From: Prosopocoilus inquinatus
Lineage: Eukaryota > Arthropoda > Insecta > Coleoptera > Lucanidae
Assembly: GCA_036172665.1 (NCBI GenBank)
Contig: CM069872.1
Coordinates: 37,310,101-37,374,100 of the forward strand
Length of the DNA stretch: 64,000 nucleotides
Direction of reading: 5' to 3'
Positions 1-64,000 of this stretch are shown here, in pieces (position 1 is the first letter of the stretch; every line of letters starts with the position of its first letter). Made by a program: the position numbers and the translations under genes. Under the pieces are notes generated by a model. The model was not told the origin of the DNA. It searched no databases and saw only the letters and a list, made by a program, of their open reading frames with translations.

Positions 1-802
1 ACTAAAGTAATGTAAAATAACAGAACGCGACTTGATATGTTACAAAAATTGTGTTATGTAACGTTATATGTTGCGTTACATAACTTTGGATGTGTACGAT
101 CTACTTAAGATCGAACGTTGCGAAATGATGCGATGATCAACAATGATCAAGAAAATGATGATGTGTTGTGTGTGTTACAGAATATATACTCTACAAAGAG
201 AGGGGAACATAAAGAACAACTAAAGTGATTCACGGAAATTAATAAAATCAGGAAATGGGTGATTTCTAACCGTGAATAATTCGAAGAAGTTCACAAGGTG
301 GTCGAAGGAAGCTTAATTGATTTGATAATGCACTTGAATGCTTGTGAAACTAGATGAGCGAGTGTCTTCCGCAAAGGTAAAAACATGGTACTCTAATCCT
401 TCGATGCAGGTGTGGGACGTTTTATGCCTGTCGCACGTGTATTATCTAATACGGAGAAATTAAGAGGTATGAGATTAACAAGCAACCTGCGTTCTAACAA
501 GGGTAGAAGCCAAAAAATGGATAAGATTTAAACTACGAGGAATCAGACACCAGATAGGTCATATTTGTTCGTAGAAAATCTGGAACTTAAGTTGTTGCAC
601 TTAAGTGATTTGATGTTCAGAGTATTCGGATAAAAAATAATAGATTTTTATGTGTTAGATTAATATTAAGTGATACGCAGAAAGGTAAAGCCAAAAATTC
701 CAAATGAGATTTACTCGGAAGCACTGTCCGACGATGTGAAAAATGCGTAAATATTTTTATGGTGATTAAACTAAGTATTCTATAAATGAATGATCCTGAA
801 CA
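1..802. other. No recognised feature
   Basis: AT-rich sequence with stop codons in all frames. I see no gene, RNA gene or repeat with a partner elsewhere in the window. It ends where the inverted-repeat element at 803 begins. Confidence 0.5.
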
Positions 803-1040
803 AAAGTAAAATAAAATAAAAACACTCGGTATTGTTTCATTTAATATATTTAATATAATATTTAATATATTTAGTACTCAATGCACATTTCGGCTGTTAT
901 GCCTTCGTCAGGAGTTATATTAAAAAAACTGAACTAAAACCGACTGTGCGAACTCTTAAATATATTTCGCTTAAACTAATAAGTATTTACTAAATATAGT
1001 AAGTGAAACAATACCGAGTGTTTTTATTTTATTTTACTTT
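803..1040. repeat. Inverted-repeat element, 40-bp arms
   Basis: Arms at 803-842 and 1001-1040 are reverse complements with one mismatch; both contain the stretch AACACTCGGTATTGTTTCA or its complement. About 160 bp lies between them, including alternating AT sequence and the hammerhead-like fold at 861-924 (minus strand). Total length is about 238 bp with no coding capacity. This looks like a small non-autonomous mobile element. No clear target duplication was found. The superfamily is unknown. Confidence 0.7.
861..924 (-). ncRNA. Hammerhead-like self-cleaving RNA, variant
   Basis: On the minus strand the core CTGACGA (911 to 905) is followed by a GGC/GCC stem with loop ATAACA, then GAA, then ATGTGCAT (888-881), then T (880). 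The 8-mer is self-complementary if two central G-U pairs are allowed, so two RNAs could form stem III together. Stem I pairs ACTC (915-912) with GAGT (879-876), then nine more pairs (924-916 with 869-861) across a 6-nt one-sided bulge. Predicted cleavage lies between 880 and 879. The oddity is one unpaired A between the core and stem II, which canonical hammerheads lack. This fold is my inference; activity is unproven. Confidence 0.5.
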
Positions 1041-4000
1041 ATTTTCACCAAGCGCCGACAGTCTCTTGCATTGAATATTTTCTAAATTTAAACGATTTTG
1101 TTTATTTCTTGAACAAATGTTTTTCTCCAACGCAAAAACCAATTCTTCATCCTAAAGCAATCCCATAATTTAATTTTTTTGTATTTTTCATTTTAACCTT
1201 TGTTTCTCGTCTTCATGATTGCACAGAGCATTATTTCATTAAATATTGATACTTGATGAAACTGCAGCTCAAAAACCCGTCTGGACAAATTTATCTTCTT
1301 GCATCCATCCAGAGTGTATTCACACAGTGCATCAAAAGTACATTAGTCGCGACGGTATTCTGATCAGAAGTAAGTGAGGGCCTCATTTAAAATTTAATAT
1401 TTTAAGTAATTATTCATAGTGTTCAAAAACTAAATCTGATTTATTGACAACCTTCAAAAGATGTAATCCGGTAGTTCAGTTCTCCGTGAAGTAAATATTA
1501 AATTTCCGCAACGATTAACTGTTTGTTTCCATTAGAGAGGAGAGATTTCATTGTAATTAAAAATGGACTTGATAAAAAAAAGGTACGCTGACAAAAAAGC
1601 AAGACAGATTACAGTAACGAACTCATGAAATTAAATCTCTGTCTGCAATTCTTTCAACCACCCGATGATTATCTAGCCACGCACATGTAAGCCGCCATTG
1701 ATCGCGGATCTGATTTAATTAACTATTTTTTTTTTAAACAGAGTGCACTGGCTTTGACATAATAACATGTGGGCAGATTAGTATGCCAGTGCATTTTTCT
1801 AATGATAACGCATAACGATGTATGGCGCATCCGGTTGCAGTATTATTACAAATTGAAATCCGCTCCCCTTTGATAAAACTACGATCGTCAAATCTACAAA
1901 GAGCCGGCGAGCTTTTTGATGTAACAGTATTAAGATTTTAATTGAACAGGGTCGCTTGCTTTTATTGCATGATAAATCCGCTGAAATAAAATTGCATGCA
2001 CTCCACGTTTTATTTTTTAATCCTCTTACATCTCACAAATACATATATGTATCTAAATTAAAAAAAAAACACACAAATAATATAATAACAGAAAGGGAAT
2101 AATAATTCAAAGGCCTGAGTACTCTCTAATACCGCATGTATTTAAGTAGATAAGTATGTACGAGCTCGCATCTATGTAATTTACTGTCGAACGTTGCGTT
2201 GTATTATTAATCCAGGAAATGATACACGAGTACGTACGGAACTAGTAATATTTCCTAGCTATTTTTTGCTAAATTCTGCGCTCGCTCATAAATAAACCGG
2301 GGCAGGAACCACGAAGATGTCGGTCTAATGTGCAGGCAAAAAACCCTGCCTTATTCGAACTGACGTGAACTTCCGAGCATGTAAAATGAAAATAACGCGA
2401 ATATGCGGTTGAAATATAAACTGCCGGAGCAGGAGTCAGTCGGAAGGATTTAAAATATATGTTTACATTGGGCGGAAGGAAATTTTACATGATCAAAAAG
2501 TTTTTGTAAATACCTCATGCTGTATGTACTTTGTAATAACTCCAACAAAATACGTGGGGGAAAAAAAATTGAAATTTCGATTACTGAAAATCGTTTAAAT
2601 TAAATAAGTAAAATAAATGAATATATAATTGACATGTTTGCGTTGTGACAAGCCCCGTTATTATTTTTTCAAGGATAATCAAGGAGGCTTTTATTTGTTG
2701 AAATAATTCTGTTTCTTCGAGTATTCCTAATGGAATTTAATTTATTTCAAATTAAAGGTGAATTTTGAAAGGGATGGGCAATTTAATACACAAATCTGAC
2801 TGGAATAAATATATGGTTTCATCAAAATTCCAGGCCGTTTCGAATTATGATGTTGTTCAAATAAAACGCGCCTGCAAAAACAAACAAGCTGACTAGTGCA
2901 AAAAAGAGGGAATTTCGTTTGCCCACCTGCCATTTAAATTAATAAATACATAACAACAACAACAACAGCAATAAAATTGGATGTTTTTGCGTACGCAGGC
3001 ATTTTCTAATCGCGAAGGCAATCCAAACAATAAATGGAAATAAATACCCCGCCGTAAATCACACGGAACAATTTAATGATTATTGTGCTTCAATTCTGAA
3101 AAATTATGAAACTGTAGCGAAATTAATTTATTGCTTCAATTTGCGTGGAATATGCAGTAAATCACGGCGGTGATTTAGAGCGGTTCAGACAATACGCGCA
3201 TGTGGATCGAGTTGGACATAATTTCCTGTTCCTCGTAGTATACATCCTAGGCTTCGTGTTCACATCAGGAAGCACCAAAACTTGCTTCGCTGCACAAGTA
3301 TTAAATTTAACTTAAAAACGACGTTCCTGAATTACCCACACTCTTATTCAAACCGCAAAGGCCCGGAAACTTTTAATAAGACAATCTTTCTCCTGCGGAC
3401 AAATACGACAGACAGCAACACAAAAGAAACAAACCAACAAAGCAAAGGTAAATCCCCATCTGATCCTCCTAGCTGCGGCCACTAATGGTGTCGTGTTCAG
3501 GACCACGTCCAATCACACCGAGCGGAATTACCAAGACTTTCAAGGTGATCGACTTGGCAGAGGATTCACGCGTCATTTTGACGCAGGAAACTTGTTAATT
3601 TAGTTGCAAAGCCAAAATAAGCCGATATTTTTCTAGTCCTTGGAACAACCACGGAAGTCACGTCGTACGGTTTTTAGAGGGTTGACGTGCTTTTACAGAT
3701 GACATCATTTTTGAGTTAAGTGCACGATCCACATAAATGATAAATTGGACTCTCGAGACGACATGTGTATGTCAAGTTTCATTGAGAAGACAACGGTATA
3801 TGCATTAGCAAGACTAGATTCGGTAAACATCTCTTTATTAAAATCGTAAATACTCCACAAACAATAAATGATTATCATGAAAAGGGAAACGTAGACTCAG
3901 TTTAAAAAAAATAAAATAAAGACTCACCCTTACTTTAATTCGAAAACATTTCACAAAAATCACTACAGATCTTTAGGACAAAATTAAAAATTGGTTGCAA

Positions 4001-4240
4001 ATATGTTTTGATTGGTATGAGGCTCCAAATAGCAACTTTATACAGCTGTTCAAAGATTTTATTGCAATCATTAAAGCTAGGCCTTTCGTAGGATATCTGG
4101 TAAAAACCAGTATATAGATAAACTGTTATAATTAGTAAGATAAACTTCAATGGAGACAAATATCTTACATGACATTATACTTTTTATAATTATTAGTATT
4201 GAAAATCAGTTATTCCAATCTATACATTACACTAATTCAA
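1041..4240. other. Long stretch without a supported gene
   Basis: AT-rich DNA with only short open frames (under 75 codons) and no recognisable protein motif. Small simple-sequence patches occur, such as a CAA run near 2950-2970. I see no transposon homology and no RNA gene. Confidence 0.5.
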
Positions 4241-4249
4241 TCTTGCTCG

Positions 4250-4740
4250 TCACTTGATAAGTTGTTCACTGGGCACTGCCTTCGTCAGTATATCTGCAAT
4301 TTGAACTTTAGTATTTACATGTTGAATATCTACAATACCTTTCTGAGTTAAATCACGAAGAAAATTGTGTGTTATATCCACATGTTTTAGTAGATACATA
4401 TGTGCAGGACTGGTTTTCTTCAAAAATTGGAATAGGTTCCTTAGAAATGACACCTAAATCAATCAAGAATTGCTTGAATCAGATAAGTTCAGGAGTTGCC
4501 ACAGCTAAAGCAACATATTCCGCTTCAGTTGATGAAAGAGCAACAGTTGTTTGCTTTTTCGTTGTCCAGGAAACAATACTACCAAAAACTTGTACATTTT
4601 CTATCGGGATTGCTGCCCCAATTTGCATCTGCATAACCCAAGATAGGTCTCTTCCATCTCTTCTGTACAATAAACCAAATTCAAGTGTTCCTTTAATATA
4701 ACGTAAAATTCTTTTCAGTCCTTTCCATTGTGTTTCAGTT
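4250..4740 (-). pseudogene. Copia RNase H remnant
   Basis: Frame 4670-4479 reads SIVSWTTKKQTTVALSSTEAEY, the diagnostic copia RNase H segment with the catalytic Glu of STEAEY. Frame 4453-4250 ends with HVNTKVQIADILTKAVP, the usual C-terminal ADILTK motif. The two parts are separated by a frameshift. This is the 3' end of the coding region. Confidence 0.88.
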
Positions 4741-5071
4741 CCATTGCTTTCTGAAGCGTGCTGAAATAATTAACTGCATTGCTTAGATCAGGTCACGTAA
4801 TTAACGTACTGGATACAATGTTTGACTCAGAAATAATTCTCCATCAGATCTTCTAATATTGATTCCAAGAAATGAATTCAATTCTCCTCAATCTTTCATG
4901 TGAAATTTCTTAATCAGTGCCGCTTTCAATTCTTGAATTTTCTTTTCATCTTTTTCTGCGATTATGTCATCGATGTTGTCAGTTTCCTCATAACCTCTTT
5001 CGATTGAGACATCCTTTTATTACCAGTCTTGCTTTGTACCTCTCTATATTTCCATCGCTGCCACATTTTAT

Positions 5072-5374
5072 CTAAAAAATCCATTTATTATCTATTGTAC
5101 GTTTTCCATTTGGTAAATCTAATAAATTCAATGTGTTATTTTCTTTTAAAGCACTCATTTCTTCCTTTATTGCGTTCATTGACATTCCTTTATCGGCTCT
5201 TTCCTGAATATCTTTATAATTGTCCGGTACATCATCTAAATATCCTTCAGCATTTAATGCTAATACTGCGTAATCATCTAAATATTTAGGTCTACTAATT
5301 CTTCTTTGACTTCTTCGAATTGCTTCAAATTTTGTGTACCTCTCCAGGTTTCTCGTTCTCTTCTTCCACCTCAT
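5072..5374 (-). pseudogene. Copia reverse transcriptase N-terminal remnant
   Basis: RRSQRRISRPKYLDDY is the linker before copia RT. MNAIKEEMSALKENNTLNL and LPNGKRTIDNKWIF match the start of the RT domain. The reading continues briefly with an ERYKARLVIKG-like stretch near 5040 and then stops. The catalytic YVDD region is absent, so a deletion joins this part to the RT C-terminus and RNase H near 4.9-4.7 kb. Confidence 0.82.
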
Positions 5375-5450
5375 TTATTTCTTCTGAATTTTCAACTATG
5401 CTTTTTCATTTCATTTTTTTTTTCATCCTTCAGCTCATCTTTATCGTCTT

Positions 5451-5946
5451 TTACAATCGAATACTTAGTAGTTGCGACAAAACAAACTTTGTTTCATCAA
5501 AAACAACATCCTTTCCAAAAAATATTTTCTTTTCCTCAGGGCACCGTAATTTATATCCATCTGGGCAATAGCTTAGAAAATGACACTTTTTGGATCTTGA
5601 TTCAAATTTTTCAGCTATCAATTCGCAGAAAAATATACATCCAAAAACTTTCAATTTCCTCAAGTTGGGTTTCTGCAAGTACCATAACGCTGCAGGAACA
5701 TTTCCATTTAACGCGGAAGTGGGATTTAGATTAATTAGATACACCGCAGCTAAAACAGCTTCTGACCAAAATGCTTTTCATAATTTTGAATTCCGAAGCA
5801 TACAACAAGCCTTCTCGATTATCCTGCGATTCATAAGTTACGCTACACCATTCTACTGGGGGAATTCCTTTTGTTTCCGAAAACTGCTTCATTTCCTTCG
5901 AAATGTATTCACGTCCATTGTCACATCTGAATAGATTGAGTTTCAA
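5451..5946 (-). pseudogene. Copia integrase remnant
   Basis: Frame 5946-5731 has CDNGREYISKEMKQF, carrying the second catalytic Asp region, then a decayed version of the segment around the catalytic Glu. Frame 5744-5451 continues with LKVFGC, KKCHFLSYCPDGYKL and FGKDVVFDE, typical of the copia integrase C-terminus. A frameshift near 5740 separates them. No intact catalytic triad can be read. Confidence 0.85.
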
Positions 5947-6009
5947 ATTAAAATGAGCAACTGCAATAGCTTAAAAAATTTTAAATAATGAAATATTTTT
6001 GACTTTGTT

Positions 6010-6673
6010 CTATCGTGTATGGAGCTGTAAAATGCGTAAAATCATCAACAAATATAAAGTTTTCTCAAAAAATATGCGGAAACCTTTGATTTCTAATCTT
6101 CTGACAAATAGGAGATTGTACCAGAATATTTTATACTTTACTTTAATTTTAATTGCCTTGCCGTTGACAATACTAATGACATCCATTTCTCCAACATGTT
6201 TAGCTAAGAGACTTGGCAATTTTAATTTTTATAGGTTCCGCCAATTTCCGGACGTTTTCCAGTCGAATGTGTTTTCCAACGATATGCTCCGTAGCTCCTG
6301 AATCTAAAAACCAACTAATTCCTTTCACTGTTTTATTGTTACTCACAGCAGAAAATGAGAATCCATCATTTTCGATATTCTCTTTTTGTTCTTCAGAAGA
6401 CATATGTGCTGATTTCATCGTTTGTTTGAAACTCTTCGTGACATATTGTAATTTCTGTTGACATTCCGCTTTCTTATAACCTACTATTCCACAACTGTAA
6501 CTACAAAATTGACGATTCTTCTCAGAATTCAATTTCTTCAAATTGGTCGTACCTCGTGAAATAAATGCTGTAGACAACTGCAGTTCATTTCGAGTTTTCT
6601 TCCTTAAGTCATTTCGTTTTGACTCTTCATCCCAAAGCCAATTTCTCACAAGAATCGCCTTCTTTAATTTCAA
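6010..6673 (-). pseudogene. Copia gag C-terminus and protease remnant
   Basis: The frame 6673-6200 has a damaged CCHC knuckle (CGIVGYKKAEC, with Tyr where the zinc-binding His should be) and, further on, WFLDSGATEHIV, the DSG catalytic motif of retroviral-type aspartic proteases. A frameshift near 6200 moves the reading to 6219-6010, where VGEMDVISIVNG and RRLEIKGFRI continue the protease to integrase linker. The sequence then jumps to an integrase-like segment, which implies an internal deletion. Confidence 0.85.
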
Positions 6674-6759
6674 TCATTTCCGTGTACTCTTGTTCTATAA
6701 ATTTCACCAATTCCATCTCATTTACGAAGGTTACAATTCTAGTTAAGTTTTAGAAAGAC

Positions 6760-7160
6760 TGGCATAATACATTTAATTAATATCAATTGTCGGAGTCAAT
6801 GCAAAATGAATGCGCGTATTGTTGGTTACATAAACAAATTTTTCATCCAGTCGACCAAACCTGTAGTGGTTATTGCGTGCCGCATAGACTTCTTGGGCTT
6901 TGGCTGGTTTATTTATTAACGAGCGTTAAAGATTCGTACTTTTTATGGCTACGACCGCTTCAGCATATTAATACTTCCTCATATATTTACCGGGACCTTC
7001 CTTCTAGAGATCGCCTAGGTCTGGCAATCATAACCAACGGTCAATTTCAGCATTATTTGTGGGATGATGGCTTATAAGGCTACAAACTCGTTGGTACTTG
7101 TAATTTCTCACAAATTTTAAAACAAGAAATTGCCGCGCGATGTCGCAACCTAACCATGTC
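6760..7160. other. No recognised feature
   Basis: A 96-codon open frame at 6787-7077 shows no motif I recognise and is not supported as a gene. The stretch separates the copia remnant from the dispersed repeat at 7164. Confidence 0.4.
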
Positions 7161-7163
7161 TTC

Positions 7164-7440
7164 AAAGTTGGTAGAGCTGGACTGTGTATTAGAAGGTTGC
7201 CTTGATCAGCGAAGGGGCAGAGGGTGCGTATCTCGTTATGTCACGTCACGTGATAAATTCCATTGTGCATATTAATACATATTAACGTAGGGTCAATTGA
7301 TTCCATTTTTAGTGAATCAGATTAAGCTTTAAGAAACAGATTAAAACTGGCTCTATTTACTTCATTGTGACGGATAGAAGTTTCGTGTGACGTCATGAGT
7401 TACTTTTCCGAGGAGGAAATTTCAAACTGCATATTAAATG
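7164..7440. repeat. Dispersed repeat, copy 1 (empty-site copy)
   Basis: This segment aligns with 46553-47050. Shared landmarks are GGTAGAGCTGG, GTCACGTCACGTGATAAATTC, GATTCCATTTTT, CTCTATTTACTTCA and GACGTCATGAGTTACTTT. The 46-kb copy carries an extra 205-bp MITE at the position matching about 7330-7335 here, so this copy preserves the unoccupied site. The family is unknown and non-coding; it may be part of a larger mobile element. Confidence 0.75.
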
Positions 7441-9079
7441 GGAACGAGGCAACCTGTTAGATGCTATATCAGTTTTAGCAACCTTACTTGTCTTATTATA
7501 GTTCTGAAGTTAAAAAATATGTTTCTGATTTATAACTGAGATGGTTAAACCATGCAATTTAGGACGGAATGTATATATTAGTAATTTCTGAAAAAGACTG
7601 TTTCAACATATGCATTTGAAGTGACGTTTAATTGTGAATACAACTGTAAAGTAAATTACACAGTTTTAATGAATCCCGTTTACATAAGTCAAGCCTCAAA
7701 ATAATACCCGGCGTTATTGCCAGTGATTGCATCTATTATCATCATTTATGAGGCCTTCTGGGTTATTACTCGGTGCAATACACTCCTCCGTCTTGAATCG
7801 AGAAATATATGCTTAACATGGTTTAATAACTCGAGCGAATGTCGGAGTATAATGTAGATATATCATTTACAAGCAGAGAATTTTGCTAAGATGAGGCAAA
7901 GTTACGACCGGCCGTAACTGTAAAACGTACGTACAGACGTGCGAATTTCGAATTTAAAGCGTTCGTTCCGAATGCAACGACCAGAGGGATGCATTTAGGG
8001 CGAGCATCGTGATTATTTCTCGATCGTCTTAACATTGTGTCTCATCTCCTCGAGAAAATATGCGCGCAGACCGCGAGACAATTTGATTCGCCTGTAAACG
8101 CAATTTCGCCTGTAATAAGGTCGCTGGCACTTCATCTCGTTCAGAATAAAAAACCTAAATGAATTTAACATAAATTCCGGCTCGCCCTAATATATCTTTT
8201 TGAAAGTATAAATTGTTGTATATGTGCGGAGCAGCCACAAAGGGCGCTTTCTTTCGCCCTTCACCGTACAAGCTGTTATGCGATGTGGGGATTATACCTA
8301 CCTTGCTGCACAAATATTGGCATGAATATTTTACACATAAAATATGAATGTATGCTGATAAGACAATAACAAAAAGAATGCCGGTTATATTGCAACTCGC
8401 ACTTGAAGGAACAAGATTGCTCCTCTCTATGAAAACCTTCATAGACTCATAGACTTCCTTGAACAAATCTACGAGTCATATTCGTATAAATAACTTTAAC
8501 AAATTATTCGGACAAATATACATTAGTACATACGTACATACATGCGTACTTGTACTCCTACAATTATAATTAATGTACTCGTGATCATCGCAGGTATTAT
8601 TATATTGTTACAACATCTTCTGCGATCATAATTACATTCTCATTTCAAAAGGACCATTAGTTTAACAATAGATACCTAAATGATTCCTTTCGCTGCTGTT
8701 TGTCTGACTGATTTACCAATGGTTCATAACGGACTAATGTTGCTTTGTCAAAAAATATACTGAAGCTGGTTTTACAAAACTAAAATAAGGCAAAAATATT
8801 ATTAGGAGTCGTTTCCTTTTATTTGCGCCCGATGGTACAGTTGCGGCTTTTGAAAACTGGTACACTTTGCCAAATACATTGTTCCGGCGGTGTAAACCGA
8901 TCTAAATCTGAAGTTTCTAAACGTCACTCAAATCACTCTAACTCCTTCTATAAATTTGTCAAATTGGACACTGACATTGAAATGATAGATGAAGGTTTGA
9001 TTCACACATTACAATTTTACAATTTTTTGATATTGATGTCAATTCTCAGTGTTCAAGGGCTGCAACTGTACATTAAAAG
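7441..9079. other. No recognised feature
   Basis: AT-rich sequence with short open frames and no motif. Near 8515-8555 there is imperfect repetition of GTACATAC-like words. From about 8820 the sequence may already be the worn upstream part of the non-LTR element that is clear from 9.1 kb. Confidence 0.4.
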
Positions 9080-10225
9080 TTTTATTTGCGAACAGAAATC
9101 ATGAGCTACCACTGGCAGTTTTGCATTACCGTGGTCTGGACATGACTGCGGTTGGTCTGATCTGTAACTATTTAACCGCCCGCACGCAATCTCTTATTAA
9201 TAACTTCTGACTATGTTTGCATTCGATCAGGTGTTCCGCAATTGTACCGCTACTGTTTGCAATCTATGTATCGAAATTTTATACTTTCTGGAACGTCTTT
9301 GGCAACATATACGCTGACAACAACTTACGAGTTGTACATCTTTCCGTCAATAACGTTAACAGTGCTTTGGCCGAAACTTAAAAATTAATCCCAACAAATC
9401 TATTTGGTAGAATTAAATATCGTAATGCTGCATTGTCTCTGATTAAAATTGTGCTAAATGATACTTTTCTGTCCCTTTGTTGTAGTTTTAAATGTTTGGG
9501 TCTTCTCTTGGACAATAGTCTATGATTCAAAGAACAAATCACTGCCTTGCAAAATGTTATACCCCAGTAGGCAAATCGTTACCATCAGAGCCAAAACAGC
9601 CGTTAATGATGATAGCTTAGTTCTATCTCACTTCAATTATTGTGATGTTAAACATATGTCACTCGTAATTGGATTTTAATGACTGCAGGCGCATTCAGGT
9701 TGTGCAGAACTCTTGTATGCGCTTCATTATTGGCTTTCCTGGATGGAAACATATTTCACATAAACTGATTGTTACTTTCTGGTTTCAAATGAAAGGTAGA
9801 CGACTTTTTCATCTCGCATGCTTCGGTCATAAAATCTTATATTCAAAAACTCCTCCTTACCTCCTTGCCAAGTTCAGACAAAGAAGACACGTTCATGTAT
9901 GTTGTTGCACAATAATGAAAATTGAAATGAAATTGTTGCCGTTGGGAGAATTCGAATAAATGTAATGACTGGAAGTTTCGTAAAAATATTAAAATTGCCC
10001 TTTTAAATCGAACTCTTGATGGTCGGTACGGTGATGACTGCCTTATATCCCGACTTCCTGGAAACCTCGAACATCGTCAGATACGCTGAACTGCAAAGAC
10101 TTACCTTCATAAGTGCTTGGCGCGACCCAGAAGTACAAATACGTTCGGATTTTACAAAACAAGACGATCTTCAGGAAATGGAAATGAATATTACATTAAA
10201 TATCTTACATCTAATGCCTTATTAA
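9080..10225 (+). pseudogene. Non-LTR retrotransposon RT C-terminus, jockey/CR1-like
   Basis: Broken plus-strand frames carry RT landmarks in order: LTARTQSLI near 9175, a SGVPQ remnant near 9230, NPNKSIW near 9390, VLSHFNYCDV at about 9618-9650, then DCRRIQVVQNSCMRFI (9675 on) and PPYLLAKF near 9850. This order is that of the RT thumb and C-terminal region of jockey/CR1-type elements. There are many stops and frameshifts. The end near 10225 is uncertain. Confidence 0.8.
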
Positions 10226-11315
10226 CTGAAGTCTGCAGTTATTTTTGACGAAACTCATGCAAAACATTAGTTTAAAACCCAACTTTGAGCATAAGTCAAA
10301 ATGAAGTTTCTTGTCATGGTTTTATTTCCACAACAAAACTCTTTTTACTTATTCTTGTTTCAGCAGAGAATGTTCGTTTGATGTCACCGTCATATTATTA
10401 GGACTTCGGGGTTCGCAAATAATAAACGTGACTTGATTTCCAAAACTTTAATTAAATACTAGCTTAACACAATAAAAATTACACAAACAACACAAACACT
10501 TATTTTAATAAAAAAACACTTCTATAGTTCATCGTATATGTCGCCCAAGATGCTCATACTATCGCTCGCTAAATGTAGACTGTTTAAATTGCGCGCCGTA
10601 ATTCTTTAAATATCCAATATCGCCGTTATTAGAAACGCCATCAAACTATGACGAATTCTCTGGAACATTCCGGACAGGTGGCGTACTCCAGAATGCTGAA
10701 AAATCATTCCATCAACCCGAGAAACTACTTCTTGTTCTTCCAAAAAGCATGGAAACTTTGAAGTACTTATAAATTTTGACAGGAAAATGTTATTAATGAA
10801 AGTCCACTTTAATTGATAAAATATTTGCTTGTCCTGGTATTTTGTGGGCGCGATAGTACATAACTTAAATTTACTCTAAATATACTCTTACTATTCCATC
10901 ATATAAGACGCAACAGTTCAAAAGTAGTTTCTCTTACCAAATAGCGGCAAATGTGAGTGAAACACCGCCTGAGTTACTAAATCTGTCTTTAGGTCGCTTA
11001 AAGTCGGTAATCAGGGATAAGCTCAACCAGAGTGCGTGTTTCAAGTTAATGATACGTTGTTTCAAATGAATGAACATTTATAGTGTTTTTTTTTCTAGAT
11101 ATTATCTTAGTTAGACCGCCAATACAATACACTAATTTTTAGGTTTTCATTTATTTATGTCAGTCTGAATTTATCCTTTGATTACCATTGCAGTGTCATG
11201 TTTGAAAAATCGCTTTCTAAATTAGTTTTACTTTTTGAATTTTACACAAAATTCAACATGTGTATTTCAGGCAAAAAATGTTTGGCTGCATTTCATAGGC
11301 GCGGTTATTGACGCG
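10226..11315. other. No recognised feature
   Basis: AT-rich DNA without open frames of note. I see no repeat partner in this window and no RNA gene. Confidence 0.4.
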
Positions 11316-12260
11316 GGTTTGGCATGGATTGACCGACACCGACGAGACCTTTGTTTTCCTTGTAGATCGTTTCTTAGGTCAAGGAACGTACGTAAACGAA
11401 CGTGTAATAAAGGGAATTTTGTAGGGGAATCCTTGTCATTAAACGCTACTTGCGATGCATCGTCGGATTTTATTTTTCTTATAAAGCAATTAACGCGATC
11501 GCTTTTTAACTGTGTTTTCCGGAGACGTTGACTTTTCGATATTTATCCGTTGACCGAAACTGTTAGAAAACGCACTTTGTGGCATTTGGTACGGGTGGCA
11601 CAAAAAGGGAAGTTGGTAAATACATGAAAATCATTGGTAGGACTTATTAATTGATAGGATTCATTAGTTAATAGGCAATAGCCAGTGTATAGTGTACAAA
11701 TGAGTATGGCAGTGTTATAGCAATTAGTTATACTACTACTTTTTACTGACACGGGTTCCACGCACCGACGTGACGCGGCTCAAATTACTAAAAGCCAAGG
11801 AACGTCCACGAACGTACGCTTGATGAGCAAATTTCTGGAGGAGTATCCGAAGTTACTAAACCATACTTGCGCTTCATCGACGAATTTTATGTTTACTAAA
11901 ATGTAATTAACGCGCGCGTACGAAAACGAACGTGTAATAAAGGGAATTTTGTAGGGGAATCCTTGTCATTAAACGTTACCTGCGCTGCATCGTCGGATTT
12001 TATTTTTCTTGAAAAGCAATTAGCACGACCGCTTTTTCACTATGTTTTCGCAAGACGCTGACTTTTTATATTCGTCCGTCGACGCAAACTTTTAGAAAAC
12101 ACACTTTGTGGCATCGGGGCACAAATGGTATAAAAAGGAAAGTAGGTAAATGCAAGTAAGTCAGTCATTAATTAGGTAAGTCATTATACGAGAGGACTTG
12201 TTAGTTGATAGGACTGTAATCAGTGTTTGTGAAAATGTGTAAGGTAATAGATTAGTGAAT
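11316..12260. repeat. Degenerate direct repeats, three copies
   Basis: A unit beginning near 11375 (AACGTACGTAAACGAACG, then TAATAAAGGGAATTTTGTAG) recurs at about 11915-12255 with roughly 80 percent identity by eye. A shorter, more diverged copy lies at about 11790-11915. The two long copies are offset by 530 bp and share the tail ACTTTGTGGCAT and a later GGACTT...TTGATAGGA segment. The block is richer in CG words than its surroundings. The 98-codon frame at 11235-11531 is an accident of the first copy. The repeat could be an old satellite or tandem LTR fragments. Confidence 0.65.
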
Positions 12261-12378
12261 TCGTGATGTGGTCCTCGGATGGAAGAGCAAAGTACATAAT
12301 CGGTAATAAAAAACTTTATTTATTTTTATGCCAAGTGAGTGAAGTATCCACTTCTCTTGTGATCAAGAAGAAGGGCAT

Positions 12379-12423
12379 CTACTGAAGATGGCAGCATAGC
12401 TGCCGAAATACGTCTCTAGTTTT
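12379..12423 (+). ncRNA. Possible hammerhead-like motif, weak
   Basis: CTGAAGA (12382-12388) is followed by T, a 6-bp stem GGCAGC/GCTGCC with loop ATA (12390-12404), then GAAATACGTCTC. Core elements are in the right order. A short CTA/TAG pairing could form stem I, and ATACGTCT is partly self-complementary. Stem I is short, and one base is unpaired at stem II, as in the 861-924 fold. Just downstream, GATGAACAGATAAAAC also occurs in the ribozyme repeats, which supports a link. Confidence 0.3.
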
Positions 12424-12513
12424 TCAACAAACTTTTTGTGATGAACAGATAAAACAACGACATCTTACGATTTGCAACAAATTTTTTTAAACTTTTTGTG
12501 GTTAGGAGGTTAA

Positions 12514-12631
12514 GGTCCGGTTTCTCCATTACAGTTTAATTTTAAGCCCCTATGGAAACAATTATGCTTGCAATTGTTGCCATGGGAATTAAGCGAAATT
12601 TAAAGTTAAACTGTGACGGTTAAACCGGACC
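12514..12631. mobile_element. Hairpin MITE, TAA target duplication
   Basis: Perfect 10-bp ends GGTCCGGTTT/AAACCGGACC are flanked by TAA on both sides (12511-12513 and 12632-12634). The inverted similarity continues inward through ACAGTTTAA and CAATTG-rich sequence, so most of the 118 bp can fold back. A 3-bp TWA duplication and GG-starting ends fit the PIF/Harbinger superfamily; that assignment is inference. The central block resembles the element at 57405-57535. Confidence 0.7.
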
Positions 12632-12826
12632 TAAATCCAATTTCTTTTTACTACAAACCACAGTCTCCAACACATTTTAATAGAGTAATGCAATTAATAC
12701 CTCCCATTAACAATTATAATTTAATTTTGATTAAAATTTAATCTAATCCTCTTAAACGCAAAATAGTGTTACTAAAGATAGTGATACTAACTTATGTAAG
12801 TACATACTGTATGACAACATCAATAA

Positions 12827-12858
<32 letters not shown>
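12827..12858. repeat. ATT microsatellite
   Basis: About ten tandem ATT triplets, followed by more loosely repeated ATT words near 13010-13025. Confidence 0.9.
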
Positions 12859-12859
<1 letters not shown>

Positions 12860-13019
12860 AATATAAAACCCCGTAAAATGAAACGTGTTATTCTTCTGCA
12901 AATACAATTTAAATAACTCATCTTGTGAGGTCTCTGACAATATATTGAACTTTTTCTTTTGTAAATATAATTTATGTACCACTTACAAAACTATGGCGTT
13001 TCAATAAAATTTATCATTA

Positions 13020-13990
13020 TTATTATGCTGAGCTGAGCTAAAGAAAGCAATAATCAGACTAATATACAAAAAATGAATGCACAACGAATACAGAAACTAT
13101 CGACCCATTTCTGATTTCTATACTTCCCCGTATAGACAAAATTTTAGATAGATACATCTGCCACAAGCTAACTAGGTACAAACAAGCTTTTAATATCGAA
13201 TCAGTTCGTATACAAAAATAAGAGAACAATAGACCTTCTAGAGCGCTTTGCTGATTTAATAAACAACAGTTTAACTTAAACAAGGAATGCACGTACTTTG
13301 TGCTTTTGTAGATTTCAGCAAAGCTTTTGATAGTTTATCTTATAGAAAGTTGCATATGCTGGAGAACATTAGTGTCAGAGGAGTGATTTGAACATTGCCT
13401 AAAAGAAAGATCATTTGTGGTCAAGATTGGACAGACAGCGGGAAAAGAGTTTAGGATGGATAGAGGCGTGCCGCAAGGAAGCATACTTGGTCCACTACTG
13501 TACCTTATATATGTTTTAGATATAAGGACTCGTTTCAAGAACTGCAAATACTTACTCAACGCTGATGACACTACACAAAACTATAGATGGTGCCTACAAA
13601 TACATGGGATACATTTTTCTAAATTTTCAGAGGATGGCACATGACAAAAAAGTTTGACGATAAATCCGCAGAAAACTAAACTATTAGACTTCTTTTAACT
13701 ACATGTAGAAAGACCATTGCATCTTAACATAACATTCCACAGTATAAACTGCTTACACCGAAATACAAGATCTGCAATTACAAACTGTTCTTTCAAATTA
13801 AAAATAGACCAAGTCTCATCTTATACCTACTTGGGGGTTATTATAGACTAACATTTCCTTTGGGACGTCCACATATACATGTTATATAAAAGACTAAATT
13901 ATCTAGGAAACTGTTTTTATTATTTGGCATTACCGAGTGGGGCATTAAGATTTCGGTGGAATAGAGACTATTAGACTCTGACACAGTTGC
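13020..13990 (+). pseudogene. Non-LTR retrotransposon RT remnant
   Basis: Plus-strand frames with stops show YRPIS near 13095, FVDFSKAFD near 13305, GVPQGSILGPLLY at about 13465-13503, a decayed ADDTT near 13562 (the first catalytic-box residue, Tyr or Phe, is replaced by Asn) and SYTYLGVIID near 13820. These are RT motifs of jockey/CR1-like non-LTR elements in the correct order. Endonuclease and 3' end are not visible. Several frameshifts make it inactive. Confidence 0.85.
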
Positions 13991-14090
13991 TTCATATTTT
14001 GCGTAATGTCTTTATTTTATGCATTTATATGAGTCAACGAAACATAATTAGAATGCATTTATTTTCTGCGTTTATTTTATATATATATAT

Positions 14091-14196
14091 GCATACAGTT
14101 TATATTAAAATATATATGTATTATTATTATAAAAACTACGAACATGTAGTATACATACAGTTTATATTAAAATATATATATATTATTATTATAAAC
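14091..14196. repeat. Two-copy AT-rich direct repeat
   Basis: CAGTTTATATTAAAATATAT followed by ATTATTATTATAAA occurs at about 14096-14133 and again at 14158-14194, a 62-bp offset. The second copy runs directly into the ribozyme repeat starting near 14193. Confidence 0.7.
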
Positions 14197-14375
14197 ATAT
14201 AAAATAGCGACATCTTACTATCGCTTTTTGACCTAACATTGCAGTAGGATAGACAAATTGAAGCGGGATTTGCTCCTAATGAGTCCCCCATGCAAGGCGG
14301 CCATGCTTGCTGTCAAAGCATAATGAAAATTTTAGAAAAATTTTGTGCAAATCGTTTTTGATTGCAGTGAGAACC

Positions 14376-14440
14376 TCGAGCAGCCTCTGGACAGCTGTTT
14401 CAGCCCTGCTTGGGGCTTCTTCAGCAGAAACGTAGCTCGA
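14376..14440 (-). ncRNA. Type I hammerhead ribozyme, copy A
   Basis: The 65-nt minus-strand RNA has an intact core: CUGAAGA, GAA and the cleavage triplet GUC. Stem I has an outer helix UCGAGC/GCUCGA and an inner helix GUUUCUG/CAGAGGC (two G-U pairs), separated by an internal loop (UAC against U). Stem II is AGCCC/GGGCU with loop CAAGCA. Stem III is the palindrome ACAGCUGU (14391-14398), which cannot close on itself but pairs fully with a second copy. Predicted cleavage is between 14390 and 14389. Small hammerheads of Penelope-like elements that work as dimers are known. Activity here is inferred. Confidence 0.85.
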
Positions 14441-14651
14441 CATTCCCACTGCAGACCAAAAACGACTTGCCCAATTTATTCGCAAATGCGATGTAAGAAT
14501 GATGAACATATAAAATAGCGACATCTTACTATCGCTTTTTGACCTAACATTGCAGTAGGATAGACAAATTGAAGCGGGATTTGCTCCTAATGAGTCCCCC
14601 ATGCAAGGCGGCCATGCTTGCTGTCAAAGCATAATGAAAATTTTAGAAAAA

Positions 14652-14823
14652 TTTTGTGCAAATCGTTTTTGATTGCAGTGAGAAACTCGAGCAGCCTCTG
14701 GACAGCTGTCTGCAGTGGGAATGTCGAGCTACGTTTCTGCTGAAGAAGCCCCAAGCAGGGCTGAAACAGCTGTCCAGAGGCTGCTCGAGGTTCTCACTGC
14801 AATCAAAAACGATTTGCACAAAA
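14652..14823. repeat. Fold-back within retrozyme array
   Basis: Arms 14652-14709 and 14766-14823 are reverse complements (58 bp, about one mismatch). The spacer (14710-14765) holds the 5' half of the plus-strand hammerhead. Both arms end inward exactly at ACAGCTGT, the stem III palindrome. Confidence 0.85.
14724..14788 (+). ncRNA. Type I hammerhead ribozyme, copy B
   Basis: Identical over all 65 nt to copy A but on the plus strand, in the inverted piece of the array. The core CTGAAGA starts at 14740, the palindrome ACAGCTGT is at 14766-14773, and the predicted cleavage after GUC lies between 14774 and 14775. All three stems and the stem I internal loop are as in copy A. Confidence 0.85.
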
Positions 14824-14830
14824 AAAAAAA

Positions 14831-17091
14831 TTTTCTATTATTATTATAGAAACTACGAACTTGTTAACGAACATGTTTACAAGCATATCTACTTGCCTGT
14901 ATTCTCCACAATAGAATTTCATCAATTATCATCAATTACAATGCGTAACGATTTTATTAAATACTTGGAATATGTTCACGAACATGTTTAGAAGTATGTC
15001 AACATGCTTGCATCCTTCGTAATAGAATTTGATCAATTACAATGCGAATCGAGATACTTGGGCAGTTTAGTGTTACTGTAAGCCAAACTTGTTGGCGAAA
15101 ACTCGATAAACTGCGAGTTTGCGGTGATGCATCCTGTCAATTCTCGCTAATTAACTTGCTTCCGATTTGAATGCGTCCATTGTTCATTTCGGAGGATCCT
15201 CTTTAGCAAGCAAACGGGTGAAATTGTATGAGGCCGGCAAACTGCGCACACGCTCAATGCGCTACTTGAACTAATTGTGTAATTCGCTTGTAACGCGAAT
15301 GAAAGGGCAAATCTCTGCTATAGGTTCACGAGCACTTAATGAATGCGTCCATTTCATTTTCAAAGTTAATTACGATTAACCAGAGGGAACATGCAGGAAA
15401 AACCTGCTTTGAAAAATGCAGCTTTTTTTTTAAATAATGCTGGTAAAAGAAGAATTAAAAAGACCTAATTAGGCGATTTATGAAAAATAACATCAGGAAA
15501 TAATCATGAAACGATCGAAATTTTATATTTGCTTCATTTGTACATTAGTTTTACTGAAATGGATTGTTTTGGCTATGGTCCGACTAGTTGTAAAATTGAA
15601 TGCTTATTGGTTCGGTTATGGATTGACTTCTTCCGGCATCGGTCTGTACGTTGAGAAAAACCCTTGCATTGGTTTTTAAAACTGTATATCTTCAAACTGG
15701 CTATTTAGACATTGGTTCGAATAATGATAAAATGATGTAATTGGTTTAGAATTGCAGTACACAAATTTTTAAGAGAACCGTCACATCAGAGCAATATTTT
15801 ATGCAGTCGCTTATTAAACATTTTATGCCTTAATCATTATAATACCTTTACATTAAAACCGAAATAATATGTTGTAAACGTAATTCTCATATCGAAATAA
15901 TATCGGTATTTACTGAAATATTTCGATTTACTGCAATCGAAACTGACTCGTAACTGATTTATTGCACTTACAAAGATAATGTTTAAGAGCAGCATCGCAA
16001 GGAAGCTTTCTTAGCGCAGTAGCAAAAAAAAGCATTTCTTTCATTCATTCATTACAAGAGTCGAGACAAATTTAATGATAAGAAATTTAATTAGAAAATG
16101 AGCTTAGACGTGACCATGACAATAACATATTTAAAAAAAAAAAACAGGAAAGATATGTACAAAAATTAAATCGCGGCAACAAATGTGTACAGCCCTACTT
16201 TAAGCCCCTTTTTATCTGTTCCAATTGCTCAGTTAATTCGTACTTCAATGTAAGCATTATAAATTGTAAGATTCATATTATTTTACTACTAGAATCCTAG
16301 CGAGTTTATTTACACGTTTTTTGTTATTTAATGTTTTGATTGCACCCGAGCCGAAGTTGCTCTCAAACGTAATAGCGCACATAGGCGGAATTTCGAGAAA
16401 TCTTGGACTTCAATTTAATAATTGTGATTGTAATTGACAACACTTCAGGAAATAAAAAGTGAGATTTCTGGTTTAATTGATAATTAACTTTTAATAAGCT
16501 TACATATTTGTTATACAGAGTGGATAGAAAGACTGCAGTACCTACTTTAAATATTTTCTAAAACATTTTCTTTCTGTAAAAACGTTTGGACACGTCCATT
16601 TTCAGAATAAATTTACCATATTTCGGAGTCGTTGTACAGAGGCGTACCGTTGGGTTACAAAAATAATTTAATTTTTTAATTGAGGTCAACGCTTTTCCGA
16701 TGAAAATTTGTAAGAAAATTTCAATCGGTAGTCAAACGTTTGGCATTCCTTCCTTAATTAAATGTTGTTTAAAAAAAATGTGTCTGATTGAAACCAGAAA
16801 GTTCTGGAGAATTTTTTCAGGAAAAGCGTTTTCTGTATGCCTGTATCTTTATTTTCAGACTCTTGATCTTCCTCCGAAAGTAAGCCCAAAGGAACACTAC
16901 AGCTGTTTGTGGTATTTCGAAACCATGAAATAGTATTTTGTGTAATGTTGTGGACGTAGAAAGTCATACAAAATGTTTGACAAACATAACTGCTCTCTTG
17001 ACATAATAATTCTTAAACTTAGTCTTAGTTTATCGGGACTGTACTTGTTAAAGCCAAAAGTGTTATAAAAAATAGGTAGATAAAATATAGG
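14831..17091. other. No recognised gene
   Basis: AT-rich DNA. Near 14870-15000 the words GAACATGTTTA and AGCATATCTAC/AGTATGTCAAC repeat loosely. A TATACAGAGTGG word near 16515, followed by sequence reminiscent of common insect repeat termini, may mark an old element fragment. No coding signal is seen; the 77-codon frame at 16700-16933 has no motif. Confidence 0.4.
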
Positions 17092-17310
17092 GTTTGCGCA
17101 AAGGCACCGTTACGCTATAAATGCATTGTTATAAATTAGAAAATTAGTTAATATTAAAAAACGGAAGGAAAAATTACAAAATTAGAAAAATATACTGATA
17201 AAATGGGATAATTTTTGACTACGGTGCTTCTCCTGTTGGTTTTCAGGCATTAATTACATTTTACATTTTATACCGATGGCATTTATAGCGTAACAGTGCA
17301 TTTGCGCAAA
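17092..17310. mobile_element. MITE with about 45-bp terminal inverted repeats
   Basis: The ends GTTTGCGCAAA (17092 on) and TTTGCGCAAAC (to 17311) extend inward as imperfect inverted repeats through CGTTACGCTATAAATGC, about 45 bp with a few mismatches. The interior is AT-rich and non-coding. The total is about 219 bp. No unambiguous target duplication, so the superfamily is open. Confidence 0.75.
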
Positions 17311-17311
17311 C

Positions 17312-20300
17312 TCTTTTTTCTTACTAACACCCGTTATTTTTGCAGATTCTTCATAATTATGGAAAAATTTCCTAGTAGTATTCCCATAATTGCTACTGTC
17401 AAAACCAGGTTTAGGTTTATTTACTATAAGACCAATTTTCTTCCAGAACTCGTCTTGTTTATGCTTCTTTTTATTTCCACAAAATCTTTCTCTTCTTTTC
17501 TAACTTGCCATTTACAGAGATTTGTACTTGTAATTTGTAACTAACACGAAGCAAACAATCAAACAGGATATTCTGAAATTTAAATACTTGCTGTTTCCTA
17601 CTTTTCTTGAAAAATTACATATTAAAATAAATTTCGAATTGCTACGTTTTGAGCTTTCTTCCATAAAACGTCATATACAGGAAGTCTCAGAAATGATGTT
17701 CCTTTCATAAGCTGACATTATTAATGTCGATAAAATATCAAATCGTTTTCATAAAGTTTTACAAGTACTTCAATTGTTGCCAGATATTTTTTAAACTAGA
17801 AAATATCCATAATTTTTCCAAAATTAGCGCTATGAAATACTTAAACGATATTTAAAAAAGTATTATAAATAAAAAATCTGCACACGCAACTTCATTGTCT
17901 TGAAACTTGAAAAATAACCATCATAGGAAAAAATGTTTGCTATTCTAGAGTCGGATTGTTCAATGGTATACACTATTTCAGAAACAATCTGTATTCTTAA
18001 TGTAATTCGATAAAGAATTCAATGAACTATTGCAATTAAGAAAAAAATTGATGGTTACGTAAAAAAAATTATGGCGTCATTAATTGAAAATAAATTACTG
18101 TTAAGAATTGATTTTTATATAGAGATATGTACGTACTTTTTAAAAACAAAATTTACTTGTCTGAGTGTTTTTTTGAATTGTCAAAAATAAAGAAGTGACG
18201 AATTTTATCTAATTTGAGAATAAACGCTTCTCCTTGTTAAAACGTACATTTTGTTCTGTTGTAAATCGTTCATGATGGTCATGTGATGAAAACCAATTAT
18301 GTCATTGATTATAACAGGATGTTACATTTAAAAGAATAGTAAAGGAAACTGATTTAAGCGACTTAATTTTTTGGAATTTTGGCCGGGATTTTATGAAATT
18401 CCGCCCGTGTGCAGCGGCGCGCAGTTGGATTTCGGGTTTTATAAAGGTGGTTATTGTAACGTTTTTCTATACCTAAAAAAAATTGTTGATACGCTGATGG
18501 TTTTTCGCGACGTACTGCTTAAGAAATTTCTTATCTTGAAATTTATCTGGACTATGTCCATTACTTAACCGGATGGTATTAACAGTTTTGACTATAAATC
18601 TTATTCCGGTATATAAGAAATACGTCACGGAAATTATTATTTCGGTAAATGCATAACGATATTTAACGGTAATGTTTTCAGTGGCCTGAACCAATTCCGA
18701 CATCGAAATAATTTGTGTTAAACTGTAAACCAAAATATAATAACGGTATAATACCGGTATTTTTTATTTTATTTTTTTAATTTTTAATAAAGGTACGAGT
18801 CCCTGTTAAAAACTACTTCCGCAGTTAGAGGATTAAGCAAAGCAGTGACTTTTTTTGTCCAGTTTCCGACAATTAAGAAATTTAAAAAAAATGAAAACTA
18901 GAATTATAAAAATTGGTGGAAGCGCCGGATGTAACTATGATTCTTTTTAGAAATGATAAAAAATTTACATTATAAAAAATTTACATTTCCTAAGTAGAAG
19001 AACGAGTTATTAAATATTAGGCCAACCGTATCGATAAGTTTTGCGAGCTTTAAACGTTAAGTGCGAATTAAGTTTGTATGAAGAGTGTCAAGGTTGTACC
19101 CCAAGGAACGAAAGACATGTAACTAGTTAAATTTCATGTATAATGTTAGCCTAATCCTCCAGGAGGCACGTGGAAGTTACTAATATGATGTAGTATTGAT
19201 GAAAATGAAATTAGCAAACCAAATATAACATGATAAGGCACTCTCGATATACCTTGTTCGGGGTCTCCCGAGACGGTTACCTCGTAAACGCCCTTTGGTT
19301 TAGTGCGGTCCACGTCCGCAAGTAAATAAATCGCAGAATTAACAATGCATGCGCTCCCTGCACTAATCTATTTATAGATCTAAACAAGAAAACTTTCGGA
19401 TCGATTTTTATGTTGCTATTATTATAAACGCGGCTTTCTCGGAATCGACAGCCGTGAATGTTCGCCGGCATGCAATACTTGGTAATAATAGGTGGCAGTT
19501 GCGTTCCCGTCGTTGTTTTCGTTATAATACCTAAGAATATATACATGAGAGAATTTTACCGGGGCGCAGGCAACTGCCACTTAAGTATTTTTATTCACCG
19601 GTTTTTGAATCGGTTTCGAATTACTCCGACCGGGAAAATTACAGACGGTAAGAGACGCACGCAATTGGCAGGAAAATTATCCGCAGCACTTTTACTACCG
19701 TTCCCGCAATAAATTCAGCATTTTCCATGCCAACAACCTACACGAGTAAAATACCATAACTTTCCATACTAAACAGAAAATCGGAGTTATAAGCACCAAT
19801 AGTTGCTTTCATTCCGGACGTGCCAGTTCCGGAATTCTGGCGTGACAGTCCCGTACACAAATGCTTTCCGTGCTAAAAAAAGAAAATAATAAAAGGAAAT
19901 ATCACGTCAGCAACGCTGCTATCGATGAAAAACTTAGCAGCCAGCCACAAAATTGATTAAAGCTATTTGCAAACAAATAATTTTCAAGTGGTTACACACT
20001 TTTAGAAATAATTTAGTCCATTATGTAAATCGCCCTTAAATCAATTCCACTTAAAAGTTCTGACACTTTCTGAAATTAGCAAATTAATTCTGCATTAATG
20101 TATGTATTTATACACTTATACATACAAGCACAGCAGAATTAAAACCTTCATTTGTAATTCCCTTCACAAATAAATAACCATGTGATTGACGAATTCAAAT
20201 TGAATTCGAGTGTTGCTAAGGACGAAACCTCTGAAATATTTTACATACGCGAGTTATACGCCCTCTAAATACCAGACGCCTTTCATGAAACTGCCTTTTC

Positions 20301-21139
20301 TTTGCGAGTTAAGAGACATCTACCGTCCTGAAACTGAAACTGCGTAGCAGACCCGCACACCCCACACCGGTGTGCAAAGGTCACTGCATCTGAAAGCTCG
20401 CAGCTTACTCGCTGTAAGAAAAGAGAGCTTTCGTTAAGCGAAACTCCTGAATTTCAGTTTAAGGTTCCCGCGCTGCCTGAATTATTGAAAGCTCATGAAA
20501 TAAAGATGTCGCTCTAGAATGAAAATGGCATGACGCACTAAAAAACAAAAACAACTTATTTTACCTACTTCGATAAACATTATAAGAAATGTGATTAAAT
20601 TTACTTTTAAGTAGAATAATTAAAAATGTGTGACGTTGGGGGGGTTCCTGAAATTAACAGAGTTAGAAAATCGTTGAAAACCGGCAAAAAATTCGGTCGC
20701 TCATTCATGTCCAGTTATCCCTTAGAGACAGAATGAATTCAGAGGCAATAACAGTGAACGCAAAAAGCGGTGATTTACGATTTGAAAATCACTGCTCTCT
20801 ACATAGACGATGCAATAAAATGATAATTCTCGAGTTATTTGTTATTCGAGTTTGCTGTTTTTGATTCTGCCTGAAAAACAAACGACACGATTACATCAAA
20901 CTTGAATTATTGTTACAAAGCGATCAAGATACTAAAATTACAAAAAATATTGTATTACTTAAAAAATATTTTGGTATAGCAGATTATATTTCTAAGTAGT
21001 GCTCAGCAATTGAAATTAACAAATATTTATGTTTAATTACTTTATATAAGTCGTAAAATTCAAACTTCTCTGTATTATTAAATCAATTTTCCAGTTCAAT
21101 AAATAACATTTTAAACATATACATCAATACACACCAACG
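17312..21139. other. No recognised gene
   Basis: Repeat-poor by eye and AT-rich. The frames at 19277-19546 and 19458-19712 overlap on opposite strands and have no motif. Short tandem duplication of AAAAAATTTACATTAT near 18957-18985. GC rises slightly at 19.2-19.7 and 20.3-20.5 kb without a visible exon. Confidence 0.4.
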
Positions 21140-23570
21140 GTTTGATTTAAGGAGATCTTAATGTCGACTGTTTAACTGAAACTACAAACAAAAAGCTACT
21201 GTTTGATCTAAGTGAATCTTTCCAACTACGCTCATGAATAAATGGACCAACACGTATAACTAGAAATAGCAAAAGTAGTTTGGATTACATCATAACAAAC
21301 GCAAATTTTTTGACGCACAAAGTCGTCGAACTTAACATTGCTGATCATACAACACAAATAATCATTGTACGTACGGAATAAAATAGATCACAACCAGATC
21401 AAAACTATCGGTTTCGTTTTTCACAAAATCATAATGAAGATAATATAAATAAGTTTATAAACTGTGTCTCAAATATACGTATGATCAGTAAAACTTCTAA
21501 TCTCTGATCAATTTTGGCCTGAATTTAAATATTATTATGAACTATGCATTCCAACCCAAAAAAAAATAAATATTCATAATAATAAACTACCTTGTTATGA
21601 CAATGACTCAACAAACTTACAAGAAAATTTAAAACAATTAAATTGGTCCCAGACGTCAATATAGAGTCCAACTATGAAACCCTAAAAAAGAAATACCGTG
21701 ACCAAATAAATTTAAAAAACCTCTTTTTTCCAATAAAATTAATAATGCCAAAAATAAAAATAAAACATTATGAAATCCCTAACTAATCAATCCGCTAGGG
21801 CACCGCTAAATATTATTCTCGAGCAAAATAACATTAAATATATTAATCCTTCTGAAGTAGCAAACTTATTTAGTGAGTACTAAAACAAACCTAAAAAAAT
21901 TAACGATCATTTTAAAAATAATATTAACGATAATTGTACATTTTCTTACAGTAATGAAACTCACTCACTCACTCACTCTCACGCCTACATCTGAAATTAA
22001 AATAAATATATTAATAATAAATTTAGAAAACACAATCGAGCCTGATGGCGTATCATTTCATATATTAAAAAAATCTAAAAAAATTTGTTGCAAATCGTTT
22101 TTCATTGTAGTGAAATCCTCGAGTAGCCTCGCTACAGCGGTGTGAGCCCTATTTGGGGCTCCTTGAGCAGAAGTGTAGCTCGGTTCTACTGCGAACCAAA
22201 ACGTTTCAACCAAGGATCATCGCAAACTCGGTTCAATTTGTCTACCCTAATGCAATGTTAGGGCAAAAAGAGATCGTAGGATGTCGCTGTTTAAACTATT
22301 CATTAAAAAAATCTAGTTCATATATTACTCCCATTTTGAGTGAAATAATAAACTTCTCTTTCTCTTCATAATCAATATGGTTTTCGTGAGAATTATTCTA
22401 CTGAAACTTCGGCCATTGAGTTTGTTCAATCTATACGTAACGCCCTCAATTCTAAGCTTAAAGTGGCTGGTATCTTCTATGATTTAACGAAAGCCTTTGA
22501 CAGTCTAAATTTCAATTTAATACTACATAAACTAAATAACTTAGGTCTTAGAGGTACAGTCGGAAAATGACTTGAATCAAATTTATCCAAACGCTAACTC
22601 TTTGTAAAAATTAATGAACATTATTTCAAACAATTTCGATCTTACTATGGGAGTACCTCATGGAAGTGTTCTAGGTCCTTTAATCTTCTTATAATTTATA
22701 AATGATCTACCTAATCACACACATAAAAATTTTTGGGATTAATTCTAATTTGCCCATTCGGTGTTAAATATGGATAAAGTTTTATCTGAAAAGTTGTTAA
22801 TCTTCATCGAATTTGGCGTTATTGTTCTCTTTTTCCGACTAAATTGTATCTAAAAGTGAGTGTTTATTCCAACAAGGATAAGCTTAACTCTACTCTATTA
22901 CATACGTTTAAATGGTAAACATCCTAACTCCGTTTTTCGTAACTTCGCAAACGGATGGACGCGAGGGAACACCGAAAAAGTGTTCCCTGGCGTCCAAAAG
23001 GTGTTAGAATTAACTACAGATTTTTATCAGTGCATATATCTAAAGGGCAGGTATATATGTTTGCAGATAACACTACAATTTTGATTATAGCGTCAAATTA
23101 CTGTATATTGAAGGAAAAAGTTAATATTTTTACTAATTAATTTAATGAATGGTGTACCAAGAACAGACTATGACAAATCTGTTTGCGTAGATTTCTATTT
23201 CTACTTACATACATAAGTGCACTCTAACCAATTCAATAAAGCCGAAAAAGTTCATGCACACAATACCCGTTTCAAAGAAATTCTACGTCCTGAGCGTCCA
23301 ATACCAATACTAAAAATCGCCGTCATATGCGGGAATTTTCTATTATAATAAGCTTCCTAAACATCTCAGAGAATCGAGAATACCGGCCTTTTTTTAAATC
23401 TAATTTAAAGAAATTCTTAGTAAGTACTTGCTTTTATAATATAAAAGAATTCTGCTGATAATATTTCAAAATTATATACTTTTATATTTTACATTTTCTT
23501 ACGCTTTTGTTTGTTTTACATTTTGTTATATAGACATGTAAAGACGTGTAACATGTAATAACGACATAGT
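21140..23570 (+). pseudogene. Non-LTR retrotransposon, jockey/CR1-like, split by a retrozyme copy
   Basis: GDLNVDCLTE (21151 on), GPTRITRNSKSSLDYI and IADH near 21340 are the C-terminal part of an APE-type endonuclease. IEPDGVSFHILKKS (about 22036-22077) starts the RT domain, which resumes after the insertion at 22302 with SSYITPILSEIINFS. FYDLTKAFDSL lies at about 22474-22508, a decayed GVPHGSVLGPL near 22650 and FADNT near 23060 (second catalytic Asp replaced by Asn). The C-terminal HNTRFKEI, YNKLPKHLRESRIPAF and FKSNLKKF pattern is at 23255-23440. A short AATAAAATTTTTGTTATTAA-like tail ends it near 23590. Stops and frameshifts throughout. Confidence 0.87.
22078..22301 (-). mobile_element. 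Retrozyme-like insertion with 14-bp target duplication
   Basis: The 224-bp insert is bounded by ATTAAAAAAATCTA at 22064-22077 and 22302-22315. Removing the insert and one repeat restores the RT reading frame (HILKKS to SSYITP). The insert contains the ribozyme-family sequence on the minus strand, with a decayed 65-nt hammerhead at 22119-22183: the core reads CTCAAGG instead of CTGANGA, and GAA is changed. The AGCCCC/GGGGCT stem is kept. The segment around GCGACATCCTAC lies in the opposite orientation relative to the ribozyme compared with the 14-kb and 41-kb copies, so at least two layouts of the family exist. Confidence 0.85.
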
Positions 23571-23599
23571 TAATAAAATTTTTGTTATTAATATTTCCT

Positions 23600-26500
23600 C
23601 TATTATTTTATTCATGATCGAGATTGGAAGAATTACAAGAATCAAAACTTTTAAGAATGTAATCAGTTCGAGTTTCACTAACAATTCAATTAATTTGGGA
23701 AATTGGTGGTCGTTGCGATTATTGTAGGGCGACGCAAACTTATGCTTAAAATAAGTCTAAGTTTATTGTTTAGAAAAGATTTATCAAAATGCTGAACGCA
23801 GTGAATGAAGCTGTGTTAAAGATACTGCATTCAAAGTAAGAAAAATATACGCTTAAACGTAGAGGTCAATATAATGAAAAATTTCTCTAGAGAGTATATA
23901 CCTACTTTTACTCCCTAGGCAAAAATGTTTGTTATGAGTTTTGAATCATATAATTTGCTTTCCGCTCCCGATTGTGAACCAATTTTATTACAGAATTAAA
24001 TCAGAACACTTTTGCGCTGTAGATGTTTCGGATCATCTTTAAATCGTCAGTTTAACTTTAGACAATTGTTAAGTAAATGAACTGACATTTTTTGAAATTC
24101 AAAAATGATACAGAAACAATAGTCTGATTTTACGAAACAAAATGGTCGATAATGTGCTATTATGTAAACGAAAACGCTTCAATTTCACGCTCCAGAACCT
24201 CCACCGCCTCGCAGTCATATTTCACGTGGCAGAAATCCGCAGCAAACATGCGCTTACGTATTTTACTAAATTAATTGCGCATAAAAAGTTAACGCATCTG
24301 TAGATTTCACATGTGACTGCCCCGAATACTCGGCGCACGAAGAGTTCATCACCGCCGCTAATTGGTTTTGATAAACCTTTCTCGATAAAGTAATTCAAAT
24401 TATACGTACACGTAACCTCTGTTGCACAGAAGATTCCAAACAGAAATTCACTGGCTCGGCAATTAGTAAATTAATTGCACTTTGCCGACCGGCAAACTTA
24501 GCTAATCCCGCTACTTCTAATCCCGTTGTGTTACGAAACTTGTACGTAGAAGGATACGAATTAAGCTTCAATATTTTTCCCAGGATTACTCACTCCTAGA
24601 TTTTGTATTCTTTCTTTGTTTCATACAGTTCAGATAATTTTTGATCTTCGTTGAGTATACCTACGTGATACGCCCAACTTTCAAAAATATTTCGTGCAGC
24701 TCATTATAATTTTATACTTACTCAAGAAAAAAAAATCGAAAACTTCATTAATACAATACTTCTAATAACCAGGGAAAAGGATTCAGGCCACTTAGTATTG
24801 AACGCTTTTTACGCCGAATGTGCTGTTTACTCCTGCCACCTTTCTGTGGCTCCGATGCATCAAATTACATATTATTGAGTGGGAGAGAAGGATTGTAATG
24901 CGAGTGTTTGCACTTTGCAGAAATTATTGTGGGCAAGGATACAGTCCGAGTACTAAATTGTCGTACCGTTCGCGGAACAAGTGGCCCGAATTCATTTCCC
25001 TGGTAATCACAAAGTAAAAATTGTGCAAAACATATTGTAAAGCAGTACGAAACAATTATGTGCTTCAGTGTAAATTCGCTTGTTCGCATCGTCAGTAATG
25101 TTTGCATTAATTAATTTGACAATATAAATATCACATTTGACGGGCAGTTTAATTAAATAAGGGTCGCTAAATAAATTTCGCAAATCTATATCGAAAATGC
25201 AAATTCGCCGTCATAAATTACGCACCGGGAATAAATATGAGTCGAGGTGGTAGATTTAAAAATTGGAAGGCTAATTGGACCGCATGCTGTTTGATGCGCG
25301 GGAAAACATGATAACAAATCGAAAATAAATAACTGATGACCGTGACATACAAAAGTGGGCGAAATTTGATTGAAACTTTTAGCGGGAGCACAGGTCAGAT
25401 GAAATTCCGCAATAATTTGCTTTACGAGTTTACCAGAGATTGATTTAAAATATCATACAAACAGCATTATAAATCATAGTTTCGTCGACAGACATAGCTA
25501 AAATAAAAATACTTTAAGAAAAGATAACACTTAAAAAACAATTATCTTAGAAAACTGATGACAGTTCGTGTGGTGTTCTTGAAGGTATTTTCCAGAATTA
25601 ATATTTAATTGAAGTGAAACTCCAGAAATGTGTTTATTTTAACAAAAAATTTCTAGCGTTAAAATCTATGTGCAATCATAATTAAAAGTAATGTCTCTCC
25701 AATAAAATTTTAAGCCGCAATCTATAAAAATAAACAAGCGCCTATTGAATTTTATTTCATGTTTTTATTTTGTATTTGTGTACCTACTGGCTCATTTGCT
25801 TATCTGCCTATCCATTATAATGGTCAGAAGGCAACAGGGCGCAATTTAAAATAGGTAGGGGAGACATTACTAAAAAGTATGACTGTACATCCAATGCGCA
25901 TGAATTATAGAGAGAATTCATAAGTAATTAGTTGCTTCAGTTGCTGAAATTATGACTGATAAAATAATTATTATTATGTGATATATTAATATTTATTGTT
26001 GATTATTATCAATTCAACAAAAACATAGAAATTGTGATGCTTTGTGCGCAGCAGTAATACCAATGTTTTAAGATGAAAATTACTAACATACTAGCGTGAT
26101 ATATTCAACTCATTTCAATCAAATCTGGTCGCCCTAGAATAAAAATCGCTTCAATTAATTTAAATAAATGTATTAATTAAGCATTTTGTCGATTCTATTT
26201 GACGAATTCAATATTGTATTTAATTTCTACATTCATTATCAGGAGGTGTATATTATGCTGAATTGTTGAGGAATTTGTATTGTTTTATTTATTAAAAACT
26301 TTGGAATTATATTCTATTCAAACCATTTTCAATGGATAATTCAAATATAAATTTCTGACGCAAGGGCTTTATTTATTAGAATTATTAGAAACCATTGAAA
26401 ACGTGTTCGGAAATGTATATATAAAATTAAATTGGAAAGTTCTGGATATAGAGACGGTCGCAATAAAATAACTAGCGGACAATATAGAAATAGTTAAAAA

Positions 26501-27000
26501 GGAAATTAAAATGATATTTTTTCGCATTTGAGCTGCGTTCATTCATTCACTCTATTTATTACTCTTTTCGTGCTTTAGCCTTATTTTTGATACAAGTGAG
26601 AGTAAGACGGAAGTACTAAAGGAATAAACAACGAAGTTGAAAAACAAACGAAACTTTTGATGCACAGGGTGCAAGTGAAATGTGACACGCAGCATTAAAG
26701 TAATATGCTCGGGTTACAATCCATCAAAAAGCGTGGTTATTACATACTTTGTTATTTAATGTTTGTAATATTAAAATAATAAATTATATAATCATTAACT
26801 GATGTCAGCCAAGCATTGCGACAAGCATTGTAAATCGTCTGAGCTTTGCTTTTGTATACGTAAGTTGTTTGCAACAACTACCTAAGATTAAATTTTGAAC
26901 TTAAAGTATTTTTGATCTATAGCCTTCATTGCATCGTATATCGACTTACAACTTACAACCATACTTCAACAGAAAGACTGCGATTAGTCTCAGTCATGGG
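23600..27000. other. No recognised gene
   Basis: AT-rich DNA with only short motif-free frames. I see no repeat with a partner in this window. Confidence 0.4.
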
Positions 27001-27004
27001 CTAT

Positions 27005-27255
27005 TAAAATTGCAAGCAGATTTTAGGAGAATAATCACCTCGACAGTACTAAGAGAGTAGGTATTGAAAAAGTTACACGAAGGTCATTGGGGTATTTTGA
27101 GGATGAAAGAGATATAAAGGCGATATTTTTGGTGGCCTCAAATTGATAAACAAATAGAAAAAATAATTTCAAAATGTGAACCATCCCAATTGGTAAAACC
27201 AAGTCCGAAACAGGAGTATCAAAGTTGGTCACAAGCAAAAAAGCCAGGGAACGGA
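27005..27255 (+). pseudogene. Gypsy-like integrase zinc-finger fragment
   Basis: From 27061 the frame reads LKKLHEGHWGILRMKEI, a stop at 27115, then RRYFWWPQIDKQIEKIISKCEPSQLVKPSP. This is the HHCC zinc finger region of LTR-retrotransposon integrase, with one Cys changed to Ser at 27184-27186. The flanks do not continue into the catalytic core, so only about 80 codons survive. Confidence 0.85.
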
Positions 27256-27999
27256 TATATGTAGATTAGGCTAGCCCCTTCTGAAATTCTTATTTTTTTT
27301 TTGCGGCAACAATTACAAAAGAGGTTAGGTTCTCCTTGCTGTTGCAGGGCAAAAGCTAAGCGTCATTGCCTTTTTTCTTACAATTACAACTTTCCAAGAG
27401 ATTTTTGTAATAGAAGAACTCATTATTTTTTAAATGGAACACTATATGTTTTATTGCAGTTTCGGTTAGCTCTAGAGACGATAAAAATTATGTAACATTA
27501 TACTTACTTATTTTAAGTATTTACCGAGTTATTTTTAATTTTATGCAAAAAATGGGTCATATCTGATCGTCTGCCAAATTGTCAATTTTAATGATGCGAC
27601 AATCAACTTTGGACCAAAATATTTCTAAATCCCTCTACTTTTACAACATTCATCATCTTTAAAAACCTAGCGACTATCACTACAACACAACACAACACTA
27701 CGATTCAGTTCGCGTACTGTAAAATTAGTCATTTTTTCAAATGGAACACCCTGTATATTATAGTATATTTGGTTAGTGCTTTCCAACCATACATATTCTA
27801 TGGTCTTAAGATTAATCACTTGTGAGTTTTTATCACTTCTCTACAATCAACTTACGGAACGTGCTGTATAATATTTTTTTTCGTCTCAAAATCACTTAAG
27901 ATATGTATCCATACAGTTTATCGTACTTTTAGGGATTGAAATAAAAATGAATAAATAAATTCAGGAACTAAACGATTTTTTTAGGTAATTTCGGTCATG
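27256..27999. other. Repeat-like AT-rich sequence, family unknown
   Basis: TTCAAATGGAACACCCTGTA near 27737-27756 is a word I associate with termini of dispersed insect repeats, and a weaker AAATGGAACACTATATG lies near 27431, so an unidentified element may span this interval. The frame at 27301-27495 shows no motif. Confidence 0.35.
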
Positions 28000-28290
28000 T
28001 AAGAACACATTAAAAATCGGTTGGATAATCGCTGGTTAGAACGTGGTAATGCTTTGAAGTGGTCTCCATGGTTACCAGATTTCTCTCGACTTCTTTTATG
28101 GGGATATGAGTAAACAAGTGGAAAATATATATATAATATTTTTCTATAATATTATAATATAAAGGCTCAGTATCTTTCAGGATCTGCTGCATGCTAGTGG
28201 TCGTAGAGTAAGTGACCAAAATTTTTCGTAACAAATTAAAAGAGGTCAGTTCGAGATCCAAACACCAAAAGTACCAAAGTTATCCAAACA
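28000..28290 (+). pseudogene. Mariner-superfamily transposase C-terminal fragment
   Basis: DNRWLERGNALKWSPWLPDF then LLLWGYE (about 28020-28110) corresponds to the WPPRSPDL...FLWG segment holding the third catalytic Asp region of mariner-type transposases. It is changed at several residues and followed by stops. About 90 codons of weak similarity remain. Confidence 0.65.
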
Positions 28291-28389
28291 ACACTGCCGA
28301 ATAAGACAACAATTTGCTAGGCAGTAGGTCAATTAGCAATTCCAGTATTGGAGTTGAATAATGTCCATAAGATTTGAAATTTCTTCTTT

Positions 28390-29150
28390 TGAGGAATGAT
28401 GGACGAATACGTGTTTAATGCGAGTTTGGCGGAAAACTGGATATCGTTATTTACCGCAAAAGCTAATGCAGAAAAGTACTCCTATTTCTTTTGGAGGTGG
28501 TTCGTTATTTGTTCATGTGGACATTTTGATAGTCGCTCAAATCTTGTAGTTATTCGCAACGGTGCTCTTACGGGACAAAGGTACAGGGATGGTCAAAAAA
28601 GTGTTGTAGAGAATTTATACTGTGTAAACTTGCACATGCATTCATGAAGTTAAAAAAAAATGTTGTACAAGTACACTTGGCAATAATAATGTTATTAAAC
28701 AAAAATGTGATTAAATTATGATTAAAAATATTATTCAACACAGCGTTAAAGTAGCTGTGCAACACTTTTTTGAACAAATCTGTACATCGAAGATTCAGAT
28801 TTAGATTTTAGAACCTCATGAGATACCCAGAGCGGAAAATGGTGGCCAAAATTTCATACTAATATAGGATAACGCTCGTCCACATACTGTCCGAACTATT
28901 ACTTGTTATCTTCAGGTTAGGAATACACTGTTGGTATTTTGGATTGGCCAGTATGCAGTCCTGATCTAAATCCAATAGATTTCCAAGCATAGAATTATTT
29001 GGTAAGGTGCATTAGATGCCATCCAAATCCTCCTGTAACGCTCCAACAGTTAGAACTCGCTGTAATTGAGGAATGGCAGAGTATTCGTCAACAAAATCAT
29101 CGAATGCTGTGCGACGTTGTGTTGCAGTTTTACAAGCCGGAAGAGGCATG
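28390..29150 (+). pseudogene. Tc1-like transposase remnant, interrupted by a MITE
   Basis: The upstream half (28390-28590) shows SNLVVIRNGALTGQRYRDG, the region before the second catalytic Asp. After a 200-bp insertion it resumes near 28840 with a decayed MQDNARPHT-like stretch, then DWPVCSPDLNPID (about 28943-28980) and LAVIEEWQSIRQQ near 29055-29095, ending at the stop near 29148. The DDE domain order is that of Tc1. Stops and frameshifts are present. Confidence 0.85.
28582..28784. mobile_element. MITE nested in the Tc1 remnant
   Basis: Inverted ends of about 26 bp: TACAG...GGTCAAAAAAGTGTTG at 28582-28607 and its imperfect reverse complement at 28758-28784. TA at each outer edge fits mariner-type insertion at TA. 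The interior is AT-rich with no frame. It interrupts the transposase at RYRDG. Confidence 0.75.
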
Positions 29151-29342
29151 AATGTATATTATTTTTATCTGTGTATCATGGCTTTGTTACTTTCAAACTA
29201 GAGACCCTCTAGTAAAAGTCTGGCAGAATGGCGTGCATTTTTAATTGGTTCCGCTATATTTCAGCAAACGTACTTCTGCGAATCATAAGAAAGAATGGAA
29301 GTACAGTTTGTCGCAAACACTTGAGTTTGACATTGAAAATAA

Positions 29343-29402
29343 ACAAGCAAGGTTTGATAATATTGTCAACTTGACACTGACTGAACTTTTTTTGCTGAAA
29401 TT
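29343..29402 (-). repeat. SINE tail-like segment
   Basis: AAGCAAGGTT followed by GACACTGACTG and TTTTTTTGCTGAAA matches 29852-29909 in the same orientation. That second copy is the 3' part of the SINE starting at 30105. The 60-bp direct repeats flank the inverted-repeat element at 29406-29840. Confidence 0.7.
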
Positions 29403-29405
29403 TTG

Positions 29406-29840
29406 GGTTGCGTTAAGTGAACGGTTATTTTAAGCAAAATCGTTAAGTGAACGGTCAGACTGTACCACGTGATCAATCAGCTGATTAGAAAAATTGGTCG
29501 CGATTTCAAATGTGACCGGCATGGTCTGAAACGTTAAGTGGTTAGTCGGACCAATTTGACAGATCAAAATAGCAAATACGGGTGATGTGAAATAAGGATT
29601 GTAGTTAAGAGTTAGATATATTACTCTTTTTATTATCCAAATATTTAAACGAAGTAAACCCGTGGCGTATTTCACTAATTTCTAAATCTTAAAGACTCTT
29701 TCAAATCTTGTTCCATTCCCGCCCTCTTCTGTTATAATTTGTAATCATAGTGCCTACCTAGCCATTAACTGTGGCCGTTAAGTGAGCGGTTAGTAAAGTC
29801 CGACCACTTTGGTCAGAATTGCCGTTCAGTTAACGCAACC
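29406..29840. mobile_element. Inverted-repeat element with GTTAAGTGAACGG subrepeats
   Basis: The ends GGTTGCGTTAAGTGAACGG (29406 on) and the reverse complement at 29822-29840 differ at one or two bases. CGTTAAGTGAACGG recurs near 29441 and in related form near 29528 and 29774, giving several internal copies in both orientations. Length is about 435 bp. Non-coding; superfamily not assigned. Confidence 0.75.
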
Positions 29841-29844
29841 TTGG

Positions 29845-30105
29845 CTTTAAAAGAGCAAGCAAGGTTAGAAAGTATCAATGTGACACTGACTGGACTTTTT
29901 TGCTGAAAGATGGCTGACTCTGCCAGACTCTCTATTCCAAACCTCCTCAGCGTTGAAGGGGAAGCAGTGTCGAATTTTATCCCCAACACTGAAGGGCACG
30001 TAAATTGAATAGCGACCATCCCCGAAAAATATCCCGAGTGTGTTTCGAACCCATGACCATGCGATTGCAAGCTTGGTCCCTTACCACTTGGACCGTTCAG
30101 GCGTT
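29845..30105 (-). mobile_element. tRNA-derived SINE
   Basis: On the minus strand, a tRNA-like head has an A-box-like segment GTCCAAGTGGTAAGG (near 30094-30080) and a B box GGGTTCGAAAC (30052-30042), spaced as in a tRNA. It is followed by a body of about 190 bp ending in the AAAAAAGTCCAGTCAGTGTC tail region. The acceptor stem is not well formed, so this is a SINE rather than a working tRNA. Transcription would be by RNA polymerase III from the internal boxes. Confidence 0.7.
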
Positions 30106-31360
30106 TTCAAAAGTTCTTTTTCTTGGAAATTTGCGAAGCTAATATTTGTGAATGGGATATTACAGCATTCTTTAAAATTATCACAGATGGGGAAAAACTT
30201 CCTGCATCAAAATTTTGAAAATACAGACCAACTTATCAATGCAAAGAAATAGAAACCTTTTCTCGAAGTAGAAGCTTGTCTAAATAGCAGATGCACTGAG
30301 TTACTATTGGTTGTAATACACCAAGTTGAACAAAGGGAATAAAATTCAAATTCACAGTTCACAAAAAATTATTCTGCAAAATAAATCTATACAAACTACA
30401 TATGTATATATCTCACATGAGCTTGACTGGCGAGTGACTGCGAACTATATTAAGAAAAATATTATTTTTTTTAGAGCAGCAATAATGAAAGTAATGGAGT
30501 TATCTAATAGAAATAATAATATTTAGTATTTAGGTAAGTTGTAGATACTTCAAAGTTGTCCAACAAATACAGAAGAAAATGCGACAAATGAGAAGGGTTA
30601 AAAGGAAAATTAATTAATTAAATAAAAATAACCCGTTGAAACTGTTGCAAATACTATTAATGACAAAATCACAGAACTAAATAAATTGACGAACGGACAC
30701 AATGTGTCAACGCGACTGAAAATACTGTAATACTAGAGAGAATGGTACGTCAAGCTTGAGGATAGTTTGATAGTGGAAATCACCCGGCAGTCATGTCAAT
30801 GACAATTACGACAGTTTCAGCAACGAAAAGAAAGAATTCGAAACGAGCACCATGTGCATTAATATTCAACGCTGCACACTCGTTATTTTCGTCCTTTTGT
30901 TGTAGTTTAACATAAAAAAAGTGTTAATTATCAGCTAAAAGCAAAAGAAACTTTATAGGGGTTTCAGTTAAAATTTCATTATTTGTCCACGAAATAGGAT
31001 GATCAATGCGCATCGTAATAAATTAAATATAATAATGCCTGTGACGAACAACTTAAATTAATCTGGTCAGTAAGGTTTTAAGTGTTTATTTTCTTAGTGG
31101 TTGTAAGGCGGGGGGACAGGGATTAATTTAATACTGAGATTTGGGACTTCATTATTGAAACCAAACAAAATGAGGGTGCGCCCTATTCGCACACCTTACT
31201 TATTTGAAAATGGAGTGTCCTTGCTAAAAGGCGGCAATAGAATAAATTAACCATTATCTAAGATCTGATTAACCGTAAATCCTGTTAACTGTGCGGCTAA
31301 TGTCGGCGGCGTTAAGCTGTAGGCAGCGTCAGATTATAAGAGCTCAACGTCTCCCGTCTT
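30106..31360. other. No recognised gene
   Basis: AT-rich until about 31.2 kb, after which GC rises. Short frames only and no recognised motif. Confidence 0.4.
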
Positions 31361-31363
31361 GTG

Positions 31364-31393
31364 CCGTCGTCGGCGTCGTCGTCGTCGTCGTCG
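31364..31393. repeat. GTC microsatellite in GC-rich patch
   Basis: GTC triplets, interrupted once by GGC, repeated about ten times. It sits in a GC-rich patch (31.3-32.1 kb) that contrasts with the surroundings, possibly a conserved non-coding or promoter-proximal region; no exon is supported. Confidence 0.85.
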
Positions 31394-34300
31394 GAACATA
31401 TTCTGAGACTCTGAAATCGGTAGACGCTTACACCCGAAACTAATAAAGTTTCAACCATCCCTTATTCAGCGCGGAAAATATTAATCTTGCGTTCAGGTGA
31501 CGTTTCGCGAAATTAATTTCCCCCATCCGTCCTGACTTGACGGTGTGTAATTGTCGTGCATGATACCCCATGGAAAGTCCGGCTACGATTAATTAACTTT
31601 CCGTGCACATACGTGTTCAAATGAAACGCAGAATTGGCCTCGCATTAAATCTTGTTTACAGGTGGAACACTTCGTCTTAATTAAAGCGCAGAAAAAAAGC
31701 TCTGCAAATAAAAGTGGTAAGAAATTCGCGACGAAAAACTTCCAAATCATTCGGAAACTTTACTATCCCGGCTTAATTCTTTCTTCCTTTTTTCTTTTTT
31801 AGGAGGTGAGGGGGTTCAACTGGTCGCCATCTTTTGCACGTCCGTCTCTTATGAAGTATGAAACGGGCGTTAGTTTTAAAAAACATCGCCGAGCTCGTCG
31901 GGTGCCGCCTTTATCTTCTCGGCAGATTTTTATTGTTTTCTTTTACCCGTTTATAGTTACGTCCGCTCGTTTCTTCCCTCGATGTTATGGCTTCGTGCTG
32001 TTGGATGCCCGTGTCAATCACGGTTATCGTCTTACCACGGCGAGTCCCATCTATTTATTACACAGGGGAATCGAGATTAAGTAATAGTAAATTTCAAATA
32101 AAGGTATCGGATGTACTGGATGCTATTTATAGGGTTCGACGATAAAATCGATAGATAGCTCGTTGCTTTATACTTTTTTTACACTTTATTGTTCGCTTTG
32201 ACTAGCAAACGTTTTTTTAAACATTCATAAAATTTTATGGCATTTTGAAACTGTTCATTTCACATTATTTGTTTTTATTTTACGTTTTCATTTATAGTAA
32301 CTTGGTTAACCTGACAATGAATTAGCAAATCATTATAATTTTCTTTAATAATAATTCCAATGACCTGGTTGAATTTTATAACATAAGCGATCATTCTCTT
32401 CCTTTCTCTCTTTCAAAAGATGTTAAAATGCGCACTGTAACATTTGCAGTTAACATGAAAAAGTACTGCACTGACGCCCCGCATAATTTATAAGCCTGTT
32501 TCAAGAAAGCGAAGCCATCACACGTGTGCTTGCTTATGTGTGTGTGTGAAAATCGCGACACATATCTCCTGTCAATCTTCCGTAATTTGTAACCGATGTC
32601 GCTTCTTGATCGACCATTATATCCTCCTGCTTTTGTGATTTCACCCTCTACTGGGACAGATACAGTACTTTTCTATTACGTGAACGTTCGGGCGTCTCTT
32701 TAAAGCCGTAAAATAAATTTTAGCTCCTCCACGTCTCACCCCACGCTCAAATTATCTCATGCAAAAATATTGCTTTTTATCGATTTTTTTTTCTTAGTAA
32801 TTGAATTTCTGGATTGAATCAGAGCTAAACGCTTTCGAATTTTCAATTGGAAAGAAAAAGATACTTTCTTCTTAGGAGCGGAGGAGTTTCATTACAAATT
32901 CAAAACGGTGACGCTCAACATTAAATTAAGAAGGCTTTAAAACACCTTGTATATTTGTTTCTTTGTAGTTAAAGCTCATTCGCTTCCTTTACTGCTCATG
33001 AATTTTTAAAATTTATCGCTCTTTAGCTCACTTTATGTCTCGAAGCTGCATTTATTTTCTGCGAAAGTTAGGGGTAATGTATGTCTCACAGTTTACTTTA
33101 TAATGTTTTTAATACTACCTACGTTTTATAAAAATGCGACTAATGGAGGGAAATGGAAAGTTAGGTATGCTTTAAAATTCTTCAAAGTCATTGAATTTTT
33201 AAAAGTATAATTGTACTTCAGGTCAGATTCACATTATATCAAGCGCAGAGTGCTTATTTGCCATTTATTATTTAGAGTATTTACATAATTCTAAAAGAGA
33301 TTTCAGTTGATGTTTCTGAAACAAATTGTGCAAATACAGTATAATCTAAAGTAACGATTGCACTAGTTGATTCGGACTTTCGAAATGTTCGGATTATCGA
33401 ACTCAGCTCAGAAAATAAATAATCACTGAGGATATTCGCATTTTTAAAATTGATTCATCTGTATTTCACTAGGGCAGAGAGATTGAAGGGTAATATGAGC
33501 CTATTCGTGGTCATTCTTACGTTGTTATTGCAAGTGATCAAAATTAAGGAGAAAGTTATTGTGAAAAAGCCTTTCCTGTCATCTCAGTTCTGTAGTGGTA
33601 CTGAACATTCTACGATTGCTTATACAAGCGTTTTCTAAAGTACTTATTCCGTAACTGAAACATTTTGCCATCTCATAAACTTCATATTTGTAAGAGAAAG
33701 TGAAAGAAAGAGAGTAGTCCAAACGTTTCTTTGTGATACCCGTGCTTAACATGTATTTATTCTTATTGTTTAAACCTTATATCCGAATATTTTTCTCTCG
33801 ACGGTTAAACTTGGAAAAAATTAGTCATTTCCTCTTGATTTTGTCAAGTATCCTTCTTTGTGAAAGAGCAAAAGGGTTGAAGTGTATACAAGGTCGTTTC
33901 TACCTTGTTATCGATACTGATGGAATATTAATTTGTGATTTTTTATTCAAGCAAAATAGGTAATCTTCTCTTACCAATTATCCTACGAATTTCAATATTC
34001 CCACAATGAAAAGTTCTTTATCAGAGAAGTACCTGCAGAAACCCACCTCATTCTTTCGTTTATCGATTAATTAACGTATTTCCTTTTAGAAGTAGTCTCC
34101 ATTCTAAATTGCAATTTAATGCAAACTGAACTCGTCAACTGACTGAATAGTTAACGTGCTATAATTAATAGCAAAGCTACTTTTCCTGCTTTGGAGATTT
34201 GGAGAATTGTGTATTTGTGAAATTTTGTGATTGGTTTCCGTCGATCACATGTTCCACATCACTTCCCCTACTAACAAATTAACAAATTACGTCAAACATA

Positions 34301-35100
34301 CATACTTCATACTCCCTCTTTAATCCCTAATTGTGCAAATATCCAAAACAGGAAAAGCATATTTAAGACAGCAGTTCTTCTTTCCTCATGGTGGTGGTGG
34401 GAATCATTCCGCTGTTCGAATTAAAAAGATGATGTTGGGATTATGACTTCGAGTTTCCACTGTTTGGATTACTTGAGATTCGTATTCGGATTAAAGAGGT
34501 TATACTGTACCTCCTTTCAGTTCAAAGATAAATCTGTAGATCTTTTCGGCTCTTTAAATCATTCCTTAAATATGTTAATCGAATTTTAAGCCCAATTGAA
34601 GTATCATGTAATATGCGATAAAATGGACGCATTAGTAATTTCAGAATTCTTTTAGACATCGTATTTATTACAAGGAAAAACACATTTAGTTATTATATTT
34701 TTTATTATTTAAGTATTTAATTATAATTAATTATGATTAATTATTTCGAAGCAATAATTAGTTTAATGCATAAGGAAGAATAAGTGGTTTTAAGTTCTAT
34801 GGTAAGAAGTGTTTCGGGTTATTAAAGTATAAAAGTAATCGATGGTCGTAGTATCAAGAAAAGACAAAAACTAATTGAATCATATATTTTAGTGGCTGAA
34901 ATTAGAATTATAAATGGGAATTTGAGGCGATGATTGATGCGCGCTGAAGACTAGCTCGCCTCAGTATCTAACGTAAGAGCGCTGCATTATTCATTGGCCG
35001 CGATAAAAGGATTTGCCTTAAAACTTTTATCTGAACGGTAATTTGTTTACAAAATAGCCGTTCAACAAAAAACTTCGCACCTCCGGTGTTTGAATAAATA
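31394..35100. other. No recognised gene
   Basis: The 92-codon frame at 31806-32084 lies in the GC-rich patch and has no domain I recognise. From 32.1 kb on, AT-rich, with a GTGT run near 32538-32549. No repeat partner seen. Confidence 0.4.
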
Positions 35101-35276
35101 GAATGAGGGAAGCGAAGATATTGGCTTTGTTCAACTCGGGGATCAACCGTTCCCATATTGGATTGCAAGAGATCTCCAAGATTGTGAGGGATTTGCAGCG
35201 GTCCCAAATCGAAACAGAACATTTCATCCAACTTTTCCTACGTGACTCTAATACGGGCATTACGCGACTTCGATAA
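35101..35276 (+). pseudogene. Possible mariner/Tc1 helix-turn-helix fragment
   Basis: From an ATG at 35103 the plus strand reads MREAKILALFNSGINRSHIG then ISKIVRDLQR, stopping at 35276. The start resembles the first helix-turn-helix of mariner-type transposases (RAKIL-ALF-G pattern). No catalytic region follows. The two minus-strand frames over the same bases look like shadows. Confidence 0.3.
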
Positions 35277-37250
35277 CACCTCACCACGATTGATATTTAT
35301 GAAAGCTAAAGATTCCGAAGGTGTTTCATAAGTGCAACTTTTCCAGATACAACCAGCAAAAACAAACGAAAAAGTGTCGCGCAAGGATTTTATCAAATAA
35401 CGCGGAAATGTTGTCGAATGCTATTATCGAAACAAACATAATTCACAATTTCATAACAATACCGAAATCATTGATTTATTATTATGATAATTAACATATC
35501 GACAACATTATTTGTTCTCTATTGTTTTCATTTATTCCAAAACTTCACTTCTATTAATATTGCTTATTTGCGCTAAACCCATTTAATAACTATATTATTA
35601 TCAACAGCACAGTAAAGAATCAATAGGTAGTAGCACAGGCGTTCGAAACGTGCACGCAACTGCGAAAAATATTTTAATGCTATCGTTCTCTCTCGCGCTT
35701 TCACGCACATAACGACACACGGCCAAGTGCTCCTGTGGTGTCACCTAATGTATCGTTCACCGTGATCGACAGTAAAAAAGTAATTAAAATCTAAACATCT
35801 ATACTGTGAATGAGCTGCTAATCGGTTTATGTTCTATATCGCTTATACTACTTTATTATTAGTTGCAAATCATGCTCGAAAATCTTCTTTATTTCAACAC
35901 ATCCTTCTTAAAACCATTCGAACCACGAAAACCAATATTTAAACAAAAGCCGACAGGAAATTGCACGTTCGGAAAACGTATTGCCTCGCACGAGCACGAA
36001 GATAATCCCGAACTAAATCTAATTAAAAGGCTGGATACGTGCATTATGATTTAGTGAGGTCGGCTAATTAAGTGCGTTAAATCATATGTTAAACGCCGAA
36101 ACCGCGCCGGCACGCAAGGTCCGCGTCAACCCTTCATCCCTTATCCTTGCCTCCGACGCGACGTTGACGATCTACGTAGATGCAACGGTAAAAATTCTAA
36201 TTTATGCATTTGTAATTACATGGAAATATCGGGTCAAAGATCGCATTATAAATTGGGTCACGTTTCAACAAGTGGTTCCCTGTTGATTACAGAGTGTGCC
36301 TTTTCGTATTAAACGCGGGCAAACGTCATCACCATTGAAACAGTTCACAAATCATAGCTTAATCTTAAAACTGAATGTTTTACTGCTTCCTCGCGCTGTC
36401 CGTGCCTCGTCGCCTCGAGAATTAATCCTGACAACCAGTAATTGCTTTCCATTGGATCATTCAGACAACTGAGTTAGCATTTCGTGCCTAGACCTCCGAT
36501 AGATCTTTTATCCGGGTGGGAAGTGCTACCTTAGCTTTAATAAGAATGCCGCTTATTGATCCGGCTGGCGAGACTTTCGAATCGTCCGACTGAAATAAAT
36601 TAAATCTTCTTTGTTTTCTTCTAGTTCTTGGTCGTTGTTTTGCGGAGAAATTTGAGTTTCAAAGCTTGACTCGTATTACGTCAACGGCTGGAAGTTTATT
36701 TCAAATTCGGACGTCGACAGATTTTTAAAAACGTTAAAATAATTTATTTCAACTAGAATTTTATTATAAAAGGATTCCAATGTATTTTTAATGCACTGGA
36801 AACAAAGAGAAACGTTATGGCTCTTTACATTCCCAAAGTTCGCGTTAACGAACTGATAATGACAGGATCGTTTAAATTTTAAAGCCCAAATGCCCAATAT
36901 GCTCGCAACACTACAAAAATAAATCTAATTTGATTCATTTGCCAGTTCTATTTAAAAATCGTACTAAACCATTTCAAATTAAATACTTAGTTATTTAACA
37001 TATGCAGATACTAGCAATATTTTTGTGACGAAGTAAGGTTTAAAAAAATTGGAAGTTACTTGACAAGCTTAAGATTAATTATTATTATTCTTTTGCGGAA
37101 CGATACCATCAGCTTCTTAAAATTGATTAAAATTACACTGAAAACAGGATCATCGCTGTACTTGTTTATTTTCAATACAAAATCATCTATACTGGTCAAG
37201 AATATTTTCGGAATAGGTATTCTTTATAATTTCTTTATACTGTATTCAAA
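35277..37250. other. No recognised gene
   Basis: Mostly AT-rich, with a moderately GC-richer block at 35.9-36.6 kb containing ATTTATGCATTTGTAATTA, a homeodomain-site-like word. No exon or repeat is supported. Confidence 0.4.
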
Positions 37251-37260
37251 TTTAAAGTTT

Positions 37261-37315
37261 AGGAATAGCTGAAAGTTATGAGCGACGAAGATGCTCATAA
37301 CTTTCAGCTATTCCT
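37261..37315. repeat. Perfect inverted repeat, 23-bp arms, 9-bp loop
   Basis: Arms 37261-37283 and 37293-37315 are exact reverse complements (AGGAATAGCTGAAAGTTATG then AGC). The spacer is GACGAAGAT. It lies about 240 bp upstream of the RTE-like remnant and is the first of three perfect fold-backs in 800 bp. Confidence 0.95.
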
Positions 37316-37867
37316 TCCGATAAAGTGCTGAAATTCCTTCGAAGATCAAAAGAAACTGATAGTATCCGTTAAATAATTTTTTGATAAACATGAATTATAG
37401 ATAGCAAAATGTTACTGAAGGTACGATGATTTGGCTTCCATACCTGAACCAGATGATGTAAAGAGCAAGAAAACGCAAATTCGCTAGGGTTACTTAATTT
37501 TGGGCTTCTTATCAAATGTCCCCTGAGATTGACCTTACTTTCATTTAAACTGATGGAAAGACAAAGTATGGAAGTTAGTAAAGGCGATTTGGGAAGAAGA
37601 GAAGATGCCGAAAAGCTGGCAAAGCGCAATAATAGTGCCCCTGTTTAAAAAGGGAAATGAAGCGAGTGTACTAATTATAGAGGTATATCTATATTAGATG
37701 TAGCTTACGAGATTTTGGCAACTGGCCACAAGAACAGATAATACCAAACTGGATTTAGGAAGGGACGAGGAAGAACAGACCAACTCTTCACACTTCACAC
37801 ACTTACGACATGTTATGAATATGGAATCCCGGCAGTTTCATAGATTTTAAGAAAGCCGATTCGGTCG

Positions 37868-37911
37868 AAAGGTCAAAGCTAATTAGAGGATTCTAATTAG
37901 CTTTGACCTTT
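37868..37911. repeat. Perfect inverted repeat, 20-bp arms, 4-bp loop
   Basis: Arms 37868-37887 and 37892-37911 (AAAGGTCAAAGCTAATTAGA and its complement) with loop GGAT. It lies inside the RT pseudogene, five bases before the 116-bp palindrome. Confidence 0.95.
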
Positions 37912-37916
37912 TGACT

Positions 37917-38032
37917 ATGTTCACCAACTTTACCAATTTTCTTGGTACTTTTAATTCGTTTAAGATTAAACGAATTCGTTTAATCTTAAACGAATTAAAA
38001 GTACCAAGAAAATTGGTAAAGTTGGTGAACAT
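37917..38032. repeat. 116-bp perfect palindrome inside the RT pseudogene
   Basis: Positions 37917-37974 are the exact reverse complement of 37975-38032 with no spacer; the centre is CGAATTCG. The right arm is the RT coding strand (LNELKVPRKLVKLVN); the left arm is an inverted copy of it. Because of the symmetry, mirror frames on both strands give the same peptide. The insert breaks the reading frame between SKLIR and the rest of the RT. Confidence 0.95.
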
Positions 38033-38912
38033 GACATTTAGAAACACGACATGTAACGTGAGAATAAAAGGACAAACAACAGGAGATTTTGGAGTACGAA
38101 CAGGCCTTGGACAAGGGGATCCACTCTCGATTCTACTATTCAAAGAGCTTTAGAGAAGATAGTCAGAAATAACCAGTTAAACAGAGAAGGAAACGTAGTA
38201 CATAAAAGCCATCAGTTGATTGGATATGCCGATGACGTTGCTATAGTAGCGAGAAGTAAGAAGGAGCTAAAAATAACTGTAGAGCGATTAGCAAAAGCAG
38301 CGTACAAAGTACTACACATAAATCAAGAGAAAAGTAAAGTAATGAAAATCGGTGGACGTGATGAAACAATGAAGCAATTCTAAATAAATATAGGGACAGA
38401 AAAAAATGTTTCTTGAGCAAGTGGAGTACGAAAATCAGAACGTACAAAACAATATTAAGACCAACCTGTACTGTATGGCTGCCAGACAAGGGTGCTAAAT
38501 AAGAAGGCGCAGGAAATGTTGTTGAGGTGGGAGAGGAAACTAATTAGAAGGATAGAAAACTGAATATGGATGTAGAACAAGCCAGAAGATTTATGATATA
38601 TACAAGACGCACCTCGAAAGAATGGCGTAGCACAGAACGGCAAAAGCAATAGGTTGAAAAGTTCCAGAAGAAAAAAAAAAAAAAGGAAGACCACCGAAAA
38701 GATGGAGAGAGGCAAAAACATAAACAACTGTAAGAAGAAAGCAAGAAACAGAAAAGTTTGGAGCCAAATTACAAAGCTGCGGCTGTATATATAAACCAAT
38801 GGAATTTCAAAACATTAAGCCTTGTTAAAGTTTCTCTTACTGGTTGCCATTTAACGTTATCTAAGTTCCTATCCAGTTAGGCCGATAATAACTCCCTTTT
38901 CACGTTATCTAA

Positions 38913-39116
38913 TGCCCGGTTTCTGAAACGATACATAACTTTAGGTAGAGATAAAGTCAAGTTAAACTCACCATAACTTCTAAAAACCGTTTCTCAAAAC
39001 TTTATCTGTAGATAAAGGGTATACGTAGCAACATAAACAATTTAATTTTTCATAAAGTTATCTGTCAAGAAAATTTATGTTTACCTAAAGTTATTTATCG
39101 TTCCAGAAGCCGGACA
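38913..39116. mobile_element. MITE with TAA target duplication
   Basis: The ends TGCCCGGTTTCTGAAACGAT (38913 on) and the imperfect complement ending CCGGACA at 39116 pair over about 35 bp. TAA flanks both sides (38910-38912, 39117-39119). The CCGGTTTCT core of the end is shared with the MITE at 12514. The interior has further inverted AAAGTTATCT-type words. PIF/Harbinger-like by duplication size; inferred. Confidence 0.75.
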
Positions 39117-39639
39117 TAAGTTCATCAAAATCATACATGAAATGACATTTACTAATTACCATTTGTTCCTCTTCTTAAATGTTCCACTGGGTTGGATTTT
39201 CTTGCTTGGCACAATTTTCTTCATTCTGATTTTTCTGAAAATTAAAGAAGACACCAGGCTGGAAAAGGAAAAGACTTTATTTTTATTTCTTGTATTTAAA
39301 ACCTGTTCAGATGAAAGTTAATTAACACCGACCACCTTAATTATTTATTTTCATACCATATCTTTATTTACATTATCGCCTTATAATAAATATGGATGTA
39401 CACTTCAGAGGAAGCATTAATTTATAGATACTAAAAAAGGATAAAATATATAACTTTGTGGGGCGCCTGTTGTCACACGGTAAATATTCATTTACGCGGG
39501 GGAGTGAGATGTACTGTCGCGATCATCGAGACCATTGCAAGCTAACTATGTCCTGGAAGATGTTGGTAGTAATGTGTCAATTGTCAGTCGGCCTCTCGAT
39601 TTGCTTGACCGTGACTGTAACATAGTCTAGAGTCCTATC

Positions 39640-39745
39640 TTCTCTCTCTCTCTAGAGTCTGAAGTCCTATCTCTCTCTCTAGAGTCTAGAGTTCTATCTC
39701 TTTCTCTCTCTTTACAGTGTAGAGTCCTTGCTCTCCTAACTCTCT
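39640..39745. repeat. TC-rich minisatellite
   Basis: Three to four imperfect copies of a TCTAGAGT-CCTATC unit with CT dinucleotide runs. It creates the arginine-rich minus-strand frame at 39627-39836, which is not a gene. Confidence 0.85.
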
Positions 39746-40222
39746 CTAACTTCATTGCTTCAGTATTCAGAGTATAAGGTAGTCTTCGAGTTAGCTTCGG
39801 CGTGATGCCAGAATAAAACCAGCAAAAGTTCACCAAGTTAAAATGTCACATACACTACATATAAGCTTGTAACATGATTTGCATAGGTTCACTAACGTAA
39901 AACAAAAGGAGTGCGTAAACATATCGATTGTTTCACTGAAATTTGAAAAACGGCAAAGGTAGGACAGGATACATCAGGTTGGCGTCCGATTTTAAGTTTA
40001 TGAGGACAAATGAATACGACGCTAACACTAAGCTATTGTACACGTAGCATGTGCCATTCTATCTGACAAATAAATTTAACCTTCAGATAAGGCGGTGAAG
40101 AAACCGAGCCTATGACGATCTATCTTGTCTTGTTATATTAATAAATTAAACTCAAATGTAAATATATTGAAATTGAATATTATTTATCTGATTTTAACGA
40201 TAGAATATGGTAATCATATATA
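39746..40222. other. No recognised feature
   Basis: AT-rich spacer between the minisatellite and the MITE at 40223. Confidence 0.4.
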
Positions 40223-40712
40223 TACAGGGTGATTCAAAATAAGTGTCCAATCCGTCAAGCCAAGTAGCACACAGATAAAGAAAACAAAAAGTCTATATGC
40301 ATAGGGGGTCTAATATCCATAGTTTTTGAGATAAAATGAATTGAAGATTCAGATATAAATTGGTTGACGGACACTATAAATTGGTTGATGGGCAGCTGTA
40401 CTGCATCACAAGAGCAATGAACTCACGTGAAATAGAACGAAACAGTAGCGTTTACCTTGAATTAAAACTCTAAAACGTTTTTATTTATGGCTTTCTGCGG
40501 AAAAAATGTATAATACGCAATTCTTTCATTCGAATTTCGGACTTGGGTATGTATACGTAAGAAATGAACCATAATTTCTATTTTGGAATCAAAGAAGGTT
40601 GATTTCTGAAATGCCTCTGACAGAATTATTTCTTGCAATTCAATTTCACACTTGCATGACCTTAGTGAATACGCTCCTAACGGGTAGGGCACTTACTCTG
40701 AATCACTCTATA
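40223..40712. mobile_element. MITE, CAGGGTGATTC-type ends
   Basis: The left end TACAGGGTGATTCAAAATAA (40223 on) and the complement of the right end (to 40712) pair over about 28 bp with several mismatches. TA at both edges fits TA-directed insertion. About 490 bp, non-coding; the frame at 40462-40692 lies inside it. A similar CAGGGTGATT start is seen at 47574. Confidence 0.7.
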
Positions 40713-41560
40713 TAGCCGTTGTCGGATATATGGAAATATAAATTTACATATTGGTACCTATACTTCGAATGTGTCAATATACAGGCTGTTCTTTTACTGT
40801 GTGCAAATAAAAAAACCTCATTATAAGTACATTAAATGCTACTTACTGTGCGTATTTTCCTGTGGTTACCGTACTATAGCCAAAAAATTTTGGAGATTCA
40901 GCTTGTTTGGAACCGTTGATATGTGCGAAAAATACTTGCAAGGTCGCAAAGCCTTCGTACACACCGACCCGCATTGAGTTTCGCAGTCAAACCCATTTCG
41001 TAGCGTTTTGTAATAATAATCACCGATATCGTTCATTAATTATTTTATTTAAAGTTTTTATTCACTGAGCGAAGTAATACGTTTTACGATATCAACTATT
41101 GACGAAAATGTTTAAAATTTATGCACCAATTAGACAAGCGCGTTAAAAATATTCTTCCTTCACCCTTTTACGTAAATAAACTTTTACTGTAATCTCACTA
41201 CTAGCTATGAAAGTATTACTACTTACGGTCCATGGAAAAAAAAGTTTAAAATTTTTGTAAGTCTATTAAAAATTAATTAATTTGTTCGGCAATTACGAAC
41301 CGCAGCTTCTTGAATTGCACTAGACTTTAATTTAAAAATCCTTAAACTTGTAATTACTTGCAGTGAAGTTAATTTAAATTGTAAACGTTTTGACCGATTA
41401 GCTGTGATCGGAGCGGCTGAGTTACGTCGTTCATGCTCAAGAGCAAGTAATGCACTGACCCTGGCCTACTTCGGCTTAATTGAAGCGGCGGCCGCGTTCC
41501 ACTTTTAACTATGTCAGCAGTTCTTAAACGGTTTAGTGAAAATCTACCACTGCATTTTTC
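40713..41560. other. No recognised gene
   Basis: AT-rich, with the motif-free frame at 40771-40977. No repeat partner seen. Confidence 0.4.
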
Positions 41561-41618
41561 TCGAAAACTATTAAATTTGCAATTTTGTTGCAAATCGTTT
41601 TTGATTGCAGTGAAAACC

Positions 41619-41683
41619 TCTAGCAGCCTCTGTACAGCTGTTTCAGCCCTGTTTGGGGCTTCATCAGCAGAGACGTAGCTCGA
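41619..41683 (-). ncRNA. Type I hammerhead ribozyme, copy C
   Basis: Core CUGAUGA, GAA and the triplet GUA are intact. Stem II AGCCC/GGGCU has loop CAAACA. Inner stem I GUCUCUG/CAGAGGC has one G-U pair; outer stem I has one mismatch. The palindrome ACAGCUGU (41634-41641) is perfect. Predicted cleavage lies between 41633 and 41632. Compared with copy A, the cleavage nucleotide is A rather than C and core position 7 is U rather than A, both allowed by the hammerhead consensus. Confidence 0.85.
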
Positions 41684-41761
41684 TATTTCCACTGCAGAGC
41701 AAAAACAACTTGTCCAATTTATTCGCAATTGCGATGTAATAGTGATGAACAGATAAAACAG

Positions 41762-42429
41762 CGACATCCTACTATCGCTTTTTGACCTGACATTGCACTG
41801 GGATAGACAAATTGAAGCGGATTTGCTCCTAACAAGTCCCCCATGCAAAGCGGCCATGCTTGCTGTCAAAGCATAATGAAACTTTAAAAAAAATTGTTCC
41901 AAATCGTTTTTGATTGCAATTAAAACCTCGAGCAGCCTCTGTACAGCTATTTCAGCCCTGTTTGGGGTTTCATCAGTAGAGACGTAGCTGGACATTCCCA
42001 CTGCAGGCCAAGAACAGTGTAGTATCAGGTATACCTTGCAAAATCGGTATTCTGTAAACAATTTACTTTACAACTTATCAAGTGTGATATCAAGTTAATA
42101 TGCACGTCATGTCTTCAATTGGCGGTCGGTAATCCACTTGAATTGTTATGAAATCGTATCAAGTTCTCTTCAATTATTGAAGACCATATCAATTGATGTA
42201 CATATCAATGTTACAGAATAGCCCTGATTGTCTCAGAACTTCAATCAATATATTCTGTTGTATCATTAACGGATATCAAAACAATAATTGTCCTTGGATG
42301 GGCCCTTAAGGCATCAACATTATACCGGGTGTAATCAAATGTAGTTTCACATATTAAAACTGTAAGTTCTTCATGACTTAAGAAAACGAATTCTGCATAT
42401 CTTAATTTTTTTGGTGAAAAATGAAAGAA
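41762..42429. repeat. Composite repeat, copy 1 of 2
   Basis: Near-identical to 45594-46261 at a constant offset of 3832 bp; identical by eye from about 41801 on. It joins the ribozyme unit (with copy D) to a non-ribozyme segment containing a possible small MITE (42046-42224, ends GGTATTCTGTAA and TTACAGAATAGCC) and most of the left arm of the fold-back starting at 42321. Confidence 0.9.
41928..41992 (-). ncRNA. Type I hammerhead ribozyme, copy D (damaged stems)
   Basis: Same 65-nt length with core CUGAUGA, GAA and GUA kept. Each stem has a defect: the first stem I pair is A against C, outer stem I has C against C, stem II has one A-C mismatch, and the palindrome reads AUAGCUGU. Cleavage would be between 41942 and 41941. 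Reduced or no activity is likely. Confidence 0.7.
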
Positions 42430-43451
42430 ATTAAGGACCCACAAGAGCCCGGAGTCTTTTTATGCAAGTTCCTCGTCATGTAAGACAATTAGTGCCGCAA
42501 TTATTAAACGTCTAACTCAAAAATAAAAAAATGACCTACTAAAGGAGCGTTAGTACATTTGTTTGAGAACTTCCGGTCAATCCTGCGTAAAGACATCATA
42601 AAATAAAACTCCAGCAAAAGTCAAGGTCAAAAGCTTGATCGCATTTTTAAAAGCTGTGATGTTTTATGTAAACACAATATCAAATTCATAGTGTCCCGGT
42701 GGTTGCCCACGTGTGCAATTTGATTAAAGAAGACCATTTTAAATGTACTCTCACTGATTATAGAATTAAATTTGTTTTATTAGATGATCGACAATAATTA
42801 GATTTTAGTATGAATCACATAAACATAAACTTTATTCTTTATTAAATAACAAAAGAGTCTGCAATAACGACAAGACTAAATAAATAAATACGTAAAATGA
42901 ACAAGCATTCGACAATAATTTAAGTAAAAGATAGGTTCTTTGTCACATACTCCTCGATGTCATTTATTTGACAGTGTAAGCAAAACAAAATAGTCAAACC
43001 ATAAATGAAGGGACATTGAATACCGACGTGCATTGTTTACAATAATTTTTAGAATGTTGCCTTAAATGTTTTTATTTCCTAGCTTTTACTTATTGTTACA
43101 CTTTTGTCAGCAGAAAATTAACTTAATTAATCCAGTAAGTAATGTCACAAACGTGATGGATGTTTATTTTCTTTTGGTATGGAATTCCTGAGCGAAGATT
43201 TTATTGACCCAGTGCCCTTCATTTCGATGACGCTTTATTGCTTTATGTTTTGTTTATAATGTAATGTTTTGCTTAGAAAAATTCACACACGATCGGTCAG
43301 AGGTTCTCAAATAAAAAGACTCCGGGCTCTTGTGGGTCTTTAATTTCTTTCATTTTTCACCAAAAAATTAAGATATGCAGAATTCGTTTTCTTAAGTCAT
43401 GAAGATCTTACAGTTTTAATATGTGAAACTTATTTGATGACACCCTGTATA
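42321..43451. repeat. Large fold-back, about 140-bp arms
   Basis: Arms 42321-42462 and 43311-43451 are inverted copies at roughly 90 percent identity by eye, running from CTTTTTAT at the inner end to TATAC(A/C)GGGTGT at the outer end. The spacer of about 850 bp has no frame with a motif. A third copy of most of this arm lies at 46153-46261. The outer TACAGGGTG words resemble ends of other MITEs here. Confidence 0.85.
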
Positions 43452-45590
43452 CTTTAGATGATTTAGTTTTAATTTCACAAAAAAATCCCTGTTTTTAAAG
43501 ATGCTGCCACAAGATTTAATTACTCCTCTGAAACCATATTGCGCGTACCTTTGTTAATAATTTTTTTTATAAAATATTAAAAATTATTCTGCCTAAGAAT
43601 GCGAGATTTGGAGCTACTACATAATATTAATTAAACCCAAAACTATCTCGTACCTTGCCAAAATCAAATAGAAAGCGTTTTGAATGCCTGTGTTTGGTTA
43701 TCAAGTAAAAACTTGCAATTATCAGTGTTAATTTAAAATTTTAAAATGCTTTTAAATTTGATTAATCTTTGCGATGGTATTAAAATTTGGGTAAGATAAA
43801 GTGTTAAAGCTGCAAAGCAGCGTAGGTATTTCAGCGAAATTAGGTGTTAAAGAAGGCGCAGTCGAGTTTGCAAGTAATTCTGCTGATATTAATCTTTCGT
43901 AAGTTTATTAGAAACGAAAGTTAATGCGATAAGGCATTAGAAGTTGGGAGCTTTGGCGTCGGAGTCGCAGAAGTTATTTTTATATTGAATTCAAACGTAA
44001 AGTTAGCGTCACGAACGAGTCGCGAAGTACAAGAATTATACGAGTTTTCCACGTAACGTATGGGAGCGATAAATATATACATTGTACTGAATTATCATAG
44101 GATCTGTTTTCTATTTCGGGCCGGGCGTACATAAGGAGACTCCAGTCTGCTTTGCATCCTGATGTTAGTGAGCCGGTTAGCGTTATTCTCGATCACAGGT
44201 GCAATTTATGGTTCTCTCAAGATCGAATTCTGAGATTTACGACCTCTATCTTCGAAACTATTGCCTATACTTCTTATCCCCCGTATATCTCCAGAGATTT
44301 GCGATTTATCAAAAATCGCCGCTATCGTTTTCCCGCTGGAATCATATTAGTTTCTGGAATAATTGATGAGTTTGGACGACCGGCTTGCCGTGACGTCGAA
44401 TCTGGTCAGCGTCGGGTCGCGTTCATCAAGTGGAGAGCTCCATAAGCGCGGATCAGTGCGCGAATATTACGATCCGTCAGCGTTACCTCGACACCCATCT
44501 GCTGGCCGCCACAAATCATCCGCTCCCGGGGGCAGAGCAGTCAGCTGTCACAGGGTGAAAATCCGCCGCGACACACGTTTCACAACAATAGAATCACGAC
44601 GTGGCTGGAAAAGTAAACTTCCCTGTCGTACAATCTCACGGGGCGTGTGAACGATGTTGTACTCGACATGTCGAGGAGGTGCCGTTACAACTTCAGAACA
44701 AGAACTCGTTAAAAACGGAATAGTTTTTAATTTGCGCGGCCGTCGTTTTCCCGCGAGATGCGAAATTCGCTGCTCATTCCTGTGCTTCCACTCAGAATAT
44801 CCTTTTCTCCGTATATAATGCTGCAAACGAGTGCCGGCAGAGTGGAGGCACAATGCAATATTCAAGATCCTCTGTTTGAACTAAGGAAAATAAATTGTCT
44901 GGCTTGTATAATGGATGAAGGGAGTTCATAGGGCAAAGTGATGGCGTGCCACTGAGAAATCTCGAGCCACAGACCGTTACACTTGTTGAAGCTACTTACT
45001 TACCCTAATTCACTTAGCTCAGTATACACGCCATGCTCAGTTCTATTCATCCGCTCCTTTATTAATGACGCCGTCGCCGAAGCTATTTTTACAATTGCTT
45101 CCTTCCTCCCTCGATCGTCGCTTCTCACTTCTAAGGCGCATGTAATTAAGCAAACCTTTAATTATAGCCTAGGGCCACTCTTCTCTTCGCTCGCTCTTCG
45201 CTCAAAGGAGTTGTTAGCGATGCAAACAAACACTATTAACACAAACAGATATTCGGCATATTTTTAGAAGCTTTGCGCTGTTTCAGCTCACGGCAACCAT
45301 CGCTCAACATTCCCAATACTGCACAGCCAACGGGAAACTTTTGGCTTACAGCGATGCGCATTAATTTTAAACAACAAAAATTTCTTGCACGTCTATTAAT
45401 TTCCAATTTAAAGGGACGGCGCGGTTTATTATTCTCGAATCAATTACTTCCCTCATCAGCAGAATAAACAAACAGGGTGACGTACAATGCCCTCTAAGCA
45501 CATTCACTTTTTGCTTTCGGCACCTTATCCAAATATTACCAATTACCACCAACACAAATCTTACTATGAATAATAATTTTAGTGATAAAA
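43452..45590. other. No supported gene; GC-rich patch 44.1-44.9 kb
   Basis: Overlapping frames at 44152-44445, 44363-44650 and 44548-44865 lie in a GC-richer patch on both strands and have no recognised domain. The patch could be a promoter or a conserved element. The frame at 44983-45267 also lacks a motif. Confidence 0.4.
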
Positions 45591-45593
45591 CAG

Positions 45594-46261
45594 CTACATC
45601 CTACGATCGCTTCTTGACCTGACATTGCAGTAGGATAGACAAATTGAAGCGGATTTGCTCCTAACAAGTCCCCCATGCAAAGCGGCCATGCTTGCTGTCA
45701 AAGCATAATGAAACTTTAAAAAAAATTGTTCCAAATCGTTTTTGATTGCAATTAAAACCTCGAGCAGCCTCTGTACAGCTATTTCAGCCCTGTTTGGGGT
45801 TTCATCAGTAGAGACGTAGCTGGACATTCCCACTGCAGGCCAAGAACAGTGTAGTATCAGGTATACCTTGCAAAATCGGTATTCTGTAAACAATTTACTT
45901 TACAACTTATCAAGTGTGATATCAAGTTAATATGCACGTCATGTCTTCAATTGGCGGTCGGTAATCCACTTGAATTGTTATGAAATCGTATCAAGTTCTC
46001 TTCAATTATTGAAGACCATATCAATTGATGTACATATCAATGTTACAGAATAGCCCTGATTGTCTCAGAACTTCAATCAATATATTCTGTTGTATCATTA
46101 ACGGATATCAAAACAATAATTGTCCTTGGATGGGCCCTTAAGGCATCAACATTATACCGGGTGTAATCAAATGTAGTTTCACATATTAAAACTGTAAGTT
46201 CTTCATGACTTAAGAAAACGAATTCTGCATATCTTAATTTTTTTGGTGAAAAATGAAAGAA
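45594..46261. repeat. Composite repeat, copy 2 of 2
   Basis: Near-identical duplicate of 41762-42429. The left edge differs slightly within the first 40 bases. The right edge stops at ATGAAAGAA (46253-46261) and joins directly to another ribozyme-repeat fragment, where copy 1 continues into the fold-back. Confidence 0.9.
45760..45824 (-). ncRNA. Type I hammerhead ribozyme, copy E (damaged stems)
   Basis: Base-for-base the same as copy D, within the duplicated composite repeat. The core is intact and the same four helix defects are present, showing that they pre-date the duplication. Confidence 0.7.
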
Positions 46262-46550
46262 GAAGTCCCCCATGCAAGGCGGCCATGCTTTCTGTCAAAG
46301 CAGCTGTACAGAAGCTGCTCGATGTTTTCACTGCAATCAAAAACGATTTGCAAAAAAATTTTTAATAACTTTACTAACAAATTTTGTTGCAAATTGTTTT
46401 TAATTGCAGTGGATCCCTCGAGTATCCTCTGTACAGTTGTTTCAGCCCTACTTGGGGTTCCGTCAGCAGAACCGCAGCTCGAGATTTCCATTGCGCACCA
46501 AAACGGCGTGGCCGAGGATATTCGCACATGCGATGTAAAAGAAATTAAGC
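46262..46550. mobile_element. Retrozyme fragments in opposite orientations
   Basis: At 46265-46300 a minus-type fragment (CCCCCATGCAAGGCGG) stops and a plus-oriented fragment starts with CAGCTGTACAGAAGCTGCTC (46301 on), the ribozyme from the stem III palindrome onward. From about 46380 a minus-strand copy follows, with a 65-nt hammerhead at 46418-46482 whose core reads CTGACGG (last A lost) and whose palindrome is ACAACTGT. None of these looks functional. Confidence 0.75.
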
Positions 46551-46552
46551 AA

Positions 46553-47050
46553 GGTTGGTAGAGCTGGTCTGTGTATTAGAAGGTTGCCTTGATGCAGATA
46601 GGATGATTCGGATCCGTAACTCGTTACGTCACGTCACGTGATAAATTCCACTGGGCATATTAATGAGATTTTTACATTATTTGATCAGTAGGTTCATAGA
46701 ATTGATTCCATTTTTGGTGAATTAGATTGAGCTTTAGGCTCAATTCTCACACGAGCAGCGCGTCGCGTCGCGTCATATTTTTACATGTAATTTTTTGACA
46801 TAAAATGCTGCCTAGTGAGAATTGCTTTACTTAAAACCATGGCAACTTTTAGAGGCAGCAAAATGACGCATCGTGACGCGACGCGCCGCGCTGCCGTGTG
46901 AGAATTGCGCTTTAGTGCTGCCGTATTGAGAGAATTGAGCCTTAGGAGACAGATTAACACTCACTCTATTTACTTCACTGTGACGGACAGAAGTCGACGA
47001 CAGACGTCATGAGTTACTTTCGCGGAAGGGTGGTAACGATCAAACTACAC
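46553..47050. repeat. Dispersed repeat, copy 2 (with MITE)
   Basis: Homologous to 7164-7440 on both sides of the MITE at 46737-46941. It is bordered by ribozyme fragments on both sides: minus-strand before, plus-strand after. Confidence 0.75.
46737..46941. mobile_element. PIF/Harbinger-like MITE with TTA duplication
   Basis: Perfect 12-bp ends GGCTCAATTCTC/GAGAATTGAGCC, flanked by TTA at 46734-46736 and 46942-46944. The paralogous repeat at 7164-7440 lacks this segment and gives the empty site. GCGTCGCGTCGCGTCA near the left and its complement near the right extend the inverted repeat; the right side carries a short extra copy of the end sequence. Length is 205 bp, unusually GC-rich. A 3-bp TTA target is typical of PIF/Harbinger. 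Confidence 0.85.
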
Positions 47051-47059
47051 TTCCTTAAC

Positions 47060-47350
47060 CTTGTAATGAAGTTTAAGTAGCGACATCCTGCGATCGCTTT
47101 TGACCTGAGATCGCGAATATCCTCGGACAAGTCGTTTTGGTTTGAACGAACTACGCTTCTGCTGGGAAAGCCCCAAATAGAGCTTAAGTAGCTGTACAGA
47201 TATACAGATACTCGAGGGATCTGCTGCGATCAACAACGATTTGCAATAAAATTTGTTTAAACTTTCATTATGCTTTGACAGCACGCACGGCCGGCTTGTA
47301 TGATATAACCTATTATGTAGCAAACTGGCTTCAGTTTGTCAATCCTAATA
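47060..47350 (+). mobile_element. Retrozyme-like copy, decayed
   Basis: Plus-strand copy starting GCGACATCCTGCGATCGC, then a ribozyme-equivalent region at about 47146-47215. The core reads CTGGGAA and GAA is lost, but CTGCTGGG, AAGCCCC, AGCTGTACAG and ACTCGAGG landmarks remain. It continues through the ACGATTTGCAA tail and the TTTCATTATGCTTTGACAGC segment. The orientation of GCGACATCC relative to the ribozyme is as in the 22-kb copy. Confidence 0.75.
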
Positions 47351-47573
47351 CAATGTCAATGTCATGTGTTTATAAGGAACCTGAATACATTGCCTTAAAG
47401 CAATAAAAACTTAAAAAACTGTCGCCTAGTGCAGTGGCGTCGACTTTAGTTCGTAGGAATGCCGATATTTTTGTCAAAAGCGTCGATCTTTGAATTGATT
47501 CAGATCGTGTATGTTAAATTCTATTCAAGTAAAAATCGAGCAAAAGAGAGTCGGTCTGTTCAAGATCGATTTA

Positions 47574-48002
47574 TACAGGGTGATTTATTAACTCACCGAA
47601 AAGCTCTGCCACATAAAAGCTCATAATTAAAAAAGAAATTCTTTCGAGATATATATGTGTCCGATTTCATTTAATTAAGGAAATAGAATACTTTATAGTT
47701 TTGATTATAATTGTTTTAATGTATCAAAGCGCCAAAATCTCTTAATTATTTACAAAAATTGCTCAAAATTCAAAATCATGTAAATACATAATTATAATAA
47801 ATGATCAAAATATCCACTTCCGTTTCAATGCGTGCTTCACAGCAACGAAATAAAAAGTTTTGCGCTCGAATTTGGTTGGTTGATTTCTAATTTTAGTAGA
47901 AATATTTTATTAAAAAGAAAACGTACAAATCATTTTTTTTCTTAAAATTATTTGACCTTTCATATGGCAAAGCTTGTCGGTGAGCTAATAAATCACCTGG
48001 TA
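47574..48002. mobile_element. MITE, CAGGGTGATTTATTA-type ends
   Basis: The left end TACAGGGTGATTTATTAACT and the complement of the right end (TACCAGGTGATTTATTAGCT) pair over about 41 bp with seven or eight mismatches. TA at each edge. Length 429 bp, AT-rich and non-coding. Confidence 0.8.
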
Positions 48003-49660
48003 TTTCTCAAAAATTAATTTCAACATTTTTACTAAAAAAAAAGTAACTAAAATAAACTATTCTAAAAATTAAAAATATATTAAAGAACTATTTTATTTAA
48101 ACCTATTTTTCAAAGTGTAAAAAGAGAATGTAAATAATCTTTGAAAATTTAAAGCTCATATAATAAAAAGCCAAATATATTTTAAAAAAAGTTGCATGAA
48201 GTCGCCAAGTGCACTTTCTAAACATAAATAAACTCAAAACAAACTATGATTTCTTCTTAAATTAAATATTGATAGTCTTTCACACGATGCGATAGCCTAT
48301 TTCTTTTTTCCGTTTCCCCAACCAAATCCAAAAATTACTTGAACATTATTTTCGATTCGAATCATAAAAAATAAAATCGATTCAAGAAGATCTAGATGAA
48401 AAAAGATCGAGAAAATAATAAATAATTGATATTTTTAAATATTAAATAAATATTAAATAATTTTAAAAAAATTGATTTTTCAATCGGCATCCCCACTATT
48501 TTGTCGTTTACTCGAAATTTTAATAAATAAAGAAATTTATTTTCGCTACAGTGGCACAAAAAATCAGTAATCAACTTTGTAAATCGTTTATTGTCTGTTG
48601 ACACATTACAAATAATACAAAAATTTCCGCTTTTTCGATTGCCTTTAAATCTAATTACAATCCAGTCACAGAGTCTTCGTTTTACGGAATTTTCATTAAC
48701 TATTAAAGTACGGATTAGCACAAAATCTAATCACCAATTAAATATTAATTGCAATATGCACCGACTATTTTAAACTTTTAAGTGCCTACCTTGTTACAAA
48801 ATTGATCTACTTTCAAATTTAACAAAAAACACGATACTTGACCTGCCTTAATAATTTAATTATTAATTAGTAGTTGATAATCAAGCTCCGCCTGGAACTT
48901 TTAAGCTGCATCCAGGGACCTTCAAACAATATTTATTAACAAAGAAAATAATAGGTTATTATTGCTTTTTGCCCAATAGTTGTATAACAAATTTTGTTTG
49001 TTTTCACTATTTGTGGTGGATTAATACGCATTATTAATCAAAGTTGCTCAAAAATTTCGTGAACAAATGGGTAGTGTCGTGTTTGATTCTATTACGTAAC
49101 TGTCAGGTTGGGTGGTTAAACCCAAACCGCGACTCTTTCTCATTATTTTTTGAAATTAAATTGAATTTTAAAAATGTATCAGAACAAGATCTTTTTATCT
49201 TTTTTACCATGCCATTTAATTAAAAAAAAATTTAATTTGCTTCAAATTTGAAAATGTAACCTGTCAGTGACAAAAGTCATAATAACTTGGCTGCTAACTA
49301 CCTGGCCACACAAACATGATCCATTTTTCGTTTCTAAACAGGCTCTTAAACCTGCAATATGAAAATTATTAAATTTTTTCTTTATTTGCAAGTAATTAAT
49401 ACTTAAAGTACGATAAATTCAAATACCAAAATCGTTTTGATTTCAACCCAAAAATTAAGTGAATGAATTTATTCAGGAAGATAATATAAATCAAATTCGT
49501 TAAATTCTTATGTCCTGCTGTCAGGCGGATGTACGGCAGGTTATTTCTAAGCAAATCCTAAAAAATGTCTGTTATTACTAAATACCGGACGTTTGGACCT
49601 TTTTTAAGAACCTATCATGAGAAAGTAAGTACCTAACATCAAAATTAAGTCACCCAAATT
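48003..49660. other. No recognised gene
   Basis: Very AT-rich. The frame at 48392-48721 has no recognised motif. No repeats with partners here. Confidence 0.4.
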
Positions 49661-49663
49661 AGG

Positions 49664-50243
49664 TAGAGTAAAGTCGGCATATATGAAATACCCATTCTTT
49701 GGGCCAGTTATAAGTTCTGAACTAAGATACTAAATACTATATTTTAATTAAAAATACTTCATGTTGTTTTCCAGCGGTTGCCTATAATAAATTTAAGAAA
49801 TACATATTTTTTGGGAAAATTCTATAACAAATTAAAAAAACTGCATTTTCATGACGTAATTTGATATGGAATAGTCAGCTGTGGTGATATGAAATAAGGA
49901 GAAATATGCAACACCTTGAATTAGTAAGGCGAAATATCAACTGTTGTGTAGATTACTACACTATAACAAACTAACCACTTTTATTTTAAAAAATACAATA
50001 CAAATAAATACATTTTTCTGGTACCTCGTGAAAACTTCCAAAACGATAAATTCACAAACTCATGTATTGTAAAGTTATGCAATCTTACCGATTACTGAGA
50101 ACCTCTGCAGTAGTGACCTACAATACCGAATCTCATGTTAATATTAGAGTCGTTTAACAGATAGCGGTTTTTATTTCAAACATATCGGGTATTCAATTGA
50201 ATAATGTTAGCCGGTCTATTCCATATATGCCGACTTTACTCTA
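49664..50243. mobile_element. MITE with TAGAGTAAAGTCGGCATATATG ends in parts
   Basis: The left end (49664 on) begins TAGAGTAAAGTCGGC then ATATATG, and the complement of the right end (to 50243) is the same for 22 bp, with similarity to about 29 bp. TA at both edges suggests a TA-directed (Tc1/mariner or pogo-like) element. Length is 580 bp with no transposase. Confidence 0.85.
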
Positions 50244-53200
50244 CATGTACTTTTCGACTTTTTTATAACCTAAATGCCCGGTCTTTATTATCACTATATT
50301 TTAAATATAATATGATTAAAATTAGGTTTCAGCCACACCCCCTCCATGATCACTAGCTTCCTAATACAAGTAAAATACTCACTCAACTTTTTTTAAAAAT
50401 TACAACACCAAACTAAATTTTATTAGAATTGTCAGCACCTTAACACAATGGTCAGCATCTTAATTTCAATGATTTCGAAAAAATTTCGGTGAATCTGGGA
50501 CGGGTAGTAACCCTAAACTAAAGTGTAATGCAGTCGATCAATTTAGTATAATTCTGTTATTTTTCTAACATTTATTTAATAAGTTTATTTTCTTTCTTCT
50601 TGTCATTTACTAAGTCGAAGAAAAAATAATTACGTAATTTCTTACGTCAGTGAAGTATGATGGGATATTAATAATAAATATAATTGAAGGACCGTTTCAG
50701 ATCTGATTAGTTTCATCAAATAATGTGAGTTCCTCTTCAATAAGAGAAGACTGAAGCTCACGCTGTGACTTTCGATATTAATTTCGATTGGGTGTAAATT
50801 AATTTTGCTTGAAAATTAAAGACGTCCTCGGGTATCGATTTTATCCAGTACGTAATCTAAACTTCGAAACTAATTATTTTCATTCAAATTCTGCGTCAAA
50901 ATGTGTTACAAAGTCCAATTCAAGCTCTAAACTTCACTTCTATTATGCTAATATTCATAGTTGACGGTCTATTATACTGCCCGCAATCGATAAACTCTCC
51001 TGGGAATTGAGACCGCTTGAAATCGCAGCAAAGGCGATCGATAAGATAAATAATCGAATGTGCAAGAATAAATCAGAGCAGTTAGGCTGTGGTCAACTAA
51101 TTTATTAGGGTGTCCAGATTGAACGGAAATCTAACCTGTGTAATTAACCTTTCGCAAAATTTCGCAGATTCGTTTCGCGGCTACATTATTTATGAAAATG
51201 CGAAGGCAATAAGAGGAACACGAGATTTTAATATCCTGCTGCAGTCCTCAGCCACTTCTCCTCCTCTGGTAATATTTCATTCGGAGAAATAATATATATG
51301 CAGCATTCGAAAGCATTATTATTCTTTTCTCCTTTAAAAATCGCACGATTCAAAAATTATTCCTAATTCTGTTTGCCTGATAAAATGAGTTATTAAGTGC
51401 CATGATTCTTGGAAAAAATCATTTCTCTTGAATGATACACGCTATCCTACTTATAGAAACTTTTATTTTAATTTTTAAGAAATTGAAAACTTTATTTCAA
51501 TAAAAATTATGTATTCAGAAACTACTTTCAAAAGAAAACGTGGCTTAACATGTTAAACTCTCCAACTAAAATGCTTCTGCGAAGATTTGAATTGTCACAG
51601 CTTGTAGAAATAAACTTATAAGCTGCGAGAGAGGGACAAGACGAAGATCGAGGAGTTCACGACAGGTTTACCGTCGTAGATTAGGAGTCGAGTCGCAAAA
51701 TATCTCGAAATTCAGGTGCGCCTAGAACAATAGAAGATTAGTTCGTAGGCTGCCATAAGTTTCAAATAACATTTCAAAAGTTTTCCTGCGACGAAACGAA
51801 AAGACGAACGCAATTTCAATATGGAGAGAAGCTAAATTCTCCTCCTCCCCTTTCCTTTACTTTCTATTTCAGAATCGATTCTTTTTTCATGTAAAACAAC
51901 ACTCCACTCAGGAATTTCTGTTTCTTCCGCCGCCGCCGCCGCGCCGGACCCGCCGCCATACATTCTATTCATTAATTTAATTAATTTAATTAGTACATTC
52001 GAATTTCCGATAGTAAATGTTGGGTAAATGTAAGGTTTCAAATTTCTCTGTCTTTGGTCGTTCCATTATTCGCTTAATTTGCGGGAACAAAGCTCATCCT
52101 GTTCGTATTCTGAAGGGGTATTTTGGCATTCAGCGCATGCTCGACTTGCATTTACATATTTCTCGATATGCTCCAATAAATATTTAAACGTATTTACTTT
52201 GTTTCACCATCTGCATCGTCATGTTCGGACTGTATTTCTGTTTGCTCTCTGAATTTGCTGCTTTGATGTGCACGGAGAGCAAACTATGCCGAGCGCATTA
52301 TTTTGCCTTCTGGAAAGCACTATTAAAGTATGTAAGAGAGGAAATATCCGATCAGAAAATTGGGTCGCAGACACATTTAACGAGATTAAAAAAAAACTAT
52401 TATAAGAGGTGACCTACCATATGCTAGAATGAGTAGTATCTTTTTGAATGAAAGCGTTGCCTTACTGCCTGTGATTCAAATCGTGTCGTCCAGGCACATT
52501 TAATCAATCTTGATTGTGTTGGCGGCATTGGGTGTTAATAGCAATTTTTGAATATAATAATGATGGCATTTTGATTTAAGAACATTTGTTAAGACGGTCG
52601 AAGTTTCATTGATCGGAAAAAGACTACCTACTCCTTTCACTTACCTGGAAACTTTAGTCAAATTACGACACGCATGGAGACTAGCAAGAAAAGTTCGTAG
52701 TTACACGCAATATTCCTAGCTCGAGAGGAGATTTGGGTCGCAGGTCGATCTTCGACGATCATTTGTTTAAAGGCGCCAGAGATAATTGCCCAACAGGAAT
52801 CCTTGTTAACGCAAAACGCTTACGAATCAATCGTCTCGCCAACGTGTCTCTTTTTTTTTATTAAGACGCAAAAAGGCAGTGGGTTACTAAAATAATGGCA
52901 ATTTAGGAACGCAAAAATGCAGTGTATATTTAAATCAAAATCAAACGTCCAAAATTTAGATAGCTCTTCCTGTGTCGTTACGTTTTTTGCCCATCGTTGT
53001 TGTTCACAATTTGTTTGGGCGTTGTTCTATCGATTGCGGCTGACCATTGCTAGCGGACGAGGCTGTCGCCGTTTTCTGATCTCATCCCGGCGGCGAAAAG
53101 CATTTTACGGATGAATAATTTTCCACATCCTATCGAAGCGAAAAGGTGGGTGGTAGCGTTGCTATTTGTGCTCGCTTCCTTAGAAGTTTAGGAACTCATG

Positions 53201-53950
53201 ATTACTTATTAATTATTATTTTTTCTTTATTTCGGGGCTTGCGGTGCGAGGCAAGGTAAGTCATGCCGTCCTCCATTTTATGTTCTACTTGCTGTGCCAC
53301 GTCCATTTACTTTCACGGTTACCATTTTTATCTCGTTTTCTCATTTTCTCCTTTTAAGCACCTAGTAAGGATCAAGCACCTGGAAAGGAGCAGAATTGCC
53401 ACAATTGTCTGGCGTCGTTTAGTGGCCCCAAATTAACCTGTTCAGCCACGTTTAATGTATAGAAGTGTTCGCCCTCCTGCCTCCGCTTAAGAATAGGACA
53501 ATTTGAGGAAGGTATTGTCGCCCCGAATTGAGATCATCGCAACCACGAACCATCAGCCTACACGGAGTAATTCCACATAAGAACGTTTAAAATTTTTCTT
53601 TACTTTCATTAGCGGTACGGAGCTCTGCGTCCGCCTTGCCAGGGGCGTTGCATCGAGCTGGGCTGAGGAGGTTCTTGACGACGTATTCTATAGGGAGGGA
53701 CGCGCAAATTGATTGTAGTATGTGACCAGAGGAGTATTAGTTCCTTTTCGTGAGTCATCAAAATTATTAGTATTACATTGACCTGATTTTGTCTATTATT
53801 TTCCTTGTTTCTGCTTTTGCAATTTTAGTTATACTTAGCTGCTTTATTTGTTGACTCAGAGTGTAAATGAAATTTTGTGCTACTTCTATTATTGCGCATC
53901 ACGCACAATGTTTGTTTTGGACTTGATATTTATCTATTTTTCTTGCATGT
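50244..53950. other. No recognised gene; CCG microsatellite at 51927-51958
   Basis: AT-rich overall, with a CCG/CGC run (51927-51958) that makes an alanine-rich minus-strand frame, not a supported gene. A GC-richer patch at 52.6-53.7 kb has no exon I can defend. Confidence 0.4.
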
Positions 53951-54734
53951 GGCTAGAGTCCCGAACGCGGGAACGTTACCAAACAATTAAAATCCCGAAC
54001 GGGCGTGGTTTAAATGAATCTATTCGGGATTTTATATAAAATAGTACGGATCCCGACCATTGGATCGCACTTTTATCTCGATTCCTTACACTTAACAGCT
54101 GATTTTGTTATCTTACTGTTGATATTTCAACTTTACAGTACCATCTCTATATCCTAAACAAATGTACCGTCGATTAAAATGATTCCTCTCGACAATTACG
54201 GCAATTGAGAGAGGAGATTGTTGTCTCATAAGCATATATTATTTTTGCCATCGAATGTTCATGAAGGTGTGGTTTGCATACGTATGAGTATCCCTTTTAT
54301 CAAGCATGATACCTACCGTAAAATGAAATCAGCTTATTGCTAGAAGATCGTTAGTACCGTCTTACACAATACATATTGAGGACAAGATGCTTTATGTACT
54401 TTATTGTTTTGGTATATTTTTTCCTAAACAAGAGTTTGTTTTGTCTTTCAAATTTGTCTATAGTATGTATTTTGTAGGTCTTGATAAACCTCAAGTGCAT
54501 GTAAGAAAACTTTCTCGAAAAAGCAAAATGATAAATAACACAACCACTTTTCCTCATAACAATCGTAATATAAAAGGCAAGCAATTATGGTGTACGAATG
54601 TCATGTTATAGTTTCAGCAAGTCTTACGTTGGGGATCGTTACAATTTTTAGTGAATCCCGAACGTTTTTTAATAAACCACCCCCGTTAGGGATTTTAATT
54701 TTTTGGAAGCGATCCCGCGTTCGGGACTCTAGCC
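53951..54734. mobile_element. Fold-back element, about 90-bp arms
   Basis: The left arm begins GGCTAGAGTCCCGAACGCGG at 53951; the right arm ends with its exact complement at 54734. Inverted similarity continues through AATTAAAATCCC, GGTGGTTTA-like and TTCGGGATT words to about 90-100 bp, with small gaps. ATTCGGGATT and TCCCGAACG recur inside each arm. Total 784 bp; the interior is AT-rich with no motif. No clear target duplication. Confidence 0.85.
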
Positions 54735-56780
54735 ACTTCCTATTTTTTTTTTGTTTGATGTCGGATTTTGTGACCCAACACGGGAATACTCACGTCGAAG
54801 CACTTTTTGCCTTCGATTTGGGCTCTGTAACCTTTAAATTTTGAATTTTCTAATAAAATGATGGCCGACAAACCGCATTAGGGTGTTTAATCTCATACCA
54901 AACTGTGTTTTGGCGATTGCTTTTACAAATGATCTGTTTCTGGGTCGATCTAGAATTTATTTGTTAAATAACGCCACTGTGTGGACACTTATCCTTGGAG
55001 AGGGGTTTAAAAAATATTGCAGTTTATTTCTCTTTTGGATCCCCTTTTCTCCGTGTATATCTTGTCGTTCAATATTATATGATATACCAACGAAGAAGCG
55101 GGTCCTGAGAAGTTATACTTTCCGAGGACAATTAACGGTATACTTTTTCGGCTGTATATATTCGATACTATTGGGTTGCGAAACTACCGCTTGGTGACGC
55201 CCTTTTCCATAACATCTTTAGAGTTTTCCAACGCCGTCTCCACTGAATGGGCATCGTTACGCATCGTTTTTGAGAGGACGATCGACCTGGCTTCGGTGAT
55301 ACGGCAGGTTACGGATTGGCGCACGCCCTTGGTTTCCGGTTTAGATCGAAACGCGCTAAGCGCTCCTCTTACGACAACAACGGGACAAGCATCGCAGGCC
55401 TCGTTTAACCTAACAGTAACTCAGTATTAATAACTAATTAACTTAAATTCACAATCGTTAATTAGCAAATAATTAGGTACGAATAGGACAGGCAGTATAC
55501 TGTCAACTACGGCGTCATGCAATGTTGATATGCTGAGTCCGCTATTAGTACGCTCGAAACAATGATGTTTTGTTTGATGCCCTAATACTTGCTTGGTAAT
55601 TTGAAATTAGATCGGATATGTAAGCTTCGTCATTAACAGTTGGTGAAGGCAGAAGAACACAGTTAGTCGGGACAAAATAGGCGAGGATAAACGCTTGAGA
55701 GGACGATAAAAGCCTGATAGTGACTAAGTGAAAAATCGAGATATTAGCGATGACTGAATTTAGCACATTGCACACTTCCTTGCAGCTTATCTGTGTATAA
55801 CTTCCACAGGCTCCTTAATAATGCATAAAATGCATTGGCGTTACAAGAGTGGTTTCCAAACCTGGCAAAGCTATACTCGAGTTATATCCACACGGACAAA
55901 CAACTCTCCAAACTTAAATTATCAAGACGAAAGGAAACACAACTGCACTCTTTGACCCTTCGTCCAAGCAATACTAGGAGGGTGAAAATGACTGAGCACG
56001 AAAACGAGGAGAACTCGTGCGAAATCAGCCAATCGTAAATTAGGAAAATATTCCCTTAATGAACACGCACGCCTGCAAGTTAGGAACGTGCGGCCCCTAG
56101 AGTAAAAAGTAATATATGGTGTCGGCTTCACGGAATAGAACAGATCACGGGTGAAATTAACAAGCTTGTAAAAGCAACTGCAACAAATTGTCTCAAGACC
56201 TGTTCTATGACGTTTACTTCAAGGGAACCCAACACATAGACTTCAAAACTATGAACGCCCAACCCTGCCATTATAATCACAATACAGAGAGAAAGGATCC
56301 GAACCTCTGGAGTATAGCGTCTACATACAAGGCCGCTTTAAGACAGTGAACATTATACGTACTTGTACAATAAATTTTAGATAAATGAAAGTTACAATAG
56401 AAGCATTCCTTAATATGCAATACTGTTCCTTCACATTTTGCTAAAAATATCGTGTGTAACGTCTTAACTTTAAGAAGAAAGATCCGATGCCAACGTTGAT
56501 AACGAATCATTAACTTAAATCAAAGAGTAGTCCTAAAATAAATGCTTGTGGAATTCTACAATAATTAATCAAGGACCGGACTTTTAATTTCTTGTAAATT
56601 TATCTGCCTTGAAACACTGTTGCCTTCGTGGGGCAGATTAACTTAAAATGAGCTAAAATGACCGGGCCTAAGTCATTTTATGGAAAGATAAGTTTTTAAC
56701 TAGCTTTACAGTTTTAATTATCTTCTTAATTAGTAGAAAACATTAACATATTTTGATTTTATGTAAGTCTATGATTTTAT
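54735..56780. other. No recognised gene
   Basis: Frames up to 104 codons (54883-55197, 55176-55430) have no recognised domain. No repeats with partners. Confidence 0.4.
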
Positions 56781-57057
56781 TTAAGTCACGTCCCAGCTAC
56801 ATAGATATAGTAAGGCCACATCTACAAGAACAAGAACAAGTGTTGTCTTGTCTAGCTTAGCTTTGTTCAATCCCCGATAATTTTTGCCTTTTGATATTAA
56901 CCAGTCCAGGCAGTTTCTATGTAAATGTAGCTTGATTACAATCTGGACAATACAAACATCCATGGCCCTGGTGAGATTCGAACTCACGCCACGCCGACAA
57001 GTGGCACGCTTCACAAAGTGGACTAGGCTAATCGCTGAGCCACTCGCCTGCCCAGGG
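56781..57057 (-). mobile_element. tRNA-derived SINE
   Basis: The minus-strand head has an A-box-like segment TGGCTCAGCGATTAG (57042-57028) and a B box GAGTTCGAATCTC (56985-56973), about 45 bp apart. A body of about 180 bp follows down to 56781 and includes TTGTTCTTGTTCTTGT. The extended spacing between the boxes and the unpaired acceptor argue against a working tRNA. Unrelated in body sequence to the SINE at 29845-30105. Confidence 0.72.
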
Positions 57058-57404
57058 ATAGAGTTAAGTAGCCGTAGGCCATTAAGATTTTAGATAACGA
57101 CTGTTACTAACGCAGCAATAACTAATTCATCTTTCTCGGTAATTGTTAAGACACGAATATGTATAATTATTCTAATAGTTAACTTAGAAAAAAAAAGTTT
57201 GCTGTTGTCAATTAATGTGTCATAAAAATAAAAAGTTTATCATTCTTCTCCGAATAAAAAGAATTATTTTTTTGAAAGAATCTGAGTGATAACCGATCAC
57301 GGGTAGTGATTAGCATTATCAAAAGTGTGTGTTACACAAAAGTAATAGGAACAATTAAATTAATCACTAGCCCAACTGTTACATATCAAATGAGTTCGGG
57401 TTCG

Positions 57405-57535
57405 AGGGTTCGAGTTCGGCAATCAAAAGTTAACTTTAACCTTCAGTTTATTGCCATGGAAACAATTGTCTTCGCACTTGTTACCATGGAAATAAACCGA
57501 AAGTTAGGGTTAACCTGTGATTGAAAAACCGGACG
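57405..57535. mobile_element. Hairpin MITE, related to the one at 12514
   Basis: Inverted arms share AATCA, GTTAAC, TAAC, TTC and GTTTATT blocks and meet at CCATGGAAACAATTG near the centre (57454-57468). The centre CCATGGAAACAATT...TTGTTACCATGG matches the centre of the 12.5-kb element, and the right end AAACCGGAC matches its end. The left end is eroded by GGTTCGAG repeats. Non-coding. Confidence 0.65.
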
Positions 57536-60500
57536 TTAAGCACCTAATACGGTGAAATCTCTAATATGTGGGCAAGTCTTTCATAAGTACACTTTCTTAC
57601 TGCAGACATTTTATAATGCCCTTAAAATATCGATTTTATGAACTTCAAGAAACGAATTTCCGAAGACTAAATATACTACAGATCTACTACCTATTACTTG
57701 TACAGTTCCGGGTCAATTTTAAAAATGCTTAATTGGAATTAGCGAAGACCCTTGCAAAGTTTAAAGTGTAAGGTGTAAGTCATTAGGTTATTAGATAATT
57801 AGATTTCAATTAATTAATTCAACATAATTAAGTGTTACATATTTAGTGCTTCCAACTTGACTTACATTTATATTTATTTTAAATATGTTCTATGGTTGGT
57901 TAAGTGGCAGAACAGCTTAGTTGAACTTCGCCAAAAAAATACGTGTATTATTATTATTACAAACTAAATTAAAAAGTCATGACTTATTCCAGCTGAACAT
58001 TTTTTTTTCACCTCCAAAGTATGTCAAAATATTCCAAGACATTTTACATCGGGGGAAAAAAATTAGTTAGTTCAATATTGTCACTGGTTATGTTTTAACA
58101 CAGGCGATTCGGGTGTTTCCTTCCCTTAGTTATCTTTACCGCCGTAAGCATGTCTTACTTATTGGAACAACATTATCATTTCATACTGGTGTTTAGTTAT
58201 TATACTTGTGTATAAATATGCAACACCGTATTAAATTGATTTGCTTTATATTTTTAATTGAAAAAAGGATACACTATATTTTTTTTCAAGCTAATTATCA
58301 GATTGCGAATAGATCTCATTATCTGTTTTCATTAGGTATGTTAAGTTTAAAGTAACTTACCTGTTAATCACTGATGACGAAGAACATGATCTTGTTAAAA
58401 ATGTTTTCCATTAAATTGTATACCGTGTCTTGCAAAATAGAACTTACTTAACTGGAAAAAGATATTTAAAGCGTCCTCTATAATGCTGACTTTTCTACTG
58501 TTTTTTTTTTAATTTGGACTGCACAGTGAACGATATTTCGCGATGTTTTTTTAAATATATTTTGTGCATAAAATAACTTTTATTAAGCAATAAATGTGGA
58601 CAGGTAATTTCATATTCAAATATTTTGTTTCTAAACTCAGCAACTTAGTAATTATCAATTATCAACGGTGAGTAATTCTCACCTATCGTATCCCACGCAA
58701 CTAAAAATATTGACTTTTCAGTAATACTCCAAGTTTCCATCAAAAAGCTCAAATATATATACTTTGTTACTTTAATCTCGACAAAAATGTACTTTCTTAT
58801 TTAGGAATCAATATTAAACGATACATTAGATAAAATGATGGATCGATTAGAACTCACTCAGTATTTTGAAGGGTAATTTAGAAATTTCTTATACTAATGT
58901 AGAATAATTGCTCAACAATTCTATTATTATGTTAGTAATAATATGTTGACATAGTTTTATAGACTATTTAGTTTACTTAAGGAATAAAAATTTAAATATA
59001 GCTTTTTGAGATAAATTAATGCATCACATTTACATAAAACAAAAGTTTCTTTATAGATCAATAAAAAAATTCCCTTATTACATATTTCAATTTAATTTAC
59101 TAAAATATATCATGTAAATACTAACTTACTATCTTGTTTATTTCGGAGTTCCAATGTTTAATAAGTTAACTTTCCAAGAGGAAGATTTATTTCTATTTTG
59201 AGATACCGTTTATCGGCATGAACCAAGCCATGCCAAGTATACCATATGTTTCGTTTCAACTTGAAAATATACCTGCACATTTTGTTTACTCTTGTCTTCA
59301 ATTCGTTGATCTTTATTCGAAAATTTTATAAGTGTTTGTAAGGAACTTAGTATCGTTTGTAATGAACTGAGTATCTAATGTTATTTACCGTCAGCGAGAT
59401 TCGTTGTAGTCCTTGATGAAGAAGCATTTGGTTTGCTCTTGAACCAAGAGATTTTAGTAACATTATGGGATGCTGAGATAATTCTTTGATTCGTAATTTT
59501 AACTGACTTAATCGCTTTTATCGTCAGTATTATACTTTTTTTTTAGGATTTTATAAAGAAAAAAATAGGAATCCATTTAACCTAAATAATAATTTTAACA
59601 TTTTAGGCTGCCACTTTAGACGATACCTACCTGAAAATTATAAGAAAAGAGACATTAAAATCAACTTGCAAAGTTAAATATTTATTTCTTGACGTTGTGT
59701 AATGTTATTAATCGTATAGTACCCAACACCGAAAGTAACTTGAAAATAACATAACTATTTTGTTTAATATTATTTCACTTTCAATATATCTGTTCACAGT
59801 AAGAAACAAAGAAATTCATTTATTTCATTATCAACTTTATTTACAGTTTGTATAACTGATAATTCGCTTCTGTAAATAAAAGAAAGCTTACTTAATAAAC
59901 GCCGTAAATCGCATTTAGTTCCAGGTTCGCTTCTTCTGATAAACAGGGAGTGAATAAATAACTCACCATCGAAGTATGTCAGAGTTCAGCGTGCATGTTC
60001 CGTTATACCGCGTATTGAAATGCATGTGCACTCAACGATATGAATCTTTAAAGTTTGTGGCCGGGCTTTACGTCCATCAGTTTTGGGACGCTGCTCGTTT
60101 TTTAGGTCATTATACGTATTGTTCGGTTATTTCTTGTTCGAGAGGTCGTAATCGATCGACACTCTGATAGAGCGACCACAACAAAAAAGAGACGATTTTT
60201 TTTATTGAAGAACTTATCGCGTTTATCAGGCGCACATGTGCACGTATGCTGCATCTTAAAACGTATGATAATGATATTTCGCGTCGAATAAATCACGATA
60301 GGGGTGATTTATAAGCGCTTCCTTGATGGTGGAGCGGCGGTGATCCTGTAAACACGGAGTTCTCGAATGCAACCTGTCTTTAACCTGACGAGGAAACCAT
60401 TACTCATATTCCCGACGGAGTAGATGCTGCTGCCTGCTGTCACTCGTTAGTGGACCAATTCCTTGTGACAGATTGGACTTGTAATACATTTTTCTGAAAG

Positions 60501-62258
60501 CCGAATCGAACTTTGTTCTATAAAAAGCCTAAGAGAACACGGAACGATTATTGTTTTTCGAACGGACCATGTTACCTTGTCAAACGAAATTGAAACGTAA
60601 TGGAACACAATTGGTGTATGTGTCTAGTGCAACATAACATTTGTCAATATTGAACACTGAAATTTACATTTCCATTTATTAAAAGCGTTTCACCCCTGAC
60701 TGAAAGCCAAATGTATTTTTTAACTATCACAAATGTTTCGTTGAAAAGGTCATTTTATAATCGGGTTTGATTGCTTGCTTGCTTGCTTTCGAAGCTATAA
60801 CAGAGTTTTTTTTTTTTTTAATCGTGATTTCGAGAAAGAAATTATTTGTTATCGGTGGGATAATGGGGTTTTATAAGGGCGCCAACGTAAATTTGATATT
60901 GATCTATAAAACCGATGTCAATATTGAACGTAAAAACCGAACGGGATGTAATTTGAAGTGAAGAAGAAAAACGATCTCATCTTATGTCAGTGAGCATCTC
61001 TATTACGTTATATGAACCCTATTAATGGTCATTTAGTTCTTCGTGTTTCCAAATTCGTAGATGGATCCGGTGATTTATGGACGCCTGTGTAATGGCCCAG
61101 GTAATCGAGAGAAGGGACGAGTCGCGAACCCGTGATACATGCGAACCCGTCCCGTCTCTCGTCGGAGCTCTCTCTCGCTCGCGCCCCTTTGAATTTTGTA
61201 TAAAGGGATGGCGGGAATAATTGTAGGTAGGAAGTGTTGTTTATTGCAGTCGATTACGGTATCGTGCAGCAGTTCCATTTCACGGTGTTACCTTTGCTCG
61301 CTCTATGCGTTATCCAAACTTCTGTTCTGTATGCAGACCAATCTGTTCCCGGCTGGGGACCGGGGAGCTCATGCATAATAATGAATTACATCCCGGGGGC
61401 AAATTAAAATTAAAGGTCTTGCGTCTTCAAAACTTTGCTATTTAGTGCAATGATTTCTCTATGCAGATTAACTTCGAAAAGACTTTTATAACAGTATGCT
61501 AATTGGCCTTAAAAACGTACGTCACTTTTTTTAAATAAAACCCTCGCATCATTCTTCTTGGAATTCTCCTCCTACGACTTATTTCGCTATAGAAATTATT
61601 CAAAATGTCGAGCTTTAATTAAACGCATCCAAATTTACTGCGACGAATCTACATATAACGTACAACATATAGTACAACAAGCAGTAAAATACGTACTAAG
61701 GAATTCGCCGGGCAAGCTTCATTCGACTAAAGCCATTCGATCTGCAATGAAACTCGAGTAACACAATAATACTCTGGATTCTTATGTGTTCTGGTGAGTT
61801 AACTGCCCTCGCTTGTACCTTTTCATATCCTTTCAGACCTTAATTTAGTGAAGTAAAACAGTTTACTAGACGGAATAATAATCATAACGCAGATATCCTT
61901 GACCACTATGTGTGATATGAAATATCTAATAGAGTTTGTTACTTGTTCTATTGTTGAAATTTCTTTTTTAACGCGAGTCGCATTAGTATTTATTATTATT
62001 TTGATTGTTAAACCGTTCTGTTTTGTGTCCATTTAAAACATGACGAGTTCAAGAAACAGAAATTTATTATAAATTGGTTTGGGTGTCAAAAATATGCATC
62101 TGGAAAGTAATGATTTCAATTTCCTCCTTCATTTTTCAGGATGCTTCTTGATTTCATTTATTAACTTTTTCGGACTTTAAAAAAAGTTGCAGACTTTGAA
62201 GAAGTTCCGCCAATGAAACATTTATTCGATCTCCTCCATTGTCGAAAAGGATTACTTA
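57536..62258. other. No recognised gene
   Basis: AT-rich to 60.3 kb. At 61.07-61.4 kb a GC-richer patch holds a TATAAAG word (61199-61205) downstream of CT-rich sequence, a weak promoter-like context with no gene I can attach. A GCTT run lies near 60770-60788. Confidence 0.35.
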
Positions 62259-62260
62259 TA

Positions 62261-62452
62261 AGGCCAGTTGTATAATAGAAGGTTTAAACTGACGTTAAAC
62301 AGAACCAGGTTTAAAGTGAACAAAATTGCATCGAATTTTATTTATGAATTAATTAATTGCCGCATATCCTTAAAATCCTATGCGAATTTGTTTACTTTAA
62401 ACCTGGTTTAGTTAAACTTGAGTTTAAACCGCCTTTGTACAACTGGCCCTTA
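62261..62452. mobile_element. MITE with about 70-bp terminal inverted repeats
   Basis: The left end AGGCCAGTTGTATAA and the complement of the right end AAGGGCCAGTTGTACAA extend inward through GGTTTAAACT, GTTTAAC-like, ACCAGGTTTAAAGT and GCAT words for about 70 bp. The spacer is about 50 bp. TTA follows the right end and TTATA precedes the left, so a TTA target is possible but not certain. Confidence 0.8.
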
Positions 62453-64000
62453 CAGGTAAAATTAATTAATTGCAGTTTGTTTGAAAACCAATTTTTAATC
62501 AAATAGTTTTGAATAATAAGCATTTCTGAATCTCCACAAACTTGATCGTTTATAACTTTCAAAGACGAGGATAAGATGTGTTTGAAGTATAATGAATTTT
62601 ACAAGAACGTCTTTCAACGATTTTTAAGTGCGCGATTAATCTTGCCCAGAAATAAAACGTCATTATCAGCTATTGATTTTGGGTGACCTACATACAATTT
62701 GTGAAGTAAATGAAACTATGCGAAACTTTTCGGCTTACTTGCCGAGTACAGTAAGTAACGTAAATTTGAATCTAACTTGAATAGTTAGTTATTAATATTA
62801 AATGTTGTTGTGTTACATTATTTTTGAATTTGTGGTCATAAATTACAATCACAAACTTATTATCCCAATAAAGTCATAAATTATCAAATGTTACGACTTA
62901 TTTTATTTTATAAAGAACAAGCGATCTCTTCTTTATTTCTGATTAAGTTTTTAATTTTATTCCAGTATTAAAAACCGCTTTGATCATTTATTATTATTAT
63001 CTTATTATTAAATTATGACATGTAGGAAAAATAAAGTGACAAAAGTGCAATCAAAATGCAGTAAAAGGAATGTTCGCAATATCCATGTTTTCTTAGCCTG
63101 CTAAAACCAATGGATGATAGTAAAATGGAAACAAGAAATTGCAAAAGATAAACACATACAAGGAAATCGAAACCCAGGACGAAACAGTAACATTAACAAC
63201 GACAAGCTACACAAGAAGGAGAACGACCTGAACAGTGAAACAAACAGTACAGAAACACACCATCTCTTCCATACAGTGGGAAAAAGTACCGACACATTCG
63301 TCTATTCAAAGAACAAAGAAAACGAAAAAAGTTGCAAATACTAGAATATATTTGAATGCTAGGAAAATTAATAGTCATTATATCCCAAGAGTCTTTTCGA
63401 AAGTCTATGCGAAGAGCTTTCTTTGATTAAACCGTTACAAGCAAATTCAGGTTTATGATTAACGGAACTGTTTACCAAGTTGACGCAGTTCTTTTCATTC
63501 TTTTATGTCCATCAGCTGCACTTGTTAAGGCAAGTAGGCATTAAAGAGATTTGTCATCGAATGTGAATGAGAAAAATGCAGAAGAGGGAGCACACAAAGA
63601 ATAGAAAGTTAAATTAACGAGAACACAACAAATCATGGGGACATCAGTCAATTGACAAATAGGACTAAAAATAAAAACAAAATTTAAAGACGGTATACTG
63701 GAATACCAAGGACCGAACCAACAGATCCACAGACCAGAGCCGAACAGAAAAATTAACGAGAAAACGCGAATTGTAAAGTTAGAATTGCAAAGGCAAAATT
63801 ATAAAATAGAACGAAAACATCAATGTAAAGAGGAAAGGAAAAACAGATGAAACTTAAAAATAATTCAGAATACAAAATTAGCTTAAAAATAAATCAAAGG
63901 AACAAGAAAGAAAAGAAAATAAAAAATATGATTATGTTGCATTCTCAGGGCAGAAATAGTATTTTGGTACAAATTTTGTGAAAAGATAACAAGTTGAAAA
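62453..64000. other. No recognised gene; purine-rich tail
   Basis: From about 63.1 kb the plus strand is strongly A-rich and purine-biased (for example the polar frame 63114-63344), with opposite-strand frames as shadows. No domain recognised. An edge of a further element continuing beyond the window cannot be excluded. Confidence 0.35.

What the first reader, a model, noticed from the sequence alone, without database searches (positions are those of the whole stretch)
14193..47350. A dispersed, tandem ~310-bp retroelement family carrying type I hammerhead ribozymes (retrozyme-like)
Seen: nine ribozyme-family pieces at 14.2-14.8, 22.1, 41.6-42.0, 45.6-45.9 and 46.3-47.3 kb. Five keep all core nucleotides of a hammerhead in a constant 65-nt frame, and decayed copies (22119, 46418) keep the same length. 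Tandem periods are 311 and 309 bp. Known: animal retrozymes are small tandem non-autonomous elements with type I hammerheads, thought to use Penelope-like or other RT in trans and to give circular RNAs. Inference: this family belongs to that class in an insect-like genome.
Basis: partly seen in the sequence, partly recalled or inferred. Interest (0 to 1): 0.93.

Follow-up and report, generated by a model that had tools for sequence, protein, structure and literature searches.

The report
Hammerhead-ribozyme retroelements inserted as hairpins
A small RNA parasite with a self-cutting motif has pasted itself into an animal genome as back-to-back copies whose two ends sit at two fixed places in its sequence, a pattern also seen in Penelope-type genome parasites, which hints at the machinery that copies such elements.

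Summary
In detail: the window holds eight type I hammerheads of one 311-nt repeat family. A covariance model built only from seven relatives elsewhere in the genome finds all eight and nothing else at E<=10; Rfam reports none in the window. The retrozyme features I could test were met; absence of PBS and PPT was not searched for. Of 86 mapped sequences, 60 are head-to-head foldbacks with both outer ends at sense 3' ends. In 40 of 55 de-duplicated foldbacks one outer end lies near unit position 60 and the other near 199, including all 27 with a target duplication of 9 bp or more. Duplications of 10 bp or more flank 26 of 58, 0.7% in shuffled pairs. Seven of 7 foldbacks examined of a Penelope-like element (PLE) in this genome pair two sites of its own. 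Best reading: PLE-type machinery inserts retrozyme RNA by priming from both target strands at two start sites. Paired ends are known for PLEs; my searches listed no such report for retrozymes. Cleavage, circular RNA and the partner PLE remain untested or unknown.

The parts
14376..14440 (-). Type I hammerhead ribozyme, intact core; predicted cleavage between 14390 and 14389
   Evidence: R2 hit 14384-14430, 62.0 bits, E 1.5e-15
14724..14788 (+). Inverted copy of the same hammerhead, right arm of the foldback
   Evidence: R2 hit 14734-14780, E 1.5e-15
14194..14835 (.). Foldback retrozyme insertion: left arm about 1.7 units, right arm about 0.4 unit; outer 3' ends at unit phase 202 (site B) and 49 (site A)
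   Evidence: 13-bp TSD TATTATTATTATA at 14181-14193 and 14836-14848, low complexity, the right copy 12 bp beyond the mapped end
22076..22301 (.). Decayed foldback insertion, ends at phase 64 (A) and 199 (B)
   Evidence: 12-bp TSD ATTAAAAAAATC at 22064-22075 and 22302-22313
22119..22183 (-). Decayed hammerhead
   Evidence: R2 hit 22127-22173, E 1.6e-4; core changes seen
12441..12489 (.). 49-bp micro-foldback: antisense phase ~201-169 joined to sense phase ~35-58 over a 5-nt overlap; ends B and A; no hammerhead inside
   Evidence: 11-bp TSD AACTTTTTGTG at 12430-12440 and 12490-12500, read by eye
12382..12425 (+). Hammerhead-like stretch of the minimal PLE form, just upstream of the micro-foldback; no PLE coding remnant was found in the window
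   Evidence: pattern hit; by eye like the hammerhead of PLE L083; tblastn of 121 PLE proteins against the window at E<=1e-3: 0 hits
41581..42015 (-). 1.4-unit tandem, single arm, 3' end at phase 51 (A); inferred source of the 45.6-kb copy
41619..41683 (-). Type I hammerhead, intact core
   Evidence: R2 hit 41627-41673, 67.3 bits, E 4.4e-17
41928..41992 (-). Type I hammerhead, intact core
   Evidence: R2 hit 41936-41982, E 4.2e-11
45585..46362 (.). Foldback with 5' transduction: left arm 45585-46302 ends at phase 191 (B), carries 414 bp like the flank of the 41.6-kb locus, then a short retrozyme piece (46264-46302); right arm 46298-46362 ends at phase 54 (A)
   Evidence: imperfect TSD AATAATTTTAGT/AATAACTTTACT, 10 of 12, at 45572-45583 and 46364-46375, read by eye
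45760..45824 (-). Type I hammerhead inside the transduced copy
   Evidence: R2 hit 45768-45814, E 4.2e-11
46379..46538 (-). Older retrozyme arm with a decayed hammerhead (46418-46482)
   Evidence: R2 hit 46426-46472, E 1.3e-9
47079..47356 (.). Very decayed retrozyme pieces with a hammerhead remnant
   Evidence: R2 hit 47156-47202(+), E 4.7e-6

Best explanation
This is an animal non-LTR retrozyme: a 311-nt repeat without recognisable coding function whose RNA carries a type I hammerhead. Inferred path: tandem copies are transcribed; the hammerhead cuts the RNA and a host ligase closes circles (taken from published animals, not tested here). An RT and endonuclease of the Penelope-like type takes the RNA in trans, makes a staggered cut, and starts reverse transcription from both target strands, on one strand near unit position 60 (site A) and on the other near 199 (site B). 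Each cDNA runs upstream, in some cases more than once round the unit. The two cDNA 3' ends join through short overlaps or at a palindrome (ACAGCTGT, hammerhead stem III), giving a head-to-head foldback. Shown from sequence: the hammerhead motif with covarying pairs, the foldbacks, the two preferred ends and their pairing, the TSDs, and the same architecture in a co-resident PLE. Inferred: circular template, self-cleavage, which PLE supplies the protein, and a two-subunit enzyme.
For: Hammerhead: RF00163 finds 8 places in the genome, 7 over cut-off, and 6 of the 8 match the unit at its hammerhead, two of these being copies of one another; R2, built without window sequence, finds all 8 window copies; 3 of 12 pairs change on both sides across 12 sequences, 92.1% of cells paired against 20-52% when slid. 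Foldback: 60 of 86 mapped sequences; 37 of 42 untruncated insertions from the loci of a foldback query and 17 of 29 from those of a single-arm query; 0 tail-to-tail. Ends: 100 of 110 outer ends fall in two windows covering 18% of the unit; A+B in 40 of the 45 foldbacks with both ends classed, 49% expected, p=2.5e-8; 27 of 27 with TSD of 9 bp or more. TSD of 10 bp or more in 26 of 58 against 0.7% in shuffled pairs. PLE in the same genome: 150 GIY-YIG hits scored of 2232 candidates, with neighbours within 6 kb in '-+' order 46 times, '--' once, '+-' never; RT and GIY-YIG in a 788-aa frame; 7 of 7 foldbacks examined pair an end at 45-48 with one at 84-88 past its hammerhead. A purified PLE protein cuts and extends both strands and starts internally at two sites (PMC11167929, main text read). 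PLEs are described with head-to-head inverted pLTRs, an optional tail on one of them and TSDs of 8-10 bp (PMC3846280, passages).
Against: No sequence similarity between the 311-nt unit and PLE L083, so the partner family is not identified. TSDs are longer than in this PLE: 10-14 bp against 8-11 bp read by eye. The A-B distance is about 139 nt against about 39 nt in the PLE. Fifteen of 55 foldbacks are not A+B (5 A+A, 10 with one end elsewhere), and 32 of 58 have no TSD of 9 bp or more. The A and B windows were set after seeing the data. In vitro the anole PLE showed no difference in start site between strands (PMC11167929). Copies were best-scoring ones, not a random sample.
Confidence: 0.7

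Rival explanations
1. Self-priming: one cDNA or antisense strand folds back on its own end and is copied, so the second arm is a copy of the first (self-priming on an antisense template is favoured for Penelope in PMC3846280).
For: 13 of 106 inner 5' ends lie at phase 303, the start of the ACAGCTGT palindrome. In 12 of 43 foldbacks the two arms are at least as alike as either is to any other locus, ties included.
Against: It would lead one to expect equal outer ends, but 40 of 45 classed foldbacks have two different ones. In 5 of 43 foldbacks the arms differ by at least 3 sites more than their distances to the nearest other loci add up to, two of them with TSD of 10 bp or more.
Confidence: 0.13
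2. LINE-type machinery with ordinary twin priming makes the insertions.
For: Twin priming also gives head-to-head arms (recalled).
Against: LINE twin priming, as I recall it, does not use a pair of fixed internal start sites; here both ends are fixed and a PLE with its own enzymes shows the same pattern.
Confidence: 0.1
3. A DNA transposon or MITE with terminal inverted repeats that happens to contain a hammerhead.
For: Many insertions have inverted ends and a TSD.
Against: The two ends are different positions of one repeat, insert size runs from 49 bp to 11.4 units, and centres differ between insertions; one window copy carries 414 bp of another locus's 5' flank, which fits an RNA copy.
Confidence: 0.03
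4. The template is a linear uncut multimer and the hammerhead plays no part in insertion. This can hold together with PLE-type insertion.
For: 0 of 106 inner cDNA ends lie within 3 nt of the predicted cut, 2.0 expected by chance, so there is no sign of templates ending there; one insertion looks copied from read-through RNA with upstream flank. In the anole PLE, hammerhead mutants did not change insertion in vitro (PMC11167929).
Against: At 22 pool-polymorphic sites successive units in an arm disagree in 271 of 3857 comparisons (7%) against 37% between insertions, which fits one unit copied repeatedly, though a homogeneous array would do the same.
Confidence: 0.35

Closest known systems
Metazoan non-LTR retrozymes (Cervera and de la Pena 2020, PMC7229834; parts 1-4 of 6 read)
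   Same: 311-nt tandem unit without recognisable coding function, type I hammerhead, 42.8% GC, TSD over 4 bp, PLEs in the same genome
   Different: Head-to-head foldbacks with paired fixed ends are not described in the parts I read; 'inverted' occurs 0 times in its main text. Its supplement was not readable here.
Penelope-like elements, Penelope/Poseidon type (PMC3846280 passages, PMC11167929 main text)
   Same: Head-to-head inverted arms, two internal RT start sites with a tail on one arm, TSD, palindromes at junctions; hammerhead in PLE L083 and in the anole PLE
   Different: The retrozyme has no RT or endonuclease, its two start sites are about 139 nt apart against about 39 nt in L083 and its relatives, and its hammerhead has the longer canonical frame
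Plant LTR retrozymes (PMC4918200; seen only in the listing)
   Same: Non-autonomous elements with a hammerhead
   Different: Type III hammerhead, LTRs and 4-bp TSDs (as described in PMC7229834)

Membership tests
Metazoan non-LTR retrozyme | Monomer of about 170-400 nt without coding function | tested here: met
   311 nt; no Pfam hit at E<=0.001 in the 232-aa frame that runs through the 41.6-kb copy
Metazoan non-LTR retrozyme | Type I hammerhead with conserved core | tested here: met
   core pattern intact in 175 of 196 hammerhead frames extracted
Metazoan non-LTR retrozyme | Tandem copies, dimers to multimers | tested here: met
   up to 11.4 units in L065
Metazoan non-LTR retrozyme | Low GC (under 45%) | tested here: met
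   42.8% for the window's unit
Metazoan non-LTR retrozyme | TSD longer than 4 bp, when present | tested here: met
   10-14 bp in 26 of 58 foldbacks
Metazoan non-LTR retrozyme | No LTR, PBS or PPT | tested here: inconclusive
   End structure is not LTR-like; PBS and PPT were not searched for
Metazoan non-LTR retrozyme | Co-resident PLEs with minimal hammerheads | tested here: met
Metazoan non-LTR retrozyme | Self-cleaving RNA and circular RNA in cells | not testable with these tools
   needs RNA
Penelope-like element | ORF with RT and GIY-YIG endonuclease | tested here: not met
   the unit is 311 nt and the one long frame through a copy has no Pfam hit; so not a PLE, though its insertions look like PLE insertions
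Penelope-like element | Head-to-head inverted arms, one with a fixed extra tail, plus TSD | tested here: met

The most novel reading that the evidence does not exclude
One small RNA, probably circular, docks a two-subunit PLE-type enzyme at two fixed sites 139 nt apart, and each subunit primes cDNA synthesis from a different strand of one staggered cut; the retrozyme parasitises a built-in two-site asymmetry of PLE integration, and 'tail' and 'no-tail' PLE ends are the two halves of one reaction.
Probability: 0.45. Interest if true: 0.82.

Novelty: new variant of a known kind. Interest (0 to 1): 0.66.

Why it matters
Which enzyme moves animal retrozymes has been left open (LINEs or PLEs, with PLEs called a strong candidate, PMC7229834). 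The paired fixed ends give a signature that can be read from any assembled genome with retrozymes and that points to PLE-type machinery. The same signature in an autonomous PLE suggests that insertion from both target strands with two different start sites is a usual way for these elements to land, a step not resolved in the in vitro work I read.

Tried and rejected
Rfam on the window gave no hammerhead; I therefore tested the motif through genome relatives. Two-template origin of arms: L041 and L025 looked like cases at first, but L041's low identity is mostly a gap and L025's arms differ no more than its second arm differs from other loci; 5 of 43 remain as two-template, 12 favour one template or tie, 26 are undecided. 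Private variants in both arms: 1, against 82 in one arm only, too few to decide. Conservation of the core is only slightly above the rest (0.985 against 0.957 outside the 65-nt frame; 11 of 311 rotations, itself included, reach the core's value), as most copies are young. Sequence shared with PLE L083: none beyond chance. ORF 41369-42067: no family. Identifying the organism: COX1 searches did not complete. Two hammerhead papers were not held.
Full report
What is there. The window lies in a 650-Mb genome held as G000, contig C4. Five hammerhead frames of 65 nt with an intact core and three decayed ones belong to a repeat with a unit of 311 nt. Rfam does not report them, but RF00163 finds 8 places in the genome, 7 over its cut-off (74 of 83220 first-look candidates were scored), and 6 of the 8 match the unit at the hammerhead. 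A model from seven of these eight loci (L052, which repeats L051, left out) finds all eight window hammerheads, E 4.4e-17 to 1.6e-4, and nothing else at E<=10. On 12 sequences, 3 of 12 pairs change on both sides and 92.1% of cells pair against 20-52% when slid. Against 500 shuffles the share paired and the covariation score are reached by none and cells with a two-sided change by 1; but pairs with a two-sided change (388 reach it) and further pair types (490 reach it) do not exceed the shuffles, and relatedness inflates that test.

How copies lie. I fetched stretches around the best-scoring copies of two DNA queries and the RF00163 hits (40 candidates scored of 249 and of 6672 in the two DNA searches) and mapped them on the unit, position 1 being the base after the predicted cut. 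From 108 groups, 86 distinct sequences of 90 bp or more were kept; a few are the same locus cut twice or duplicated loci. Sixty are foldbacks whose two arms both read outward in sense; 0 untruncated ones are tail-to-tail. Because the first query was itself a foldback, I compare samples: 37 of 42 untruncated insertions are foldbacks there and 17 of 29 with a single-arm query.

Two preferred ends. Of 58 untruncated foldbacks I dropped three as duplicates (L010, L020, the third in L035). In the 55 left, 100 of 110 outer ends lie in window A (44-72) or B (186-212), together 18% of the unit; the windows were set after seeing the data. Forty are A+B, 5 A+A, 0 B+B, 10 have one end elsewhere; the dropped L010 was B+B. 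Among the 45 classed, A+B is expected in 49% under free pairing; p=2.5e-8. Of those with a TSD of 9 bp or more, 27 of 27 are A+B. The five A+A cases have direct repeats of 0, 5, 6, 6 and 8 bp; in L029 the flanks are inverted copies of each other. TSDs: 26 of 58 have 10 bp or more, 0.7% in shuffled flank pairs; lengths 10-14. Some are low-complexity. Arm length does not depend on the site (40 pairs, p=0.54). In the window the four insertions for which I read a duplication are A+B: 14.2 kb and 22.1 kb, and by eye 12.44 kb and 45.6-46.4 kb. The single arm at 41.6 kb and the decayed pieces at 46.4 and 47.1 kb were not tested for a duplication.

The 49-bp insertion at 12441-12489 is telling: about 30 nt or less of each arm, no hammerhead, yet ends B and A and an 11-bp duplication. 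It lies next to a hammerhead-like stretch of PLE form (12382-12425).

The 45.6-kb copy. 45584-46261 equals 41752-42429 at 99.3%. The 410-bp flank occurs at full length at two places, both in this window and both 100%, among the 40 candidates scored of 3328; parts of it are repeats found elsewhere. The 5 differences lie within 41763-41800, so the first ~50 nt of this arm may come from another template. It reads as a 5' transduction by read-through RNA.

A PLE with the same habit. GIY-YIG hits: 150 scored of 2232 candidates, all 150 over cut-off, most with the same score. Neighbours within 6 kb are in '-+' order 46 times, '--' once, '+-' never. L083 is a foldback with a 788-aa frame holding RVT_1 and GIY-YIG, arms identical over 1743 bp, and a minimal hammerhead. 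I looked at seven foldbacks, six of them chosen because their two endonuclease hits are close: 7 of 7 have one end at 45-48 and the other at 84-88 nt past the hammerhead cut; by eye six have duplications of 8-11 bp and L084 lies in a T run. This agrees with published PLE structure: inverted pLTRs, a 31-bp tail optionally present on one of them, TSDs of 8-10 bp, junction palindromes (PMC3846280, passages), and with two internal RT starts and extension of both strands by a purified PLE protein (PMC11167929, main text). That paper saw no strand difference in start site.

Mechanism. Different outer ends argue against copying one arm from the other. Arms compared in 43 foldbacks: 12 at least as alike as to any other locus (ties included), 5 from two templates by my criterion, 26 undecided. 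At 22 sites that vary in the pool, units within an arm disagree in 271 of 3857 comparisons, arms of one insertion in 153 of 2070, different insertions in 6948 of 18712. So both arms often come from the same or a very similar RNA; subfamily history and gene conversion between arms could also do this. Inner ends: 13 of 106 at phase 303, the ACAGCTGT palindrome next to the core; 0 of 106 within 3 nt of the cut where 2.0 are expected. RT stalling before stem II and annealing at the palindrome would explain the first (inference). Nothing here proves a circle.

Known or new. Retrozyme sources: PMC7229834 (parts 1-4 of 6 read; term search: 'inverted' 0 times), PMC7761336 (passages), PMC11722881 (passages), PMC8490949 (passages); for PLEs also PMC12910113 (passages). 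In the listings of searches of the held open-access library I saw no title or start of abstract that reports foldback retrozymes with paired fixed ends; most listed papers I did not open, two relevant papers are not held and supplements were not readable. So this is a known kind of element with an insertion anatomy that I did not find described, and that ties it to PLE machinery. Which PLE serves it is not known: no shared sequence with L083, different TSD length, different site spacing.

Noticed in passing
window 37917-38032: Perfect 116-bp palindrome, self-complementary end to end, under the miRNA-like Rfam matches below cut-off. Looks like a MITE-type element.
   Followed up: no
window 6200-6673 (-): 157-aa open frame with a zinc-knuckle-like stretch (by eye) and a weak match to a Pol beta-barrel domain (E 0.0012, under cut-off), perhaps a Copia-like remnant.
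   Followed up: partly
window 11387-11621 and 11917-12151: 85% identical direct repeats about 530 bp apart.
   Followed up: no
window 62252-62459: Imperfect inverted repeat of about 200 bp, 77%.
   Followed up: no
L084-L089, centres: In six short PLE foldbacks the two arms stop within 0-14 nt of the same position, near 1985 or 2095 of the PLE unit, partly a selection effect.
   Followed up: partly
L048 and L050, about 1501-1547: Rfam hammerheads without a match to the 311-nt unit but by eye with similar neighbouring motifs, probably old subfamilies.
   Followed up: partly
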